A DNA stretch of 64,000 bases. Source: Paraburkholderia sabiae (lineage in GTDB: Bacteria > Pseudomonadota > Gammaproteobacteria > Burkholderiales > Burkholderiaceae). Both the position numbers and the translations under genes were made by a program. Shown in pieces: positions 1 to 64,000 of this stretch; positions within the stretch are counted from its first letter, which is position 1, and each line of letters opens with the position of its first letter. The stretch covers positions 5,580,001 to 5,644,000 of the forward strand of contig NZ_CP125295.1 of assembly GCF_030412785.1 (NCBI RefSeq). Reading direction: 5' to 3'. The notes under the pieces were generated by a model, which did no database searches, was not told where the DNA came from, and saw nothing but the letters and a program-made list of their open reading frames with translations.

Positions 1-347
1 TCGACGGATACGCGCACGACCTTTTTATCGTCGATGGTGCGCACGTCGGTTCGCACGACGGGTGTGAAATAGCCTTCCGTCGACGCGAGATCGCGCACCT
101 GCTGCGGCGTCGCCGTCACGAGGAAATCGAACTGCTCGGGGCTGATGTCCTCGCGTTTCGCGAAACGGGAAATGTCCAGGTGCTCTTCGAGCAGCTTGCG
201 CAGCGCGCGCGGCTCGGCCTCGACATCGACCTTGTACGTCGGCTTCACGCGCGCGGCCCAGGCGTGCGTCGTCACGAGCAGCAGCGCGCAGAATCCGCAC
301 GACAGACAGGCGCGCAGCAGCGTCGCGCCAAACGATGCGCGCCGCAT
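1..347 (-). CDS. tamA: Autotransporter assembly outer-membrane protein TamA, N-terminal part (cut by window edge)
   Basis: The minus-strand reading frame stays open to the window edge, so only about 115 N-terminal residues are present. It starts with a basic and hydrophobic signal peptide ending near THAWA, followed by a POTRA-like stretch (YKVDVEAEPRALRKLLEEHL, then EQFDFLVTATPQQVRDLAST and a GYFTP motif). This is typical of TamA/Omp85 proteins, which insert autotransporters into the outer membrane together with the inner-membrane protein TamB. I chose the ATG at 345-347. A GTG at 363-365 in the same frame would add six residues. The missing remainder, and probably tamB, lie to the left of the window. 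The family is recognised from these motifs only. Confidence 0.75.
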   Translation of the reverse strand, partial: MRRASFGATLLRACLSCGFCALLLVTTHAWAARVKPTYKVDVEAEPRALRKLLEEHLDISRFAKREDISPEQFDFLVTATPQQVRDLASTEGYFTPVVRTDVRTIDDKKVVRVSV

Positions 348-627
348 CGCGCGTCCGTCCGTCACTGTGCTTTCGCTGCGGCGCCTGAACGACCGCTCGA
401 TGGCCCACCCCGCCAAACAAGACCTCCGGCTCTTTTGACGCCTGGTTGAAGAATGCCGACACCCGGCGCCGCCAGGACAGACGTGGCGCGGGGGAACGAG
501 CGCTATTTGAACACATCGGCGGCGACGCGCACCCGACAGGCACGCGCCGCGCCGTGCCCGCCAGCAAGGCAAAACGCGCGCCCGCCTTTGACGCCGCCCG
601 CCGGACGCGGTTCCGCCGACTTTTCAC

Positions 628-654
628 TTGACTGGCACGGGCTTGCGGTAAAAT
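628..654 (+). promoter_or_regulatory. Putative sigma-70 promoter for DUF3460-scpA
   Basis: TTGACT at 628-633 and TAAAAT at 649-654 are near-consensus -35 and -10 hexamers with a slightly short 15-nt spacer. They lie 75 bases before the DUF3460 start, in the 381-bp gap to the divergent tamA. I see no gene in the rest of that gap (348-728). Confidence 0.5.
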
Positions 655-728
655 CCTGTTCTGCACCAACGGCCCCGCTCCAGACGCACATTCCGGGCGC
701 CGTCATCTCCATTCACGGACGTCGAGCC

Positions 729-914
729 ATGTATCAATCGGATATCACGCAGTTCCTGAATCAACTGAAGCAGCAAAAGCCCACTCTCGAAGACGAGCAG
801 CGCCGCGGCCGCGCCCTGCTGTGGGACAAGCAGCCGATCGACCTCGACGAACGCGCGTCCAATCAGGCTGCACGCGTGCAGCAGACCTCGTACGTCTACT
901 ACCAGAACTTTTAA
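729..914 (+). CDS. DUF3460 family protein (61 aa)
   Basis: A small protein beginning MYQSDITQFLNQLKQQKP and ending in an aromatic tail, TSYVYYQNF. It matches the short DUF3460 family found next to scpA in Burkholderiales. No catalytic motif, signal peptide or membrane segment is visible; it is charged and probably cytosolic. The ATG at 729 was preferred over upstream in-frame starts because the conserved family begins there. Its TAA is followed without a gap by the scpA GTG, so the two genes are probably co-transcribed and translationally coupled. The function is unknown. Confidence 0.85.
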   Translation: MYQSDITQFLNQLKQQKPTLEDEQRRGRALLWDKQPIDLDERASNQAARVQQTSYVYYQNF

Positions 915-1787
915 GTGACCACTGCCGACGAGGCCCGCGCCGCATCGGAACAATCCGACGCAGCGCTCGCCACGCCCGCCACCGATTCGACGACCAACAC
1001 CGTCGACGGCATCGCTTTCGCTCGCCTGTACGGCGAGCCGCTCTTCAAGCTGCCGCAGGATCTGTACATCCCGCCCGACGCGCTCGAAGTCTTTCTCGAG
1101 ACTTTCGAAGGCCCGCTGGACCTGTTGCTGTACCTGATCCGCAAGCAGAACTTCAACGTGCTCGACATTCCGATGGCCGATGTGACGGCCCAGTATCTCG
1201 GCTATGTCGAACAGCTGCGCAAGACCAATCTCGAACTCGCCGCCGAATATCTGCTGATGGCGGCCATGCTCATCGAGATCAAATCGCGCATGCTGCTGCC
1301 CGTGAAGAAGGCGGATACGGGCGAGGAAGCGGAAGACCCGCGCGCCGAGCTGGTGCGCCGCCTGCTCGAATACGAGCAGATGAAGCTCGCCGCGCAGCGC
1401 CTCGACCACCTGCCGCAGCTCGGGCGCGACTTCCTGCGCGCCGACGTGTACATCGAGCAGAGCATCTCGCCGCGCTTTCCCGACGTCGACACGGACGACC
1501 TGCGTTCCGCGTGGGCCGACGTGATCAAGCGCGCGAAGCTCGTCCAGCATCACAAGATTTCGCGCGAGGAACTGTCCGTGCGCGAACACATGAGCGTGAT
1601 CCTGCGCCGCCTGCAGAACGCGCGCTTCATGGAGTTCTCCGAGCTGTTCGACACGACGCGCGGCGTGCCCGTCGTGGTCGTGAACTTCATCGCGATGCTC
1701 GAACTGTCGCGTGAATCGTTGATCGAGATCACGCAGGCCGAGCCGTTCGCGCCGATTTACGTGCGGCTCGCCTATCTGCCCGCCTGA
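915..1787 (+). CDS. scpA: Segregation and condensation protein ScpA
   Basis: A 290-residue kleisin subunit of the SMC-ScpA-ScpB condensin, which compacts and helps segregate the chromosome. The diagnostic kleisin segment FEGPLDLLLYLIRKQ lies at about residues 64-78, followed by the LDIPMADVTAQYL helix and a C-terminal winged-helix region ending VRLAYLPA. The start is a GTG directly after the DUF3460 stop codon. The first 45 residues or so are low-complexity Ala/Thr/Asp, longer than the minimal family. scpB is not adjacent in this window. Downstream come panC and panD, the usual order in this group. Confidence 0.95.
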   Translation: MTTADEARAASEQSDAALATPATDSTTNTVDGIAFARLYGEPLFKLPQDLYIPPDALEVFLETFEGPLDLLLYLIRKQNFNVLDIPMADVTAQYLGYVEQLRKTNLELAAEYLLMAAMLIEIKSRMLLPVKKADTGEEAEDPRAELVRRLLEYEQMKLAAQRLDHLPQLGRDFLRADVYIEQSISPRFPDVDTDDLRSAWADVIKRAKLVQHHKISREELSVREHMSVILRRLQNARFMEFSELFDTTRGVPVVVVNFIAMLELSRESLIEITQAEPFAPIYVRLAYLPA

Positions 1788-2927
<1,140 letters not shown>

Positions 2928-2945
2928 CGGCCGGAAGGACTAGCC

Positions 2946-3332
2946 ATGCAACGCAATATGCTGAAGTCGAAGATCCACCGCGCGGTGGTGACGCACTGTG
3001 AACTGCACTACGAAGGATCGTGCGCGATCGACGAAAACCTGCTCGAAGCGGCGAATATCGTCGAGAACGAGCGCATCGACATCTGGAACATCAACAACGG
3101 CGAGCGCTTTTCGACGTACGCGATCAAGGGCGAGCGCGGCAGCGGCATGATTTCGCTGAACGGCTCGGCGGCGCGGCGCGCGCAACTGGGCGATCTGGTG
3201 ATCATCGCGGCGTTCGCGAACGTCGACGAGGAAGAACTCAAGGCAGGCTGGAAGCCGGATCTGGTGTTCGTCGACGAGAACAACGCGATCAAGGGCAGCC
3301 GCGACCACGTGCCGACGCAAAGCTGGACCTGA
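2946..3332 (+). CDS. panD: Aspartate 1-decarboxylase (pyruvoyl enzyme precursor)
   Basis: Makes beta-alanine from aspartate for pantothenate synthesis. The 128-residue proenzyme contains the self-cleavage site in HYEGSCAID: cleavage between Gly24 and Ser25 produces the pyruvoyl cofactor. The conserved N-terminal MLKSKIHRA segment is intact. A Shine-Dalgarno GGAAGGA lies just before the ATG. It lies directly behind panC and ahead of a strong hairpin shared with the convergent parA gene. Confidence 0.97.
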
Positions 3333-3361
3333 ACGCCGCGGCTGTCTGGCCGCCGGAACAG

Positions 3362-3408
3362 AAAAAGGGCTGAAGCTGCGCGAGAACCGCGCGCCTTCAG
3401 CCCTTTTT
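3362..3408. terminator. Bidirectional intrinsic terminator between panD and parA
   Basis: AAAAAGGGCTGAAG at 3362-3375 pairs with CTTCAGCCCTTTTT at 3395-3408, with additional CGCG pairing inside the loop. The stem is flanked by A and T runs, so it can terminate transcription from either side. The stop codon of the minus-strand parA (3397-3399) lies within the right arm. Confidence 0.85.
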
Positions 3409-4101
3409 GTTGCCGCCCTTCCCGTTCGCGGGCTTGCCGTTCTCAGCCTTGGCGCTCTCGGCTTTAATGCCGTGGCCTTTCCCGTCGACCCACGCGGTGA
3501 TCGACTCCCACTGCTCCAGATCCTTCTCGACACGGCTCTTCGCGACGTCCCACAGCGTCAGGCCGTGCGCCGCCAGCTGCACGTAATTCTGTGTGTCGCG
3601 CAGATAGCCGAGCACGGGCAGATCGAGCCCTTCGACGAAGCGATGCAACTGGTCCGCCGACTTCGTGCGCGCATCCACCCGCATGCCGACCACGCCGATC
3701 TCGATCGCGCCTTTGCGGACGGCCTTTTCCTTCGCGAGGCGTTCGAGAAATTCCTTGGTCGCGAGGATATCGAAGATGGACGGCTGGAGCGGCACGATCA
3801 CCTTGTCGGCCAGCGACAGCGCGACGTTCAGCCGGTTGCCGTGCAGCCCGGCGGGCGTATCGATCACGGCCTGCTCGAGGCCCTTGGGCGGCTTCACGGG
3901 CGAGTCGGGATCGACCTGCCATGTTTCGATGGCCGGCAAGGTTTCCGGACGCAGATCGAGCCACGCGTGCGCGGACTGCTGCCGGTCGAGATCGGCGAGC
4001 GCGACCCATTGGCCTTCCGCCGCAAAGTAGCCAGCCAGATTGGTCGACAGCGTGCTCTTGCCCACGCCGCCCTTTGGATTCGCTATCACGATCACCGTCA
4101 T
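3397..4101 (-). CDS. Orphan ParA-family ATPase (MinD/ParA deviant Walker A)
   Basis: A 234-residue P-loop ATPase starting MTVIVIANPKGGVGKST; the KGGVGKST deviant Walker A at about residues 10-17 defines the ParA/MinD superfamily. Further motifs are ADLDRQQSA (Walker A', about residue 37) and VIDTPAG (Walker B). The ATG at 4101 was chosen over a longer frame because GGGAGAA lies at good spacing upstream and the family begins at this methionine. No parB or parS-like site is adjacent, so it is unlikely to be the chromosome-partition ATPase itself; positioning some other cargo is possible. The last 30 residues or so are a Lys/Gly/Asn-rich tail that may contact DNA or membrane. Confidence 0.85.
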   Translation of the reverse strand: MTVIVIANPKGGVGKSTLSTNLAGYFAAEGQWVALADLDRQQSAHAWLDLRPETLPAIETWQVDPDSPVKPPKGLEQAVIDTPAGLHGNRLNVALSLADKVIVPLQPSIFDILATKEFLERLAKEKAVRKGAIEIGVVGMRVDARTKSADQLHRFVEGLDLPVLGYLRDTQNYVQLAAHGLTLWDVAKSRVEKDLEQWESITAWVDGKGHGIKAESAKAENGKPANGKGGNKKG

Positions 4102-4322
4102 GAATTCTCCCGGGAAGAAGGCTGGCGCTGGCCAGCCGGTTTGCCGCTCGACTTCCGGCCCGCCCGCGCGCGGCGGCTCGCAGTGACGGCTGATCCTGCT
4201 TGCGAGCGCCCGTGCACGCGGCGTGGCCCATTCGTTCCAGGCGTTGATAATATCGGCAAAACCCGTCCGGCCGAAGTCCCTACGCACCTGAGGGACGCTT
4301 CCAGCCCCTTTTTCCGAGAATC

Positions 4323-4748
4323 ATGACCATGAGCAAACTGCGCAGCGACTACACGATCGACCGTCTTCACGAACGCCAGAAGGGCTCGCTGCCCGGCCTG
4401 CTGGGCGTGCGCGTCCTCGCGCTCGACGAAGGCACGCTGACGGCCGAACTGACCGTGCGCAGCGACCTTCTCGCGCCGAACGGCTACCTTCACGCGGCAA
4501 CCGTCGTGGCGCTCGCCGATACGGCATGCGGCTATGCGTGCCTCGCGCACCTGCCCGACAACGCAACCAATTTCACGACCATCGAGCTAAAGAGCAACTT
4601 CCTCGGCACGTCGCGGGACGGAACGATCCGCGCCGTCGCCAAAGCCGTGCATCTGGGACGCAGCACGCAGGTGTGGGACGCGACCGTCACCGATGCCAAC
4701 GGCAAGACGATGGCCCTGTTCCGCTGCACGCAGATCGTGCTGTACTGA
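4323..4748 (+). CDS. PaaI-family hotdog-fold thioesterase
   Basis: A 141-residue single hotdog domain. The active-site segment NGYLHAATVVALADTACGY at residues 53-71 has the Asn-Gly-x-x-His and downstream Asp arrangement of PaaI-type acyl-CoA thioesterases. The second half has the usual strand pattern (FTTIELKSNFLG, VWDATVTDANGK). It probably hydrolyses a small acyl- or aryl-CoA; the substrate cannot be read from sequence. ATG codons at 4323 and 4329 are both possible. It is divergent from parA across a 221-bp gap with no further gene visible. Confidence 0.88.
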   Translation: MTMSKLRSDYTIDRLHERQKGSLPGLLGVRVLALDEGTLTAELTVRSDLLAPNGYLHAATVVALADTACGYACLAHLPDNATNFTTIELKSNFLGTSRDGTIRAVAKAVHLGRSTQVWDATVTDANGKTMALFRCTQIVLY

Positions 4749-4881
4749 GTTCACGCGGGCGGCGACGGCGCTCGCGAAAAGTGACGATTTACGACAAATC
4801 TCGCGAGCACTCCGGAACATCGGGCGATTATGATCGGGAGCATCATTGCCGTCCCCGCAGCGTCCCTGCTGCGCCCGCACC

Positions 4882-6552
4882 ATGCCTCCTGAACCAGCGA
4901 ACTTCCAGGCCGCCTTCGAAGCCCATCTCGCCGGCCGGCTCGACGAAGCCGAACGCGGCTATCGCGCCGTGCTCGAACACGACCCGCATCACGCCGACGC
5001 GCTGCATCTGCTCGGCGTCGTACTGTCGGCGCGCGGCGTATGGATCGAAGGCGAAGCGCTGCTGCACCGCGCGATCGCGTTGCGCGACGACGCGCATTTC
5101 CACGCCAATCTCGCCGAACTGCTGCTGCGCCGTGGGCGACTGCAAGAGGCCGAAGCAAGCGGCCGTCGAGCCATCGACGTCGATCCGCGCTGCGGGCTCG
5201 CCCATTTCTACCTTGCCGAAACACTGACGCGAACGGCGCGTCCGCGCGAAGCCGAAGCGGCGTATCGCAGGTCAATCGAACTCGAGCCGAAGATGCTCGC
5301 TGTCCGCAACAATCTCGGCAACCTGCTGCTGCACGAGAACCGCTTCGACGACGCCATCGCCACGTTTGGCGAGGCGCTCGACATCGACGGCACGTATATC
5401 CACGCGCTGTACAACCTCGGCATGGCGCTCTTGCGCAGCGTGCGTCCCGCCGAGGCCGAGATGGCGTTCCGGCGGGCGCTCGCCGTTCAGCCCGATCATC
5501 GCGACGCGCTGCACAACCTTGGCACGGCGCTCAAGCTCACGGGCCGATACGACGAAGCGGAAGCCGTCTACCGGCAGACCCTCGCGCTAGCGCCGGATTT
5601 CGCCGACGCTCACTGGAACCTCGCCGTGCTGCTGCTCACTCAGGGCCGTCTGGCGGAAGGCTGGCCGCACGCTGAGGCCCGTTACGCGCCGCAGCGCGCG
5701 CCGAAGGACATTCCGCCGCCCGCCGGGACGCCGCAGTGGCAAGGCGAGTCACTCGACGGAAAGACGCTCGTGCTGTGGCACGAGCAAGGCTACGGCGACT
5801 GCGTGCAGTTCGCGCGCTACGCGCCGCTTCTGAAGGCACTCGGCGTGCGGCACTTGACGCTGATGTGCCCGGCGCCGCTCAAACCGTTGATGGAAACGCT
5901 CGACAGCATCGACGCCGTCACGACGCACAGCGGCCAGATCGGGCAGCACGACTTCTGGGCGTATCCGCTGAGCCTGCCATTGCGGTTCGGCACGACGCTC
6001 GACACCATTCCCGCCGCGCTGCCTTATCTGCGTGCATTGCCGGAGCGCGTCGAGCGATGGCGTGTCCATCTGTCGAAGGCGCCGGGGCTAAAAATCGGGC
6101 TCGTCTGGAAGGGCTTCGCCGGCAACCAGCACGACGCGACGCGCTCGCTTCCCGATCTCACGCCGCTCGCGCCGCTGTGGACCGTGGCAGGCGTGACGTT
6201 TTTCAGCCTGCAAAAAGGCCAGGGCGAGGACGAAGCGGCCGCGCCGCCTGACGGGCAGCCCATCGTGAGTCTTGGCTCGGGTATCGAGGATTTCGCGGAT
6301 ACGGCCGCGATCATCGCGCAACTGGATTTGCTGATCGCCGTCGATACGGCGGCCGCGCATGTGGCGGGCGCGCTCGGCAAACCGTGCTGGCTGATGCTGC
6401 CGCACGACTGGACCGACTGGCGCTGGCTGCTCGAACGCGACGATACGCCGTGGTATCCGGGCGTGATGCGCCTGTTCAGGCAGTCGGCTGCGGACGACTG
6501 GCGGGAAGTCGCCGAACGCATGGCGGATGCGCTCCGGCATCTGGAAAAATGA
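4882..6552 (+). CDS. Tetratricopeptide-repeat protein with C-terminal glycosyltransferase-like domain
   Basis: About 556 residues. The first half (about residues 5-270) is a run of TPR units, for example NLGNLLLHENRFDDAIATFG and NLGTALKLTGRYDEAEAVYR. The second half resembles the GT-B C-terminal region of ADP-heptose-type (GT9-like) transferases: WHEQGYGDCVQFARYAPLL, LKIGLVWKGFAGN, LLIAVDTAAAHVAGALGKPCW. Such fusions are often assigned to protein or surface glycosylation, but no acceptor can be named. A TTG at 4846, five bases after GGGAG, could be the true start and would add 12 residues; the ATG at 4882 lacks a clear ribosome site. A second, related protein is at 42439-43878. Confidence 0.8.
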   Translation: MPPEPANFQAAFEAHLAGRLDEAERGYRAVLEHDPHHADALHLLGVVLSARGVWIEGEALLHRAIALRDDAHFHANLAELLLRRGRLQEAEASGRRAIDVDPRCGLAHFYLAETLTRTARPREAEAAYRRSIELEPKMLAVRNNLGNLLLHENRFDDAIATFGEALDIDGTYIHALYNLGMALLRSVRPAEAEMAFRRALAVQPDHRDALHNLGTALKLTGRYDEAEAVYRQTLALAPDFADAHWNLAVLLLTQGRLAEGWPHAEARYAPQRAPKDIPPPAGTPQWQGESLDGKTLVLWHEQGYGDCVQFARYAPLLKALGVRHLTLMCPAPLKPLMETLDSIDAVTTHSGQIGQHDFWAYPLSLPLRFGTTLDTIPAALPYLRALPERVERWRVHLSKAPGLKIGLVWKGFAGNQHDATRSLPDLTPLAPLWTVAGVTFFSLQKGQGEDEAAAPPDGQPIVSLGSGIEDFADTAAIIAQLDLLIAVDTAAAHVAGALGKPCWLMLPHDWTDWRWLLERDDTPWYPGVMRLFRQSAADDWREVAERMADALRHLEK

Positions 6553-6554
6553 CC

Positions 6555-6580
6555 AGACGGGCATGCCGGCATGCCCGTCT
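6555..6580. terminator. Perfect 26-bp palindrome between convergent genes
   Basis: AGACGGGCATGCC and its exact complement meet head to head, 2 bases after the TPR gene and 10 bases before the end of the DoxX gene. No strong T run follows on either strand, so it may be a weak bidirectional terminator or an mRNA 3'-end stabiliser. Confidence 0.5.
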
Positions 6581-6590
6581 CACATCAAGT

Positions 6591-7025
6591 TCAGGCCGCG
6601 TTGCGCACCTGCCCGACCGACGCCGCCTTCACGCCGCCGACAGCAAACAGCCCATTGCCGAGCAGCGACTGCACGACGAGCGTCACCGCCCAGAACGCCG
6701 GATATTCCCAGCCGCCGTGCGGCGACGCAAAGCCCCAGCCGTTCGGCAGATGCACGGACAGCGCGCCGAGCATGAACGGCACCAGCACCAGCGCGACCCA
6801 GCGGACCTGCACGCCGAGCAGCAGCGCAATCCCGCCGAACAGTTCGACGAACGCGGTCAGATAGCCGAGCCAGCCCGGATAGCCGATCGACTGGAAGAAT
6901 TGCGCCGTGCCCGGCAGCGTGAAGACGAAGATTTTCTGCAGGCTGTGCGCCAGATACATCACGCCCAGCGCGACGCGCAGGATCGTGGCGGCCAGATCGG
7001 CTTTGTTGCTTGCGGTCGGGTTCAT
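6591..7025 (-). CDS. DoxX-family inner-membrane protein
   Basis: A 144-residue protein with four predicted hydrophobic helices (ILRVALGVMYLAHSLQKIFV, YLTAFVELFGGIALLLGVQV, WVALVLVPFMLGAL, AFWAVTLVVQSLLG), the layout of the DoxX/SURF4-like family. Family members have been linked to redox or quinone chemistry and stress resistance, but the activity of this copy cannot be inferred. It converges on the TPR gene and stands 122 bases beyond the end of cobQ with no shared operon evident. Confidence 0.85.
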   Translation of the reverse strand: MNPTASNKADLAATILRVALGVMYLAHSLQKIFVFTLPGTAQFFQSIGYPGWLGYLTAFVELFGGIALLLGVQVRWVALVLVPFMLGALSVHLPNGWGFASPHGGWEYPAFWAVTLVVQSLLGNGLFAVGGVKAASVGQVRNAA

Positions 7026-7147
7026 GTCGGTTCCTCGGGATCGGGTTTGACGGCGCGGACTGCGCCGTCGATGGAACGGACTTTATTCGAACCGCTGGGC
7101 GGGAAAAATCACCTTGGCGGCTTAGATTAATTCCTGATGAGAAGGAA

Positions 7148-8668
7148 TCAGCCGACCGCCGCCCACAGACGTTTCAGATCGAGATGCCCGGCGAGCGTGT
7201 CGGCGAGCCGTTCCAGCGAAGCTTCGCGCAATGCCGGATAGTCGATTGCATCGGCATTTTTCAGCCCGGCCCATTCGAGCAGCGACGCGCAGGCGGCGGG
7301 CGTGTCGAACAGACCGTGCACGTAGGTCGCGAGAATCTGGTTGTCGGCGGAACGCGCGCCATCGGGACGCACACCGCCCGCTTCGTCGGCGAGCAGCAGT
7401 GCGGGCGCATCGAGTGCGGGCCCTTGCGTCTCGCCCATGTGGATCTCGTAGCCCGCGACATCGGCGGTGCTCGTCGCGAGCCGACCCGTTACGTTCTTCA
7501 GTGTCTTCTCGCGCGTGAGCGTCGTCGAGAAATCGAGCCAGCCGAGCCCGGCGACCGTCGCGGGCGGCCCTTCCACGCCATACGGATCCGCCACCTCGCG
7601 ACCGAGCATCTGCATGCCGCCGCAAATGCCGATCACGCGTCCGCCGTAACGCAGATGCTTTTGCAACACGGCGTCCCAGCCTTGCGCGCGCAAAAACGCG
7701 AGATCGCCCTGCACGTTCTTCGAACCCGGCAGAATGATCAGGTCAGCGGGCGGCGGCGTGGTGCCCGAACGCACGTAGTGAAAGTCGACCTGAGGATGCG
7801 CACGCAGTGCGTCGAAATCCGTGTGATTGCTGATATGCGGCAACGCGGGCACGACGACGCGCAACGCCTCCGCACTCGCCTGCGCGGCGCGCAGCTCGCG
7901 CGGCAGCATGTCTTCGGCATCGAGCGTGAGGCCATGCAGATACGGCACGACGCCGAGCACGGGCTTGCCCGTCTTCGCTTCGAGCCAGTCGAGCCCCGGT
8001 TGCAGCAAGCTCACGTCGCCGCGAAAACGGTTGATCACGAAGCCGCGCACGCGCGCCTGCTCGCTTTCCGACAAACACGCGAGCGTGCCCGTCAGATGCG
8101 CGAACACGCCGCCGCGATCGATGTCGGCGACGAGCACGACGGGACAATCGACGGCTTCAGCAAAACCCATGTTCGCGATGTCGCGCTCGCGCAGATTGAT
8201 TTCGGCGGGACTGCCCGCGCCTTCGACGAAGATCGCGTCGTAAGACGCCTTCAGCCGCGCATACGATTCCAGCACCGCTTCGAACGCGACGGGCTTGTAG
8301 TCGTGATACGCGCGCGCATCGAGGTTCATGCGCGCCTTGCCGTGGATGATCACCTGCGCGCCGCGATCGCTGGTCGGCTTGAGCAGCACGGGGTTCAGAT
8401 CGGTGTGCGCGTCGATGCCCGCCGCAACCGCCTGCAACGCCTGCGCGCGGCCGATCTCGCCGCCGTCGACGGTCACTGCGCTGTTGAGCGCCATGTTCTG
8501 CGGCTTGAACGGCGCGACCCGCACGCCCGCGCGCCGCGCGAGCCGGCACAGACCGGCGACGAGCGTGCTCTTGCCGGCATCGGAAGTCGTGCCTTGAATC
8601 ATCAGCGTGCCGCGCGGCACGTCCTGCGAATCGGGAGAGAGGTCGAGTTGAGCGGACACTGTGGCCAC
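7148..8668 (-). CDS. cobQ: Cobyric acid synthase
   Basis: Amidates four carboxyl groups of adenosylcobyrinic acid diamide, using glutamine and ATP, to give cobyric acid. At 506 residues it is full length. The N-terminal dethiobiotin-synthetase-like P-loop [10 protein letters not shown] spans residues 26-35. The C-terminal class I glutamine amidotransferase has its nucleophile Cys349 in [12 protein letters not shown] and a His in TYVHGLFD (about residue 451). It is divergent from cobU, 63 bases away, so a shared control region is likely. It lies away from the riboswitch-led btuB operon and would need its own promoter. Confidence 0.97.
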
Positions 8669-8731
8669 GTGCGCGAAGCAGCAAAAGGGAAGCCCGCATT
8701 ATCCCACCGGCACAGTCGGTACAATCACGCG

Positions 8732-9280
8732 ATGATTTCCCGCGACCTCACCTTCGTTCTCGGCGGCGCACGCTCGGGCAAGAGCCTGCATGCCGAACAA
8801 CTCGCGAGCGCGAGCACATGGCCTGTCACCTATGTCGCGACCGCGCGCATCGGCGACGAGGAATTCGCTGCACGCGTCGCACGTCATCGCGAGCGGCGGC
8901 CCGCGCATTGGGCGCTGCTCGAAGCGCCGCTCGATTTGCCGCAAGCCATCGCGTCCATCGACAAGGCAGACCACTGCATCCTGATCGACTGCCTGACGCT
9001 GTGGCTCGCGAATCTGCTCTGCCCCGCCGATGGTTCTCCTCCGCTCGCCAATTATCTCGACCGATTCGCCGCGCTCGAAACGGCGCTCGCGCAGGCGCAT
9101 TCGAAGATCATCGTCGTCAGCAACGAGATCGGTCTTGGCGTGATCCCGCTCGGCGCAGCGACGCGTCTTTACGTCGACGAACTCGGACGGCTGAATCAGC
9201 GCATCGCGGCCATCAGCACGCAGGCCACGATGATGGTCGCGGGTTTGCCGCTGTCGCTCAAGCAAGCGGGCCGCGCATGA
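8732..9280 (+). CDS. cobU: Adenosylcobinamide kinase / adenosylcobinamide-phosphate guanylyltransferase
   Basis: Bifunctional enzyme of nucleotide-loop assembly: phosphorylates adenosylcobinamide, then adds GMP. It has 182 residues. The P-loop GGARSGKS is at residues 11-18, and the ARHRERRPAHW motif around His52 carries the histidine that is guanylylated in the family. VVSNEIGLGVIP is the conserved middle motif. The ATG at 8732 starts exactly at the family N-terminus. Its TGA overlaps the cbiB ATG, and the series cobU-cbiB-cobD-btuF is tightly packed. Confidence 0.96.
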   Translation: MISRDLTFVLGGARSGKSLHAEQLASASTWPVTYVATARIGDEEFAARVARHRERRPAHWALLEAPLDLPQAIASIDKADHCILIDCLTLWLANLLCPADGSPPLANYLDRFAALETALAQAHSKIIVVSNEIGLGVIPLGAATRLYVDELGRLNQRIAAISTQATMMVAGLPLSLKQAGRA

Positions 9281-10218
9281 TGCTGCTGTCGTTGCCGCTC
9301 GTCGCGACGCTCGCCACGGCCTCCGTCGCGGTCGACCGATGGTTCGGCGAACCGGAGCGCACGCATCCTCTCGTCGGTTTCGGCAAGCTCGCGGCGAAAA
9401 TCGAAGCCGCGCTGAACACGGGGCGACGCGGACGGCTGCTGGGCATACTCGCGTGGCTGCTCGCCGTCGCGCCGCCCGTGCTGATCGCGACATGGCTCGT
9501 GCTCGCGCTGCCGTTCATCTGGGCGTGCGTGGTGCATGTCGCGTTGCTCTACTTCGCGCTCGGCGCGCGCAGTCTGCACGATCACATCGAACCGATCGGC
9601 CGCGCGCTCGCAAAGCGCGATCTCGCGCAGGCGCGCGTGCTGACGGCGCGCATCGTATCGCGCGAAACGTCGGATGCCGATGAAGGCGCGCTGTCGCGCG
9701 CCGCGGTGGAATCCGCATTGGAAAACGGCAACGATGCGATCTTCGGCGCGCTGTTCTGGTTCGTGATTTTCGGCGGGCCGGGCGCGCTCGCCTTTCGTCT
9801 CGCGAATACGCTCGATGCGATGTGGGGTTATCGCACGCCGCGCTATCTGCGCTTCGGCTGGGCGGCCGCGCGTTTTGACGACGCGTTCAACTACGTGCCC
9901 GCGCGTTTGACGGCGCTGAGCTACGCGCTGCTCGGCGACACGCGCACCGCCCTGCAATGCTGGCGCGAACAGGCGCCGCGCTGGGACAGCCCGAACGCGG
10001 GGCCCGTGATGGCCTCGGGTGCGGGCAGCCTCAACGTGCTGCTCGGCGGCGCGGCTGTGTATCACGGCGTGATAGAACAGCGTCCCGTGCTCGGCGCCGG
10101 TCACACGGCCAGCGCGCGGCATGTCGAGTCGGCGCTGATACTCGTCGAACGAACGGTGATTCTGTGGCTCGCCGCGTTCATTGCGCTCGCGCTGCTGAGC
10201 GTGCCGTTCCAGAGCTAA
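9277..10218 (+). CDS. cbiB: Adenosylcobinamide-phosphate synthase CbiB (CobD in Pseudomonas naming)
   Basis: A 313-residue inner-membrane enzyme that attaches aminopropanol phosphate to adenosylcobyric acid. The family opening DRWFGEPERTHPLVGFGKL is at about residues 22-40, followed by several membrane helices and the conserved ENGNDAIFGALFWF segment. The start ATG overlaps the cobU stop (ATGA), which fixes the reading frame and implies coupling. The next gene, cobD, makes the aminopropanol phosphate donor. Confidence 0.95.
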   Translation: MMLLSLPLVATLATASVAVDRWFGEPERTHPLVGFGKLAAKIEAALNTGRRGRLLGILAWLLAVAPPVLIATWLVLALPFIWACVVHVALLYFALGARSLHDHIEPIGRALAKRDLAQARVLTARIVSRETSDADEGALSRAAVESALENGNDAIFGALFWFVIFGGPGALAFRLANTLDAMWGYRTPRYLRFGWAAARFDDAFNYVPARLTALSYALLGDTRTALQCWREQAPRWDSPNAGPVMASGAGSLNVLLGGAAVYHGVIEQRPVLGAGHTASARHVESALILVERTVILWLAAFIALALLSVPFQS

Positions 10219-10221
10219 CCG

Positions 10222-11223
10222 ATGACACAGACCATTCAGCACGGCGGCAATCTGCACGAAGCGGCGCAACGCTACGGCATTCCGTACGACGCGTGGCTCG
10301 ATCTGTCGACGGGCATCAATCCGCATGGCTATCCCGTGCCGCCCGTTCCCGCCGATGCCTGGCGTCGTCTGCCCGACAGCGGCGACGGTTTCGCGGAACG
10401 CGCGGCGCGCTATTACGGCGCGCCGGATGCATCGCATGTGTTGCCCGTCGCGGGGAGCCAGGCGGCGATACGGGCGCTGCCGATGTTGCTCGAACGCGGC
10501 ACGGTAGGCATTGCGCGGTTGACGTATGGCGAATATGCGCCTGCGTTCGCGCGTGCCGGGCATCGTGTGATGACGCTCGATGTCACGCGCGCTGCGCTGC
10601 CCGATAACCTCAAGCATGTTGTCGTCGTCAATCCGAACAACCCGACGGCCGAGCATCTAAACGCGTCGACGCTGCTGCAATGGCACGCTGCATTGAATGA
10701 ACGCGGCGGCACGCTGATCGTCGACGAAGCGTTCGCCGATGCGCTGCCGTCTCAATCGATCGCTGCGCACACGCATCGCGAAGGGGTCGTCGTGCTGCGT
10801 TCTCCGGGCAAGTTTTTCGGACTCGCGGGCGTGCGTGCGGGCTTCGTGCTGGCGTGTCCGCGGCTGCTCGAAGCGCTCGATGAAACGCTCGGCGCGTGGA
10901 CCGTCAGCGGTCCTGCGCGTCATGCCGTCAGCGCAGCCTTCGCCGATACAGCCTGGCAAGAGAACATGCGCGCGCAACTCGAACACGAAAGCTCGCGTCT
11001 CGTCGCGCTGTTGAACGCGCATCGCTTCACCGTTCATTCGACGCCGCTGTTCGCATGGATCGCCGACACGCGCGCCGCTCAACTGCATCACGCGCTCGCG
11101 GCACAAGGCGTATGGACACGCTTCTTCGCCGCCCCCGCGAGCGTGCGTTTCGGTCTGCCTGCAACGGAAAGCGAATGGACGCGCCTCGAAGCCGCGCTGC
11201 ATCACGCAATGACAACGCTCTAA
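10222..11223 (+). CDS. cobD: L-threonine-O-3-phosphate decarboxylase (CobD; CobC in Pseudomonas naming)
   Basis: A class I/II PLP-dependent aminotransferase-fold enzyme of 333 residues that decarboxylates threonine phosphate to (R)-1-amino-2-propanol phosphate for CbiB. The opening HGGNLHEAAQRYGIP and DLSTGINPHGYP is the family hallmark. NPNNPT is at residues 137-142, the DEAFAD loop follows, and the PLP lysine is Lys197 in RSPGKFFGLAGVR. It begins 3 bases after cbiB and lies 5 bases before btuF. Confidence 0.95.
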   Translation: MTQTIQHGGNLHEAAQRYGIPYDAWLDLSTGINPHGYPVPPVPADAWRRLPDSGDGFAERAARYYGAPDASHVLPVAGSQAAIRALPMLLERGTVGIARLTYGEYAPAFARAGHRVMTLDVTRAALPDNLKHVVVVNPNNPTAEHLNASTLLQWHAALNERGGTLIVDEAFADALPSQSIAAHTHREGVVVLRSPGKFFGLAGVRAGFVLACPRLLEALDETLGAWTVSGPARHAVSAAFADTAWQENMRAQLEHESSRLVALLNAHRFTVHSTPLFAWIADTRAAQLHHALAAQGVWTRFFAAPASVRFGLPATESEWTRLEAALHHAMTTL

Positions 11224-11228
11224 AAACG

Positions 11229-12140
11229 ATGCGACTCCGCCGATCATTTCGCGCACTGGCCACGTCATGCGCACTCGCGTTCACGTCGCACGCTCACGCG
11301 GCAATCACCGTCACCGACGACACCGGCGCGCAAGTCACGCTCGCGCAACCCGCGCAACGCGTGATCAGCCTCGCGCCGCACGTGACGGAAATGATCTACG
11401 CGGCGGGCGGCGGCGCGAAGCTCGTCGGCGCGGTGACGTACAGCGACTATCCGCCCGAAGCAAAACAGCTGCCGCGCGTCGGCGATAACAAGGCGCTCGA
11501 TCTCGAACGCATCGTCGCGTTGAAGCCCGATCTGATCGTCGTGTGGCGGCATGGCAATGCGCAGCGGCAGACCGATCGCCTGCGCGAACTGCACATACCG
11601 TTGTACTTCAGCGAGCCGCATCGTCTCGACGATATCGCTGTGTCGCTGACGAAGCTCGGCACATTGCTCGGCACGTCGACTTCCGCCGATGCAGCGGCGC
11701 GCAGTTATCGCCAGCAGATTGCCGCGCTGCGCGAACGATACGCGAAGCAACCCGTGGTCAGCGTGTTCTATCAGGTATGGGACGAGCCGCTGATGACGCT
11801 CAACGGCGAGCACATGATCAGCGACGTGATCGCGCTGTGCGGCGGACGCAATGTGTTTGCGAAGCTCGAACCGCTGGTGCCGACGATATCGACGGAAGCG
11901 GTGCTGGCGGCGAACCCCGACGCCATCGTGACTGCCGCGCCCGGCGCCACGCAACCGGACCGACCGCTGCCATCGCTCGATAAATGGAAGGCGTGGCCCG
12001 GCATGACAGCCGTGGCGCACAACAACCTGTTCGCGATCGACGGCGATCTGATCAATCGTCCTGCGCCGCGTATCGCGCAAGGCGCGGCGCAACTGTGCGA
12101 AGACCTCGATATCGCGCGCTCACATCGCGCGGGCCATTGA
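11229..12140 (+). CDS. btuF: Periplasmic cobalamin-binding protein BtuF
   Basis: A 303-residue periplasmic binding protein of the helical-backbone (BtuF/FhuD) class. It has a signal peptide of about 24 residues ending SHAHA, then ITVTDDTGAQVTLAQPAQRV and VISLAPHVTEMIYAAGGG, typical of the family. DLERIVALKPDLIVVW closes the first lobe. It would hand cobalamin to the BtuC permease and BtuD ATPase encoded on the opposite strand at 14656-16511. It is last in the cobU series and converges on cobC with a 15-base gap. Confidence 0.9.
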   Translation: MRLRRSFRALATSCALAFTSHAHAAITVTDDTGAQVTLAQPAQRVISLAPHVTEMIYAAGGGAKLVGAVTYSDYPPEAKQLPRVGDNKALDLERIVALKPDLIVVWRHGNAQRQTDRLRELHIPLYFSEPHRLDDIAVSLTKLGTLLGTSTSADAAARSYRQQIAALRERYAKQPVVSVFYQVWDEPLMTLNGEHMISDVIALCGGRNVFAKLEPLVPTISTEAVLAANPDAIVTAAPGATQPDRPLPSLDKWKAWPGMTAVAHNNLFAIDGDLINRPAPRIAQGAAQLCEDLDIARSHRAGH

Positions 12141-12155
12141 ACGTCCACCAGGACA

Positions 12156-12746
12156 TCAAGCGTTCCAGCGCACGATCGACCATTCCTGGCTCGTGTCGTC
12201 GCGTCGCAACCAGACGCAACCCGCCATATCGACCGACCATTTCAGACAGCGCTCGACAGGCAGGCCGAGCACCGTCGCAGCGATCACGCGTATCACGCCC
12301 GCATGCGTGACGACATACGCGGGTGTGAGTTCGCGCGTCTGCTGGAATACGTCGAACCACGCGCGCACGCGGGCCACGAACTGCTCGACGCTTTCGCCGC
12401 CATGCGCACGTGCGCCCTCGAAATCTTCGGCCCATGCATCGATCAACGCGCGATCGATACCGTCCCAGCGTTGCAGTTCCCACGTGCCGAAGTCCATTTC
12501 CTTCAGGCTGTCGTCGGTGCTATAGGCGCAACCGAAGTTCGCCGCCAGTGCGCCCGCAACGCTGGCGCAGCGTGTGAGCGGACTCGACAGCAGCACGCGC
12601 GGCGCGGGCACCTGCAACGTGGCGAGACGCACGGCAAGCGCAGCCGCCGAGGTTTCGGGCGCATCGGCGAGCGCCACGTCGCTTTGCCCGTAGCACACGC
12701 CTTCATCGACGGACACAGCCGGATGACGGATCAGAACGATATCCAT
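12156..12746 (-). CDS. cobC: Alpha-ribazole phosphatase-like histidine phosphatase
   Basis: A 196-residue member of the histidine phosphatase superfamily. The catalytic motif is LIRHP at residues 5-9 (His8); the later GVCYGQSDVAL, SSPLTRC and EMDFGTWE segments match CobC proteins, which dephosphorylate alpha-ribazole phosphate. It is the last gene of the btuB operon and overlaps cobS by 16 bases. The context makes the cobalamin role much more likely than a general phosphatase. Confidence 0.88.
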   Translation of the reverse strand: MDIVLIRHPAVSVDEGVCYGQSDVALADAPETSAAALAVRLATLQVPAPRVLLSSPLTRCASVAGALAANFGCAYSTDDSLKEMDFGTWELQRWDGIDRALIDAWAEDFEGARAHGGESVEQFVARVRAWFDVFQQTRELTPAYVVTHAGVIRVIAATVLGLPVERCLKWSVDMAGCVWLRRDDTSQEWSIVRWNA

Positions 12747-13480
12747 GCGAGCCCCACCAGATAGATGGCCAGTTCGAAAATCTGCTGTGCAAAACCGAGA
12801 CAGTCACCCGTATATCCGCCGATGCGTCTGACGAAATAGCGGCCCAGCATGTAGCGCAACGCGATCAGCACGACCAGCGTGATGCAAGCAGCGCGCCACT
12901 GTGGCCAGAAGAGCCACGGCATACCCAGAACGATAGCGCAGCCGAACGCATTGCGTGACATGCGCTGCGCGACGGGCTTCGCCTTGCCTTCGGCGCGCAC
13001 GTAATCGAGCGTGACGAGGTAACTGATCGCGCAGGTGCGGCTCGCCGCGTGCGCGGCGATCATCAGCCATGCGGCGCGCATCGGCGGCAACGCGGCGAGC
13101 GTCTGCCACTTCAGCGCGAGTGCGATCATCAGCGCAATCGCGCCGAATGCGCCGATGCGCGAGTCATGCATGATGCGCAGCGTGTCCTCGCGCGTATAGG
13201 CGCCGCCGAACGCATCGACGCAATCGGCGAGACCGTCTTCGTGGAATGCGCCTGTGATGAGCAGCGTCGTCGCCATCGACAGCAGCACGGCAACGCCCGC
13301 CGGAAAGATGCGCAACGCGGCCATATATACGATCGCGCCCGCCGCGCCGACCAATGCGCCGACCAATGGGAAGTAACGCGCCGCCGCATTCAGATAATGC
13401 GGCTCGTAGCCGACCCAGCGCGGCACGGGCACACGCGTGAAGTAGCCGAGCGCCGTGAAGAAATAACGCAGTTCATTCAT
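12731..13480 (-). CDS. cobS: Adenosylcobinamide-GDP ribazoletransferase
   Basis: Cobalamin synthase: joins adenosylcobinamide-GDP and alpha-ribazole at the inner membrane. It has 249 residues with about five to six hydrophobic helices. The conserved acidic motif FHEDGLADCVDAFGGAYTRE lies near residues 78-97, and the family opening YFTRVPVPRW is present. It overlaps cobC downstream and follows cobT by 86 bases. Substrates come from CobU and CobT encoded nearby. Confidence 0.95.
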   Translation of the reverse strand: MNELRYFFTALGYFTRVPVPRWVGYEPHYLNAAARYFPLVGALVGAAGAIVYMAALRIFPAGVAVLLSMATTLLITGAFHEDGLADCVDAFGGAYTREDTLRIMHDSRIGAFGAIALMIALALKWQTLAALPPMRAAWLMIAAHAASRTCAISYLVTLDYVRAEGKAKPVAQRMSRNAFGCAIVLGMPWLFWPQWRAACITLVVLIALRYMLGRYFVRRIGGYTGDCLGFAQQIFELAIYLVGLAWISF

Positions 13481-13566
13481 CGCTGTTCATTCACCGCATC
13501 TTGTCTGCGCTGTTCTACCACGGTCAAACGCCTGTTTTGATGCATGCCGGAAGCATCATCGAAGGA

Positions 13567-14649
13567 TCATGCATCGCGTTGCGCGACGCCCGCCGACTCG
13601 AAGCTCGCCATCTCGTTGACGAACGCGACGGCCGCGCGCAGCAGCGGCATAGCAAGCGCCGCGCCCGTACCTTCGCCGAGCCGCAGATCGAGCGCGAGCA
13701 GCGGCACTGCGCCGAAGTGATCGAGCATGCGCCGGTGCCCCGTCTCGTTCGATGCATGCGCGAACACGCAGTAGTCGCGCACGGCGGGCGCGAACGCATC
13801 GGCAACCAGCAGCGCGGACGTCGCGATGAATCCGTCGACGACGATCGTCATGCGCGCTTCCGCCGCCGCGAGATACGCGCCCGTCATCATCGCGATTTCG
13901 AAGCCGCCGAAGGTTGCAAGTACATCGAGCGGATCGTTCGATACGGGATGATGCGCGAGCGCAGCAGCCAGCACGTTGCGCTTCTTCACGAGGCCCGCGT
14001 TGTCGAGACCCGTGCCGCGTCCGACGCAATCGTCAATGGGCACGCCGCACAGACGGCTCATCAGGCACGCAGCCGACGACGTGTTCGCAATGCCCATCTC
14101 GCCGAAGCCGATCACGTTGGTGCCGAGCGCCGCGTGATGTCGCACGCGCTCAGCGCCCGCGCGCATCGCGGCGAGCGCTTCGTCGCGCGTCATCGCGGGC
14201 TCTTGCGCGAAGTTGCGCGTGCCCTTGCCGAGCGGAATATCGACGAGCCTTTCATGCGATTCGAACGCGTGCGCGACGCCCGCATTCACCACTTCGAGTT
14301 CGAGGCCCGCGACGCGGCTGAACGCATTGATCGCCGCGCCGCCCGCAAGAAAGTTGAGCACCATCTGCGCCGTCACCGCTTGCGGATAAGGACTCACGCC
14401 CGCGTTCGCGATGCCGTGATCGGCGGCGAAGACGATCATCGCGGGACGCGTGATGGACGGCTGCGTCGTGCGCTGGATCATGCCCATCTGACGCGCGAGC
14501 GTTTCGAGCTGGCCGAGGCTGCCGGGCGGTTTCGTCTTCAGATCGATGATACGTTGCAGGTCGGCGCGCATCGACTGTTCGAGCGGTTCGACGTGAGGCA
14601 GTGAATGCGAAGTGATCATATTTGTATTGGCGTGATGGATTCGGTTCAT
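13567..14649 (-). CDS. cobT: Nicotinate-nucleotide-dimethylbenzimidazole phosphoribosyltransferase
   Basis: Makes alpha-ribazole phosphate, the lower-ligand precursor of cobalamin. It has 360 residues. Hallmarks are KTKPPGSLGQLETLARQMG near the N-terminus, FAADHGIANAGVSPYPQAVT, GEMGIANTSSAA containing the catalytic Glu, and GCGRGTG-like VGRGTGLDNAG. The start is 6 bases after btuD; ATG codons at 14649 and 14619 are both possible and neither has a strong ribosome site. It belongs to the riboswitch-led operon. Confidence 0.96.
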   Translation of the reverse strand: MNRIHHANTNMITSHSLPHVEPLEQSMRADLQRIIDLKTKPPGSLGQLETLARQMGMIQRTTQPSITRPAMIVFAADHGIANAGVSPYPQAVTAQMVLNFLAGGAAINAFSRVAGLELEVVNAGVAHAFESHERLVDIPLGKGTRNFAQEPAMTRDEALAAMRAGAERVRHHAALGTNVIGFGEMGIANTSSAACLMSRLCGVPIDDCVGRGTGLDNAGLVKKRNVLAAALAHHPVSNDPLDVLATFGGFEIAMMTGAYLAAAEARMTIVVDGFIATSALLVADAFAPAVRDYCVFAHASNETGHRRMLDHFGAVPLLALDLRLGEGTGAALAMPLLRAAVAFVNEMASFESAGVAQRDA

Positions 14650-14655
14650 GCGAGT

Positions 14656-15465
14656 TCAGGTGCGAGTGGGCACGCGCAACGCGGGAATCAGCGCTTCCTC
14701 GTCGCCGTCGCGGATCAGCACGAGCGGATAGCCGAATGCGCGGCTCGCGAGTTCCGGCGTCAGCACGTCGCGCGCGCGTCCCGCATGCGCAATGCCGTTG
14801 CCTTCGAGCAGCAGCGCATGCGTCGCGAAACGTCGCGCGAGATTCAGATCGTGACACGAGAACATCACTGTACGCCCGGCGTCGCGCGTCCAGCGAATCA
14901 ACGCTTCCAGGCAATCGATCTGGTGATGCAGATCCAGATGCGCGAGCGGCTCGTCGAGCAACAGCAGCGGTGCGTCCTGACACAGCGCCGCCGCGAGCGC
15001 GACACGCTGCCGTTCGCCGCCCGACAGCGACAGCACGTCGCGAGCCGCGAAGTCCGCGAGTCCAAGCGTGTCGAGCGCGGCATACGCAGCCGTGCGGTCT
15101 TCGTCACGCTCCCAACCCCAGCCGGCCAGATGCGGAAAGCGGTTCAGCAGCACGATATCGAGCACGCTCGCGCTGAATGCGTCGTGCGACGCTTGGGGCA
15201 TCAATGCGCGACGTTGCGCGAGGCGCGCGAGCGGCCATTCGCTCACGCGCTTGCCGTCGAGTTCGATATGTCCATGCGCAGGACGCAACAGACCCGCTAG
15301 CGTCGAAATGAGCGTCGTCTTGCCCGCGCCGTTCGGTCCTGCGATGCACCAGACTTCGCCCGGATAGAACGTGTGCGTGAAGTTGTCGAGCAACGTGCGC
15401 GAACCGGCGCGCAATGTGAGTTGGTTGGCATGCAGCGCGGCATCGGTGGAAGCGCGGGCGTTCAT
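14656..15465 (-). CDS. btuD: Cobalamin ABC transporter ATP-binding protein
   Basis: A 269-residue ABC ATPase of the FecE/BtuD type. Walker A GPNGAGKT is at residues 43-50, signature LSGGERQR at 147-154, Walker B LLLLDEP at 167-173, and the H-loop is in SCHDLNLA. GGAGG precedes the ATG at 15465, which overlaps the btuC stop. With BtuC and BtuF it should form the cobalamin importer; the assignment to cobalamin rather than an iron chelate rests on the surrounding genes and the riboswitch. Confidence 0.9.
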   Translation of the reverse strand: MNARASTDAALHANQLTLRAGSRTLLDNFTHTFYPGEVWCIAGPNGAGKTTLISTLAGLLRPAHGHIELDGKRVSEWPLARLAQRRALMPQASHDAFSASVLDIVLLNRFPHLAGWGWERDEDRTAAYAALDTLGLADFAARDVLSLSGGERQRVALAAALCQDAPLLLLDEPLAHLDLHHQIDCLEALIRWTRDAGRTVMFSCHDLNLARRFATHALLLEGNGIAHAGRARDVLTPELASRAFGYPLVLIRDGDEEALIPALRVPTRT

Positions 15466-16511
15466 GCGTGCCTCCTTCGCAGCAGCATCCACAGAAACAC
15501 GGGCACGCCGATCAGCGCCGTGATCACGCCGACAGGCAACTGCGCGGGCGCGATCACAGTCCGCGCGATCAGATCGGCGCCCATCACGGCGACGCCGCCG
15601 CCGAGCGCCGACGCGGGCAGCAGCATCCGCTGATCGTTGCCGAACGCGAGTCGCAACATGTGCGGCACCACGAGTCCGACGAAGCCGATCGTGCCGCCCG
15701 TCGTCACGGCAGCAGCCGCTGCGAGCGACGCGACGAGATAGACGCGCAGACGCATGCGCGTCACGTGCACGCCGAGCGCCTGCGCCGCGGCATCGCCACG
15801 CAGCAGCACGTTGAGTTGCGGCGCGATGGGCACGATCCCGATCAACGCCACGCACAACGCGCCGAGCGCGAGCCACGGCATGCCGCCGCCGTTCAGATCG
15901 CCCGTCAGCCAGAACAGCATGCCGCGCAAGCGGCTCTCGGGCGCGACGGTCAGCAGCAACGTGATGATGGCGCCCCAACCCGCCGCGATCACGGCGCCTG
16001 TCAGCAGCAGACGCGGCGATGCATCCTGCGGCTCGCCGCGCCACAACGCACCGCGCGCGAGACCGAGCACCAGCAGGATCGACACGAACGCGCCGGCGAA
16101 CGCCGAAGCATCGACGATCCACCACGCGCAGCCCGCGATCATCGCGACGAGCGCGAAGCTCGCCGCGCCGCCCGATACGCCGAGCACATACGGCTCGGCC
16201 AGCGGATTGCGCAGCAACACCTGCAACAGCGCGCCCGCGAGTGCGAGCAGCGCGCCGCATCCGAAGCCCGCGAGCGCGCGCGGCAGACGCAGCGTGCGGA
16301 CGATCTGCACGGCGAGATCGGACGATGCCTCGTGCGACGGGAGCAGCGCATCGAGCACATGGAGCGGCGCGACACTCACGCTGCCCAACGCCAGAGACGC
16401 GATGAACACGACGAGCGCGGCCAGCGCGAGCGCAGCCCAGATCGCGAACGCGCGCTTCGGGCTCATGCCGCGCGCGAGCCGCATTGGCTGACGTTGCACG
16501 ACGCCGTTCAT
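15462..16511 (-). CDS. btuC: Cobalamin ABC transporter permease (FecCD family)
   Basis: A 349-residue permease with about ten hydrophobic helices. The motifs LALAGALLQVLLRNPLAEPY (the FecCD loop) and GTIGFVGLVVPHMLRL are diagnostic of the BtuC/FecCD family, which moves cobalamin or iron chelates across the inner membrane. It lies 6 bases after btuB and overlaps btuD by 4 bases, so the three import genes are translationally linked. Confidence 0.92.
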   Translation of the reverse strand: MNGVVQRQPMRLARGMSPKRAFAIWAALALAALVVFIASLALGSVSVAPLHVLDALLPSHEASSDLAVQIVRTLRLPRALAGFGCGALLALAGALLQVLLRNPLAEPYVLGVSGGAASFALVAMIAGCAWWIVDASAFAGAFVSILLVLGLARGALWRGEPQDASPRLLLTGAVIAAGWGAIITLLLTVAPESRLRGMLFWLTGDLNGGGMPWLALGALCVALIGIVPIAPQLNVLLRGDAAAQALGVHVTRMRLRVYLVASLAAAAAVTTGGTIGFVGLVVPHMLRLAFGNDQRMLLPASALGGGVAVMGADLIARTVIAPAQLPVGVITALIGVPVFLWMLLRRRHA

Positions 16512-16517
16512 CGGCCG

Positions 16518-18473
16518 TTATTGCTGCTGCCAGCCGAGCGTGAGGTACGCACCGCGTCGCGGCGTGTTGTACGTGTAGGCGAGTTCATGGTCCTTGTCGA
16601 AGAGATTCTGGATTTGCGCGGCCACGTACCACGCCTTCGTGATGTTGTAGCGCGCGGACAGATTCACGATGCCATAACCGCCGAGCGCCGTGCCGCTGTC
16701 GTCGCGCTCGCCGCTCACGAGCCACTCGCCGCCCACGCGCCAGCCGCCGATATTGCGGTTCGCCGCGAACGACGCAAAATGACGCGCGCGACGGTTCAGA
16801 TCGGTATGCGTGTCTTCATCGACGGGATTCTGGAACGTCACGGCCGCGCGCACGTCCGTCCTGCCGACATGACCTTGCCACGATCCCTCGATGCCCTGCA
16901 CTTTCGCATGCCCGACGTTCTCCGCGACATAGATGCCCGGCGTGGTCTGCACATAGTCGATCAGGTTCGTATAGCGCGTCTGGAACGCGGTGAGCTTCAG
17001 CAGACCGAGCGCATCCGATGCGTACTGCAACGCGGCTTCGATCGAATGGCTGTGCTCCGGCTGGATCAGCGGATTGCCGCTATACGGGTAGTACAGATCG
17101 TTGAAGCTCGGTGCGCGAAACGCATCGGACCAGCTTGCTGTCACCTTCCAGTGCTCGGTCAGATCGTAGCCATAGCCCAGATAGTAACTGTTGGCTCCGC
17201 CGAAATCCGAGTACTGGTCGCGCCGCAGATTCGCCTGAATCTGGTTGTTGCCGAAGCGCCCCGTGTAGCCCGCGAACACCGAATTCACGTGACGGTCGGG
17301 CGCGCTGTACTGGTTCGAATCGAGCGTCTGGTCGAGATGCTCGTAGCCGAGTTGCAGCTTCTGGTCCTTCGCGAATGTGAAATCGTTCTGCCACGTGTAC
17401 TGCCGGTTGTCCGAATCGTAGCGGTACAGATAGTCGCCATTGAGCGACGTGTTGCTGCGATCGTTGCCCGTCGCGACGACGAAGCGCGTGGTCCACCAGT
17501 CGGTCACCTTGCCGTTCGCGAACGCCGACGCGGTTTGAACCTTGCTGTGCAGGTTGTTGAGATCGGTGGGCAGGCCGAACGGATTGTCGAAGCTGTCGTT
17601 GCCGTTCGACTGGAAATAGCGCAGGCCGATGTCCCATCGGTCGTTGAGCTTGTGACGCAGCGACGCGCTCACGCTCTCGTTGAAGTAGCCGTTCGCGTTC
17701 GGATTGACGGGCGCGAGCGCGGGATCGATCGACGAGAAACCATCCGTCTTCGCGCGCGCGACCTCGAAGCTGAAGGTCGTGCGGCCGTCCTTGTCGAGCG
17801 CGCCATCGACGCCCGCCGCCTGTCGCTGCGTGTGATAGCTGCCGTATTCGACGTCGAAATGAAAACGCGGCGGATGATTGCCACCGTCCTTCGTGAACAC
17901 CTGCACCACGCCGCCAATGGCACCCGACCCGTATAACGCCGACACATTGCCGTTCACCACTTCGACGTGATCGATCTGATCGAGCGGAATCTGTTCGAGC
18001 TGCGCATTGCCCTGACTCACTGAATCGACACGCACGCCGTCGATCAGCACCAGCGATTGCGTCGACGACGCGCCTCGCAGAAAGAGACTCGACGTCGAAC
18101 CCGGGCCACCGTTGCGAACAATCTGTGCGCCCGGTGCGAACTGCAGCAGACCGGGCAGGTCGCGTGCTGTCGTGTCGGCGATGTCCTGCGCATCGAACAG
18201 CGTGGTCTGCGGGATCGCGTCCGCGAGACGCTGCGCGCTGCGGTCCGCCGTCACGACGATGGGCGACAGCGTCGCTTCCTTCTGCGGACGATTCGCAGCG
18301 CTGTCGGATGGATCCGTGGATGTGGCGGATGGGTTCGTGGTGTCGTCCGTCTGTGCATGCGCCGCGAGCGGGACGCAGGCGAAGGCCATGACGGCAAGTG
18401 CAGCGAGCGGCGCATGCGGGCGCGAAAAAACCGGACGCGAAAACGCCGGATGGACAAACAGCGGGGTCAGCAT
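16518..18473 (-). CDS. btuB: TonB-dependent cobalamin receptor
   Basis: A 651-residue outer-membrane receptor. A signal peptide ends near AAHAQ (about residue 41). A TonB-box-like stretch SPIVVTADR is near residue 72, then the plug domain (DIADTTARDLPGLLQFAPGA, LVLIDGVRVD, VEVVNGNVSALYGSGAIGG) and a beta barrel. It carries cobalamin across the outer membrane using TonB energy. The C-terminus reads LTLGWQQQ rather than ending in the usual aromatic residue. It is the first gene behind the cobalamin riboswitch, so expression should fall when cobalamin is plentiful. Confidence 0.92.
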   Translation of the reverse strand: MLTPLFVHPAFSRPVFSRPHAPLAALAVMAFACVPLAAHAQTDDTTNPSATSTDPSDSAANRPQKEATLSPIVVTADRSAQRLADAIPQTTLFDAQDIADTTARDLPGLLQFAPGAQIVRNGGPGSTSSLFLRGASSTQSLVLIDGVRVDSVSQGNAQLEQIPLDQIDHVEVVNGNVSALYGSGAIGGVVQVFTKDGGNHPPRFHFDVEYGSYHTQRQAAGVDGALDKDGRTTFSFEVARAKTDGFSSIDPALAPVNPNANGYFNESVSASLRHKLNDRWDIGLRYFQSNGNDSFDNPFGLPTDLNNLHSKVQTASAFANGKVTDWWTTRFVVATGNDRSNTSLNGDYLYRYDSDNRQYTWQNDFTFAKDQKLQLGYEHLDQTLDSNQYSAPDRHVNSVFAGYTGRFGNNQIQANLRRDQYSDFGGANSYYLGYGYDLTEHWKVTASWSDAFRAPSFNDLYYPYSGNPLIQPEHSHSIEAALQYASDALGLLKLTAFQTRYTNLIDYVQTTPGIYVAENVGHAKVQGIEGSWQGHVGRTDVRAAVTFQNPVDEDTHTDLNRRARHFASFAANRNIGGWRVGGEWLVSGERDDSGTALGGYGIVNLSARYNITKAWYVAAQIQNLFDKDHELAYTYNTPRRGAYLTLGWQQQ

Positions 18474-18554
18474 CGAATGAGTCCTGTGGGCCTGTGCGCG
18501 GCCCGCTCCTCGTGGGCCGATGCCTGTTCAGGAAGCACCTTGCCTCCTGGCTCT

Positions 18555-18790
18555 GGCCGGTATCCGGGCTGACGACTGGCCGACCCGCCTTCCCACGCAT
18601 CGCGCGCAGTGGCGTTTCGCACGGCATCGGCCGATAGAGTCGGCTCGATGTGTGCATGGATCGGCTTGCAGGAACTGCAGTCGTTGTACCGTTGCGAGGA
18701 CAGCGCAGGTTGGCTCGTCCGGGCGGACTTCGCTCCCTGCTTCCCGTTTAACTGCGCGCGGTGCGATACCGTGCGCGGGCACCAAAGTGC
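18555..18790 (-). promoter_or_regulatory. Cobalamin (B12) riboswitch upstream of btuB
   Basis: Read on the minus strand, the leader shows the ordered elements of the cobalamin aptamer: TGGTGCC near 18783, AACGGGAAGCAGGG, CCTGCGCTG followed by CTCGCAACGGTA, then the B12 box GCCACTG near 18609 and GGGAAGG followed by AGCCCGGATACCGGCC at 18555-18570. It ends about 80 bases before btuB and should lower expression of btuB-btuC-btuD-cobT-cobS-cobC when adenosylcobalamin is bound. No gene is visible in the rest of the gap to 19033. Confidence 0.93.
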
Positions 18791-19033
18791 CGCCAGTGTA
18801 GAAGTGACGAACAGACGCGTCAAGAAACGAGGACCGACGTCCGCACTCCGGCGGGACGACTGTTAAAAAAGCCCCTTTTTAAAGGGTAAAAATGCGTGAT
18901 TCGTGGTCGCGCATCGGCGCAACACACTGGATAATGCCGCGCTAAAGCGCTACTGTTACGTCTCGAAACGAGACAAATGTCCGAGCGTGCGACATTCCGC
19001 GCTAGAATGCCATGTCTTTAGAGGACGCAGCAC

Positions 19034-19396
19034 ATGCTCACCGAACTCGAAACACTGTCACAGAACATCGGCCGGCTGATCGAGATCAGCCAGCGCTATA
19101 ACGAAGCCCGGATCGCACTCGAAGAACAGCTCGCCCAGGCGCGCGCCGAATGCGAAGCCACCCGCGTCGAACTCGAACAGACCCGCGAAGAACGCAATGC
19201 GTTGCAGGCGGAACGCGATGCGTTGTCCGCGAAAATCGACGACGCTCAGGTCCGCCTCAACGCGATCCTCGAGAAACTGCCGCGCGCTCGCGGTCAGGAA
19301 GCCGACAACCAGCTCGATCTCCTCGCGCCCGAACAGCAGGCGCAGGCCAATCACGACGCGAACAACGACGCGACCCGCCACGGAGAAAACGTATGA
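19034..19396 (+). CDS. ZapB-like coiled-coil protein
   Basis: A 120-residue protein that is nearly all heptad-rich helix (LETLSQNIGRLIEISQRYNE, then repeated ELEQTREERNALQAERDAL). The C-terminal 30 residues are polar and disordered-looking. It overlaps zapA by 4 bases (ATGA), the common arrangement for a division-associated coiled coil paired with ZapA. No enzymatic motif is seen. A TAGAAT at 19003-19008 could be its -10 element. The ZapB label rests on size, coiled coil and neighbour, not on close sequence identity. Confidence 0.75.
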   Translation: MLTELETLSQNIGRLIEISQRYNEARIALEEQLAQARAECEATRVELEQTREERNALQAERDALSAKIDDAQVRLNAILEKLPRARGQEADNQLDLLAPEQQAQANHDANNDATRHGENV

Positions 19397-19707
19397 CCAC
19401 GAAGCAGATCGAAGTGTCGATCCTTGGCCAGCCCTATCGTCTCGCCTGCTCGCCGGAAACGGAAGCGGCGCTGCTCGAAGCGGTGGCGCGTGTCGACGCC
19501 GAGATGAACCGGATCCGCTCGAACAGCAACGTGCGCGGCCAGGACCGTATCGCGGTGATGGCGGCCTTGTCGCTGGCATCGGAACTGCTTAGGCTGCAAG
19601 CCAGCGTGCGACACGGAGAATCATTTCCCGCCGAAGAAATCCGGCGTACAATGCATCAAATGAACGAGCAGCTGGGCACTGTGATTCAACAGTACAGCGT
19701 GCAGTAA
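19393..19707 (+). CDS. zapA: Cell division protein ZapA
   Basis: Binds and bundles FtsZ filaments at the Z-ring. At 104 residues it has the normal length, with the N-terminal globular segment MTTKQIEVSILGQPYRLACS and a long C-terminal helix (DRIAVMAALSLASELLRLQ). The ATG at 19393 overlaps the stop of the preceding coiled-coil gene. Immediately downstream are a hairpin and the 6S RNA gene, the order known from many proteobacteria. Confidence 0.95.
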   Translation: MTTKQIEVSILGQPYRLACSPETEAALLEAVARVDAEMNRIRSNSNVRGQDRIAVMAALSLASELLRLQASVRHGESFPAEEIRRTMHQMNEQLGTVIQQYSVQ

Positions 19708-19717
19708 AAAGAATTCG

Positions 19718-19748
19718 ATGGGCTTGATTGTTGTTCGATCAGGCCCAT
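19718..19748 (+). terminator. Hairpin after zapA
   Basis: ATGGGCTTGAT pairs with ATCAGGCCCAT (one G-U pair) around a 9-nt loop, 10 bases after zapA. The following bases are not a clean T run, so this may be a weak terminator or a 3'-end processing signal ahead of 6S RNA. Confidence 0.5.
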
Positions 19749-19771
19749 GTTGTAGAGCAAACGTTTTTAAG

Positions 19772-19950
19772 CTTCCCTGCCTGGTTCGCCAAGGTCATAT
19801 ATTCCTTGAACCAATGCTATATGCACGGTTGCGGAAATTTGTAGCACGGGCGTGCGCGTCACTCAGTCTGATGTACCCGAAGTGCTGCTAACTGCGACCA
19901 ATTCTGAACCTCAGGTTCAGGATGCCGGCCTAGCGGCTAAGGCGGGGACC
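19772..19950 (+). ncRNA. ssrS: 6S RNA
   Basis: The segment starting CTTCCCTGCCTGGTTCGCC and closing with CCTCAGGTTCAGGATGCCGG then GGCGGGGACC carries the conserved closing-stem sequences of 6S RNA. A central bubble, the mimic of an open promoter, lies between them. 6S RNA sequesters the sigma-70 RNA polymerase holoenzyme in stationary phase. It sits directly after zapA, its usual neighbour, and before a strong terminator. The exact 5' and 3' ends are estimated within about 10 bases. Confidence 0.9.
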
Positions 19951-19956
19951 CATACG

Positions 19957-19988
19957 AACGGCATCGGACTTTGTCCGATGCCGTTTTT
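19957..19988 (+). terminator. Intrinsic terminator of 6S RNA
   Basis: CGGCATCGGA at 19959-19968 pairs perfectly with TCCGATGCCG at 19974-19983 around a 5-nt loop, followed by TTTTT. Confidence 0.93.
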
Positions 19989-20046
19989 CTTTGTGCGTTC
20001 GACGAACACTTCTCCCCTTCAAGTTCATTCACGCTCAATCCGACTC

Positions 20047-20517
20047 ATGCGCTACTGGCTGATGAAGTCCGAACCGGACGAAGCAAGCATCGACGACCTC
20101 GCGAAAGCGCCGCAGCACACGCTGCCATGGACAGGCGTGCGCAACTATCAGGCGCGCAACTTCATGCGCGACATCATGAAGATCGGCGACGGCGTGCTGT
20201 TCTATCACTCCAGTTGCCCGGAGCCAGGCATTGCGGGCATCGCCGAGGTATCGTCGACGCCCTACCCCGACCCGACGCAGTTCGATTCGAAGAGCCCGTA
20301 CTACGATGAGAAGTCGTCGCAGGAGACGCCGCGCTGGACGCTCGTCGACGTCGTGTTCAAGAAGAAGATCAAGCTGATTCCGCTGGCCGAGTTGCGCGAG
20401 CATCCCGAACTCGCCGACATGCGTGTGCTCGCGAAGGGCAACCGTCTGTCGATCACGCCCGTCACGGAAGCCGAGTGGGCTTTCATCACGAAGCAGCTTG
20501 CGAAGCGCGCGGCCTGA
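20047..20517 (+). CDS. EVE domain protein
   Basis: A 156-residue protein made of one EVE (PUA-like) domain: MRYWLMKSEPDEASIDDL, WTGVRNYQARNFMRDIM, GDGVLFYHSSCPEPGIAG, and the C-terminal RLSITPVTEAEW. EVE domains are thought to bind modified bases or RNA; the ligand of this protein is unknown. The ATG at 20047 marks the family start, 58 bases after the 6S terminator. The 220 bases after it, up to 20737, show no gene. Confidence 0.92.
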   Translation: MRYWLMKSEPDEASIDDLAKAPQHTLPWTGVRNYQARNFMRDIMKIGDGVLFYHSSCPEPGIAGIAEVSSTPYPDPTQFDSKSPYYDEKSSQETPRWTLVDVVFKKKIKLIPLAELREHPELADMRVLAKGNRLSITPVTEAEWAFITKQLAKRAA

Positions 20518-20737
20518 GCACCTGAAGAACGCATACGTTCATGCGGCATCGCGTCGCGCGTGTGCGTGCCGATTCGTTTGAAACGACATTCGAAGAGAAA
20601 CTCGGGGAACCAGACGACCCTTTCAGGCGCCTAACCGCCTCGCAAGCGTCATGCCACGCGCGCCGCTCAATTGGATGCGGCCACGCGTGCGCCGATGATG
20701 CATGCATGCACAACCTGCTCAACGAAGGAGTCGAACA

Positions 20738-21460
20738 ATGATGAAGAAATCCGCGCTCGTGTGGGCGCTCGCGGCGCCGCTCGCTCTCGCGTTCATGTCC
20801 ACCGCGGCCAATGCGCAAACCGTTGTGCAGCAGTATCAACCGGCTGGCGTGCTGTCGCTGAACGCGCAGGCGAGCGCCGAGGTACCGCAGGATGTCGTCG
20901 ATATCACGCTGTTCTACGAGCAGGAAGCGAACGATCCGTCGTCGTTGACGGGCACGTTGAACCAGCATGCCGACCAGGCGCTGCAAAAGGCCAAGGGTGT
21001 CAGCGGCGTGACGGCGCGCACGGGTTCGTTCTCGATCTATCCGTCGACGGATCGTGATGGACGCATCTCCGCATGGCGCGGCCGCACGGAGATCGTGCTG
21101 GAGTCGCATGACTTCGCGGCGGCGTCGAAGCTCGCGGGACAACTGTCGTCGATCATGCAGGTTGGGAATGTGCAGTTTTCGCTGTCGCCGGAAGCTCAGC
21201 GTGCCGCCGAACAGAAGCTGACGGGGCAGGCGATTGCTTCCTTCAAGCAGCAGGCTAGTGCTTCTTCACAGGCTTTTGGGTACAGCGGATATACGATCCG
21301 CGAAGTGAATGTCGGGCATAGTGGCGGCGTTTCGCCGCGGCCTGTGATGATGATGAGCATGCGGTCGGATGTTAGTGCCAAGGCGGCTGCGCCTGTGCCT
21401 GTTGAAGGTGGCACTTCTACTGTGACCGTTAACGTTTCTGGGTCTGTGCAGATGAAGTGA
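20738..21460 (+). CDS. SIMPL (DUF541) periplasmic protein
   Basis: A 240-residue exported protein with an N-terminal signal peptide (MMKKSALVWALAAPLALAFM, cleavage after AANA near residue 26). The DUF541/SIMPL domain is recognised from GVLSLNAQASAEVPQDVVDI and the terminal VTVNVSGSVQMK strand. Family members include oxidative-stress-related periplasmic or outer-membrane proteins; the role here is undefined. AAGGAG lies about 10 bases before the ATG pair at 20738/20741. Its 3' end abuts inverted-repeat element A. Confidence 0.88.
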   Translation: MMKKSALVWALAAPLALAFMSTAANAQTVVQQYQPAGVLSLNAQASAEVPQDVVDITLFYEQEANDPSSLTGTLNQHADQALQKAKGVSGVTARTGSFSIYPSTDRDGRISAWRGRTEIVLESHDFAAASKLAGQLSSIMQVGNVQFSLSPEAQRAAEQKLTGQAIASFKQQASASSQAFGYSGYTIREVNVGHSGGVSPRPVMMMSMRSDVSAKAAAPVPVEGGTSTVTVNVSGSVQMK

Positions 21461-21493
21461 TTTTTTTGTCTGCGACGCAGTCGCCATTCTGGT

Positions 21494-21528
21494 TTTTTGC
21501 TTTTTGCTTTTTGCTTTTTGCTTTTTGC
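21494..21528 (+). repeat. Five tandem copies of TTTTTGC
   Basis: A perfect heptamer array inside the left flank of element A. The matching flank on the right (around 22195-22210) has only degenerate copies, so the array probably expanded by slippage on one side. Confidence 0.9.
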
Positions 21529-21534
21529 TGCGCT

Positions 21535-21636
21535 GGCATCCGCGGTTTCGTAGCGGTTTGCTAGCGTCGCCCCTGTGCGGGGCGGCACCTACTTTTCTTT
21601 GCAGCGGCAAAGAAAAGTAGGCAAAAGAAAGCCGCT
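21535..21636 (+). repeat. 102-bp family repeat, copy A1
   Basis: Runs from GGCATCCGCG to AAAGCCGCT. It contains the small hairpin CCCCTGTGCGGGG and the large one, CCTACTTTTCTTTGC-AGCG-GCAAAGAAAAGTAGG split as 15-4-15 at 21588-21621. Confidence 0.95.
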
Positions 21637-22080
21637 CACACCGCTAATTCTGGTGTTTGCCTGCGGGCCCCCGAAGGGTCCCGTACTCCACACGGCATCG
21701 CATCTTTCCACGCGTGTTGCCAGCGCCTTGAACAGGCGCATCACCCACTTCAATCACCCGTTGCGCAGCCAGTGGCAGCGACTCGTCCGCGCCGCCCAGG
21801 TGGCAAACTGTGTGTAGGTTGCCGCGCCTGATGCGTTGGCGCTTCTACGACACCGATCCCGCTTTTCAGTCCGGAGTGGTGCACTTGCGGCGCGACCGCC
21901 TGCACACAGTTTGCCACCTGGGCGGCCGTGGACTGCCTGGTAACGCGGTAAGTGGCGCGGGCGTGCGAAGCGGGTGATGCGTGCAGTTAGCACGCTGGCA
22001 ACGGGCACGAAAAAGTGTGTTGCCGCACGAAGGACGGGGACGTTGAGAGCCCCTGGGCAAACACAAGAATTGGCGGTGTG

Positions 22081-22182
22081 AGCGGCTTTCTTTTGCCTAC
22101 TTTTCTTTGCCGCTGCAAAGAAAAGTAGGTGCCGCCCCGCACAGGGGCAACGCTAGCAAACCGCTACGAAACCGCGGATGCC
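22081..22182 (-). repeat. 102-bp family repeat, copy A2
   Basis: Inverted partner of A1, same length, with the 15-4-15 stem intact. Confidence 0.95.
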
Positions 22183-22249
22183 AGCGAAGAAGAAAAGCGA
22201 AAAGCAAAAACCAGAATAGCGACTAGCGTCGCAGACAAAAAAAAGCGGA

Positions 22250-23155
22250 TTAACTCGCGCCCACAGTACGAGCCGCCTCACGCCCATTCCGCCGATAAGC
22301 CCACAACAACATAACAACACCAGCGATGATCATAGGCAACGACAACCACTGCCCCATGGACAACCCAAGCGCGAGCAGCCCAAGAAAATCATCCGGCTCG
22401 CGAGCAAACTCGACGGTAAACCGCGCCAGGCCGTAGCCAATGAGAAACACAGCAGAAGCAGCCCCAACAGGCCGCGGCTTCCGCGAAAAGAACCAAAGCA
22501 CGAGAAACAGCACGACACCTTCGAGAGCAATCTCATACAACTGCGACGGATGCCGCGGCAGCATGTGATATTGCGCGAACACATCGGCGAGATGCCATTG
22601 CGCAGCCTGCGCCGGATGCGCAGCAAGCCAACCCGCGTCTTCGTTCGCGGCACCCGGGAACAGCATCGCCCAAGGCGCATCGGGCGACGTCACGCGCCCC
22701 CACAACTCGCCATTGATGAAGTTCCCAAGCCGCCCCGCCGCGAGACCCGTCGGCACCATCGGCGCGACGAAGTCCGTCACCTGCAGCCACGTACGCTTGC
22801 GCTGCCACGCGAACAGGATCATCGCGAGCGTCACGCCGAGAAAGCCGCCGTGGAACGACATGCCGCCTTCCCAGACCTTGAAGACATCGAGAGGATGCGC
22901 GAAGTACCAGCTCGCCTTGTAGAACAGCACGTAGCCAAGACGACCGCCGAGGATCGTGCCGAGCACGCCGTAGAACAGCATGTCGTCGATGTCCTTCGGG
23001 GTCCAGCCTTGCGCGGCGACATGCGGCAGACGCAGCCGCAGTCGGCCCACGACGATCGCCATGACGAAGGCGACCAGATACATCAGGCCGTACCAGCGGA
23101 CGGCGAGCGGCCCCAGATGGATGGCGACGGGATCGAAATTCGGGTGGATGTGCAT
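22250..23155 (-). CDS. lgt: Prolipoprotein diacylglyceryl transferase
   Basis: Inner-membrane enzyme that attaches diacylglycerol to the lipobox cysteine of prelipoproteins. It has 301 residues and about seven membrane helices. The Lgt signature [14 protein letters not shown] is present near the middle, with [10 protein letters not shown] and the N-terminal [13 protein letters not shown] motif. Its stop codon lies within 5 bases of the outer arm of element A. The upstream gap to the LysR gene is short and shows nothing further. Confidence 0.97.
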
Positions 23156-23225
23156 CGTATCGTTATAGGGGTTCGGGGATTCTGAAGCTCAAGCGCATTG
23201 GACGCGCGTAACGGCAAAGCGTTCG

Positions 23226-24179
23226 CTAGCCGGCAAGCATATCGGCGTGCGCGCGCACGATGTCGATGAAACCGGCCAGCACGGGACTCACCTCAGCCGT
23301 GCGCCACACGAGCCCCGTGACGACAGCAGGCACCGCCTCGCGCAACGGACGATACACCACGCCCGTGCGCCGCAGGTTACGCAGCGATTGCGGCACGAGT
23401 GCGACGCCCATGCCCGCCGACACGAGGCTTACGATCGTCTGCATCTGGATCGCTTCCTGGCCGATGCGCGGCGTGAGTCCCGCTGCGCCGTAGCAATCCA
23501 TAATGATGTCATAAAAGCCTGGCGCCAGACGCCTTGGAAAAACGACCAGCGGTGCATCGCCCGCTTGCGCGAGGCTCAAGGGCTCATCGCGCCATTCGGC
23601 GGCAGCCTGCTCGCGGCTTTCGATCCGCGCCGCCATTTCCGTCGACATCGCAATCACCAGCGGCTCGCGCGCGAGCGGCAGCCACGACAGCTGCGATGCG
23701 TAACGCGGCGGCGGCGGTCCGATCACGAGGCCCGCGTCGATGCGCCCCGCCACCAGTTCGTCGATCTGCACGTCGCTCGTCGCTTCGAGCAGTTCGAGCC
23801 GCACGCGCGCATGCCGCGTGCCGAACTCGCGCAACAGCGGCGGCAAGAGACCGTAATCAGCCGTCGACACGAATGCCAGCGACAGCACGCCCGCCTCGCC
23901 CCGCGCGAGACTCTGCGCCAGCGGCCGCAGCCCTTCCGCGCTCGCGAGCAATCTGCGAACCTCCGGCAGCAGGTCTGCGCCGACGGGCGTCAGCTCGACC
24001 GAGCGCTTCGTGCGCGCGAACAGTTCGACGCCGAGCGTGTCTTCGAGCGCGCGAATGGCCTGCGACAGCGGCGGCTGCGTCATCGACAGCCGCGCCGCCG
24101 CGCGTCCGAAGTGCTTCTCTTCGGCGACGGTCACGAAGTAGCGCAGCTGGCGCAGATCGGGTATCGAAGGCAGACTCAT
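23226..24179 (-). CDS. LysR-family transcriptional regulator, divergent from ilvD
   Basis: A 317-residue regulator. The N-terminal winged HTH covers about residues 8-66 (LRQLRYFVTVAEEKHFGRAA, MTQPPLSQAIRALEDTLGVELF), followed by a type 2 periplasmic-like effector domain. It faces ilvD across 158 bases that are unusually AT-rich for this window. That layout suggests it controls ilvD and perhaps itself, with an intermediate or product as coinducer; this is inference. The ligand cannot be read from sequence. Confidence 0.9.
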   Translation of the reverse strand: MSLPSIPDLRQLRYFVTVAEEKHFGRAAARLSMTQPPLSQAIRALEDTLGVELFARTKRSVELTPVGADLLPEVRRLLASAEGLRPLAQSLARGEAGVLSLAFVSTADYGLLPPLLREFGTRHARVRLELLEATSDVQIDELVAGRIDAGLVIGPPPPRYASQLSWLPLAREPLVIAMSTEMAARIESREQAAAEWRDEPLSLAQAGDAPLVVFPRRLAPGFYDIIMDCYGAAGLTPRIGQEAIQMQTIVSLVSAGMGVALVPQSLRNLRRTGVVYRPLREAVPAVVTGLVWRTAEVSPVLAGFIDIVRAHADMLAG

Positions 24180-24337
24180 TGATACATTTTACGACCTAAT
24201 AGGCCATGAATAATATATTGGACATTCGTTTGCACAAACTCCATTCTTGTCCCACGCGCCGCCCGACCTAGACTAAAGAACTGCGCCGGAAGCCACGAGC
24301 AAGGCGGCGCATACCAAAACAACTGATGGAGCTCCCC
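24180..24337. promoter_or_regulatory. Divergent AT-rich control region between the LysR gene and ilvD
   Basis: Contains ATTTTACGACCTAATAGG and ATGAATAATATATTGGAC around 24187-24223, much richer in A and T than the flanking genes. A TTGGAC at about 24218 could be a -35 element. A LysR binding site (T-N11-A type) is expected here, but I cannot single one out with confidence. Confidence 0.4.
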
Positions 24338-26011
24338 ATGCCGTACAACCGTCGTTCGAAGAACATCACGCAAGGCGTCGCGCGTTCGCCGAACCGCTCG
24401 ATGTATTACGCGCTCGGCTATCAGAAGGCAGACTTCGACAAGCCTATGATCGGCATCGCCAACGGCCACTCGACCATCACGCCGTGCAACGCGGGCCTGC
24501 AACGCCTCGCCGACGCCGCCGTCGAAGCCGTCAAGCGCAGCGACGCGAATCCGCAGACCTTCGGTACGCCGACCATTTCGGACGGCATGTCAATGGGCAC
24601 GGAAGGCATGAAGTACTCGCTCGTGTCGCGCGAAGTGATCGCCGACTGTATCGAGACCTGCGTGCAGGGCCAGTGGATGGACGGCGTCGTCGTGATCGGC
24701 GGCTGCGACAAGAACATGCCGGGCGGCATGATCGGCCTCGCGCGCATGAATGTCCCCGGCATCTACATTTATGGAGGGACGATCAGGCCGGGCAACTGGA
24801 AAGGCATCGACCTGACCATCGTGTCGTCGTTCGAAGCGGTGGGCGAATTCACAGCGGGCCGCATGTCGCAGGAAGACTTCGAAGGTGTCGAACAGAACGC
24901 CTGCCCGACCACGGGCTCGTGCGGCGGCATGTACACGGCCAACACGATGAGTTCTTCGTTCGAGGCGCTCGGCATGTCGCTGATGTATTCGTCGACGATG
25001 GCGAACCCCGACCAGGAGAAAGTGGATTCGGCCGCCGAGTCTGCGCGCGTGCTGGTCGAGGCTGTCAAGATAGATCTCAAGCCGCGCGACATCATCACGA
25101 AGAAGTCGATCGAAAACGCCGTCGCGCTGATCATGGCGACGGGCGGCTCGACGAATGCCGTGCTCCACTATCTGGCGATCGCGCATGCGGCGGAAGTCGC
25201 ATGGACGATCGAGGACTTCGAGCGCATGCGCAAGAAAGTGCCCGTCATCTGCGATCTGAAGCCCTCGGGCAAGTACGTTGCGACCGATTTGCACAAGGCA
25301 GGCGGCATCCCGCAGGTGCTCAAGCTGCTGCTCGACGCGGGCATGCTGCATGGCGACTGCATGACGATCACGGGCAAGACGATCGCCGAGGAACTGAAGG
25401 ACGTGCCCAGCAAACCGCGCGCGGACCAGAAGGTCATCTATCCGATCGACAAGGCGCTCTACAGCGAAGGCCATCTCGCGATCCTCAAGGGCAACCTCGC
25501 GGAAGACGGCGCGGTCGCGAAGATCACCGGCCTGAAGAACCCGGTCATCACCGGCCCGGCGCGCGTGTTCGACGACGAACAAAGCGCGATGGAAGCGATT
25601 CTCGCCGACAAGATCAAGGCGGGCGACGTCGTCGTGTTGCGCTATCTCGGCCCGCAAGGCGGTCCGGGGATGCCGGAAATGCTCGCGCCGACGTCGGCGA
25701 TCATCGGCAAGGGATTGGGGGAATCCGTCGGCCTCATCACCGATGGCCGCTTCTCGGGCGGCACGTGGGGCATGGTCGTGGGACACGTTGCGCCGGAAGC
25801 GTTCGTCGGCGGCACGATCGCGCTCGTTCAGGAAGGCGACTCGATCACCATCGACGCGCACAAGCTGCTCTTGCAACTGAACGTCGACGACGGCGAACTG
25901 CAGCGCCGACGCGGCGCGTGGAAGCAACCTGCGCCGCGCTACACGCGGGGCGTGCTGGCCAAGTTCGCGGCGCTCGCGAAACCGGCCAACAAGGGCGCCG
26001 TCACGGGTTGA
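24338..26011 (+). CDS. ilvD: Dihydroxy-acid dehydratase
   Basis: Dehydrates 2,3-dihydroxy-3-methyl acids in valine, leucine and isoleucine synthesis. It has 557 residues. Fe-S ligands expected from the family are present: Cys50 ([10 protein letters not shown]), Cys123 ([11 protein letters not shown]) and Cys195 ([15 protein letters not shown]). The C-terminal [21 protein letters not shown] motif is intact. I use the ATG at 24338 because GGAG stands 8 bases before it; an ATG at 24326 would add four residues. The gene stands alone with its divergent LysR regulator. Confidence 0.96.
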
Positions 26012-26084
26012 TCCTGCTGCGTTCGGTGCGCGCCGCGACTGACGCGGCGCAGCATCGTCATGCTGCAGGCAACGCTTCGATCGA

Positions 26085-26118
26085 CAAAGGGGCACACGGA
26101 TCGCCGTGTGCCCCTTTG
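26085..26118 (+). terminator. 15-bp perfect hairpin after ilvD, abutting the next promoter
   Basis: CAAAGGGGCACACGG at 26085-26099 pairs exactly with CCGTGTGCCCCTTTG at 26104-26118 around a 4-nt loop. A consensus -10 TATAAT follows at 26123-26128 and probably serves the cytochrome gene. Confidence 0.8.
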
Positions 26119-26170
26119 CTCTTATAATGCGTCCACCACGAGCCGGGCACAGTCACCGGCGGAGACCATA

Positions 26171-26497
26171 ATGAAATCGAAGTCGTATGCGGCATTCCTG
26201 CTGGCAGGCACTTTGGCATTCACCGGCGCAGCGAGCGCGGAACCGGCTCAAGGGCTTGCGCTCGCACAGAAACAGAACTGCATGAGCTGCCATTCGGTGA
26301 CGCGGCAATTCATGGGACCGTCGCTGCACGATGTCGCCGCGAAATACGCGTCCCGCAGCGACGCCGTCCACTACCTCACGCGCAAGATCCTCGATGGCAG
26401 CGCGGGCGTCTGGGGCACCGTACCGATGCCCGCGAACACCCAGCTCACACCCGACGAAGCCACCTCGCTGGCAAGCTGGATCCTCACGCTCAAATAA
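26171..26497 (+). CDS. Small class I cytochrome c (c551/c552 type)
   Basis: A 108-residue exported monoheme cytochrome. The signal peptide ends at about residue 23 (GAASA). Heme attachment is CMSCH at residues 37-41, and the likely axial Met86 lies in GTVPMPANTQL. The size and spacing fit a periplasmic electron carrier to an oxidase or other terminal reductase; the partner is not encoded nearby. GGAGA precedes the ATG at 26171. It converges on DUF2486. Confidence 0.92.
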   Translation: MKSKSYAAFLLAGTLAFTGAASAEPAQGLALAQKQNCMSCHSVTRQFMGPSLHDVAAKYASRSDAVHYLTRKILDGSAGVWGTVPMPANTQLTPDEATSLASWILTLK

Positions 26498-26515
26498 TCT
26501 CCCGCGACGCCCGGC

Positions 26516-27271
26516 CTACTTCTTTGTCGTCGAGTTGCCGAGTTCTTCGCGGATCGCCTCGCGCACCCAGCTGAGCATCTCCGTTTCCAGCGCGAGCGCC
26601 ACTTCCCGGGTGATCTGATTGACGAGCCAGGTCGTGTGATCCTGGAACGCGTCGCGGCAGCGCGCCTCGATCAGATTCCGCCCATCCCCTTTCAGATACG
26701 TCGCAAAACGGCCGCGCAGACGCTCGGCCAGGACGTCGGCATCGTAGTCGGAATTGACGGCGGGCGCGCCCGCGTGCTCCGGCTGCGTCGAAGTCGAACT
26801 CAGATCGGGCGGCGCGACATAGCGCTCTGCCGTCGAGCCCGAGGTGAACTCCGCTTCACCCGGCACGAATTGCGCGGGTTCGCGTGCGGGTGCATGCGAC
26901 GCTTCGGGCGCGTGCTGCGCGGCGGATTCCTCAGGCTGAAGCGCGTGCTGGCTCAGATCGTCCGGCGATTCGTAGATGGAATCGAGCAGCGGCACGTCGT
27001 CATCGTCGGCGTGAGGCGCTGCCGGTTCGGCTTGCGCCGATGGCTGTGGTGCGGCCTCGTGCTCGTCGTGACGTGCTTCATGTTCCGAGGCATGTTCCAC
27101 TTCATGCTCGCCCCCATGCGCCGACCGATGCTTGCGTGCATGCGAACCGTCATGCTCATGCGAACCGCCACGCTTGCCGCGCCTGCTCTTCGCATGCGGG
27201 TCGTGACCCGTCTCCATCACGTCGGTCAGAAGGGGGATGTCTTGATCGGAAGAGTCGGAAGAATGGGACAC
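26516..27271 (-). CDS. DUF2486 family protein with histidine-rich low-complexity region
   Basis: A 251-residue protein that opens MSHSSDSSDQDIPLLTDVME and repeats a similar DDDVPLLDSIYE near residue 93. Between them is a stretch very rich in His, Glu and Ala (about residues 38-74). The C-terminal 80 residues are ordered and helical (AERLRGRFATYLKGDGRNLI, VNQITREVALALETEM). It matches the Burkholderia-group DUF2486 family located beside holC. No signal peptide or known catalytic motif is seen; the function is unknown. The His-rich part could bind metal, which is a guess from composition. Confidence 0.82.
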   Translation of the reverse strand: MSHSSDSSDQDIPLLTDVMETGHDPHAKSRRGKRGGSHEHDGSHARKHRSAHGGEHEVEHASEHEARHDEHEAAPQPSAQAEPAAPHADDDDVPLLDSIYESPDDLSQHALQPEESAAQHAPEASHAPAREPAQFVPGEAEFTSGSTAERYVAPPDLSSTSTQPEHAGAPAVNSDYDADVLAERLRGRFATYLKGDGRNLIEARCRDAFQDHTTWLVNQITREVALALETEMLSWVREAIREELGNSTTKK

Positions 27272-27364
27272 GAAAACACTCCCTTTTTAGATCGGACGCG
27301 CCAATTCTGCGCCTATCGCACGCGACCGCGGGACAAGACCGCGCATCGAGCGGACAGAAACCGG

Positions 27365-27781
27365 TCAGGCGTCCTGCTTGTAGTTGTTCAAAGCATAGCC
27401 GCGATCGCGATAGAAGCGATAGCGGTCGCGCCCCGCAGCCAGTTCGTCGGGTGCGTTGCCGACGATTTCCAGCAGACGCTCAAAGCGCGCGAACTGCGCC
27501 GGCACGGTCGCGCCCAGATTTAACAGTATCTGATGATGCGGCACGTCGTCGAGCGACGACGTCAGCACGACGGGCGTTTGCGCCGCGATCGGGCTCGCCG
27601 CGAGGCAGTGCGGGATGAAATCGAGTGCGGAGAAGGTCCACAACTGCTCGTCGAACGCGCGCAGACGGGGCGGCTCGGCCAGCACGATGAGCGGCTGGCC
27701 GGCCTGATACGCCTTGCGCACGAGACGGCACGCGTACAGCAGCGAATCGCCGACGTTCGAATGAAAGTCGATTCGGGTCAT
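27365..27781 (-). CDS. holC: DNA polymerase III subunit chi
   Basis: A 138-residue clamp-loader accessory subunit that links polymerase III to SSB. The family pattern is seen in MTRIDFHSNVGDSLLYACRL near the start, LWTFSALDFIPHC in the middle and RDRYRFYRDRGYALNNY at the end. The ATG at 27781 was chosen since the family begins with MTRIDF and AGGA precedes it. It lies 46 bases after pepA, the conserved pepA-holC order. Confidence 0.93.
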   Translation of the reverse strand: MTRIDFHSNVGDSLLYACRLVRKAYQAGQPLIVLAEPPRLRAFDEQLWTFSALDFIPHCLAASPIAAQTPVVLTSSLDDVPHHQILLNLGATVPAQFARFERLLEIVGNAPDELAAGRDRYRFYRDRGYALNNYKQDA

Positions 27782-27827
27782 CGGCGATCCTGCTTCACTG
27801 CGTTGCGCGTGATCCAACTGCTATACG

Positions 27828-29339
27828 TCATTGTGCAGCGCGATCGATCAGGAACTGCGCGAGCAGCGGCACGGGACGACCCGTCGCGCCCTTAGCCGCA
27901 CCGCTCTTCCACGCGGTGCCCGCGATGTCGAGGTGCGCCCACGGATACGCTTCCGTGAAACGCGACAGGAAGCACGCCGCCGTCACGCTGCCCGCCGGAC
28001 GTCCGCCGATGTTCGCGATGTCCGCGAAATTCGACTTGAGCTGATCCTGATACTCGTCGTCGAGGGGCAGACGCCATGCCGGGTCAGACGCTTCCTTCGA
28101 GGCGTCGAGCAGTTCGCCCGCGAGCGCGTCGTCCTTCGAGAACAGGCCGCTGTTGTGATGACCGAGCGCGATGATGCAGGCGCCCGTCAGCGTCGCGATG
28201 TCGATCACTGCAGCCGGCTTGAAGCGCTCGGCGTACGTCAGCGCGTCGCACAGGATGAGGCGCCCTTCCGCGTCCGTGTTCAGCACTTCGATCGTCAGGC
28301 CCTTCATGCTGGTGACGATGTCGCCCGGCTTGGTCGCGTTGCCGGCGGGCATGTTCTCGCAGGTCGGAATGATGCCGACCACGTTCAGCTTCAGGCCCAT
28401 TTCGGCGACCGCGCGCAGCGTGCCGAGCACTGAGCCCGCGCCGCACATGTCGTACTTCATCTCGTCCATGCTGTCGCCGGGTTTCAGCGAAATGCCGCCC
28501 GTGTCGAACGTGATGCCCTTGCCGACCAGCACGACGGGCGCAGCCTTCGCGCCGCCGCCCTGATATTGCAGAACGATGAACTGCGGCGGCTCGACGGAAC
28601 CCTGTGTGACCGCGAGGAACGAGCCCATCTTCAGCGCTTCGATCTGCTTCTGGCCGAGCACCTCGACCTTCAGCTTCCAGTCCTTCGCGAGCTTCTTGGC
28701 GGTGTTGCCCAGATAGGTCGGCGTGCAGACGTTGCCCGGCAGGTTGCCGAGATCCTTCGTCAGGTCCATGCCGTTCGCGAGCGCGACGCCCTGCTTGGCG
28801 GCGACCTTCGCGAGCTTCTCGTCCGCCGCGTCGACGCTGAACACGATGCGCTTCAGCGCGCGCGTGCTCGTGTCGGGCTTGCTCTTCATCTGCGTGAACC
28901 TGTACGTCAGCTCGCGCAGCGCGAGGATCGCGGCGCGCACTGCCCAGTCCGACGAGCGCTCCTTGACGGGCGCCTGCGCCAGCGTAAACGTGACCTGAGC
29001 GACCTTCGTGCCGAGGATCGCGCGCCACGCGGTGCGTACGGCGTCGCCGTAGACCTTCTGCGTGAACGCATCCTGCTTGCCGAGGCCGACGAGCAGCACG
29101 CGCGACGCGCCGATGCCCTGCACTTCATGCAGGAACACCGTGCTGCCGATCTTGCCGTCCATGTCGCCCGCCTTGACGATGCGGGTCAGCAGGCCCTTGG
29201 TCGCGGCGTCGATTTCCAGCGCTGCGCCCGACAGCGTCTGCGACTCGAAGACGCCGATCACGATGCAATCCGATTTTCCGGTAAGGAACCCGTTGGTCGA
29301 GCCTTTGCTCCAATCACAGGCTTTTATGCTAAAGTCCAT
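27828..29339 (-). CDS. pepA: Leucyl aminopeptidase (M17)
   Basis: A 503-residue M17 metallo-aminopeptidase that trims N-terminal residues from peptides and, in some bacteria, also binds DNA. The metal and catalytic residues are seen in [11 protein letters not shown] (Lys274, Asp279), the following MKYDMCGAG (Asp297) and NTDAEGR (Asp356, Glu358, Arg360). The ATG at 29339 begins the family N-terminus [10 protein letters not shown]. It is divergent from lptF with a 136-bp shared control region. Confidence 0.96.
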
Positions 29340-29475
29340 CGCGCTTGTCCTCGGATAAAATCTGGGCTTAGGATGAAAGCCGCAATTATCCGCTATTTTT
29401 CCCGCGGCGGCTGCACCGAGGCGTGATGGGGCTGAACCCCGCCGTCTACCGGAGCGCGCCCTCTCATCATCAACC

Positions 29476-30588
29476 ATGATTTTTGAACGCTCTCTCCAGC
29501 GCGAACTGGCGTATACGGCTGGTGCCGTGTTCATGGTCCTGCTCACGCTGGTTCTGACGACGATGATGATCCGCATCGTCGGCTTCGCGGCGTCCGGTGA
29601 AATCGACCCGCGCGACGTGCTCGTGCTGATCGGCCTGACCGTCATCGGCTATCTCGCGATCATGCTGGTCGCCACATTGTTCGTGTCGATCCTGTTCGTG
29701 CTCACGCGCTGGTACAAGGATTCCGAAATGGTCGTGTGGCTCGCCTCGGGCGTGAGCCTCGCGCGCTTCATCAAGCCGATCGGTCTGTTCGCGACGCCCA
29801 TCATCATCCTGATTGCATTCTTCGTGTTCGTCGGCTGGCCGTGGTCCAACCAGCAGAGCAAGCTGATCCGCGCGCGCTTCCAGCAGCGCGACGAGGTCTC
29901 GCTGCTCGCGCCCGGCCAGTTCCGCGAATCGGCTACGAGCCATCGCGTGTTCTTCATCGAGAAGATGTCGCCCGATCAGGGTCACGTCGAAAACGTGTTC
30001 GTCACGAGCACGGAGAACGGCAAGGTGAACGTGGTCGTGTCGAAGAACGGCCACACGGAAACGCACAAGAACGGCGACCGCTTCGTCGTGCTCGAAAACG
30101 GCCGGCGCTACGACGGCGAACCGGGCCACCCCGACTTTCGCATCATGGAGTTCGAGCGCTACGGCGTGAAGATCCAGAGCCAGCCCGTAGTCAACACGCC
30201 GACCACGACAGGCACGCCGACGCTCGACCTGTTCCGCGACCCGACCCGCCAGAATCTCGCCGAATTCGCGTGGCGCGCGGGCTTGCCGCTGATCGCGATC
30301 AACCTGATGCTGCTCGCCATTCCCCTCGCGCATCAGAATCCGCGCCGCAGCCGCACGATCAACCTCGTGATGGCCGTGCTGATCTATCTGACGTATTCGA
30401 ACCTGCTGAACGTCGTGCAGTCGTGGATCGAGCAGGGCAAGATGTCGTTCGGCGTGGGGCTCGTCGGGCTGCACATCCTCGTTGCGCTGATCGTCGTGTT
30501 CATATTCTGGCTGCGCGTGCGCAACCGGCCGCTCTTCACACGAGCCATGTTCAGCCGCTCGGCTGGCCGCTCGACGCAGGGGGCGTAA
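29476..30588 (+). CDS. lptF: LPS export ABC transporter permease LptF
   Basis: One of two permeases of the LptB2FG complex, which extracts lipopolysaccharide from the inner membrane. It has 370 residues. The opening [20 protein letters not shown] and three N-terminal helices are followed by a large periplasmic beta-jellyroll domain (about residues 130-270) and three C-terminal helices. The [18 protein letters not shown] segment is the family's coupling-helix region. lptG follows 3 bases later. Confidence 0.95.
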
Positions 30589-30591
30589 CCG

Positions 30592-31740
30592 ATGCGCATC
30601 TATGAAAGGTATTTCGCGCGTCAGATCTACCTCACGTTCATCTTCATTCTGTTCGCGTTTTCGGGTCTCTTCTTCTTCTTCGACCTGATCAACGAACTGA
30701 ACTCGGTCGGCCACGGCAACTACAAGTTCCAGTACGCAGTGCTGCGCGTCGCGCTGCAAACGCCGTCGCGCTTCTACGAAATCATCCCCGTGGCCGCGCT
30801 GATCAGCGCGATCTACGTGTTCGCGCAGATGGCGGCGAATTCCGAGTACACGATCTTCCGCGTGTCCGGTCTCGCGACGAACCGCGCGCTGCGTTCGCTG
30901 CTGAAGATCGGCATTCCGCTCGTGTTCCTCACATACCTGATCGGCGAAGTGGTCGGGCCGTACACGGACCAGTTGTCGGAGCGCGTGCGTCTCGAAGCGC
31001 TCGGTTCGTCGGTGTCGAGCAACTTCGAGTCGGGCGTCTGGGTGAAGGACACGCTGACGGCGCGCGCCGACGGCGAGCAGGTGACGCGCTTCGTCAACGT
31101 CGGACAGTTGCAGCCCGACGCGACGATTTCGAACGTGCGGATCTACGAATTTGATTCGAAGTTCCGGCTGTCGAACGTGCGGATCGCGAAGACGGGCAAA
31201 TTTCAGCCGCCCGGCCACTGGCTGTTGACGGACGTCACGGACACGCAGCTGATCGATGTCGCGCCTGACGCCGGCAAGCCCGCGGATGCGTTAAACCCGG
31301 TGTATCGCGCGAAGCAGGTGACGTTGCCCGAGTATTCGCTGCGCTCGGAACTGACGCCGCAGATTCTGTCGGTGCTGCTGGTCGCGCCGGAACGGATGTC
31401 GATGTTCAACCTGTTCCGCTATATCCAGCACTTGACCGAGAATCATCAGGACACGCAACGCTACGAGATCGCGCTGTGGCGCAAGCTGCTGTATCCGTTT
31501 GCTGTGTTCGTGATGCTGGTGCTGTCGCTGCCGTTTGCGTATCTGCATACGCGTGCGGGCGTGGTCGGCGTGAAGGTGTTCGGCGGGATCATGCTGGGGA
31601 TGAGCTTTCAGCTGTTCAATACGCTGTTCTCGCATATCGGGAATCTGAATACCTGGCCTGCGCCGTTGACGGCTGCGACGCCCGCGCTGGTTTATCTGGT
31701 GCTTGGGTTGGTCGGGCTGAAGTGGGTTGATCGGCATTAG
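30592..31740 (+). CDS. lptG: LPS export ABC transporter permease LptG
   Basis: Partner of LptF, 382 residues, with the same six-helix plus periplasmic-domain plan. The MRIYERYFARQIYLTFIFIL opening and the NSEYTIFRVSGL segment are typical. The last helices include LSLPFAYLHTRAGVVGVKVF. It is in one operon with lptF; lptB is not in the window. The stop is followed by T-rich tandem copies of TCTGCTTTC (31751-31776). Confidence 0.95.
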   Translation: MRIYERYFARQIYLTFIFILFAFSGLFFFFDLINELNSVGHGNYKFQYAVLRVALQTPSRFYEIIPVAALISAIYVFAQMAANSEYTIFRVSGLATNRALRSLLKIGIPLVFLTYLIGEVVGPYTDQLSERVRLEALGSSVSSNFESGVWVKDTLTARADGEQVTRFVNVGQLQPDATISNVRIYEFDSKFRLSNVRIAKTGKFQPPGHWLLTDVTDTQLIDVAPDAGKPADALNPVYRAKQVTLPEYSLRSELTPQILSVLLVAPERMSMFNLFRYIQHLTENHQDTQRYEIALWRKLLYPFAVFVMLVLSLPFAYLHTRAGVVGVKVFGGIMLGMSFQLFNTLFSHIGNLNTWPAPLTAATPALVYLVLGLVGLKWVDRH

Positions 31741-31790
31741 GTTTTTTTGTCTGCTTTCTCTGCTTTCTCTGCTCTGCGAGGCGGCTCGTT

Positions 31791-32168
31791 ATGGGATCTC
31801 ATGGGATTGTGCTGTTTGCGCACGGCGCTCGAGATGCTCGATGGGCTGAGCCTTTTCAACGGTTGTCCGCGCGGTTGAAGGATTTGCGCGGGGTGTCCGC
31901 GGGCCCCGTTTCTTTGGCGTTTCTCGAACTCATGACGCCTGATCTGCCTGCTGCTGTTGCCCAGCAAGTCGCCGATGGGGCTTCTGTTGTTACCGTCGTG
32001 CCTGTTTTCTTCGGGCAAGGTGGGCATATTCGGCGAGACCTGCCTTTGATCCTTGATCAGTGCCGGGCGGCGCATCCCTCTGTCGAGATTCGCTGTTCCA
32101 CCGCCGTCGGTGAGGATGCCGATGTCATCGAGGCGATTGCTGGGTATTGCCTGCGGCAAGCTGTTTGA
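31791..32168 (+). CDS. cbiX: CbiX-type sirohydrochlorin chelatase
   Basis: A 125-residue single-domain chelatase of the small CbiX/SirB type, inserting cobalt or iron into sirohydrochlorin. The metal-binding histidines expected of the family are His11 in LFAHGARD and His79 in FFGQGGHIRRD. It could serve siroheme (needed by the CysI reductase encoded at 38278-39957) or cobalamin synthesis. It stands alone between lptG and element B. Confidence 0.85.
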   Translation: MGSHGIVLFAHGARDARWAEPFQRLSARLKDLRGVSAGPVSLAFLELMTPDLPAAVAQQVADGASVVTVVPVFFGQGGHIRRDLPLILDQCRAAHPSVEIRCSTAVGEDADVIEAIAGYCLRQAV

Positions 32169-32201
32169 TTTTTTGTTTTTTGCTTTTGGTTGTTTTTCGC
32201 T

Positions 32202-32303
32202 GGCATCCGCGAATTCGTATCGGTCTGCTAGCGTTGCCCCTGTGCGGGGCGGCACCTACTTTTCTTTGCAGCGGCAAAGAAAAGTAGGCAAAAGAAAGCC
32301 GCT
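32202..32303 (+). repeat. 102-bp family repeat, copy B1
   Basis: Same architecture as A1, with the 15-4-15 stem intact. Confidence 0.95.
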
Positions 32304-32620
32304 TTTGTACCTCCGGTGCCGGCCAGAATAACGCTACGGCACAGGTTCTCTGAGCTGTCGCGCAGCGACCCCCGCACTCCGTAGAAAGCCCGCAGTCAAC
32401 CGCGCACGGCGCGCGCCCCACACAGTCTGGAGCACATACCGCCGCAATCAAACCGATAGCAAAGACACGAGAACAAGCTGACCGAATGTGCCCCAGGTGG
32501 ATGTCATATTTCGCGCTGCGCGCGCCTGACTGCGGGCTTTCTACGGAGTGTTCGCGTCGCTGCGCGACAGCTCAAAGAACATGTGTTGTGGCGTTATCCT
32601 GGCGGGCACCGGAGGTTTGA

Positions 32621-32722
32621 AGCGGCTTTCTTTTGCCTACTTTTCTTTGCCGCTGCAAAGAAAAGTAGGTGCCGCCCCGCACAGGGGCAACGCTAGCAAA
32701 CCGATACGAAACCGCGGACGCC
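32621..32722 (-). repeat. 102-bp family repeat, copy B2
   Basis: Inverted partner of B1, with the stem intact. Confidence 0.95.
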
Positions 32723-32750
32723 AGCGAAAAAAAGAGCGGCCCATGCCCGC

Positions 32751-33644
32751 TCACCGAAGCACATCGAACACAATCCGCGCAGCCTCATCGACGATAGCAT
32801 CTTGCGGCGGCGTTTCTTTAGGCGTCACGCCAGTGAAGTAGATGGCCAGGGCGTAGGCCACACTTGGCCCATACACCACGGCCACATCATTCGCGGTGCC
32901 ATAGTCACCACTGCCCGTCTTGTCGGCAACAGCCCACCCCGTCGAACGTACAGCAGCGCGAATCCGGCTAGCGCCCGTGGTATTGCCCAGCATCCAAGCC
33001 TTCAACTTCTCGCGCTGCGGCGTCTCCAGCACATCATCCGATAACAGCAGCTTCTGCACGTCCTGCATCATCGCGCGCGGCGCCGTCGTATCGCGCATGT
33101 CGCCGGGCACCGATGCATTCAGTTCCGGCTCACGACGCGCGAGATCGAACCACGTATCGCCGATCGAACGCGCGAACTCGTTCAACACCTCGGGCCCGCC
33201 AAGCGCCGTCAGCAACAGATTGGCCGCCGTGTTGTCGCTATGCTGAAGCGCCGCGGCACACAACTCGCCGATCGTCATGCCCTCGCCCGCGCCCCCTTTC
33301 GTCACGGGCGAATTGGCGACGAGATCCGCGTCGCCGTAGCGCACGCGCTCTTCGAGCAAGCCTTTTTCGGCCATGCTGCGCTTCAGGATCAATGCAACCG
33401 CCATCAGCTTGAACGTGCTGCACAGCGGAAACCGCTCCGACTCGCGATAGCTCACGTACGCGCCATCCGACGTCCTCATGGCCGCCACGCCAAGCCGCCC
33501 GCCGCTCGATGCTTCGAGCTGCGCAAACCGCTCATGCGCGGCCAGATTGAGTGCGACGGACGACGCAGGCTGCGCGCGCACGCCAACAACAGGCGCGGCA
33601 GCAAGTGCAATCAGCAGGGAACGGCGAATCGGAGAATGGGTCAT
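32751..33644 (-). CDS. bla: Class A beta-lactamase (PenA-like)
   Basis: A 297-residue serine beta-lactamase. The active-site STFK is at residues 76-79 (Ser76 is Ambler Ser70), preceded by Cys as in Burkholderia PenA. SDN is at 136-138, the omega-loop Glu lies in REPELN, and KTGSGDYG is near the C-terminus. The signal peptide has a twin-arginine look (PIRRSLLIALAAAP). The ATG at 33644 starts this signal peptide. No divergent LysR-type regulator (PenR/AmpR) is adjacent, so it may be constitutive or controlled elsewhere. Resistance level and spectrum cannot be judged from sequence alone. Confidence 0.93.
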   Translation of the reverse strand: MTHSPIRRSLLIALAAAPVVGVRAQPASSVALNLAAHERFAQLEASSGGRLGVAAMRTSDGAYVSYRESERFPLCSTFKLMAVALILKRSMAEKGLLEERVRYGDADLVANSPVTKGGAGEGMTIGELCAAALQHSDNTAANLLLTALGGPEVLNEFARSIGDTWFDLARREPELNASVPGDMRDTTAPRAMMQDVQKLLLSDDVLETPQREKLKAWMLGNTTGASRIRAAVRSTGWAVADKTGSGDYGTANDVAVVYGPSVAYALAIYFTGVTPKETPPQDAIVDEAARIVFDVLR

Positions 33645-33716
33645 GTGATGTGCGTTGAATGCCTGGCGAAAGGAAATCTTATCGCTCGTTGCAACGCGCA
33701 TGCCACCCGGAAAGCA

Positions 33717-33750
33717 ATCGGCCGCATTCACTCACGCGAATGCGGCCGAT
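33717..33750. terminator. 13-bp perfect hairpin between cobA and the beta-lactamase gene
   Basis: ATCGGCCGCATTC at 33717-33729 pairs exactly with GAATGCGGCCGAT at 33738-33750, 20 bases after the cobA stop. It is followed on the minus strand by only a short T run, so termination strength is uncertain. Confidence 0.6.
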
Positions 33751-33770
33751 CGGAAAGAGAACGCAAAGAC

Positions 33771-34538
33771 TCAAGCGACGCGCAACGCCGCCTCGTCGTG
33801 TTCAGCATCGGCGTCCGACTGCCCGCTCGACACGCGCTCGGCGAACGCATCGCCGATCATCAGCAGCGAAGGCTGCGACGCGTCGAGCCACAACTGCGCA
33901 TCGCCGGCAGCAAGGCCGTCGAGCGTCAGCGTCAGCATCCGCTCGCGCGGCGTCGAGCATGCTTCCACGATTGCCACCGGCGTCGAGCCGGCGCGGCCCG
34001 CGTCGATCAGTTGCTGCGCGATCTCGGGCGCGCTGTCGCGGCCCATGTAGAACACCAGGGAATCGGCATTCACCTGCTCGCGAATCTCGGCGGAATCGGG
34101 CGCGCGGCTGTGCGTCGCAAGCGCCACGCTGCGCGATACGCCACGCAGCGTCAGCGAACGACGCAGCGACGCCGCGCTCGCCAGCGCCGCCGTGATGCCC
34201 GGCACGACTTCATACTCGATGCCCGCCGCTTCGAGCGCGCGCATTTCCTCGTCGGCGCGACCGAACAGCATCGGATCGCCGCCCTTCAGACGCACGACCA
34301 GGCCGTGCTCTTTCGCGGCATCGACGATCTGCTTGTTGATAAAGTGCTGCGCCGTCGAGCGCTTGCCGCAGCGCTTGCCCACCGCGATCTTGCGCGCGTG
34401 CGGCGCGTAGTCGAGCATAGCCGGCTCGACGAGCGCATCGTGCAGCACGACATCGGCGCGCTCCAGCAGCCGCGCGCCGCGAACCGTGATCAGGTCCGCC
34501 GCACCCGGCCCCGCGCCAATCAGATACACCTTACCCAT
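33771..34538 (-). CDS. cobA: Uroporphyrinogen-III C-methyltransferase
   Basis: A 255-residue SAM-dependent methyltransferase that makes precorrin-2, the branch point to siroheme and cobalamin. The motifs VYLIGAGPGAADLIT, RLKGGDPMLFGR and EVVPGITAALA are diagnostic. It lacks the oxidase/chelatase half of CysG. It lies 28 bases after cysN at the end of the sulfate operon, where it would supply siroheme for the sulfite reductase. Confidence 0.95.
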   Translation of the reverse strand: MGKVYLIGAGPGAADLITVRGARLLERADVVLHDALVEPAMLDYAPHARKIAVGKRCGKRSTAQHFINKQIVDAAKEHGLVVRLKGGDPMLFGRADEEMRALEAAGIEYEVVPGITAALASAASLRRSLTLRGVSRSVALATHSRAPDSAEIREQVNADSLVFYMGRDSAPEIAQQLIDAGRAGSTPVAIVEACSTPRERMLTLTLDGLAAGDAQLWLDASQPSLLMIGDAFAERVSSGQSDADAEHDEAALRVA

Positions 34539-34566
34539 TTGCCTGGCTCCGTTCCGCTTCGTGACT

Positions 34567-35883
34567 TCAGGCGGAAACCGAACGAATCATGCCGGCCGCG
34601 ACCGTGTGATGCGTCGCTTCGTCGATCAGCACGAACGCGCCCGTGCCCGGATGCGCATCGTACTCGTCGGCGACGATCGGCTTTTGCAGCGTCAGCGACA
34701 CGCGGCCGATATCGTTCATCTTCAGTTCGTGGCGGTCCGTCGCATGCGACAGCGTATGCACGTCGAGCACCTGCTGGATGCCGCCGACACGCGCGAACAC
34801 CGTGTTCGTGGTCTGCTTCAGCAGATACTTGCGAGCCGTCGACAGCGGCGACTCGTCGAACCAGCACAGGTCCGCTTCGAGCTTCTTCGCCGGCTGCACA
34901 GGCGCCGATGCGTGCACGAACGTATCGCCGCGCGACACGTCGACGTCTTCCGTGAGACGGATCGTCACCGTCTGGCCCGCGAACGCGCGGTCCACCTGCG
35001 CCGTGCCGCCCGGCACGGGCGCGATGATTTCAGCGACGGTCGCCGCGCGGTTCGCCGGCAGCACGACGATCGAATCGCCGAGCTTCACTTCGCCGGACTC
35101 GACACGGCCCATGTAGCCGCGGAAATCGTCGGCCTGGCTGCCGTCCTGGCGCGCCACCCATTGCACCGGAAAACGCAGCGCTTCATGCGAAGCCGAATCG
35201 ACGGGCAGCGCTTCGAGCACGTCGAGCAGCGGCTCGCCTGCGTACCACGGCATGCGCTCGCTCGCCGTCACGATGTTGTCGCCCTTCAGCGCCGACACCG
35301 GCACGAAGCGCACGTCGTTCAGACCGAGCTGGCGCGCGAGCGCGACGTACGCATCGCGAATCTCGTTGAAGCGCGCTTCGCTGTACTCGACGAGGTCCAT
35401 CTTGTTGATCGCGACGATCACGTGCTGCAAGCCGAGCAGCTTGACGATCGCGCTGTGACGCTTGGTTTGCGGCAGCAGTTGCGTTTCGTTGTTCTCGAAC
35501 GTGACGCGCGTCGCGTCGACGAGAATGATGGCCGCGTGCGCCGTCGATGCGCCCGTCACCATGTTGCGCGTGTACTGCTCGTGGCCCGGCGTGTCGGCGA
35601 TGATGAACTTGCGCTTCGCGGTGGCGAAGTAGCGGTACGCGACGTCGATCGTGATGCCCTGCTCGCGCTCGGCTTCGAGGCCGTCCGTCAGCAGCGACAG
35701 GTCGATTTCGTCGCCGACCGTGCGCTTGTTCTTCGCGCGCGACAGCGCGGACAGCTGATCCGACAGCACAGCCTTGCTGTCGTACAGCAGGCGGCCGATC
35801 AGCGTGCTCTTGCCGTCGTCGACGCTGCCTGCCGTGATGAAACGAAGCACGCCGAGGTCTTCAGGTTGATGCGTGGTGCTCAT
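34567..35883 (-). CDS. cysN: Sulfate adenylyltransferase subunit 1 (GTPase)
   Basis: The GTPase that drives APS formation together with CysD. It has 438 residues. G1 GSVDDGKS is at residues 19-26, followed by G3 DTPGHEQYTRNM, G4 NKMDL and EF-Tu-like beta-barrel domains. There is no C-terminal APS kinase (CysC) fusion. AGAGGAAGAG stands before the ATG at 35883. It is 23 bases after cysD in the operon. Confidence 0.96.
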   Translation of the reverse strand: MSTTHQPEDLGVLRFITAGSVDDGKSTLIGRLLYDSKAVLSDQLSALSRAKNKRTVGDEIDLSLLTDGLEAEREQGITIDVAYRYFATAKRKFIIADTPGHEQYTRNMVTGASTAHAAIILVDATRVTFENNETQLLPQTKRHSAIVKLLGLQHVIVAINKMDLVEYSEARFNEIRDAYVALARQLGLNDVRFVPVSALKGDNIVTASERMPWYAGEPLLDVLEALPVDSASHEALRFPVQWVARQDGSQADDFRGYMGRVESGEVKLGDSIVVLPANRAATVAEIIAPVPGGTAQVDRAFAGQTVTIRLTEDVDVSRGDTFVHASAPVQPAKKLEADLCWFDESPLSTARKYLLKQTTNTVFARVGGIQQVLDVHTLSHATDRHELKMNDIGRVSLTLQKPIVADEYDAHPGTGAFVLIDEATHHTVAAGMIRSVSA

Positions 35884-35906
35884 ATTCACTCTTCCTCTGC
35901 GTGCTC

Positions 35907-36869
35907 TTAGAAATAACCTTGCTTCTTGCGCTGTTCCATCGCCGCTTCCGACGTCTGGTCGTCCATCCGCGTCGCGCCGCGTTCCGTGATTTCCGTCACG
36001 GCCGTTTCGGCGATGATCTTTTCCACATCGTCCGCATCGCTTTCGACGGGGCACGTGCAGCTGATGTCGCCGACCGTGCGGAAGCGCACCAGCGCTTCTT
36101 CGCTCGACTCGCCTTCGCGGATCGGCGTGAGCGGTGTCACCGGCACGAGCAGGCCGTTGCGGCGCACGATTTCACGCTTGTGCGCGTAGTAGATGGACGG
36201 CAGTTCGAGGTTCTCGCGAGCGATGTACTGCCACACGTCGAGTTCCGTCCAGTTCGAGATCGGGAACACACGCAGGTGCTCGCCCTGATGAAGCCGCGCG
36301 TTATACAGGCTCCACAGTTCCGGGCGCTGCGCCTTCGGATCCCACTGACCGAACTCGTCGCGGAACGAGAAGATGCGCTCTTTCGCACGCGCCTTTTCTT
36401 CGTCGCGGCGCGCGCCGCCGATCATCGCCGTGTAGCCGTATTGCTCGATCGTTTCGAGCAGCGTGACGGCTTGCGCGGCGTTGCGCGAATCCGTCTCACG
36501 GCGCAGACGCACGGTGCCCTTCCTGATCGAATCTTCGACGTGACCGACCACGAGTTCCGCGCCGATCTCTTGCGCGCGGCGATCGCGGAAGTCGATCACT
36601 TCGTCGTAGTTGTGACCCGTGTCGATGTGCACGAGCGGGAACGGCAGCTGCGTCTTGCGGTTCGCGCCGAGGCCGAATGCCTTCAACGCGAGCGCCAGCA
36701 CGACGACGGAATCCTTGCCGCCCGAAAACAGCAGCGCAGGCTTGCTGCATTCGGCAACGAGTTCGCGCAGGATATGAATCGATTCGGCCTCGAGCCAGTC
36801 GAGGTGATCCATCCGGTTCGCCGTCACGGACAGCGGTGCGTTGACATGGGAATCGAGCGTCGTGCTCAT
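35907..36869 (-). CDS. cysD: Sulfate adenylyltransferase subunit 2
   Basis: The adenylating subunit: an ATP pyrophosphatase-type enzyme of 320 residues. The PP-loop SGGKDS is at residues 49-54. HIDTGHNYDEVIDFRD, MIGGARRDEEKARAKERIFSFRD and the C-terminal DRATRMDDQTSEAAMEQRKK-like segment are typical. The ATG at 36869 follows AAGGAAGGA. A longer in-frame extension upstream is not supported by family length. Confidence 0.96.
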   Translation of the reverse strand: MSTTLDSHVNAPLSVTANRMDHLDWLEAESIHILRELVAECSKPALLFSGGKDSVVVLALALKAFGLGANRKTQLPFPLVHIDTGHNYDEVIDFRDRRAQEIGAELVVGHVEDSIRKGTVRLRRETDSRNAAQAVTLLETIEQYGYTAMIGGARRDEEKARAKERIFSFRDEFGQWDPKAQRPELWSLYNARLHQGEHLRVFPISNWTELDVWQYIARENLELPSIYYAHKREIVRRNGLLVPVTPLTPIREGESSEEALVRFRTVGDISCTCPVESDADDVEKIIAETAVTEITERGATRMDDQTSEAAMEQRKKQGYF

Positions 36870-36976
36870 GTTTGGATCCTTCCTTGGTTCGTGTCGCATG
36901 ATCGGGTTCTCACCAGATGCGTGCGGCACGTAAAGATTCAATCGAAATCTGCGCTGCCTGCTGTGCCATTCGAGCG

Positions 36977-37717
36977 TCAGGCCGATGCATTCTGGCCGAT
37001 CACCGAAACAGGGATCGTCGTGATGTGCAAGCCGCATTCCTTCGTATCGCGCGACTCCCACCACCAGCGCCCTGCCCGGCTGTCTTCGCCGGGGCGCACC
37101 GCGCGCGTACACGGCTCGCAGCCGATGCTCGGATAACCGCGCGCATGCAGCGGATTCACGGGCACGTCGAAGGCCTTCAGGTAAGCCCAGACATCGGCTT
37201 CCGTCCAGTCAGCGAGCGGGTTGTACTTCGCGATGTTGCGAGCGTGATCCTGCTCTTCCTCATGCAGTTCCGCACGCGTCACCGACTGCTCGCGACGCTG
37301 GCCCGTGACCCACGCGCTGACATTCGACAGCGCGCGATTCAGCGGTTCGACCTTGCGGATTTCGCAGCAGCGCTTGCGAAGATCGATGCTTTCGTAGAAC
37401 GCATTCAGGCCATGCTGCGCGACGTATTCGTCGACGGCAGCGGCTTGCGGATGAAACTGCTCGATCTCATAACCATAGCGCTCGCGTACACGGTCGATCA
37501 TGCCGAGCGTTTCCGCATGCAAACGGCCCGTGTTCAGCGAGAAGATGCCGATCTTCACGCCACGCGACAGGATCGCGTGGGTCAGCAGCATGTCTTCCGC
37601 CGCGAGGCTGCTCGCGAACTTCACCTGCTCGTGACGCTGACCGATCGAATCGAGCAGCGCGTCGAGACGTTCGATCTTCGCCTGAAGCTCCGGCGACACA
37701 GTGACAGCGTCCGTCAT
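36977..37717 (-). CDS. cysH: Assimilatory APS reductase (4Fe-4S type)
   Basis: Reduces activated sulfate to sulfite. It has 246 residues. The cysteine set is Cys117-Cys118, Cys200-x-x-Cys203 and the catalytic Cys228 in ECGLH. The CC plus CxxC cluster marks the iron-sulfur adenylyl-sulfate (APS) reductase, not the PAPS reductase that lacks it. This agrees with the lack of an APS kinase gene in the operon. Its start overlaps the DUF934 stop by 4 bases. Confidence 0.94.
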   Translation of the reverse strand: MTDAVTVSPELQAKIERLDALLDSIGQRHEQVKFASSLAAEDMLLTHAILSRGVKIGIFSLNTGRLHAETLGMIDRVRERYGYEIEQFHPQAAAVDEYVAQHGLNAFYESIDLRKRCCEIRKVEPLNRALSNVSAWVTGQRREQSVTRAELHEEEQDHARNIAKYNPLADWTEADVWAYLKAFDVPVNPLHARGYPSIGCEPCTRAVRPGEDSRAGRWWWESRDTKECGLHITTIPVSVIGQNASA

Positions 37718-38259
37718 ACGGCGGCCTTTTGTGCGGCAGCGGCGGCTTCGCGTCGACGGAACAGCGGCGACGGATCGTCGAATGCGCCCTGGTATTGCAC
37801 CGTGAATTCGGTGAACGCCTTCAGCGCGTCGTTGATGTCCTTGTCGGCACGCAGCGCATACGCGTCGAAGCCGCAGCGCTCGTAGAAGCGCAACTGGTCG
37901 CGCAGCACGTCGCCAATCGCGCGGATTTCGCCCTTGTAGCCATAGCGCTCGCGCAACAGCCGCGCGATGCTGTAACCGCGGCCGTCGCGGAACACCGGGA
38001 AATCGACTGCGATCAGCGCGAGCTTGTCGAAGTCCGCGACGATGTCGGCGGGTTCGCTGTCCGGCTCGAGCCACACGCCGATATCACCTGCGGCACGCGA
38101 GGCCGTCAGTTCGTCGCGCGACGCTTGCCACAGCGCGAACGGAACAATGATCTTGCCAGCGGGCAAGGCGCTCACGTCGGGCAGCGCGCCGTCTTCGGCT
38201 GCGCGGACAACCGTGAAGTCGTCGTTGACGATTGCGCGGTCCTTGATAATCGATGCCAT
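37714..38259 (-). CDS. DUF934 protein of the sulfate assimilation operon
   Basis: A 181-residue cytosolic protein: KIIVPFALWQASRDELTASR, then VDFPVFRDGRGYSIARLLRE and RYGYKGEIRAIGDVLRDQL, the DUF934 hallmarks. It lies between cysI and cysH with an 18-base gap on one side and a 4-base overlap on the other. In many beta- and alphaproteobacteria this family accompanies CysI in place of a CysJ flavoprotein, suggesting a role in electron delivery or assembly; this is inference. No cofactor motif is visible. Confidence 0.9.
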   Translation of the reverse strand: MASIIKDRAIVNDDFTVVRAAEDGALPDVSALPAGKIIVPFALWQASRDELTASRAAGDIGVWLEPDSEPADIVADFDKLALIAVDFPVFRDGRGYSIARLLRERYGYKGEIRAIGDVLRDQLRFYERCGFDAYALRADKDINDALKAFTEFTVQYQGAFDDPSPLFRRREAAAAAQKAAV

Positions 38260-38277
38260 CTGTTTTGTCCCTTCCCG

Positions 38278-39957
38278 TTACGCGTGAGCCGGTTGACGCG
38301 ATGCGTACACGCGTTCCTTGAACGGTGCGATGCCGATGCGGTTGTACGTGTCGATGAAGCGTTCGCCGTCGATGCGGTTTTCGACGAACGTGTCGATCAC
38401 CTTCGACACCACGTCCGGCATTTCTTCCGCCGAGAACGACGGGCCGATCACGCGGCCGAGCTTCGCGCCGTCCGCGCCCGTGCCCTGCTCGCCGCCGAGC
38501 GACACCTGGTACCACTCGGAGCCGTCCTTGTCGACGCCCAGCACGCCGATGTTGCCGACGTGATGGTGACCGCACGAGTTCATGCAGCCCGAGATGTTCA
38601 GCGACAGGTCGCCGAGGTCGTACACGAAGTCGGCGTTGTCGAAACGCTCCTGGATGGACTGCGCAATCGGAATCGACTTCGCATTCGCGAGCGAGCAGAA
38701 GTCGCCGCCCGGGCACGCGATGATGTCGGTCAGGAGACCAATGTTCGCCGTCGCGAAACCTTGCGCCTTGGCCTTTTCCCACAGCGCGTACAGATCGCGC
38801 TTCTTCACGTTCGCGAGAATCAGGTTCTGCTCGTGCGACACGCGGATCTCACCGAACGAGTACTCGTCGGCCCAATCGGCGACGGCTTCCATCTGCTTGT
38901 CCGTCGCGTCGCCGGGGGCGATGCCCGTCGGTTTCAGCGAAATCGTCACCGACGCATAGCCCGACACGCGGTGCGGACGCACATTGCGTTCGACCCAGCG
39001 CGCGAACGCCTTGCTGTCGAGCAGATGCTTTTCGAACGACGTATCCGTGTCCGGCAGCTTTTCATACACGGGCGGCTGGAAGTACTGCGACACGCGCGCG
39101 ACTTCCGCTTCCGTCAGCGTCGACGGACCGTCCTTCAGGTGTTGCCATTCTTCTTCGACCTGCTGTGCGAACTTCTCGGGCGACAGCGCCTTCACGAGAA
39201 TCTTGATACGCGCCTTGTACATGTTGTCGCGGCGGCCGTAGCGGTTGTACACACGCAGTACGGCTTCGCAGTACGTCAGCAGATGCTGCCAGGGCAGGTC
39301 CTGCTTGATGATCGCGCCGATGATCGGCGTACGGCCGAGACCGCCGCCCGCCAGAATGCTCGCGACGACTTCGCCTTCGGCGTTCTTCTTCAGATAGACG
39401 CCCAGATCGTGGATCTGCACGGCTGCACGGTCTTCCTTCGTGCCCGACACGGCGATCTTGAACTTGCGCGGCAGCCACGCGAATTCGGGGTGGAACGTCG
39501 ACCACTGGCGCAGAACTTCCGCCCACGGACGCGGATCGACGATTTCGTCGGGTGCGACGCCCGCGAACTGATCGGCCGTGATGTTGCGGATGCAGTTGCC
39601 CGACGTCTGGATGCCGTGCATCTGGACGGACGCGAGCTTGCGCAGGATTTCCGGCGTTTCCTCGAGCTTGATCCAGTTGTACTGGATGTTCGAACGCGTC
39701 GAGAAATGGCCGTAGCCGCGGTCGTGTTCGCGCGCGATCGTGCCGAGCATGCGAAGCTGGTCGCTGCGCAGGTTGCCGTACGGAATCGCGATGCGGTGCA
39801 TGTACGCATGCCGCTGGTAGTACAGACCGTTTTGCAGGCGCAGCGGACGGAACTCTTCTTCGCTCAATTCGCCCGACAGACGGCGACGAACCTGGTCGGC
39901 GTACTGCGCGACGCGTTCATCGACGATGGTCTGGTCGTACTGATCGTATTGGTACAT
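38278..39957 (-). CDS. cysI: Sulfite reductase hemoprotein (nitrite/sulfite reductase family)
   Basis: Siroheme and 4Fe-4S enzyme, 559 residues, reducing sulfite to sulfide. Cluster cysteines are Cys415 and Cys421 (IIACPGGDFC) and Cys458 and Cys462 (NISGCMNSC). The N-terminal HFSTRSNIQYNWIKLEE and TSGNCIRNIT motifs bind substrate and siroheme. No cysJ flavoprotein is adjacent; DUF934 takes that place. It is the first gene of a minus-strand operon ending in cobA. It is divergent from cysB. Confidence 0.95.
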   Translation of the reverse strand: MYQYDQYDQTIVDERVAQYADQVRRRLSGELSEEEFRPLRLQNGLYYQRHAYMHRIAIPYGNLRSDQLRMLGTIAREHDRGYGHFSTRSNIQYNWIKLEETPEILRKLASVQMHGIQTSGNCIRNITADQFAGVAPDEIVDPRPWAEVLRQWSTFHPEFAWLPRKFKIAVSGTKEDRAAVQIHDLGVYLKKNAEGEVVASILAGGGLGRTPIIGAIIKQDLPWQHLLTYCEAVLRVYNRYGRRDNMYKARIKILVKALSPEKFAQQVEEEWQHLKDGPSTLTEAEVARVSQYFQPPVYEKLPDTDTSFEKHLLDSKAFARWVERNVRPHRVSGYASVTISLKPTGIAPGDATDKQMEAVADWADEYSFGEIRVSHEQNLILANVKKRDLYALWEKAKAQGFATANIGLLTDIIACPGGDFCSLANAKSIPIAQSIQERFDNADFVYDLGDLSLNISGCMNSCGHHHVGNIGVLGVDKDGSEWYQVSLGGEQGTGADGAKLGRVIGPSFSAEEMPDVVSKVIDTFVENRIDGERFIDTYNRIGIAPFKERVYASRQPAHA

Positions 39958-40049
39958 TCGGGGACCCCAGGGTTTGTGTTCGTCTCACACGACACGGCGT
40001 TCCGGTTACGCCGCGCCTCGGATTCGTCATTGCCAGTCAGCTTTGAGCG

Positions 40050-40195
40050 CGACGGCGGCAGGCCGTTTAGACGCATCTCTCATTTGCTAATGACAAAAAC
40101 AGATATCCATATTGGAAAAACTGGACAAATCGTAATAAACTCGCCTTATATTTCAAACGACTAAAAAATTCTTTTGATATGCGGCGAGGTTATAT
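40050..40195. promoter_or_regulatory. AT-rich divergent control region of cysI operon and cysB
   Basis: Bases from about 40080 to 40195 are strongly AT-rich (for example TTGCTAATGACAAAAACAG and TATATTTCAAACGACTAAAA), unlike the GC-rich surroundings. CysB-type regulators bind long AT-rich sites, so one or more CysB sites are likely here. Exact sites cannot be fixed by eye. Confidence 0.5.
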
Positions 40196-41137
40196 ATGAA
40201 CCTGCATCAGTTCCGCTTCGTGCGCGAGGCCGTCCGCCAGAATTTCAACCTGACGGAAGCCGCCAAGGCGCTGTATACAAGCCAGCCTGGCGTCTCCAAG
40301 GCGATCATCGAGCTGGAAGACGAGCTGGGCGTCGAAATCTTCACGCGGCACGGCAAGCGCGTGCGCTCGCTGACGGAGCCGGGGCGGATCATCCTGGCGT
40401 CAGTCGAGCGGATCTTGCAGGAGGTGGAAAGTCTGAAGCGGGTCGGTAAAGATTACGCGGCGCAGGATCAGGGCAATCTCGTGATCGCCGCGACGCACAC
40501 GCAGGCGCGCTACTCGCTGCCCGCCGCGATCGCCGAGTTCAAGAAGCGCTTCCCGAAGGTGCATCTGTCGATCCTGCAAGGCAGCCCGACGCAGGTCGCC
40601 GAACTGGTGCTGCACGATCAGGCCGACGTGGCGATCGCGACGGAAGCGATCTCCACCTATAAGGAACTGGTGTCGCTGCCCTGCTTCACCTGGCATCATC
40701 TCGCCGTGATGCCCGCCGATCACCCGCTGCTGGAGCGCAAGCTGCTGTCGCTCGACGATCTGACCCAATATCCGCTGATCACCTACGACAACGCGTTCGC
40801 CGGCCGCACCAAGATCAACGACGCGTTCCGGCTGCGCGGCCTGCATCCCGACATCGTGCTCGAAGCAATCGACGCCGACGTGATCAAGACCTACGTCGAA
40901 CTGGGACTGGGCGTCGGCATCATGGCCGACATCGCGTTCAACGCCGAACGTGACCGCCATCTGCGCGCGATGCCCGTCGGGCACCTGTTCGGCAGCAACG
41001 TGACGCGCGTCGCCCTCAAGCACGGCGCGTATCTGCGCAGCTATGTGTATACGCTCGTCGAACTGCTGTCGCCGAACCTGAACCGCCGGCTGATCGAGCA
41101 GGCGCTCAAGGGCGAGCACGAAACGTACGAGCTTTGA
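40196..41137 (+). CDS. cysB: LysR-type regulator CysB
   Basis: A 313-residue regulator of sulfur assimilation. The N-terminal HTH MNLHQFRFVREAVRQNFNLT and TSQPGVSKAIIELEDELGVE is the CysB form of the LysR domain. The effector domain contains TTHTQARY-like ATHTQARYSLPAAI and the GVGIMADIAF segment. In the family, N-acetylserine or O-acetylserine activates and sulfide opposes. It is divergent from the cysI operon, its expected target. Confidence 0.95.
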   Translation: MNLHQFRFVREAVRQNFNLTEAAKALYTSQPGVSKAIIELEDELGVEIFTRHGKRVRSLTEPGRIILASVERILQEVESLKRVGKDYAAQDQGNLVIAATHTQARYSLPAAIAEFKKRFPKVHLSILQGSPTQVAELVLHDQADVAIATEAISTYKELVSLPCFTWHHLAVMPADHPLLERKLLSLDDLTQYPLITYDNAFAGRTKINDAFRLRGLHPDIVLEAIDADVIKTYVELGLGVGIMADIAFNAERDRHLRAMPVGHLFGSNVTRVALKHGAYLRSYVYTLVELLSPNLNRRLIEQALKGEHETYEL

Positions 41138-41213
41138 GCTTTTCGATTCGCTATAACTACAGCCGCACAACAGCCACGTTAGCTACAACGTCATCTGTCA
41201 GGAGATCTTTCGC

Positions 41214-42398
41214 ATGTCGTCGCACAACAAGAACAAGCTGAAAACCACCTTGCGCCATCTGACGCGCGCCGCCGCGATCGGCGCGCTGTTCGTCGCCGCC
41301 GCCGCGCACGCGGACATCAAGGTCGGCATCGACCTGTCGAGCACGGGGCCCGCCGCCGCTATCGGCATCACGAGCAAGAACGCGATGCTGATGTGGCCGA
41401 AGACGATCGCCGGGCAGCCCGCGCAATACATCGTGCTCGACGACGGCTCCGATCCGGGCGCGGCCGTGCGCAACATCCGCAAGCTGATCAACGAGGACCA
41501 CGTCGACGTCATCGTCGGGCCGAATATCACGCCGGCCGCGCTGGCGGCGCTCGATCCCGTCGCCGAAAGCCAGACGCCGATGATTACGCTGATCGGCTCG
41601 GCAAGTGTGGTCGAGCCGCAGGAAGGCAAGAAGATCTGGGCGTTCAAGATGGCGCAGACGGACAGCGCGATGGCCGACGTGATGACGCGCTACATGTCGA
41701 ACCACAACGTGAAGACGGTCGGCTTCATCGGTTTCGCGGACAGCTATGGCGACAGCTGGCTCAACGAGTTCACGAAGTTCGCGGCGCTGCGCCACATTCA
41801 GGTGGTCGCCACAGAGCGCTTCAACCGCACGGACGCGAGCGTCACGGGCCAGATTCTGAAGCTGATGGCCGCGAAGCCGGATGCCGTGCTGATCGCGGGC
41901 GCGGGCACGCCGACCGTGCTGCCGCAGCGTACGCTCGTCGAGCGCGGCTACAAGGGCGCGATCTATCAGACGCACGGCATCGCGACGCCGGAGTTCATCA
42001 AGCTCGGCGGCAAGGATGTCGAAGGTACGCTGTTCCCGACACAGCCGGTCGTCGTCGCGCGCACGCTGCCCGCCGATCATCCCGCGAAGAAGGCCGCGCT
42101 CGCTTTCGTCGATGCGTATGAAAAGCAATATGGGCCCAACACGGTGACGCAGTTTGCGGGCGATGCGGCGGGTGTCTATCCGCGTTTGCAGGATGCCGTC
42201 GCGCGTGCGTTGAAGACGGCGCAACCGGGCACGCCGGAGTTTCGCGCAGCGCTGCGCACGGAACTCGAACATGCGCATGAACTGGTGGTGCCGAACGGCG
42301 TCGTGAATACGAGCGCCAAGGATCACGTCGGTCTTGATCAACGGGCGAGCGTGATGGGGATCATCAAGGGCGGGAAGTTTACCTATCTGAGTCAGTAA
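41214..42398 (+). CDS. Orphan branched-chain amino-acid type periplasmic binding protein
   Basis: A 394-residue type I (LivJ-like, Peripla_BP_6) binding protein. The signal peptide ends near AAAAHA (about residue 33). IKVGIDLSSTGPAAAIGITSKN, DPGAAVRNIRKLINEDHVDV and VIVGPNITPAALAALDPVAE are family segments. No permease or ATPase genes are adjacent, so it must use a transporter encoded elsewhere or act as a sensor. It is 76 bases after cysB on the same strand, raising the possibility of sulfur-compound or sulfur-starvation use; this is inference only. Confidence 0.88.
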   Translation: MSSHNKNKLKTTLRHLTRAAAIGALFVAAAAHADIKVGIDLSSTGPAAAIGITSKNAMLMWPKTIAGQPAQYIVLDDGSDPGAAVRNIRKLINEDHVDVIVGPNITPAALAALDPVAESQTPMITLIGSASVVEPQEGKKIWAFKMAQTDSAMADVMTRYMSNHNVKTVGFIGFADSYGDSWLNEFTKFAALRHIQVVATERFNRTDASVTGQILKLMAAKPDAVLIAGAGTPTVLPQRTLVERGYKGAIYQTHGIATPEFIKLGGKDVEGTLFPTQPVVVARTLPADHPAKKAALAFVDAYEKQYGPNTVTQFAGDAAGVYPRLQDAVARALKTAQPGTPEFRAALRTELEHAHELVVPNGVVNTSAKDHVGLDQRASVMGIIKGGKFTYLSQ

Positions 42399-42438
42399 GC
42401 GATTCCCCGGGCGTAACGACTCGAATCGGATCGGATCG

Positions 42439-43878
42439 CTACGACAGCAACGCAATCGCCTCGTCGATCACGCTGCGCCAGTCGCCCATCAGCGTCTGAC
42501 GCAGCGGCTTGAGATTCGCCATCCACGGCGAGCGATCGCCCTCTACGCCCCAACGCCATTCGCTCGCCAGATTGAGCGGCACGAAGGTCAGCTTGCCGAG
42601 CATCGCGCTCAGGTTCGCGACGCCTGAATCGACGGCGAAGACAGCATCCAGCTGCTCGATGCACGCGGCCGTTTCCGCAAACGACCGGATCCCCGGTACA
42701 TACACACTGATATTGCCCGACGGCATCCCCGCGAAGCTCTGCACGGCGGGATGATGCAGGCTCACGAAATGCCGCTTCGCCGCCACGGACGGCTGCGTCA
42801 CCAGGTGATCGACTTCCGTCAGCGGCAAGCTGCGCCGGATCGCCGAACAACGCATCACCGCGCCGACTTCGTGCGCGTGCCGCTGGTTGCAGTCCCAGAA
42901 AATGCCGATCAGCGATTTGCCCGACTGCGCCTCACGCAGATCGCGCGCCCATGCGGCCGCCGTTTCACGCTCCGTCTCAGGCGCGCGCAGCCAGGCCGGA
43001 AAGAACGGCGACGGCAGCGGCGTCTGCTGCGCGGCCAGCAACGGCAGATGCAACAGGGTCGCGTACAGATCGGGCGCGAACGCATGCACTTCGCTCATCA
43101 CCGCCTCCGGCAACGGCTCGTCGCGCCGCAACGGTCGCGCCGCGCTCACGACGCGGCAATCGGGCAGCGACGCCTGCAGCAGCGGATGCAATTGAGCATC
43201 GCAGGTGATCATCAGCTCGGCGCCCGCCGCGCGCCACTGCTGCACGCAAGCAAACAGCAGGAACTGATCGCCGAAACCCAGCTGATGCGTGATCAATACG
43301 CGCTTGCCACACAGATCCCGTTCGCCCTGCCACAACGGAATATCGGCCGGGCGATAGCTGCCCGTGTCGCCCTGATTGCGCGCGAGCCACGGCTCGAACC
43401 CCGAAGGACGCGCGCTGCGCAGCAAGGCTTCGCCGTACAGATGTTCGGCCTTGCGCACGAACCACTCGCCTTCGGCGGCGGCCTGCTGCCACGCGTCGCG
43501 CAGCATCGGAATGCCGCGCTCGGTATCGCCCGACATCACGAGACTCTGGCCGAGGCTCATCGCGTAGTAAGCGGGCCGCCACGGCAGCGCGGCATGGTTG
43601 CGCCACGTCGCGACGGCATCGAAATGACGGCCCAGCAGCGTCAGCGCATGTGCGCGCCAGTTGACGAAATGAAGATCGCGCGGCTCGATCGCGAGCGCGC
43701 GCTCGGTGTACGGCAGCACTTCGTCGTCGCGCATGTCTTCGAGCAGCGCGAGACAGACGGCGCGCAACTTCTCGATGTCGTCGGGTGCATGAGCAAGCGC
43801 ATCGAGAGCTTCCGGGACTGAGGGCATGGCGGGTATCGTTTCGAGGTTCTGCGTCACGCCGACAGGCGACGCGAGCAT
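42439..43878 (-). CDS. TPR / glycosyltransferase-like protein (second copy type)
   Basis: A protein of up to 479 residues. The N-terminal third contains TPR-like helices (LPYTERALAIEPRDLHFVNW, AHALTLLGRHFDAVATWRN). The remainder resembles the GT9-like domain of the protein at 4882-6552: HQLGFGDQFLLFACVQQWRA, LIGIFWDCNQRHAHEVGAV, and LDAVFAVDSGVANLSAMLGKL. Acceptor and sugar are unknown. Start choice is uncertain; ATG at 43878 or 43827, neither with a clear ribosome site. It converges on the binding-protein gene and is divergent from the small hypothetical gene. Confidence 0.72.
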   Translation of the reverse strand: MLASPVGVTQNLETIPAMPSVPEALDALAHAPDDIEKLRAVCLALLEDMRDDEVLPYTERALAIEPRDLHFVNWRAHALTLLGRHFDAVATWRNHAALPWRPAYYAMSLGQSLVMSGDTERGIPMLRDAWQQAAAEGEWFVRKAEHLYGEALLRSARPSGFEPWLARNQGDTGSYRPADIPLWQGERDLCGKRVLITHQLGFGDQFLLFACVQQWRAAGAELMITCDAQLHPLLQASLPDCRVVSAARPLRRDEPLPEAVMSEVHAFAPDLYATLLHLPLLAAQQTPLPSPFFPAWLRAPETERETAAAWARDLREAQSGKSLIGIFWDCNQRHAHEVGAVMRCSAIRRSLPLTEVDHLVTQPSVAAKRHFVSLHHPAVQSFAGMPSGNISVYVPGIRSFAETAACIEQLDAVFAVDSGVANLSAMLGKLTFVPLNLASEWRWGVEGDRSPWMANLKPLRQTLMGDWRSVIDEAIALLS

Positions 43879-43898
43879 GATAGGAGGAGGTGCGGCCG

Positions 43899-44234
43899 AT
43901 GAACGGCGGGCGAGTATACGTCGTAGAATCGTGCAGCAATCTCAAAAACTCAAGCACTGCACGGCAACACCTCATCATGCGCACGACCCGAGCCATCCAC
44001 GCCGTCGAACGGCTGAAGACCCGCAGCGGCAATCCTCGCTTTGCAGCGATCAGCTTGTCGGGCGGACTGTTCTATCTCGTCGACAAATCGAGCGGCACCG
44101 ACCAGAAGGTGTCCGATCCGCTGCCGCTCGACGATTTCGTCAAATTCGTCGATGCCTACGGCCCAAAGAAGCCGCGCAAGATCAGCAAGCTCGACGCCGC
44201 GTTCGAAGAACAGATCAAGCGCAGCAAGGGCTAG
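43899..44234 (+). CDS. Small conserved-looking hypothetical protein
   Basis: A basic protein of 111 residues from the ATG at 43899, which has GGAGGAGG 8 bases upstream. Alternatively it has 85 residues from the ATG at 43977, since a TAGAAT (about 43923-43928) looks like a -10 element inside the longer version. The core reads GNPRFAAISLSGGLFYLVDK and ends PKKPRKISKLDAAFEEQIKR. No signal peptide, membrane helix or known motif is seen. I do not recognise the family. Confidence 0.6.
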   Translation: MNGGRVYVVESCSNLKNSSTARQHLIMRTTRAIHAVERLKTRSGNPRFAAISLSGGLFYLVDKSSGTDQKVSDPLPLDDFVKFVDAYGPKKPRKISKLDAAFEEQIKRSKG

Positions 44235-44249
44235 ATGGGTGACTCGATG

Positions 44250-45395
44250 TCAGGCGTTTTTCACGCGTGAGTACGCGAGCTTCGTGTGGCTTTTGAACAC
44301 GGCGTCGATGAAGCGCAGGCCCGCGACGCCATCGTCCACGGTCGTTAGCAAACGACTTTCGGGCGGCACGGGCAAACCCGCGTCGATCGCTTCGATCTGC
44401 AGCGCGGCATCCTTGTACAACTGCGCGAACGCTTCCAGATAACCTTCGGGATGCCCGGCGGGCACACGCGTCGCATGCCGCGCAATGGCGCTGTCGACGC
44501 GCCCGCGCGTGAGCTTCTGCATCGCGCCGCCCAGCGGCGTGAACTGGAGTTCGTTCGGGTTCTCCTGATCGAACGCGATACCCGCCTTCGTTCCATACAC
44601 GCGCAGACGCAGCGCGTTTTCCGCGCCGCTCGCCACCTGGCTCGCCCACAACATGCCGCGCGCGCCGTTCTCGTAGCGCAGCATCGCCTGAATGTGATCG
44701 TCGACCTGACGGCCTTTCACGAACGTATGCAATTCCGCAGCGATTTCCGTCGGCAGCATGCCCGTCGCGAACGCGGCAAGGTGATACGCGTGTGTACCGA
44801 TATCGCCGAGGCAGCCCGCGCGGCCCGCCTGCTTCGGATCGGTGCGCCACGCCGCCTGACGGTTGTCGCCCGTCAACTCGATCGGCGTGGCGAGCCAGTC
44901 TTGCGCGTATTCGACCTGCACGACGCGAATCTCGCCGATCTCGCCCGCATCGACGAGTTCGCGCGCATGGCGCGCCATCGGATAGCCGGAGTACGTGTGC
45001 GTCAATGCGAAGAGCCGGTTCTTGTCGCGCGCGAGTTGCGCGAGCGCTTCGCCCTCTTCGAGCGACATCGCGAGCGGCTTGTCGCAGATCACGTGGATAC
45101 CGGCATTGAGGAATGCCGTCGCGACGGGCGCATGCAGGTGATTGGGCGTGACGATCGACACAGCGTCGATGCCGTCGTCGCGCGCGGCTTCTGCACGCGC
45201 CATCTCGTCCCAGCTCGCGTAGCTGCGCGCGACGCCGATTTCGTCGGCACTTGCCTTCGCGCGTTGAGGGTCCGACGACAGCGCAGCCGCTACCAGTTCG
45301 AAGCGATCGTCGATGCGAGCCGCGATCCGATGCACTGCGCCGATAAAAGCGCCCTGCCCGCCGCCGACCATCCCCAGTCTGAGTCTTCGTGTCAT
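44250..45395 (-). CDS. Gfo/Idh/MocA-family dehydrogenase
   Basis: A 381-residue NAD(P)-dependent sugar or polyol oxidoreductase. The Rossmann motif is GMVGGGQGAFIGAVH at about residues 8-22, the family substrate motif CDKPLA is present, and THTYSGYPMARHARELV follows. It is last in the minus-strand operon with a TIM-barrel isomerase, sugar ABC transporter and LacI regulator, so it should oxidise the imported sugar or polyol or a derivative. The substrate is not readable. Confidence 0.88.
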   Translation of the reverse strand: MTRRLRLGMVGGGQGAFIGAVHRIAARIDDRFELVAAALSSDPQRAKASADEIGVARSYASWDEMARAEAARDDGIDAVSIVTPNHLHAPVATAFLNAGIHVICDKPLAMSLEEGEALAQLARDKNRLFALTHTYSGYPMARHARELVDAGEIGEIRVVQVEYAQDWLATPIELTGDNRQAAWRTDPKQAGRAGCLGDIGTHAYHLAAFATGMLPTEIAAELHTFVKGRQVDDHIQAMLRYENGARGMLWASQVASGAENALRLRVYGTKAGIAFDQENPNELQFTPLGGAMQKLTRGRVDSAIARHATRVPAGHPEGYLEAFAQLYKDAALQIEAIDAGLPVPPESRLLTTVDDGVAGLRFIDAVFKSHTKLAYSRVKNA

Positions 45396-45426
45396 CGCGA
45401 TCTGCTCCTGTCGTGCATCGTCCGCG

Positions 45427-46476
45427 TCAGAGTCCGAGCACGCGCTTCAACTGCGCGGCATCCGCGCCACTGCCCGCGAAGTCGTCGAATGCATGTTCGC
45501 CCACGCGGATGAGGTGCCGCCGGATGAAGTCTGCGCCTTCGCGCGCGCCGTCTTCGGGATGCTTCAACGCGCACTCCCATTCGAGCACCGCCCAGCCCGG
45601 AAAATCGTATTGCGCCATCTTCGAGAAGATCGCGCCGAAGTCGATCTGCCCATCGCCGAGCGAGCGGAAACGTCCCGCGCGTTCGACCCAGCCGCTGTAT
45701 CCGCCGTACACGCCCTGTCGTCCATTCGGACGAAACTCCGCGTCCTTCACGTGAAAAGCCTTGATGCGTTCGTGATAGATATCGATGAACGCGAGGTAGT
45801 CGAGTTGCTGCAACACGAAGTGGCTCGGATCGAACAGGATGTTCGCGCGCTTGTGATCCTTCACAGCCGAGAGAAACCGCTCGAACGTGACGCCGTCGTG
45901 CAGATCTTCGCCGGGATGCAGCTCGTAGCAAACGTCGACGCCGGCAGCATCGAACGCATCGAGAATGGGCGTCCAGCGACGCGCGAGTTCGTCGAATGCG
46001 GCTTCGACGAGACCGGCGGGACGCTGCGGCCACGGATAGACGTACGGCCACGCGAGCGCACCCGAAAACGTCACATGCGAGTTGAGGCCAAGACGCTCCG
46101 ATGCCTTCGCAGCCCACTTCAGTTGCTGCACGGCCCATTCGGTACGCGCGGCGGGATTGCCGCGCACATGAGGCGCGGCGAACCCATCGAACAGCACGTC
46201 ATACGCGGGATGCACGGCGACGAGTTGCCCTTGCAGATGGGTCGACAGTTCGGTGATTTCGACGCCCGCATTTGCGACGACGCCGAGCAGATCGTCGCAA
46301 TACGTCTGGCTTGCCGCCGCCTGTTCGAGATCGACGAGGCGCGGATCGGCGGGAACCTGGATGCCTTTGTAGCCGAGACCTGCGGCCCATTGCGCGAGAT
46401 GCGCGAGGTTATCGAACGGCGCATCGTCGCCCATGAACTGCGCGAGAAAGATCGCCGGCCCTTTGATCGTTTTCAT
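45427..46476 (-). CDS. Sugar phosphate isomerase/epimerase (xylose-isomerase-like TIM barrel)
   Basis: A 349-residue AP endonuclease 2/xylose-isomerase-like TIM barrel. Metal-ligand segments include CYELHPGEDLHDG, NILFDPSHFVLQQLDY, IKAFHVKDAEFRPNG and VLEWECALKHPEDGA. It is 31 bases upstream of the dehydrogenase gene. Such isomerase-dehydrogenase pairs process inositols and related polyols or keto-sugars; the exact reaction is unknown. Confidence 0.88.
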   Translation of the reverse strand: MKTIKGPAIFLAQFMGDDAPFDNLAHLAQWAAGLGYKGIQVPADPRLVDLEQAAASQTYCDDLLGVVANAGVEITELSTHLQGQLVAVHPAYDVLFDGFAAPHVRGNPAARTEWAVQQLKWAAKASERLGLNSHVTFSGALAWPYVYPWPQRPAGLVEAAFDELARRWTPILDAFDAAGVDVCYELHPGEDLHDGVTFERFLSAVKDHKRANILFDPSHFVLQQLDYLAFIDIYHERIKAFHVKDAEFRPNGRQGVYGGYSGWVERAGRFRSLGDGQIDFGAIFSKMAQYDFPGWAVLEWECALKHPEDGAREGADFIRRHLIRVGEHAFDDFAGSGADAAQLKRVLGL

Positions 46477-46559
46477 CGTGCTGCTCCCTGCGATGGATTA
46501 GCTGCTGCGGAGAAGGCGTCGTGCTTCGCGCGTTTCCCTGCGAAGCACGACACTCGCGA

Positions 46560-47528
46560 TCAGAACGGCGAATCGGGGAAATAGAAGTCCTTCGCGTTTT
46601 CCTTCGTGATCAGCACGGAAGGAATGATCGTCGTCGGCGGGAGCTTGTCGCCTTTGAGGCGCGCTTCGGCCGTCAGCTTGATCGCGTCGTAGATGAACTT
46701 CGGCGAATACGACACATCGGCTTTGATGAGCGGCGCACCGTCCATCACGTTCTTCACCATGCCCTTCGAGCCCGCGCCGCCGAACACGATCTTGATGTCG
46801 CTGCGCTTGGCCTGATCGATTGCCTTCATCACGCCGACGGCCATGTCGTCGTCGGCGGCCCAGACGGCGTCGATGTGCTTGAAGCGCGTCAGGTAGTCCT
46901 GCATCACCTTGAAGGCGTCATCGCGATTCCAGTTCGCGTATTTGGCGTCGAGGATCTTGATGTTCGGATAGCCCTTCAGCACGCCTGTGAAGGCGTTCCA
47001 GCGTTCGTTGTCGAGTGTCGTCGGGATGCCGCGCAGCGCGACGATGTCGCCTTTGCCGTCGAGTGCTTTCGCCAGGTATTCGGCCGGGATCTTGCCGAAG
47101 GCGGTGTTGTCGCCTGCGACGTAGGCGTCTTGTGCCGTGGTGTCTGTCAGGCCGCGGTCGACTACTGTCACGTAGACGCCTTTCTTTTTCACCTGCGCGA
47201 CGGGCTGTGTTAGCGACGCCGATTCGTACGGGAAGATCACCAGCGCGTTGATCTTGTTCACCGTTACCAGGTCTTGCAGCTGGTTCGCCTGTTCCGGTGC
47301 GTTGGCTGCTGTTTTTACTATTACTTTCAGGTCTGGATGCGCTTTCTCCAGATCCGCTTTTGCCTTGTTCGCCCACCAGACGATGCCGCCTGTGAAGCCG
47401 TGATCGGCAGTTGGAATGGCTACGCCCAAGGTTACTTTTTCGTCTGCGTACGCTTGAGGTGTTGTCAGGGTCAACATGGCGCCTAACGCCAGCGCACCCG
47501 CGCTTAGTGCTCGGATCATCTGCTTCAT
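46560..47528 (-). CDS. Sugar ABC transporter substrate-binding protein
   Basis: A 322-residue periplasmic binding protein of the ribose/LacI-like class (Peripla_BP_4). The signal peptide ends after PQAYA (about residue 27). [38 protein letters not shown] and [20 protein letters not shown] are typical. The ATG at 47528, preceded by AGGAGA, was preferred to a longer frame that runs into the neighbouring repeat. It is separated from its permease gene by element C (about 600 bases), while the rest of the operon is tightly packed. Confidence 0.92.
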
Positions 47529-47584
47529 GGCTTCTGTCTCCTGTTTGTCTTCGTCAATGGAACTGCTCTTTCGGGTCTTTCGCT

Positions 47585-47687
47585 TGCATCCGCGATTTCG
47601 TATCCGTACTTCATGCGTCGCCCCTGTGCGGGGCGGCACCTACTTTTCTTTGCAGCGGCAAAGAAAAGTAGGCAAAAGAAAGCCGCT
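47585..47687 (+). repeat. Family repeat, copy C1 (103 bp)
   Basis: One base longer than the others in its first 45 bases and slightly diverged there (TCCGTACTTCATGCG); the 15-4-15 stem is intact. Confidence 0.93.
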
Positions 47688-48021
47688 TCAAACCTCCGGT
47701 GCCTGCCAGGTTCGCGCTGCGCCATGCCGCAGTTGAGCTATCGCGCAGCGACGCCAACACTCCGTAGAAAGCCCGCAGTCAACCGCGCATAGCGCGAAAA
47801 CCCGCACACGGTCTGGAGCACATAACGCCGCAATCAGACCGACGGCAAACACACAAAAACAAGCACACAAAAACAAGCCGACCGAACGTGCTCCAGGTGG
47901 ATGTCATCTTTCGCGCCGCGCGCCCCTGACTGCGGGCGTTCTACGGAGTGTTGGCGTCACTGCGCGACAGCTCAAAGAACGTGTGCCGTGGCGTTATCCT
48001 GGCCGGCACTGGAGGTTCAAA

Positions 48022-48123
48022 AGCGGCTTTCTTTTGCCTACTTTTCTTTGCCGCTGCAAAGAAAAGTAGGTGCCGCCCCGCACAGGGGCAACGCTAATAG
48101 ACCGAAAACATAGAGCGGATGCC
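48022..48123 (-). repeat. Family repeat, copy C2
   Basis: Inverted partner of C1; the outer end is diverged (AGACCGAAAACATAGAGC) but the stem is intact. Confidence 0.93.
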
Positions 48124-48133
48124 ACCAAAAGAA

Positions 48134-49147
48134 TCACCGCCGCCCTCGCTGCAAGAAAGCGACAACAATAATGACAACACCCTGCACAGCAGCATTCAAA
48201 TAAACGCTAATGACGCTAGTGAGATTAAGAATATTAGCGATGACAGAGAGCAGCACAGCCCCAATAACAGTACCAACAACACGCCCTTCACCGCCCTTAA
48301 GCGCGGTGCCACCAACCACAACAGCAGCGATAGCTTCAAGTTCCCAAAGCAAACCCGTAGTAGGCGTCGCAGACCCAAGCCGAGGCACATAAAGCACAGT
48401 AGCAACCCCAACACAAATCCCTAGCAAAACATAAGTCACGATCTTGACGGTATCGACACGAATAGCGGCATAACGAGCGACCTGTTCATTGGAGCCGATA
48501 GCCTGCACATGCCGCCCAAACGCCGTGCGATTCAGAATCAATGCACCGCCAGCGGCAACAACAAGAAACACCCAGATAGGCACAGGCACACCAAACAGAC
48601 TCGCGTAATAAACAGGCCCATAGAGATCGGAAAGATTGTTATCCAAAGTCAACGCGCCACCGTCAGCAAGCCACGTCAGCACAGCACGAAAAATCCCCAA
48701 CGTCCCAAGCGTGACGATAAAAGGCTCGATACGCCCTTTGGTAATGAGCAACCCGTGAGCGCACCCAAACGCGCCGCCGAGCACAAAAGCACTCCCAATC
48801 CCGATCAACACAATCGTCAAAGGCGCAAACGCATGACCGCCTGGTGACGCAGCCAGCGCATTCATCAACCAGATCATGCTGCCCGCAATCAACGCAGCCA
48901 TCGACCCAACAGAAAGATCGATCCCGCCAGAAATAATCACGAAGGTCATGCCGACAGCAATGATCCCGATGAACGACGTGCGCGTGAGCACATTCATCAT
49001 GTTGTCGACGGTGGCGAAATCGCGATTGAGCAGCGTGCCCGCAATGCACAGCACGATCAGACCGGCCAGCGGCCCCAGCCCGTGCAGGCGATGCGCAATC
49101 CGCATCGCGCGTCCCGCCGGCGCGGCGTCAGTGTGTGCCCGTTGCAT
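48134..49147 (-). CDS. Sugar ABC transporter permease (RbsC-like)
   Basis: A 337-residue permease with eight or more hydrophobic helices. [20 protein letters not shown] and [22 protein letters not shown] are the RbsC-family hallmarks. The start overlaps the ATPase gene by 20 bases. It forms the transmembrane channel with the ATPase upstream and the binding protein beyond element C. Confidence 0.93.
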
Positions 49148-50615
49148 GAGCGATCAACTCCTCTTCGGTCAGATGGCCGGCACCGAGCGTCGCCTGCAGC
49201 CGGCCCGCGCGCATCACCGCGACGCGATGGCATAGCCCGATCAGCTCGATCAGTTCCGATGAAATGACGACGACGGCACGCCCTTCGGCAGCCAGCCGGT
49301 GAATCAGAAAATAGATGTCGCGTTTCGCACCGATGTCGACGCCGCGCGTCGGTTCGTCGAGCACGATCACGTTCGGATCCGGTTGCAGAAACTTGGCGAG
49401 CGCGAGCTTCTGCTGATTGCCGCCCGACAGCATGCGCGCACGGCTTCCCAGGTCGCCCGTGCGAATGCCGAACTCGCGCACGGCACGCGTCAACGCTTCG
49501 CGTCCTGCCTTCATGTCGAGCAACGGATGCGCGTAGCGGTCGAGCGTCATCAGCGTCAGGTTGTCCTGCAGGCTCAGGTTCACATGCAGACCCTTGCCCT
49601 TGCGGTCTTCGCTCAAGTACGTGAGCCCGCGTCGCATCGCATCGCGCGGGGTGTGCAGATCGGCCTTGCGTCCCGCGATTTCGATCGTCCCCGCCGTGCG
49701 CTTGCGCAAACCGATGATCGCCTCGAACGCTTCCGTGCGGCCCGCACCGACCAGTCCCGCAAAGCCGAACACTTCGCCCGCGCGCACCTCGAAGCTCAGA
49801 TCGTCGACCCACTCGGGCACGCTCAGGTTGCGCACGTTCAGCGCGACGGGTGCATCGGCGGCGGGCGGCGTCTTGTCGGGGAACATGTCGGACAGTTCGC
49901 GCCCGACCATCAGGTTCGCCATCTGCTGCCGCGCGAGCAGTGCCGTCTCGCTGCGCGCAACGAAGCGGCCGTCGCGCATCACGATCACTTCGTCGGTGAT
50001 GTGCTCGACTTCATCGAGCTTGTGCGAGATGTAGACGATCGTCACGCCGTCGGCCTTGAGCTTGCTCATCAGCGCGAAGAGGCGCTCCGTTTCGGAGGGC
50101 GTGAGCGTCGCCGTCGGCTCGTCCATGATCAGGAGCCGCGCGCGCCGCGACAGCGCCTTCGCGATCTCCACCATCTGCTTTTCCGCGACGATCAGATCGC
50201 GCACCTTCGTATCGGGATGCTTGTGCAGACCGACCTGCTCCAGATACCGCTTCGCCTCGCTGCGCATCGCCGTGTCGTCGACGAAGAAACCCTTGCGCTT
50301 CTCGTGGCCGAGATACATGTTCTGCGCGATCGTCAGATGCTCGGCGAGATTGAACTCCTGGTGAATCAGCACGATTCCCGCTGCTTCCGCATCGCGCGAG
50401 CCGTCGAACTGCTGCGCGTGGCCGTCGATCAGCACCGTGCCTTCCGTCGCCGTTTCGTAGCCCGCGAGAATCTTCATCAACGTCGACTTGCCCGCGCCGT
50501 TCTCGCCGAGCAGACCGTAGATGCGTCCGGGCGCGAGATCGAAGCTCACGCCGTGCAGCACGCGCACGGGGCCGAAATCTTTGCGGATATCGTCGAAACG
50601 GACGGCGAGGCTCAT
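49128..50615 (-). CDS. Sugar ABC transporter ATPase (two nucleotide-binding domains)
   Basis: A 495-residue RbsA/MglA-type ATPase with tandem ABC domains. The first Walker A GENGAGKS is at residues 37-44; the second domain has the degenerate [12 protein letters not shown] normally seen in this class and the signature [14 protein letters not shown] with [13 protein letters not shown]. It lies 11 bases after the LacI gene and overlaps the permease start. Confidence 0.95.
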
Positions 50616-50626
50616 CGCGGCTTCCC

Positions 50627-51706
50627 TCAGGCGCTCTTTCGGACGACGAGCCGATGCGGCAGCAGCACGCCCGGCACGTTCTCGAGTGGATTCGCGAGCC
50701 GCTGCAGCAACAGACGCGCGGCTGTTTCGCCGAGTTCGCGCATCGGCTGCGCGATCGTCGTGAGCGGCGGGTCGATCTGCGCGGCGAGCGAGATGTCGTC
50801 GAAACCGGCGACGGCCACATCGTCCGGCACGCGCTTGCCGACGCTGCGCAGGCCGCTGATCACGCCGATCGCGAGCGTGTCGGAGACGGCGAACACGGCC
50901 GTCGGCGCGTCGGCCAGCGTCATCAGCAGCGCCGCCGCCGAGGCGCCCGCTTCGTAGTCGAGGCTGTTCACGTTGATGCGCCAGCGTTCGTCAGGCTCGA
51001 TGCCGGCCTCGCGCAGCGCGTCCAGATAGCCTCGCTGGCGCTGTTGCGCGTACAGGTAGTGATCGTCGGAGTTGATCAGCGCGATGCGCCGGTGGCCGCG
51101 CGCGAGCAGATGGCGCACAGCGTCGCCCGCCGCGCGGTAATTGTCGATGCCCACATACGGCACGCCCACCGATGAATCGAACTCGCAGCACGCGACCCAC
51201 GGCAGCGCGTTCGATTCCTCGGCGAGCGCCTGCTGCACGGTGGCGGGATCGAGGCAGATCGCGCCGTCCGCACGGCGTCGCCGCAGCAGGTCGAAATAGC
51301 TGCGCTCGCGGCCGGGATCGGCGCCCGTGTCGCACAACAGCATGAAGTAGCCGTGCTGACGCGCAACGACATCGATGCCGCGGATCACTTCCGCGTAGAA
51401 CGGATTGCCGACGTCGGGCACCATTGTCAACAACAGGCGGCTTTCGGCCGTGCGCAGATTGCGCGCGAGTTCGTTCACGCGATACCCGCTCGTCGCGACG
51501 GCGGCCAGCACCTTGTCGCGCGTTGCCGGGCGGACGTTCGAATGGCCGTTCAGCACGCGCGACACCGTCGCCACGGACACGCCCGCCTGCTCGGCGACGC
51601 CGGCGATCGACAGCCCTTCCCCGGCGCCGCGCGAGCCGCCATCGGCCGGGCCTTGCGGGTCACGCTGGGCGGCATGTTGAAAGGTGCGCTCGGACGGTTT
51701 GTCCAC
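50627..51706 (-). CDS. LacI-family repressor of the sugar operon
   Basis: A 359-residue regulator starting at a GTG (51706). After a 30-residue unstructured leader, the HTH SIAGVAEQAGVSVATVSRVL spans about residues 33-52, with the hinge near YRVNELARNL. The ligand domain is Peripla_BP-like (ALINSDDHYLYAQQRQRGYL, VAGFDDISLAAQIDPPLTTI). It is the first gene of the operon and has a perfect palindrome 15 bases upstream of its start, so autoregulation is very likely. Confidence 0.93.
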   Translation of the reverse strand: MDKPSERTFQHAAQRDPQGPADGGSRGAGEGLSIAGVAEQAGVSVATVSRVLNGHSNVRPATRDKVLAAVATSGYRVNELARNLRTAESRLLLTMVPDVGNPFYAEVIRGIDVVARQHGYFMLLCDTGADPGRERSYFDLLRRRRADGAICLDPATVQQALAEESNALPWVACCEFDSSVGVPYVGIDNYRAAGDAVRHLLARGHRRIALINSDDHYLYAQQRQRGYLDALREAGIEPDERWRINVNSLDYEAGASAAALLMTLADAPTAVFAVSDTLAIGVISGLRSVGKRVPDDVAVAGFDDISLAAQIDPPLTTIAQPMRELGETAARLLLQRLANPLENVPGVLLPHRLVVRKSA

Positions 51707-51720
51707 CGGATTTCGCTCGC

Positions 51721-51742
51721 AAAATGTAATCGATTACATTTT
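51721..51742. promoter_or_regulatory. 22-bp perfect palindromic operator for the LacI-family repressor
   Basis: Centred on CG at 51731-51732; the core is TGTAATCGATTACA with A/T flanks that also pair. The sequence is typical of LacI-family operators with a central CG. It lies 15 bases before the repressor start, where binding would block initiation of the whole operon. Confidence 0.85.
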
Positions 51743-51972
51743 TGGTCGACGGGAGCGTTAATCGCAAGTCCTATCGCGTAGGGACTTTCACCGAGGCACG
51801 CCATGCAAGGTCGACCCGGCCGCGAGCAGACGATGTGCCCGCGAGCGGGCGGCGGCCCCGCGCGGTTTGGTACAATTTCACAGTTAACGAACATCGGGAA
51901 CAACGGGAAAAGTGGTCTCCTCAATACACCCGCTTGCCCACTCCCGCGTCCAACCACACCGCCGAATTGATC

Positions 51973-52626
51973 ATGAACATCGAACAAGCGCGTTTCAACA
52001 TGATTGAACAGCAAATCCGTCCGTGGGAAGTACTCGACCAGGACGTGCTGAATCTGCTGTCGATCGTCAAGCGTGAGAATTTCGTGCCCGCCGCATACCG
52101 CGAGCTGGCGTTCGTCGATTTCGAAATTCCGCTGCCCGCCGGCCAGCACATGCTCGCACCGCGCGTCGAGGCACGCGTGTTGCAAGAACTGGCGGTGAAG
52201 AAGCACGAAACGGTGCTGGAAATCGGCGCGGGTTCGGGCTACATGGCATCGCTTCTCGCGCATCGTGCACAGCACGTGCTGACGGTGGATATCGAGCCGG
52301 AACTGGCCGAACTCGCGAAGGCGAACCTCGCCGCGAACGGCGTGCTGAACGCCGAAGTCGCGACGGGCGACGGCGCCCGCGGCTGGGCCGCTGCCGCGCC
52401 GTACGACATCATCTGCGTGTCGGGCGGCCTGCCCGTGCTGCCGCAGGAAATTCTCGAGCAACTGAAGGTCGGTGGCCGTCTGGCGGCATTCGTCGGCACC
52501 GCTCCCGTGATGAAGGCGCAGATCATCACGCGCGTCGACGAGAAGCAGTTCCGTATCGCCGACGTGTTCGAAACCTTTGTCGAACCGCTGCAGAACGCCG
52601 TGCACGCGCCGCGCTTCAAGTTCTGA
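51973..52626 (+). CDS. pcm: Protein-L-isoaspartate O-methyltransferase-like protein
   Basis: A 217-residue SAM-dependent methyltransferase of the PIMT family. The SAM motif VLEIGAGSGYMASLL is at residues 82-96 and LTVDIEPELAELAKANL follows. However, the substrate-loop motif, normally GQTIS in true PIMT enzymes, reads AGQHMLAP, so isoaspartate repair is uncertain. A TACAAT at 51871-51876 could be its -10 element. The rhodanese gene follows at 32 bases. Confidence 0.85.
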   Translation: MNIEQARFNMIEQQIRPWEVLDQDVLNLLSIVKRENFVPAAYRELAFVDFEIPLPAGQHMLAPRVEARVLQELAVKKHETVLEIGAGSGYMASLLAHRAQHVLTVDIEPELAELAKANLAANGVLNAEVATGDGARGWAAAAPYDIICVSGGLPVLPQEILEQLKVGGRLAAFVGTAPVMKAQIITRVDEKQFRIADVFETFVEPLQNAVHAPRFKF

Positions 52627-52657
52627 GCAAGACCCTGATTCAATCGCGAGGCTGACG

Positions 52658-52981
52658 ATGCAAAACCTGACCGCTCCCGCTCTGGCCGAATGGCTCGCCG
52701 ACAAATCGCGTCCCACGCCCGTGCTCCTCGACGTGCGCGAGCCGTGGGAAATCGAAACGGCGAAGATCGCCGGCAGCGTGTCGATTCCGATGCGCGAGAT
52801 TCCCGCGCGCAGCGAAGAACTCGACGATGACGTGCAGATCGTCTGCATCTGTCATCACGGCGCGCGCAGCGCGCAGGTCGCGATGTTCCTCGAATCGCGC
52901 GGCTACAAGGACGTGTTCAATCTGTACGGCGGTATCGACGCGTGGTCGCGTCAGGTGGATGCTTCCGTGCCGACTTATTGA
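52658..52981 (+). CDS. Single-domain rhodanese (sulfurtransferase)
   Basis: A 107-residue rhodanese. The catalytic cysteine is Cys65 in the loop CHHGARS; LLDVREPWEIETAKIAGSV and MFLESRGYKDVFNLYGGIDAW are family motifs. No signal peptide, so cytosolic. It probably carries persulfide sulfur; the acceptor is unknown. It is in tandem with the methyltransferase gene and ends before a strong terminator. Confidence 0.92.
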   Translation: MQNLTAPALAEWLADKSRPTPVLLDVREPWEIETAKIAGSVSIPMREIPARSEELDDDVQIVCICHHGARSAQVAMFLESRGYKDVFNLYGGIDAWSRQVDASVPTY

Positions 52982-53011
52982 GCGCTGCTGCGTTTCAACG
53001 CTTCATATCGG

Positions 53012-53036
53012 GCGCCGGCTTTATGCCGGCGCTTTT
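53012..53036 (+). terminator. Intrinsic terminator after the rhodanese gene
   Basis: GCGCCGGC at 53012-53019 pairs with GCCGGCGC at 53025-53032 around a 5-nt loop, followed by TTTTGTTTT. Confidence 0.88.
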
Positions 53037-53185
53037 GTTTTGGCGTTTGGTTTTGAGCGTCACGTCCGGGTCCGGCGACGCGCCTTGAAATTTCGGAACT
53101 TTCCCACGACGAACAGGAAGTTTATTACGCCATCCTAAAAATCGATCGATCAACATACAACGCTTCCTTTCAGGAGCGTAACTGT

Positions 53186-53641
53186 ATGAAATCGATCAGG
53201 ATTGCTGCGGCGTTGGCGTTGCTGTCGCCCGTCGCAGGCCATGCGACGCTTGGCGCCGCGCCGTTGCCATCGGCAAGCGTTCCGGCAACGTCCGCTAGCT
53301 CGCGAGCCGCGCTGACAGCGGCCGCTTCCTCCGCGCCGTACACCACTCACGAAACGCGAACCGCCGACGGCGTCACGGTCCGCGAATATGCGTCGGCGGC
53401 GAATGTTGTTTTTGCGGTGACCTGGCAAGGGCCGACGCGACCCGACATGCAGGCGCTGCTCGGCAGCTACTTTCCTAACCTCATTGCCGCTGGACGCCGC
53501 GCGGCACGCGGCACGGGCCCGCTGATCGCGCGGGATGGCGAGTTGCAGGTCGAATCGGTTGGACATCAGGGAGCTTTTGCTGGCCGGGCCTACGTGCCGC
53601 GGCTTGTGCCCGCCAACGTCAATGTGGATGCGCTGCAATGA
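53186..53641 (+). CDS. DUF2844 exported protein
   Basis: A 151-residue protein with a signal peptide (MKSIRIAAALALLSPVAGHA) and a 40-residue Ala/Ser/Thr-rich linker. The folded part is TADGVTVREYASAANVVFAV and PTRPDMQALLGSYFPNLI, matching DUF2844. CAGGAG precedes the ATG. The stop overlaps the DUF3443 start by 4 bases, and the two families regularly occur together in this group, so they probably act as a pair. The function is unknown; a substrate, chaperone or inhibitor of the DUF3443 protein is possible but unproven. Confidence 0.88.
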   Translation: MKSIRIAAALALLSPVAGHATLGAAPLPSASVPATSASSRAALTAAASSAPYTTHETRTADGVTVREYASAANVVFAVTWQGPTRPDMQALLGSYFPNLIAAGRRAARGTGPLIARDGELQVESVGHQGAFAGRAYVPRLVPANVNVDALQ

Positions 53642-55062
53642 AAACCTACTTCTCGCGTCGCGCTTCGACCCGCCCCTTAGTCGCCGTGCTACTCGCGGCC
53701 AGCATCACGCTGAGCGCATGTGGCGGCGGTGGCGGCAGCGATAACAGTTCCGGCCCAGCGGTAACCAATACCGCACCGAAGAGACCGGCGGGCTCGGCCA
53801 GCACGCCTGCGGCAGCCAGTTCGCCGACGGGTGCGAGTACGCCTTCGGCAGCAACGCCCGCAAGCGGAACGAGCACGGCGAACAACGACACTAACCAGAC
53901 CGGCAACAACACCAACACCAACACCAACGATCCGCCGCCCGTCGTCGTCAACAGCGTCCCCATCACAATCGACAACACGCTCGACCCAACGATCGTCAAC
54001 ACGCCGTATGTCAGCGTGACACTCTGCGTGCCGGGCGCGCAGAGCGCATCTCAGTGCCTAACGCTGGATCACATGCTGCTCGACACAGGCTCGGTTGGCG
54101 TACGCGTGATGTCGTCAGCTCTCGGCGCGGCGCTCGCCGGCAAATTGCCCGTGCAGACAGGGGCGTCGAATGATTCGACGGGCAAGGCGCCGCTCGCACA
54201 GTGCGCGCTCTTCGCTTCCGGCTACACGTGGGGTCCGATACGCCGCGCCGACGTGAAGATCGGCGGCGAGACGGCGAGCGACCTCCCGATCCAGTTGATC
54301 GGCGACAGCGGCTTCACGTTGATACCCTCCGACTGCATCAGGCGCGGCGTACACAGCATGAACACCGTGCAGGATCTGGGCGCGAACGGCATCGTCGGCA
54401 TCGGCCATCTGGCGCGTGACTTTCCGGAAGCGGCGCAAGCGACGCTCGCGGCCACGTACTACTACTGTCAGACGTCGTGGTCGTGTGCCGCCGCGAGCGT
54501 ACCGCTCGCGAGTCAGACGGCCAACCCCGTTTCCGCCTTCGCGACCGACAACAACGGCACGATCATCCGCCTGCCCGCACTGCCGGCAACGGGCCGGGCG
54601 ACCGTAACGGGTGAACTGCTGTTCGGCATCGGCACGCGCGACAACAATGCGCTGCCTGCCAACGCCACGCGACTCAACGTGTCGGATCGCGGACTGTTCA
54701 ACACGACCTATGGCGGAAGCACGATGTCGAGCGTCGTCGATAGCGGATCGAACGGGCTGTTCTTCCAGGATTCGACGCTGCCCGTTTCTGCGCCGAGCAA
54801 CGGCTGGTATATACCCGCTACCACCCAGAACCTGAGCGCGTCAATGATCTCGAAAACGGGCGACGTCCGCTCGACGGTCCCGTTCGCCATCGCCAATTCG
54901 TCGAACCTGTTCGCGCTGGGCTACGCCGCGCACGACAATCTCGGCGCACCGCTCAACAGCATGTTCATGTGGGGCTTGCCGTTCTTCTACGGACGCAGCG
55001 TCTATACGGTGCTGAGCGACGCGTATGCAGGCTCCCAGAAGGGACCTTACGTCGCCTTCTGA
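53638..55062 (+). CDS. DUF3443 lipoprotein with aspartic-peptidase-like motifs
   Basis: A 474-residue protein. The lipobox LSAC (Cys28) predicts lipidation; residues 29-105 are a Ser/Thr/Asn/Pro-rich linker. Two Asp motifs follow: LLDTGSVGVRV (Asp149) and VVDSGSNGLFF (Asp368). About 100 residues after the first is GANGIVGIGHL, and near the end FMWGLPFFYGRSVYTVL. This order (DTGS, xGIxGxG, DSGS, then a LG-x-x-F motif) is what pepsin-like bilobal aspartic peptidases show. Assignment to DUF3443 is firm; peptidase activity is inference. Confidence 0.85.
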   Translation: MKTYFSRRASTRPLVAVLLAASITLSACGGGGGSDNSSGPAVTNTAPKRPAGSASTPAAASSPTGASTPSAATPASGTSTANNDTNQTGNNTNTNTNDPPPVVVNSVPITIDNTLDPTIVNTPYVSVTLCVPGAQSASQCLTLDHMLLDTGSVGVRVMSSALGAALAGKLPVQTGASNDSTGKAPLAQCALFASGYTWGPIRRADVKIGGETASDLPIQLIGDSGFTLIPSDCIRRGVHSMNTVQDLGANGIVGIGHLARDFPEAAQATLAATYYYCQTSWSCAAASVPLASQTANPVSAFATDNNGTIIRLPALPATGRATVTGELLFGIGTRDNNALPANATRLNVSDRGLFNTTYGGSTMSSVVDSGSNGLFFQDSTLPVSAPSNGWYIPATTQNLSASMISKTGDVRSTVPFAIANSSNLFALGYAAHDNLGAPLNSMFMWGLPFFYGRSVYTVLSDAYAGSQKGPYVAF

Positions 55063-55079
55063 TCGCGGCACACTCAAGC

Positions 55080-55119
55080 AAAACGGCGGATGGGCCTGCA
55101 ACCCATCCGCCGTTTTTTT
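55080..55119 (+). terminator. Intrinsic terminator after the DUF3443 gene
   Basis: CGGCGGATGGG at 55084-55094 pairs exactly with CCCATCCGCCG at 55102-55112, followed by seven T residues. Confidence 0.95.
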
Positions 55120-55372
55120 ATTGCCCACGGTACCACGGTAAGCACGCGCCCAACCGTGCACAACCGGGCAGCGACGATGCACCGACGTCGCGCCCGCGAA
55201 TCTGAAGAATCGCGCCGCACGCTCCGTTGCAGCGCGGCGCGCACCTGAACGAGGCGCGGCCCCTTGCGCTGCACCGCTTTCGCGCCCAGCGCGCATAACG
55301 TCTCGTGCGACCGCACCGCCAGCGAGCCGCTTTGCAGCAAGCGCGGCGCGCATCGGCGCGCCCGACGCAAAG

Positions 55373-55389
55373 TTGGCATATGCCTTGCA
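55373..55389 (+). promoter_or_regulatory. Sigma-54 promoter for the urea transporter operon
   Basis: TTGGCATATGCCTTGCA has the invariant GG (55375-55376) and GC (55387-55388) exactly 10 bases apart, the -24/-12 pattern of sigma-54. It lies about 100 bases before urtA. Nitrogen-responsive control by NtrC would fit urea import. Upstream TGCACC half-sites (for example near 55271) could be NtrC contacts, but none is a complete site. The rest of the gap 55120-55487 shows no gene. Confidence 0.8.
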
Positions 55390-55487
55390 GTATCCGGCCC
55401 GGCAACAGTCCACACACATAACCAGACAAGCAAGGACACGCGCAGTCCGTCCGCCACTCGTCACCATCCTATGGCAAGGGGAAGCAC

Positions 55488-56789
55488 ATGAAACGTCGCA
55501 GTCTGCTGAAGCTCGGCTCCATGTCGGGCGCGCTCGCGCTCGCGGGCAAGGTTCCTTTCGCGCATGCCGATACGGGCAGCGGCCCGATCAAGGTCGGCAT
55601 CCTGCATTCCCTGTCGGGCACGATGGCGATCTCGGAGACGTCGCTGAAAGACACGGCGCTGATGACGATCGCCGAAATCAACGCGAGCGGCGGCGTGATG
55701 GGCCGCAAGCTCGAACCCGTCGTCGTCGATCCCGCATCGAACTGGCCGCTCTTCGCCGAGAAAGCCCGCCAGCTTCTGACGCAGGACAAGGTCGCGTGCG
55801 TGTTCGGGTGCTGGACGTCCGTGTCGCGCAAGTCGGTACTGCCCGTGTTCGAGGAACTGAACGGCCTGCTCTTCTACCCGGTGCAATACGAAGGCGAAGA
55901 GATGTCGCGCAACGTGTTCTACACGGGCGCAGCGCCGAACCAGCAGGCGATCCCCGCCACCGAATATCTGATGAGCGCGGAAGGCGGCGGCGCCAAGCGC
56001 TTCTTCCTGCTCGGAACCGACTATGTGTACCCCCGCACGACCAACAAGATTCTGCGCGCCTTCCTCAAGTCGAAAGGCGTCCAGGAAACCGACATCCAGG
56101 AGGTCTACACGCCGTTCGGCCACAGCGACTATCAGACGATCGTCGCGAGCATCAAGACCTTCTCGCAGGGCGGCAAGACCTGCGTGATCTCGACGGTGAA
56201 CGGCGACTCGAACGTGCCTTTCTACAAGGAACTCGGCAACCAGGGGCTGAAGGCGACCGACGTGCCCGTCGTCGCGTTCTCGGTCGGCGAAGAAGAGCTG
56301 CGCGGCATCGACACGAAGCCGCTGGTCGGCAACCTCGCCGCGTGGAACTACTTCATGTCGGTGAAGGGTCCGGGCAACACGAAGTTCAAGGAACAGTGGG
56401 CCGCGTGGGTCAAGTCGCAGAATCTGCCGGGCGGCACGAAGCGCGTGACCAACGACCCGATGGAAGCGACCTACGTCGGCATTCACATGTGGAAGCAGGC
56501 CGTCGAAAAAGCGAAGAGCACCGACGTCGACAAGGTGCGCGTCGCGATGGTCGGCCAGAAGTTCGCGGCGCCGTCGGGCTTCACGCTCGAGATGGACGGC
56601 AATCACCATCTGCACAAGCCGGTGATGATCGGCGAAGTGCGCGCGGACGGCCAGTTCAACGTCGTGTGGAAGACGAAGACCGCGATCCGTGCGCAGCCTT
56701 GGAGTCCGTATATCGCAGGCAATCAGGGCAAGCCGGATGTGGTCACCTCGATTCCCGAGTTTTTGCGGCGACGTTCGCGCGTCGCGTGA
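55488..56789 (+). CDS. urtA: Urea ABC transporter substrate-binding protein
   Basis: A 433-residue binding protein. The N-terminus MKRRSLLKLGSMSGALALAG looks like a twin-arginine signal. IKVGILHSLSGTMAISETSL, VFGCWTSVSRKSVLPVFEEL, LLFYPVQYEGEE and FFLLGTDYVYPRTTNK are UrtA signatures that separate it from LivJ-type proteins. It captures urea in the periplasm for UrtBCDE. First gene of the operon. Confidence 0.96.
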   Translation: MKRRSLLKLGSMSGALALAGKVPFAHADTGSGPIKVGILHSLSGTMAISETSLKDTALMTIAEINASGGVMGRKLEPVVVDPASNWPLFAEKARQLLTQDKVACVFGCWTSVSRKSVLPVFEELNGLLFYPVQYEGEEMSRNVFYTGAAPNQQAIPATEYLMSAEGGGAKRFFLLGTDYVYPRTTNKILRAFLKSKGVQETDIQEVYTPFGHSDYQTIVASIKTFSQGGKTCVISTVNGDSNVPFYKELGNQGLKATDVPVVAFSVGEEELRGIDTKPLVGNLAAWNYFMSVKGPGNTKFKEQWAAWVKSQNLPGGTKRVTNDPMEATYVGIHMWKQAVEKAKSTDVDKVRVAMVGQKFAAPSGFTLEMDGNHHLHKPVMIGEVRADGQFNVVWKTKTAIRAQPWSPYIAGNQGKPDVVTSIPEFLRRRSRVA

Positions 56790-56820
56790 CCTGATGCTCG
56801 CGTGACGTAATGCAAACGAC

Positions 56821-56846
56821 GGTGCGCCCTCTACGGACGGCGCACC
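56821..56846 (+). terminator. Hairpin between urtA and urtB
   Basis: GGTGCGCC pairs exactly with GGCGCACC around a 10-nt loop, with no T run. It lies between the binding-protein gene and the first permease gene, where partial termination or 3'-end protection would give more UrtA than membrane components. Confidence 0.45.
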
Positions 56847-56880
56847 TCACCCGCCTGCTGGCCTCTCATTCAAGCACAAC

Positions 56881-58500
56881 ATGGCGTACTCACTTTCCAC
56901 GCTCGCGGCTCGCGGCCTGCTCATCGCAGCGCTGGCTGTTCTTTTGCCGGCGAGCGCCCACGCACTGACGACCGACGAAGTCGCGCCGCTCGCCGGTGAC
57001 GATTTCGACGCGAAGTCGGCAGCCATCGACAAGCTGATCGCGAATCACGATGCGCCCTCGCTTGCGCTGCTGAAGGCGCTCTCCGAAGACAGCGCGCTTG
57101 CCACCGATAGCGGCGAAGTCCTGATACAGGACGGCGACACTTCACACGACGCTTTAACCGGAAAAACAGTCGCCGCCGGCGACGCGCAGCCGGTCACACT
57201 GAACAACCTGTTGCGCTCGAAAGTCGCGGGCGCATTGTCGGGCCTGCAACTCGAATCGCCCGACGCTGAAAAACGCGCCGCCGCGATCGCTGCGCTGCTA
57301 AAGAACCCCGATCCTTCGATGAAGCCGCAGATCGACGCCGCGCGCGCGAAGGAAACCGATCCGACGCTGAAGAAGCGTCTCGACACGCTCTGGGCGATGA
57401 CGGCGCTGCACGACAGCGATGCCGCGAAGCGCCTCGAAGCCGTGAAGCTCGTCGCCGCACGTCACGATCTCGAGATGTACGAACTGCTGCGCCCGCTCGT
57501 TGCGAAGAAGCCGAACGGCACGTTCGTCGAAAGCGATCCGCTGGTGCGCGAGACGGCGCAGCAAGGCATCGATGCGCTCGATTCGATCCAGCGCCGCAGC
57601 GAGATCGTGGGGACGCTGTTCGCGGGTCTGTCGCTCGGCAGCGTGCTGCTGCTCGCGGCGCTCGGTCTTGCGATCACGTATGGCCTGATCGGCGTGATCA
57701 ACATGGCGCACGGCGAGTTCCTGATGATCGGTGCCTATGCGACTTATGTCGTGCAGAACCTCGTGCAGCGCTACATGCCGGGCGCGTTCGACTGGTATCC
57801 GCTGCTCGCCGTGCCCGCTTCGTTCGTGGTGGCCGCGCTCGTCGGCATCGTGCTCGAACGGCTCGTTTTGAAGCACCTGTACGGACGTCCGCTCGAAACG
57901 CTGCTGACCACGTTCGGCGTCAGCCTGATCCTGATCCAGGCGACGCGCATGCTGTTCGGCGCGCAGAACGTGCAGGTCGTGAATCCTTCGTGGATGAGCG
58001 GCGGCGTCACGGTGATGCAGAACCTGATCCTGCCATACAACCGGCTCGCGATCCTCGCGTTCTCGCTGATCGTCGTCGCGATCGCGTGGGCCGTGCTGAC
58101 GAAGACGCGCCTCGGTCTCTTCGTGCGCGCCGTCACGCAGAATCGCCGGATGGCCGCATGCGTCGGCGTGAAGACCGCGTACGTCGATTCGTATGCGTTC
58201 GCGTTCGGTGCGGGCATCGCAGGACTCGGCGGCTGCGCGCTGTCGCAGATCGGCAATGTCGGGCCGGACCTCGGGCAGAGCTACATCATCGATTCGTTCA
58301 TGGCCGTCGTGCTGGGCGGCGTCGGCCAGCTGGCGGGGACGGTGATCGGCGGCTTCGGGCTGGGTCTCGTCAGCAAGGCCGTCGAGCCGTTCTGGGGCGC
58401 CGTGCTCGCGAAGATCGCGGTGCTCGTGCTGATCGTGCTGTTCATCCAGAAGCGTCCGCAGGGCATGTTCGCCCTCAAGGGCCGCAGCGCGGAGGCGTGA
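56881..58500 (+). CDS. urtB: Urea ABC transporter permease UrtB
   Basis: A 539-residue permease. A signal-like N-terminus is followed by a 200-residue periplasmic helical region (residues about 30-235) that is characteristic of UrtB and absent from ordinary LivH. The membrane part starts at GTLFAGLSLGSVLLLAALGL and includes VINMAHGEFLMIGAYATYV and GGCALSQIGNVGPDLGQSYI. urtC starts 1 base after its stop. Confidence 0.95.
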   Translation: MAYSLSTLAARGLLIAALAVLLPASAHALTTDEVAPLAGDDFDAKSAAIDKLIANHDAPSLALLKALSEDSALATDSGEVLIQDGDTSHDALTGKTVAAGDAQPVTLNNLLRSKVAGALSGLQLESPDAEKRAAAIAALLKNPDPSMKPQIDAARAKETDPTLKKRLDTLWAMTALHDSDAAKRLEAVKLVAARHDLEMYELLRPLVAKKPNGTFVESDPLVRETAQQGIDALDSIQRRSEIVGTLFAGLSLGSVLLLAALGLAITYGLIGVINMAHGEFLMIGAYATYVVQNLVQRYMPGAFDWYPLLAVPASFVVAALVGIVLERLVLKHLYGRPLETLLTTFGVSLILIQATRMLFGAQNVQVVNPSWMSGGVTVMQNLILPYNRLAILAFSLIVVAIAWAVLTKTRLGLFVRAVTQNRRMAACVGVKTAYVDSYAFAFGAGIAGLGGCALSQIGNVGPDLGQSYIIDSFMAVVLGGVGQLAGTVIGGFGLGLVSKAVEPFWGAVLAKIAVLVLIVLFIQKRPQGMFALKGRSAEA

Positions 58501-58501
58501 C

Positions 58502-59695
58502 ATGACATCGGCGACTTCTCATGCTTCCGCTTCGGCTGCTTTGAATGCACGCGGCGTTGCGGCTGCCAACGAGCGCGAACGTCTCGAAGGCTTCGCGCTC
58601 GGCTTGCCGCCGCGCCCTGCCCTGTTGTCGAGGCGCGCGTGGCAGTTCCTGATTGCGCTGATCGTCGTGATCGGACTCGGCGTGCCGTTCACCGCGCTCG
58701 TGCTGCCGGAGACCAGCACGTTCCATCTGTCCGCGTATGCGATGACGCTTGCGGGCAAGCTGATGTGCTACGCGATCGCCGCGCTCGCGCTCGATCTCGT
58801 GTGGGGTTACTGCGGCATCCTGAGCCTCGGGCACGGCCTGTTCTTCGCGCTCGGCGGTTACGCGATCGGCATGTACCTGATGCGCGCGATCGGTCACGAC
58901 GGCAAGTACGGCAGCGATCTGCCCGACTTCATGGTGTTTCTCGACTGGCATCAATTGCCGTGGTACTGGGAAGGCACGCAGCATCTCGCGTATGCGCTGT
59001 TGCTGGTTGTGCTGGTGCCCGCCGTGATCGCGTGGGTGTTCGGCTTCTTCACGTTCCGCTCACGCGTGAAGGGCGTGTATCTGTCGATCATCACGCAGGC
59101 GATGACGTTCGCCGCGATGCTGCTGTTCTATCGCAACGAGACGGGCTTCGGCGGCAACAACGGCTTCACCGATTTCAAGCGCATCGCGGGCTTTCCGATC
59201 ACGCATCCGGGCACGCGCACGGTGCTCTTCCTGATGACGTTCGGCGTGCTGGTGCTTTCGTTCATCGGCGCGCGCGCGATCGTGACGTCGAAGCTCGGAC
59301 GCGTCGTGACAGCCGTGCGCGACGGCGAAACGCGTTTGATGTTTCTCGGCTACAGCCCGCTCGCGTACAAGCTCTTCGTGTGGACGGTGTCGGCCGTGTT
59401 GTGCGGCATCGCGGGCGCGCTGTATGTGCCGCAGGTCGGCATCATCAATCCGGGCGAGATGTCGCCGGGCAACTCGATCGAAATGGCGATCTGGGTCGCA
59501 GTCGGCGGACGCGGCACGTTGATCGGACCGATCATCGGCGCGTTTGCGGTGAATGGCGCGAAGAGCTTTTTCACGGCCTATTTCGCCGAGTACTGGCTGT
59601 TCTTCCTGGGACTGATTTTCGTGCTGGTGCCGTTGCTGCTGCCGAACGGGATCATGGGACTGTTTGAACTCATTGCACGCAGGAGGAACCGTTGA
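58502..59695 (+). CDS. urtC: Urea ABC transporter permease UrtC
   Basis: A 397-residue LivM-like permease with about ten membrane helices. LDLVWGYCGILSLGHGLFFA, RNETGFGGNNGFTDFK and GRGTLIGPIIGAFAVNGAKS are UrtC markers. An alanine-rich N-terminal leader of about 45 residues precedes the first helix. Its stop overlaps the urtD start by 4 bases. Confidence 0.95.
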   Translation: MTSATSHASASAALNARGVAAANERERLEGFALGLPPRPALLSRRAWQFLIALIVVIGLGVPFTALVLPETSTFHLSAYAMTLAGKLMCYAIAALALDLVWGYCGILSLGHGLFFALGGYAIGMYLMRAIGHDGKYGSDLPDFMVFLDWHQLPWYWEGTQHLAYALLLVVLVPAVIAWVFGFFTFRSRVKGVYLSIITQAMTFAAMLLFYRNETGFGGNNGFTDFKRIAGFPITHPGTRTVLFLMTFGVLVLSFIGARAIVTSKLGRVVTAVRDGETRLMFLGYSPLAYKLFVWTVSAVLCGIAGALYVPQVGIINPGEMSPGNSIEMAIWVAVGGRGTLIGPIIGAFAVNGAKSFFTAYFAEYWLFFLGLIFVLVPLLLPNGIMGLFELIARRRNR

Positions 59696-60549
59696 TGAAC
59701 GAAAACCCGATGGTTCCCGATCTCGCGCTGCCTGAAGAGCATGCATTGTCGGGGGTCGCTTCGTTGGGGCGCGCGGTGGTGCCTGGCGAGATCGACGTAT
59801 CGCACGGCGCGATTCTGTATCTGGAAGACGTGACCGTTTCATTCGATGGCTTTCGCGCGTTGAATGCGTTGTCGCTGTCGATCGACGTGGGCGAACTGCG
59901 TTGCATCATCGGCCCGAACGGCGCGGGCAAGACGACGATGATGGACGTGATTACGGGCAAGACATCGCCCGATACGGGCAAGGTGTTTCTGGGGCAGACG
60001 ATCGACCTCACGCGCATGAACGAGCCTTCGATTGCGCGCGCGGGCATTGGCCGCAAGTTTCAGAAGCCGACTGTGTTCGAGCAGCATCCCGTGTGGGAGA
60101 ACCTCGAACTTGCGATGAAGATGGATAAGGGGTGGGTTGCTTCGCTGCGCGCGCGGTTGGATCGTTCTGCGCAGGCGCGGATTGAGGAGACTTTGTCTTT
60201 GATTCGGCTTGAAGGCGAGGCTTTACGGCCTGCTGGCGAGTTGTCGCATGGGCAGAAACAGCGTCTCGAGATTGGAATGTTGCTTATGCAGCAACCTGCT
60301 TTGTTGCTGCTCGATGAGCCTGCGGCTGGTATGACCGACGATGAGACTATGGAATTGGCCGCTCTCCTGAACCACTTGCGTGGGACCTGTTCCATGATGG
60401 TCGTTGAGCATGATATGGAGTTTGTGGCTGCTCTGGCCGGTGACACCGGCAAGGTTACTGTTATGGCTGAGGGCCGTGTTCTTGCCGAAGGCACTCTTGA
60501 TCATGTGAAACGCGATTCGGCTGTTGTTGAGAGTTATCTCGGGCGGTAG
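59692..60549 (+). CDS. urtD: Urea ABC transporter ATPase UrtD
   Basis: A 285-residue LivG-like ATPase with an N-terminal extension of about 40 residues before the domain. Walker A GPNGAGKTTMM lies near residues 77-87, the signature is LSHGQKQRLEIGMLL, and Walker B LLLDEPAAGMTDDE. The last third is noticeably poorer in GC at third positions than urtABC. Its stop lies 21 bases before repeat D1. Confidence 0.94.
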   Translation: MMNENPMVPDLALPEEHALSGVASLGRAVVPGEIDVSHGAILYLEDVTVSFDGFRALNALSLSIDVGELRCIIGPNGAGKTTMMDVITGKTSPDTGKVFLGQTIDLTRMNEPSIARAGIGRKFQKPTVFEQHPVWENLELAMKMDKGWVASLRARLDRSAQARIEETLSLIRLEGEALRPAGELSHGQKQRLEIGMLLMQQPALLLLDEPAAGMTDDETMELAALLNHLRGTCSMMVVEHDMEFVAALAGDTGKVTVMAEGRVLAEGTLDHVKRDSAVVESYLGR

Positions 60550-60570
60550 TAGTGAGGTTTTTGCTGCGTT

Positions 60571-60672
60571 GGCATCCGCGTTTTCGTATCGGTCTATTAG
60601 CGTTGCCCCTGTGCGGGGCGGCACCTACTTTTCTTTGCAGCGGCAAAGAAAAGTAGGCAAAAGAAAGCCGCT
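60571..60672 (+). repeat. 102-bp family repeat, copy D1
   Basis: Full-length copy with the 15-4-15 stem intact. Confidence 0.95.
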
Positions 60673-60991
60673 TCAAACCTCCGGTGCCAGCCACGATAGC
60701 GCTACGGCACACTGTCCTTGAGTTGTCGCGCAACGACGCAAACACTCCGTAGAAAGCCCGCAGTCAGGCGCGCGCGGCGCGCAAGATGACATCCACTCGG
60801 GGCACATTCGGTCGGCTTGTTTTTTTGCGTTTGCCGTCGCTCTGATTGCGGCGGTATGTGCTCCAGACTGTGTGTGGGTTTTCGCGCCGTGCGCGGTTAA
60901 CTGCGGGCTTTCTACGGAGTGCGAGGGTCGCTGCGCGACAACTCAAGGACAGTGTGCCGTAGCGCTATCGTGGCTGGCACCGGAGGGTTAA

Positions 60992-61093
60992 AGCGGCTTT
61001 CTTTTGCCTACTTTTCTTTGCCGCTGCAAAGAAAAGTAGGTGCCGCCCCGCACAGGGGCAACGCTAACAAACCGATACGTCAACGCGGATGCC
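60992..61093 (-). repeat. 102-bp family repeat, copy D2
   Basis: Inverted partner of D1, with the stem intact. Confidence 0.95.
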
Positions 61094-61142
61094 AGCGCAG
61101 CAAAAACCTGCCACCAGAAGGCAAAACCAAGGACACAGACCC

Positions 61143-61835
61143 ATGCTTGAAGTAGAAAACCTGAACCAGTACTACGGCGGCAGCCACATCCTGCGAAACG
61201 TGAAGCTGGAAGTTCCGGACGGCAAGCTAACCGTACTGCTGGGCCGAAACGGCGTAGGCAAGACGACGCTATTAAGAACCCTGATGGGCGTCACGCCAAT
61301 AAAGACAGGCGAAATCAAATGGCGCACCACGCCGATAACAAAACTCGCCCCGCACGCGCGAGTAGCGGCAGGACTCGCCTACGTCCCGCAAGGCAGGGAC
61401 ATCTTCCCGCGCCTAACGGTAGAAGAAAACCTGCTAATCGGCGCCGCCAGCAAAAAAGCCCCCAAAAAAATCCCGGACAAAATCTACGAACTGTTCCCAG
61501 TCCTCAAGGACATGAAAGCCCGCCGCGGCGGCGACCTGTCGGGCGGTCAGCAACAACAACTGGCCATCGGCCGCGCATTAATGAGCGATCCGCAACTGCT
61601 GATCCTCGATGAACCCACGGAAGGCATTCAACCGTCGATCATCCAGGACATCGGCAGAACCCTCCGGCAACTCGTCGAAGAAATGGGCCTCACCGTGCTG
61701 CTCGTCGAGCAATACTACGACTTCGCCAAAGCCATCGCCGACCGCTATTGGTTAATGAGCCGCGGTGAGATCGTCGCAGGCGGCGAAGGCGCGAATATGG
61801 ACGACGACGGCGTGCGCCATCTGATCGCCGTGTGA
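61143..61835 (+). CDS. urtE: Urea ABC transporter ATPase UrtE
   Basis: A 230-residue LivF-like ATPase. Walker [10 protein letters not shown] is near residues 33-41, the signature is [15 protein letters not shown], and Walker [17 protein letters not shown]; the EGIQPSI and [15 protein letters not shown] segments are typical of UrtE. The ATG at 61143 with AAGGA upstream was chosen; a longer frame would begin in repeat D2. The gene stands 50 bases beyond element D and overlaps ureD by 4 bases. Confidence 0.95.
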
Positions 61836-62752
61836 CGCAAAGGAACACCCTCACCTGCTATTCTCGCCGCATGTCGCTACACGAACATCACGCCACGCTC
61901 GCCACCATTGACGACCCATCGCACGCCCAATGGCGCGCGCGGCTCGAACTCGGCTTCGCGAAACATGGCGAACGCACTACCCTTTCGCATCGGCTGCACG
62001 AAGGGCCATTGCGGCTGCAACGGCCGCTCTATCCCGAAGGCCCGTCGATCTGTCACGCCGTCATCGTGCATCCGCCCGGCGGCGTCGCGGGCGGCGATCG
62101 GCTCGATATCGACATTCGCCTCGACGCGAACACACATGCCCTGCTCACGACGCCCGGCGCGACCAAGTGGTACAAGTCCAATGGACGCAAGGCGCAACAG
62201 CACATCGCGATTCATGTCGGCGCTAACGCGAAACTCGACTGGCTGCCGCAGAACAACATCGTCTTCGATCACGCGAATGCTTCGCTCGACTTCTCATTGA
62301 CGCTCGACGAAGGCGCAACAGCACTCGGCTGGGACGCGACTCAACTCGGCAGACAGGCGGCAGGCGAAACGTGGTCGGCAGGTCAATTGCGCGCGGTGTC
62401 GCGGATCGTTGGCGCCGATGGTCAGCCACTGTGGTTCGAGCGCGCCAGGCTCTCCGCCAGCGATCCATTGCGCAATGCGCCGCAAGGACTCGCAGGCTTT
62501 CCCGCATTCGGCACGCTGTGGGCCGTCAGCCCGCAATGCGACGACGCGCTCGCAGAAACGCTCACCGCTCAACTCCCCTTCGACGATACGATTCGCGCCG
62601 GTGCCTCGTGCGTCTGTCCCGGCGTGCTGATCGTGCGAGGCATCGCGCGTTCAATGGAAACGCTCCAGCAGGCGATGACGCAATGCTGGCTGCATCTACG
62701 GCCTCTCGTGCATGGCGTCGATGCAAAGCCGCTGCGTCTCTGGACAACCTGA
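61832..62752 (+). CDS. ureD: Urease accessory protein UreD
   Basis: A 306-residue chaperone that helps nickel loading of urease with UreF and Ure[45 protein letters not shown] and [12 protein letters not shown] are family hallmarks. The GTG at 61832 overlaps the urtE stop; an ATG at 61871 would give 293 residues. This links urea import directly to urease assembly. Confidence 0.94.
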
Positions 62753-62930
62753 GCCGACAGCCACTGCCACTACGCACCATCTTCGCGCACATCGACGCGC
62801 CTATCTGGTGCAGCAGCGCATGCAGCCCCTGGCAAAGCCTTGTGCATCATGCATGGCATAGCCCTTGCTGCTAATGGCGCCTCGCGAGCGCCGCATCGAT
62901 AGACGTCGACAGGCGCGTCGCGAGGTCCGC

Positions 62931-62936
62931 TAAAAT
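62931..62936 (+). promoter_or_regulatory. Possible -10 element before the amino-acid binding protein gene
   Basis: TAAAAT lies 25 bases upstream of the ATG, with TCGACA at 62906-62911 as a weak -35 at long spacing. The 208-base gap after ureD (62753-62960) shows no gene. Confidence 0.35.
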
Positions 62937-62960
62937 CCACACGCCGAAGCCATCGCCGAC

Positions 62961-63764
62961 ATGACCCGCACATCCGCACATCGCCCGCGCCGCGCGTGGC
63001 TCGCCACGCTGCTGCTCGCGCCGCTCTTCACGCTCGCCGCGCCCTTCGCGCACGCCGACGCGCTCGACAACATCACGAAGTCCGGCGTCCTCAAGGTCGC
63101 CGTGCCCGAAGACTATCCGCCGTTCGGCGCGGTCGGCCCGGATCTGAAGCCGCAAGGCTACGACATCGACACGGCCGCGCTGCTCGCGAAGTCAATGAAC
63201 GTGAAGCTCGAACTCGTGCCCGTCAACAGCGCGAACCGGATTCCGTATCTGCAAACCAGCAAGGTCGATCTCGTGATCTCGTCGCTCGGCAAGACTGCTG
63301 AGCGCGAGAAGGTCATCGACTTTTCGACGGCCTACGCGCCGTACTACCAAGGCGTGTTCGGTCCCGCCGACGTGAAGGTCAGCAGTCCCGCCGATCTGAC
63401 GGGCAAGACGGTCGGCGCGACGCGCGGCGCGCTCGAAGAAATCGCGCTCACGCAGATGGCGCCCAACGCGACGATCAAGCGTTTCGAGGACAACAACGCG
63501 ACCATCTCCGCGTTCCTGTCGGGCCAGGTGCAGTTGATCGCGGCGGGCAACATCGTGGCCGCGGCCATTCTCGCGAAGAACCCGCCGCGTCGTCCTGAAC
63601 CCAAGTTCGTGATCAAGAACTCGCCGTGCTTCGTCGGGCTCAACAAGAACGAGCCGCGTCTGCAGCAGAAGGTCGATGCCGCGATCGCACAGGCGAAGCG
63701 CGACGGCACGCTCAACGCGATGTCGAAGAAGTGGTTCGGCACGGGACTGCCTGCCGATCTGTAA
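62961..63764 (+). CDS. Amino-acid type ABC substrate-binding protein between ureD and ureA
   Basis: A 267-residue SBP_bac_3 protein. The signal peptide ends near FAHA (about residue 33). ITKSGVLKVAVPEDYPPFGA, GYDIDTAALLAKSMNVKLEL and VDLVISSLGKTAEREKVIDF are typical of polar amino-acid or cystine binding proteins. No permease or ATPase of that class is next to it. Its location between ureD and ureA is unusual; it may bind an amino acid or other nitrogen compound, which is inference. Confidence 0.9.
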   Translation: MTRTSAHRPRRAWLATLLLAPLFTLAAPFAHADALDNITKSGVLKVAVPEDYPPFGAVGPDLKPQGYDIDTAALLAKSMNVKLELVPVNSANRIPYLQTSKVDLVISSLGKTAEREKVIDFSTAYAPYYQGVFGPADVKVSSPADLTGKTVGATRGALEEIALTQMAPNATIKRFEDNNATISAFLSGQVQLIAAGNIVAAAILAKNPPRRPEPKFVIKNSPCFVGLNKNEPRLQQKVDAAIAQAKRDGTLNAMSKKWFGTGLPADL

Positions 63765-63887
63765 ACGGTGCGTCGGTTGCCGCTGGCATCGTGAAGCGGC
63801 GCCAGATGCAGTGTCAATGCGCCGCGCATGCATCCATAGAACGACTCACGCGCCCGTCCAAAACGCGGGCGCTACACAACGAAAGCG

Positions 63888-64000
63888 ATGAAGCTCACTC
63901 CACGCGAAAGAGACAAACTCCTGATCTTCACGGCCGCGCTGCTCGCCGAACGACGCCGCGCACGCGGTCTCAAGCTCAACTATCCGGAAGCCGTCGCGTT
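63888..64000 (+). CDS. ureA: Urease gamma subunit, N-terminal part (cut by window edge)
   Basis: Only the first 37 codons are present. They read [20 protein letters not shown] and then [17 protein letters not shown], a clear match to the start of UreA, the small structural subunit of nickel urease. GAAAG precedes the ATG. ureB, ureC and the other accessory genes are expected to the right of the window. Confidence 0.93.

Follow-up and report, generated by a model that had tools for sequence, protein, structure and literature searches.

A pseudoknot repeat with a predicted triple helix recurs in distant bacteria, mostly at gene ends

Four paired elements in the window

The window, a stretch of 64,000 nucleotides from the genome of Paraburkholderia sabiae, contains four intergenic elements, each built from two inverted copies (hereafter, arms) of one repeat (Table 1). 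The first-pass annotation had described eight copies, and all are present at the places it gave (stem-pattern positions 21590, 22098, 32257, 32638, 47641, 48039, 60626 and 61009), arranged head to head as four pairs. Start-to-start distances of 546, 419, 437 and 421 bp for elements 1–4 agree with the 419 to 546 bp reported there, as does a perfect 15-bp stem with a 4-nt loop, in which the stem arms CCTACTTTTCTTTGC / GCAAAGAAAAGTAGG are the same in all eight copies. The inverted arms of element 4, at 247 nt and 90% complementarity, bear out the proposed stem of up to about 250 bp. A covariance model, R1, of the kind that had been suggested recovers all eight arms, every one oriented outward. 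In the ORF listings of the window, no ORF lies wholly between both arms of any element.

Elements 1 and 2 separate convergent genes. Element 3 lies within what we take to be a sugar ABC-transporter operon on the minus strand, in which the permease gene ends at 48134 and the binding protein is encoded downstream. Element 4 is presumably flanked by genes of a urea-transport operon, urtD ending at 60549 and urtE starting at an ATG assumed to be at 61143.

Table 1. Coordinates of the elements, their arms and selected sub-features in the window
Feature	Position	Strand	Remarks
Element 1	21461..22249		occupies the entire gap that separates two convergent stop codons; interior of the 508 type
Element 1 left arm, predicted triple-helix pseudoknot and GC hairpin	21563..21639	-	model R1 68.3 bits, full length
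Element 1 left 15-bp stem and 4-nt loop	21588..21621		stem pattern, model R1
Element 1 right arm	22078..22154	+	model R1 68.9 bits
Element 1 right 15-bp stem and 4-nt loop	22096..22129		stem pattern, model R1
Element 2	32169..32750		convergent genes end 32168 (+) and 32751 (-); 383-type interior
Element 2 left arm	32230..32306	-	model R1 66.3 bits
Element 2 right arm	32618..32694	+	model R1 68.9 bits
Element 3	47553..48133		apparent operon, - strand; 383-type interior; left edge approximate
Element 3 left arm	47614..47690	-	model R1 68.6 bits
Element 3 right arm	48019..48095	+	model R1 66.3 bits
RF02421 match	48060-48157		overlaps second half of element 3 right arm
Element 4	60550..61142		gap between two ABC ATPase genes; 383-type interior
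Element 4 left arm	60599..60675	-	model R1 68.9 bits
Element 4 left arm, GC hairpin then U-rich tract	60602..60622	+	terminator-like on inward strand
Element 4 right arm	60989..61065	+	model R1 66.6 bits
Element 4 right arm, AGCGGC, putative pseudoknot helix strand	60992..60997	+	complements loop GCCGCU 61020-61025
Element 4 right arm, putative third strand UUUCUUUU	60998..61005	+	mirrors stem UUUUCUUU
Element 4 right arm, 15-bp stem and loop	61007..61040	+	stem pattern, model R1
Element 4 right arm, GC hairpin then U-rich tract	61042..61062	-	terminator-like on inward strand

Predicted fold of the arm

Besides the match to Rfam RF02421, taken up below, three features of the arm are absent from the first-pass annotation. 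A mirror copy of the stem's homopurine tract (hereafter, third strand) adjoins each stem, a segment complementary to the loop lies beyond it, and a second, GC hairpin flanks the whole in each arm. From this arrangement the arm is predicted to be an H-type pseudoknot with a triple helix, followed by the GC hairpin, and the outward strand of each arm would encode such an RNA of approximately 77 nt. In pseudoknots of the telomerase RNA, SAM-II and preQ1-II type, a loop of pyrimidines occupies the major groove of a stem made of A-U pairs. The arm would do likewise, with U.A-U triples and one C+.G-C triple as in the telomerase RNA pseudoknot. It shares with these RNAs the H-type topology and the pyrimidine loop in an A-U major groove, but it has no ligand or telomerase context, belongs to an inverted-pair repeat and has a triple helix that is predicted.

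The loci underlying the fold statistics were fetched mostly with stem patterns that fix the inner stem, leaving the third strand, loop and flank free to vary. A third strand in mirror order follows the stem and shifts together with it across taxa. Where the stem carries three A's beyond its G (197 stems, counted without any filter on the third strand), 161 have three A's before the third-strand G, six have two, one has four and 29 have no third strand; of 37 stems with four A's, 33 are matched by four A's and four lack the third strand. The combined tally is seven mismatching and 33 missing. A stricter parse, which requires an A-G-A tract after the stem (as do the stem-extension and GGA counts below) and omits arms near the locus end, finds the position of the mirror G in agreement in 203/203 arms (163 three-A and 40 four-A) and the tract beyond it in 178/203. 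The mirror is shifted in 15 of 18 viral-contig loci with long-stem arms, so the shift is not limited to Paraburkholderia.

Both helices of the pseudoknot topology show covariation. Over 160 unique pairs, the mean complementary run between loop and flank is 4.35, versus 2.55 ± 0.07 in shuffled sequences (z 24.5). Double-sided changes occur in 39 cells of alignment A1, versus 15.0 ± 3.7 expected, a value that none of 500 shuffles reaches, in a set of 26 from 51 arms picked for constant register and hence biased upward. In alignment A2 (51 of 99 arms) the loop helix is paired in 59.9% of cells, a figure that we think stems partly from MAFFT shifting the register. A three-bp extension of the stem is Watson-Crick paired in 106/113 arms at pair 2 and 104/113 at pair 3 (58 and 51 when shuffled), and the GC hairpin scores 15.0 against 11.4 ± 0.2 for shuffled sequence (171 regions).

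The use of G.U pairs provides weak evidence for the strand. On the outward strand, extension pair 1 has 40 G.U and no A.C, where shuffles give 35 and 2.3. The loop helix gives a slight signal, with 25 gains against 19, and the GC hairpin gives none, with 161 pairs against 178 after shuffling. An apparently strong G.U bias of the GC hairpin (145 versus 41 pairs) was dropped as it equals the shuffled control. Stem decay was likewise abandoned as a means of telling an RNA role from a DNA role, since mismatches are too few and the arms were mostly fetched by exact stems.

A strand-specific signal comes from relatives. Of 230 arms, 27 contain a perfect hairpin with an A-N-GGA-N loop on the outward strand, compared with none of 230 on the inward strand, none outside the arm and none in shuffled sequence; a looser, fold-based count gives 37/223 outward, 4 inward and 15 shuffled. 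The restriction of these hairpins to the outward strand points to an RNA of that strand in those taxa. Together with the covariation, it supports the structured RNA that the first-pass annotation had listed among its options. The hairpins recall the TwoAYGGAY family (RF01731), proposed to bind CsrA (PMC4333381): in one further genome and in a Pseudomonas locus, the arm is immediately followed on its inner side by such hairpins. The arms of the Pseudomonas element score 41.8 and 38.3 bits and the further genome 40.7 bits, all below the cut-off of 43, and the similarity covers only model positions 45–113, leaving the pseudoknot outside the match. The family might conceivably descend from a CsrA/RsmA sponge, an sRNA with GGA-loop hairpins and a triple-helix cap from which the Paraburkholderia copies lost their CsrA sites. 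These matches, the outward-only hairpins and the proposed CsrA binding are in line with such an ancestry, which we nevertheless regard as quite unlikely: so few arms carry the hairpin, none of the window's eight does, the window between 21000 and 62000 gives no TwoAYGGAY match at E up to 1, and the Rfam model finds none in 8 further loci.

The arms may also be compared with the BoxC / PIT / TM_ECO sequences, which have three consecutive blocks of pyrimidine, purine and mirror purine and are repeated, intergenic and sometimes in inverted pairs (PMC4666352). In contrast, the arms are A/T-rich and nearly always paired in P. sabiae; their stem is longer, and they add a GC hairpin and a pseudoknot helix between loop and flank; their tract TTTTCTTT / AAAGAAAA does not fit the G/C-rich BoxC / TM_ECO consensus CCCTCNCCC...GGGNGAGGG in that text. 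The same source credits triplex elements of H. influenzae to Hoyne et al., and these may overlap the triple-helix pseudoknot repeat family. Following the BoxC/TM_ECO proposal, the arms could act as DNA, with the mirror repeat folding into an intrastrand triplex when replication or transcription exposes single-stranded DNA, and thereby marking sites of instability or protein binding, with no role for RNA. The strict mirror symmetry, canonical triads on both strands, a G.U preference that is not clear in two of three helices, other insertions within the hairpin in two relatives and the abundance of triplex motifs in bacterial genomes (PMC4666352) would all suit this account. We consider it unlikely in view of the outward-only GGA-loop hairpins of the strict count, the bias to gene 3' ends with near absence from divergent gaps, and the loop-flank helix, which adds a pseudoknot where the accessible part of PMC4666352 describes none for BoxC-type triplexes.

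Copies, pairing and relation to known families

A genome-wide search with the long stem pattern, allowing up to two mismatches, yields 197 copies, versus none in the reversed control. A shorter stem form, ACTTTCTTTG...CAAAGAAAGT, has 41 copies in the genome, and several apparent singles of the long-stem search are hybrid pairs of a long and a short form. With the short form included among the arms, the earlier claim that copies never occur singly is upheld for the portion of the genome covered: the window and 41 loci among the matches listed for the first half of contig C1 together contain 57 sites (111 arms), of which 54 are pairs and three are lone arms. In other taxa many arms appear single. 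Outside P. sabiae 38 arms have no mate within 1.5 kb, and pairing is therefore not universal; 33 more lie too near a sequence end for a mate to be recognised.

Across 58 genomes of the genus, P. sabiae included, the copy number ranges from 0 to 365 for the long form and from 0 to 279 for the short form. In a sample of 398 genomes from the phylum, 62 have a match to the covariance model, and the GTDB scan comprises at least 120 loci. Element-like matches on 22 plasmid records all belong to Paraburkholderia, Burkholderia or Caballeronia, and none covers 80% of an element. Use of the purine half alone as an anchor in viral contigs was discarded: its 86 anchors include two intact stems and five more with two mismatches, so that most are due to chance.

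That the repeat belongs to no named family, as first suggested, is nearly borne out. One half of the arm, comprising the outward stem half and the GC hairpin, corresponds to Rfam RF02421 (Bp1_684, the Burkholderia sRNA Bp1_Cand684), which matches all eight window arms, one above the gathering score and seven below. An RT-PCR transcript of one such copy in another species is reported (PMC3521395). The RF02421 model, however, depicts one sRNA of 113 nt and includes neither the stem partner nor the third strand, the pseudoknot or the inverted pair. Rfam scans of the window and further loci give no family for the pseudoknot itself, and neither pseudoknot nor inverted pair was found described in open-licence papers (which is weak evidence of absence) or in the accessible parts of two structured-RNA surveys (PMC2864571 and PMC8632094). 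The pseudoknot repeat with its predicted triple helix recurs in distant bacteria and lies mostly at gene ends, yet is hardly described.

Position at gene ends and possible mode of spread

Gene contexts were assigned by simple ORF scripts, with uncallable gaps excluded. Convergent gaps account for 23 of 45 gaps with an element and 24 of 171 comparison gaps (p 6e-7), and divergent gaps for 1/45 versus 47/171. The same tendency is seen for loci outside the Burkholderia group (assigned by record title, or else by arm sequence), where 22/63 versus 32/195 are convergent (p 0.004) and 4/63 versus 45/195 divergent (p 0.003). A cruder ORF call gives a weaker context, with 27 convergent, 17 codirectional and 6 divergent among 50 pairs.

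At the site of element 1, a canonical terminator is present in 21 of 24 empty genomes and in none of the six filled gaps scanned in full, although the filled genomes are close relatives and one event may explain them all. Element 2 still has a canonical terminator, located on its right edge. Within the portions of the genome that were fetched, convergent gaps with an element do not have significantly fewer canonical terminators (2 of 23) than those lacking one (9 of 34; p 0.17). Both arms of element 4 carry a terminator-like site facing inward (three sites versus 1.2 ± 1.1 in shuffles); the inward U tract is interrupted, and the arms are not called by a stricter terminator scan. A search of this element for promoter-like sites found none. 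Two of the four window elements, 3 and 4, lie within apparent operons, which argues against full termination because the downstream gene would be cut off.

Of the options first listed, a termination or mRNA-processing device gains from the 3'-end position and from terminator replacement at one site, and we infer a function from these. REP units are known to shield upstream mRNA from 3' exonucleases. Two arms back to back form one element of some 550 to 800 bp at gene 3' ends, mostly between convergent genes. Read inward, each arm has a GC hairpin with a U-rich tract behind it and resembles a weak terminator; read outward, the arm, if transcribed in P. sabiae and folded as predicted in the cell, would provide a stable triple-helix cap. 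Such a two-sided module could attenuate or end transcripts arriving from either side, guard the upstream mRNA against 3' exonucleases and substitute for an intrinsic terminator. That the elements are modules of this type, capped by a triple helix and spreading as a repeat family, has in our estimation a probability just short of even. More tentatively, and with rather more doubt, they may represent a hitherto unrecognised kind of small structured RNA that crosses phylum boundaries: a pseudoknot with a triple-helix cap that in some lineages bears CsrA-binding hairpins and that, spreading selfishly in back-to-back pairs, replaces intrinsic terminators at gene 3' ends. If so, triple helices of the telomerase type would be common in bacterial intergenic DNA, beyond rare riboswitches; hundreds of unannotated repeats per genome would be explained, a portable 3'-end element would become available, and a spreading repeat would be seen to take the place of a terminator. 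Mirror covariation would in addition reveal a triple helix from sequence alone and could be used to seek others.

REP, BIME and REPIN sequences are extragenic palindromes found in hundreds per genome, in alternating orientation and at gene 3' ends. The arms resemble them in all four respects, but are far larger and pseudoknotted, lack a link to RAYT and have no conserved GTAG or CGTC tag, their stem ends varying across taxa (A2 columns 49–53). Strong matches to PF01797 (RAYT), with best E of 1.6e-38 and 4.5e-23, occur in only two of 20 tested genomes, which have 0 and 25 long-form copies, and one weak conserved RAYT-type protein is common to all 20 whatever the copy number. RAYT was accordingly ruled out as helper.

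The suggestion of a mobile family is upheld in part. Copy number is variable, terminal inverted repeats (a MITE criterion) are present, and comparison of orthologous gaps among relatives reveals both filled and empty sites; on the other side, no target-site duplication was seen at sites 1 and 2, where the empty-site flanks are 13 to 21% diverged, and there is no RAYT link. A purely selfish non-autonomous element, MITE- or REPIN-like, would have its folded ends read by a transposase in trans and would owe its 3'-end bias to the purging of harmful insertions. It would account for the copy numbers, the filled and empty sites, the paired ends and the hybrid pairs. We assign it a low probability: no duplication was seen, the pairs examined include no larger autonomous version, the one RAYT-type protein shared by the 20 genomes is present whatever the copy number, and the fold is conserved across classes, which mere end sequence might not need. 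Element 1 also replaces the spacer entirely and abuts both stop codons, which speaks against such an insertion. RNA 3'-end modules that spread selfishly are the most likely description of the elements. They could have multiplied as a repeat family whose interiors were exchanged over time by gene conversion or re-insertion, and relatives carry different interiors at the same site.

Arm structure and its conservation across taxa

Each element consists of two copies of one repeat arm, about 77 nt long, set back to back and read here outward from the element interior unless stated otherwise. The eight copies and four head-to-head pairs reported in the first-pass annotation are present in the window at the positions given there, and the near-invariance that it ascribed to the stem is borne out by an arm core identical in all eight copies (GGCTTTCTTTTGCC TACTTTTCTTTGC-CGCT-GCAAAGAAAAGTA GGTGCCGCCCCGCA). 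The stem tract is mirrored by the third strand, flank X' complements the loop and the top of the stem, and the segments run in the order of a predicted H-type pseudoknot whose pyrimidine loop occupies the major groove. Pseudoknot-free folding gave -37.8 to -40.1 kcal/mol (z -4.6 to -5.5) for five outward arms and -37.3 kcal/mol (z -3.8) for the single inward strand tried.

Arm segments, window elements and neighbouring features
Feature	Position	Strand	Sequence or context
Flank X'	first segment of arm	outward	AGCGGC
Third strand	after X'; followed by G	outward	UUUCUUUU
Stem 5' strand	after third strand and G; loop next	outward	CCUACUUUUCUUUGC
Stem 3' strand	after loop	outward	GCAAAGAAAAGUAGG
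GC hairpin	last segment of arm	outward	GCCCC-GCACA-GGGGC
Element 1	21461..22249		between convergent genes
Element 2	32169..32750		between convergent genes
Element 3	47553..48133		within apparent sugar ABC-transporter operon; left edge approximate
Element 4	60550..61142		presumed urtD-urtE gap
6S RNA	19771-19952	+	window, Rfam
Cobalamin riboswitch	18538-18801	-	window, Rfam
ncS54 (RF02871)	2524-2598	-	locus L116
Tandem array	2500-3800		locus L038
TwoAYGGAY-like	7228-7292	-	locus L144
TwoAYGGAY-like	7457-7521	+	locus L144

The arm structure is conserved across taxa. Arms were drawn from GTDB species genomes (at least 120 loci), a 398-genome phylum sample and viral contigs, with sources including Caballeronia, Ralstonia, Variovorax, Herbaspirillum, Xanthomonas, Lysobacter, Pseudomonas, Methylomonas, Dechloromonas, Rodentibacter, Haemophilus, Quinella and Selenomonas; mis-binning is possible for those from metagenome bins. 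With the third strand unfiltered, stems with three A's from the G to the stem end have three A's preceding the third-strand G in 161 of 197 cases (the rest having two in 6, four in 1 and no such tract in 29), and stems with four A's are matched by four in 33 of 37, the other 4 having no tract. Under a stricter parse the A-count matches in 203/203 arms (163 and 40), and the tract flanking the G on its opposite side agrees in 178/203. Judged from these sequences, it is mirror symmetry and not a direct repeat that is conserved between stem and third strand, since direct repetition predicts the reverse order for asymmetric tracts.

Complementarity between loop and flank averages 4.35 bases over 160 unique pairs, compared with 2.55 ± 0.07 when shuffled (4.30 versus 2.68 ± 0.08 in a previous count of 131 arms). 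An independent count in one alignment gave 39 double-sided changes versus 15.0 ± 3.7, a figure biased in favour because its 26 of 51 arms were chosen for a single register; in a second alignment, of 51 arms, where some cells are out of register, both helices combined gave 99 versus 52.1 ± 5.7. Within a 3-bp stem extension, pairs 2 and 3 are Watson-Crick in 106/113 and 104/113 arms (58 and 51 shuffled). The arm covariance model returned the 8 window arms at full length on the outward strand (66 to 69 bits), together with one match at chance level and eight partial matches on the opposite strand that cover the stem palindrome. At E <= 0.001 it matched 62/398 phylum-sample genomes and 40/212 genera, 18 of the 62 being from one distant family (f39) whose mostly weak matches may be chance.

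Pairing, interiors and occupancy of sites

The genome (9.9 Mb, 4 contigs) holds 197 copies of the long stem at no more than 2 mismatches (reversed control, 0) and 41 of the short form. When both forms were counted at the sites examined, which lie in the window or along the first half of contig C1, 54 of 57 sites were pairs, which upholds the earlier view that copies are paired and not single. Of the three lone arms, two are surplus members of a single array; a tandem array at L038 comprises a normal pair and two extra left arms in steps of about 425 bp. The interiors of the 54 pairs are of the 383-type in 51 and the 508-type in 3, and the arms are long + long in 44 and long/short hybrids in 10. 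Several contigs of another genome, G282 (C6, C14, C27 and C28), start no more than about 50 bases from an arm, and the repeats therefore seem to break assemblies.

Across at least 120 GTDB loci and the four window pairs, 54 arm pairs have their two arms within 1.5 kb; 46 of these are head-to-head and, with three exceptions, spaced 339 to 665 bp apart. A further 38 arms have no mate within 1.5 kb and another 33 lie too close to an end, in a scan of exact stems that may miss mates. Beyond the Burkholderia group, single arms seem to be frequent; paired arms also occur there, in Variovorax, Xenophilus, Dechloromonas, Pseudomonas, Herminiimonas, a Neisseriaceae isolate and Methylomonas, and the stems often differ between the two arms of a pair. 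In Rodentibacter, Haemophilus quentini and a third very similar locus (L159, L170, L201), arms for which no mate was detected are preceded on the outward strand by a conserved stretch that starts with CCCCATATAAATCGCC and ends with GATTTAACTGGGG or a similar sequence; this stretch may be a small RNA in its own right.

At site 1, the gap of element 1, the element takes the place of a terminator. Among the best 30 of 58 genus genomes, this one included, the gap is filled in 6 and empty in 24. Of the empty gaps, 21/24 contain a canonical bidirectional terminator, in many cases GCCACGGCATGCCGTGGC accompanied by A and T runs, and a full-gap scan found none in the 6 filled ones, a contrast from a single locus with related filled genomes. 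In the filled genomes, the left gene's stop codon is followed directly by the element (TGA-TTTTTT(T)). Over the sampled parts of this genome, the terminator contrast is not significant (2/23 versus 9/34), and the right edge of element 2 carries a terminator. The urtD-urtE gap is filled in 9 of 18 resolved genomes, including this one, and empty in 9, with 12/30 loci unresolved (11 of these on the other strand).

At least one copy is present in 45/58 genus genomes, with 0 to 365 long-form and 0 to 279 short-form copies per genome. At sites 2, 3 and 4 the interior is of the 383-type here and the 508-type in the typed filled relatives (four, three and three, respectively; two more at site 4 have neither marker), so interiors differ while site and arms persist, presumably by conversion or re-insertion. 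Target duplications, which the first-pass annotation proposed to look for, were not seen at sites 1 and 2, where the flanks of the empty gaps are 13 to 21% diverged, and no association of the repeats with RAYT transposases was found among 20 genomes. Insertions of about 1.1 to 1.3 kb split the arm hairpin in two genomes: at site 1 in G020 (L331), where the loop is interrupted, and at site 2 in G043 (L332), where the break falls at the end of the stem; these look like insertion sequences landing in the hairpin.

Gene context, probable transcribed strand and proposed role

Element-bearing gaps in this genome are convergent in 23/45 cases and divergent in 1/45, compared with 24/171 and 47/171 for element-free gaps; by a cruder ORF call, 27 of 50 pairs lie between convergent genes, 17 between codirectional and 6 between divergent ones. 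Outside the Burkholderia group the figures are 22/63 and 4/63 at element loci and 32/195 and 45/195 at element-free ones. We take the genes beside element 4 to be urtD and urtE and those beside element 3 to be sugar ABC-transporter genes.

Perfect hairpins with an A-N-GGA-N loop, a candidate CsrA-type site, occur on the outward strand within 200 nt inside the arm in 27/230 arms; the inward strand, the sequence outside the arm and shuffled sequence gave none for the same 230, and the window has none. When GGA loops were tallied more loosely, from predicted folds, the figures were 37/223 outward, 4 inward and 15 shuffled. The stems of these hairpins vary between taxa and the loop is constant; a variable stem with a constant loop is a feature of CsrA/RsmA sites. 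Both arms of a Pseudomonas punonensis element (L144) match the Rfam model TwoAYGGAY just below the cut-off, in divergent orientation within the paired element, as does one arm of one further genome, also below cut-off; eight additional loci gave no match to this model. Together, the loops, the varying stems and the TwoAYGGAY matches point to an outward-strand RNA in the taxa that carry GGA-loop hairpins. Counts of G.U pairs show no bias in the GC hairpin and almost none in the loop helix. Extension pair 1 is standard in 110/113 arms, including 40 G.U in the outward reading, with 0 A.C (shuffled expectation 35 and 2.3).

Read inward, the arm presents the GC hairpin and then a U-rich tract, and both arms of element 4 were flagged as terminator-like (3 sites versus 1.2 ± 1.1 shuffled, near chance). 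Read outward, it would form a capped pseudoknot. The element is proposed to be a two-sided 3'-end module. The comparisons above show conservation of the structure, the position of the elements and a single terminator replacement, and from these we infer termination, protection and formation of the triple helix; for elements 3 and 4, inside operons, partial termination or mRNA protection fits better than full termination.

Relation to described motifs

The open-licence papers searched yielded no account of the pseudoknot, the paired architecture or the 3'-end role. Rfam family RF02421 spans half an arm and is modelled as a single sRNA, whose source paper describes detection by RT-PCR and pdhB and lpdA as flanking genes (PMC3521395). 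Intrastrand triplex repeats are already documented as a class, and single motifs of the arm family may already be in the triplex database of PMC4666352, since A/T-rich triplexes are counted there; Burkholderia is unmentioned in the main text of that paper. Other Rfam matches are a 6S RNA and a cobalamin riboswitch in the window and, in another genome of the genus, ncS54 within about 1 kb of an arm.
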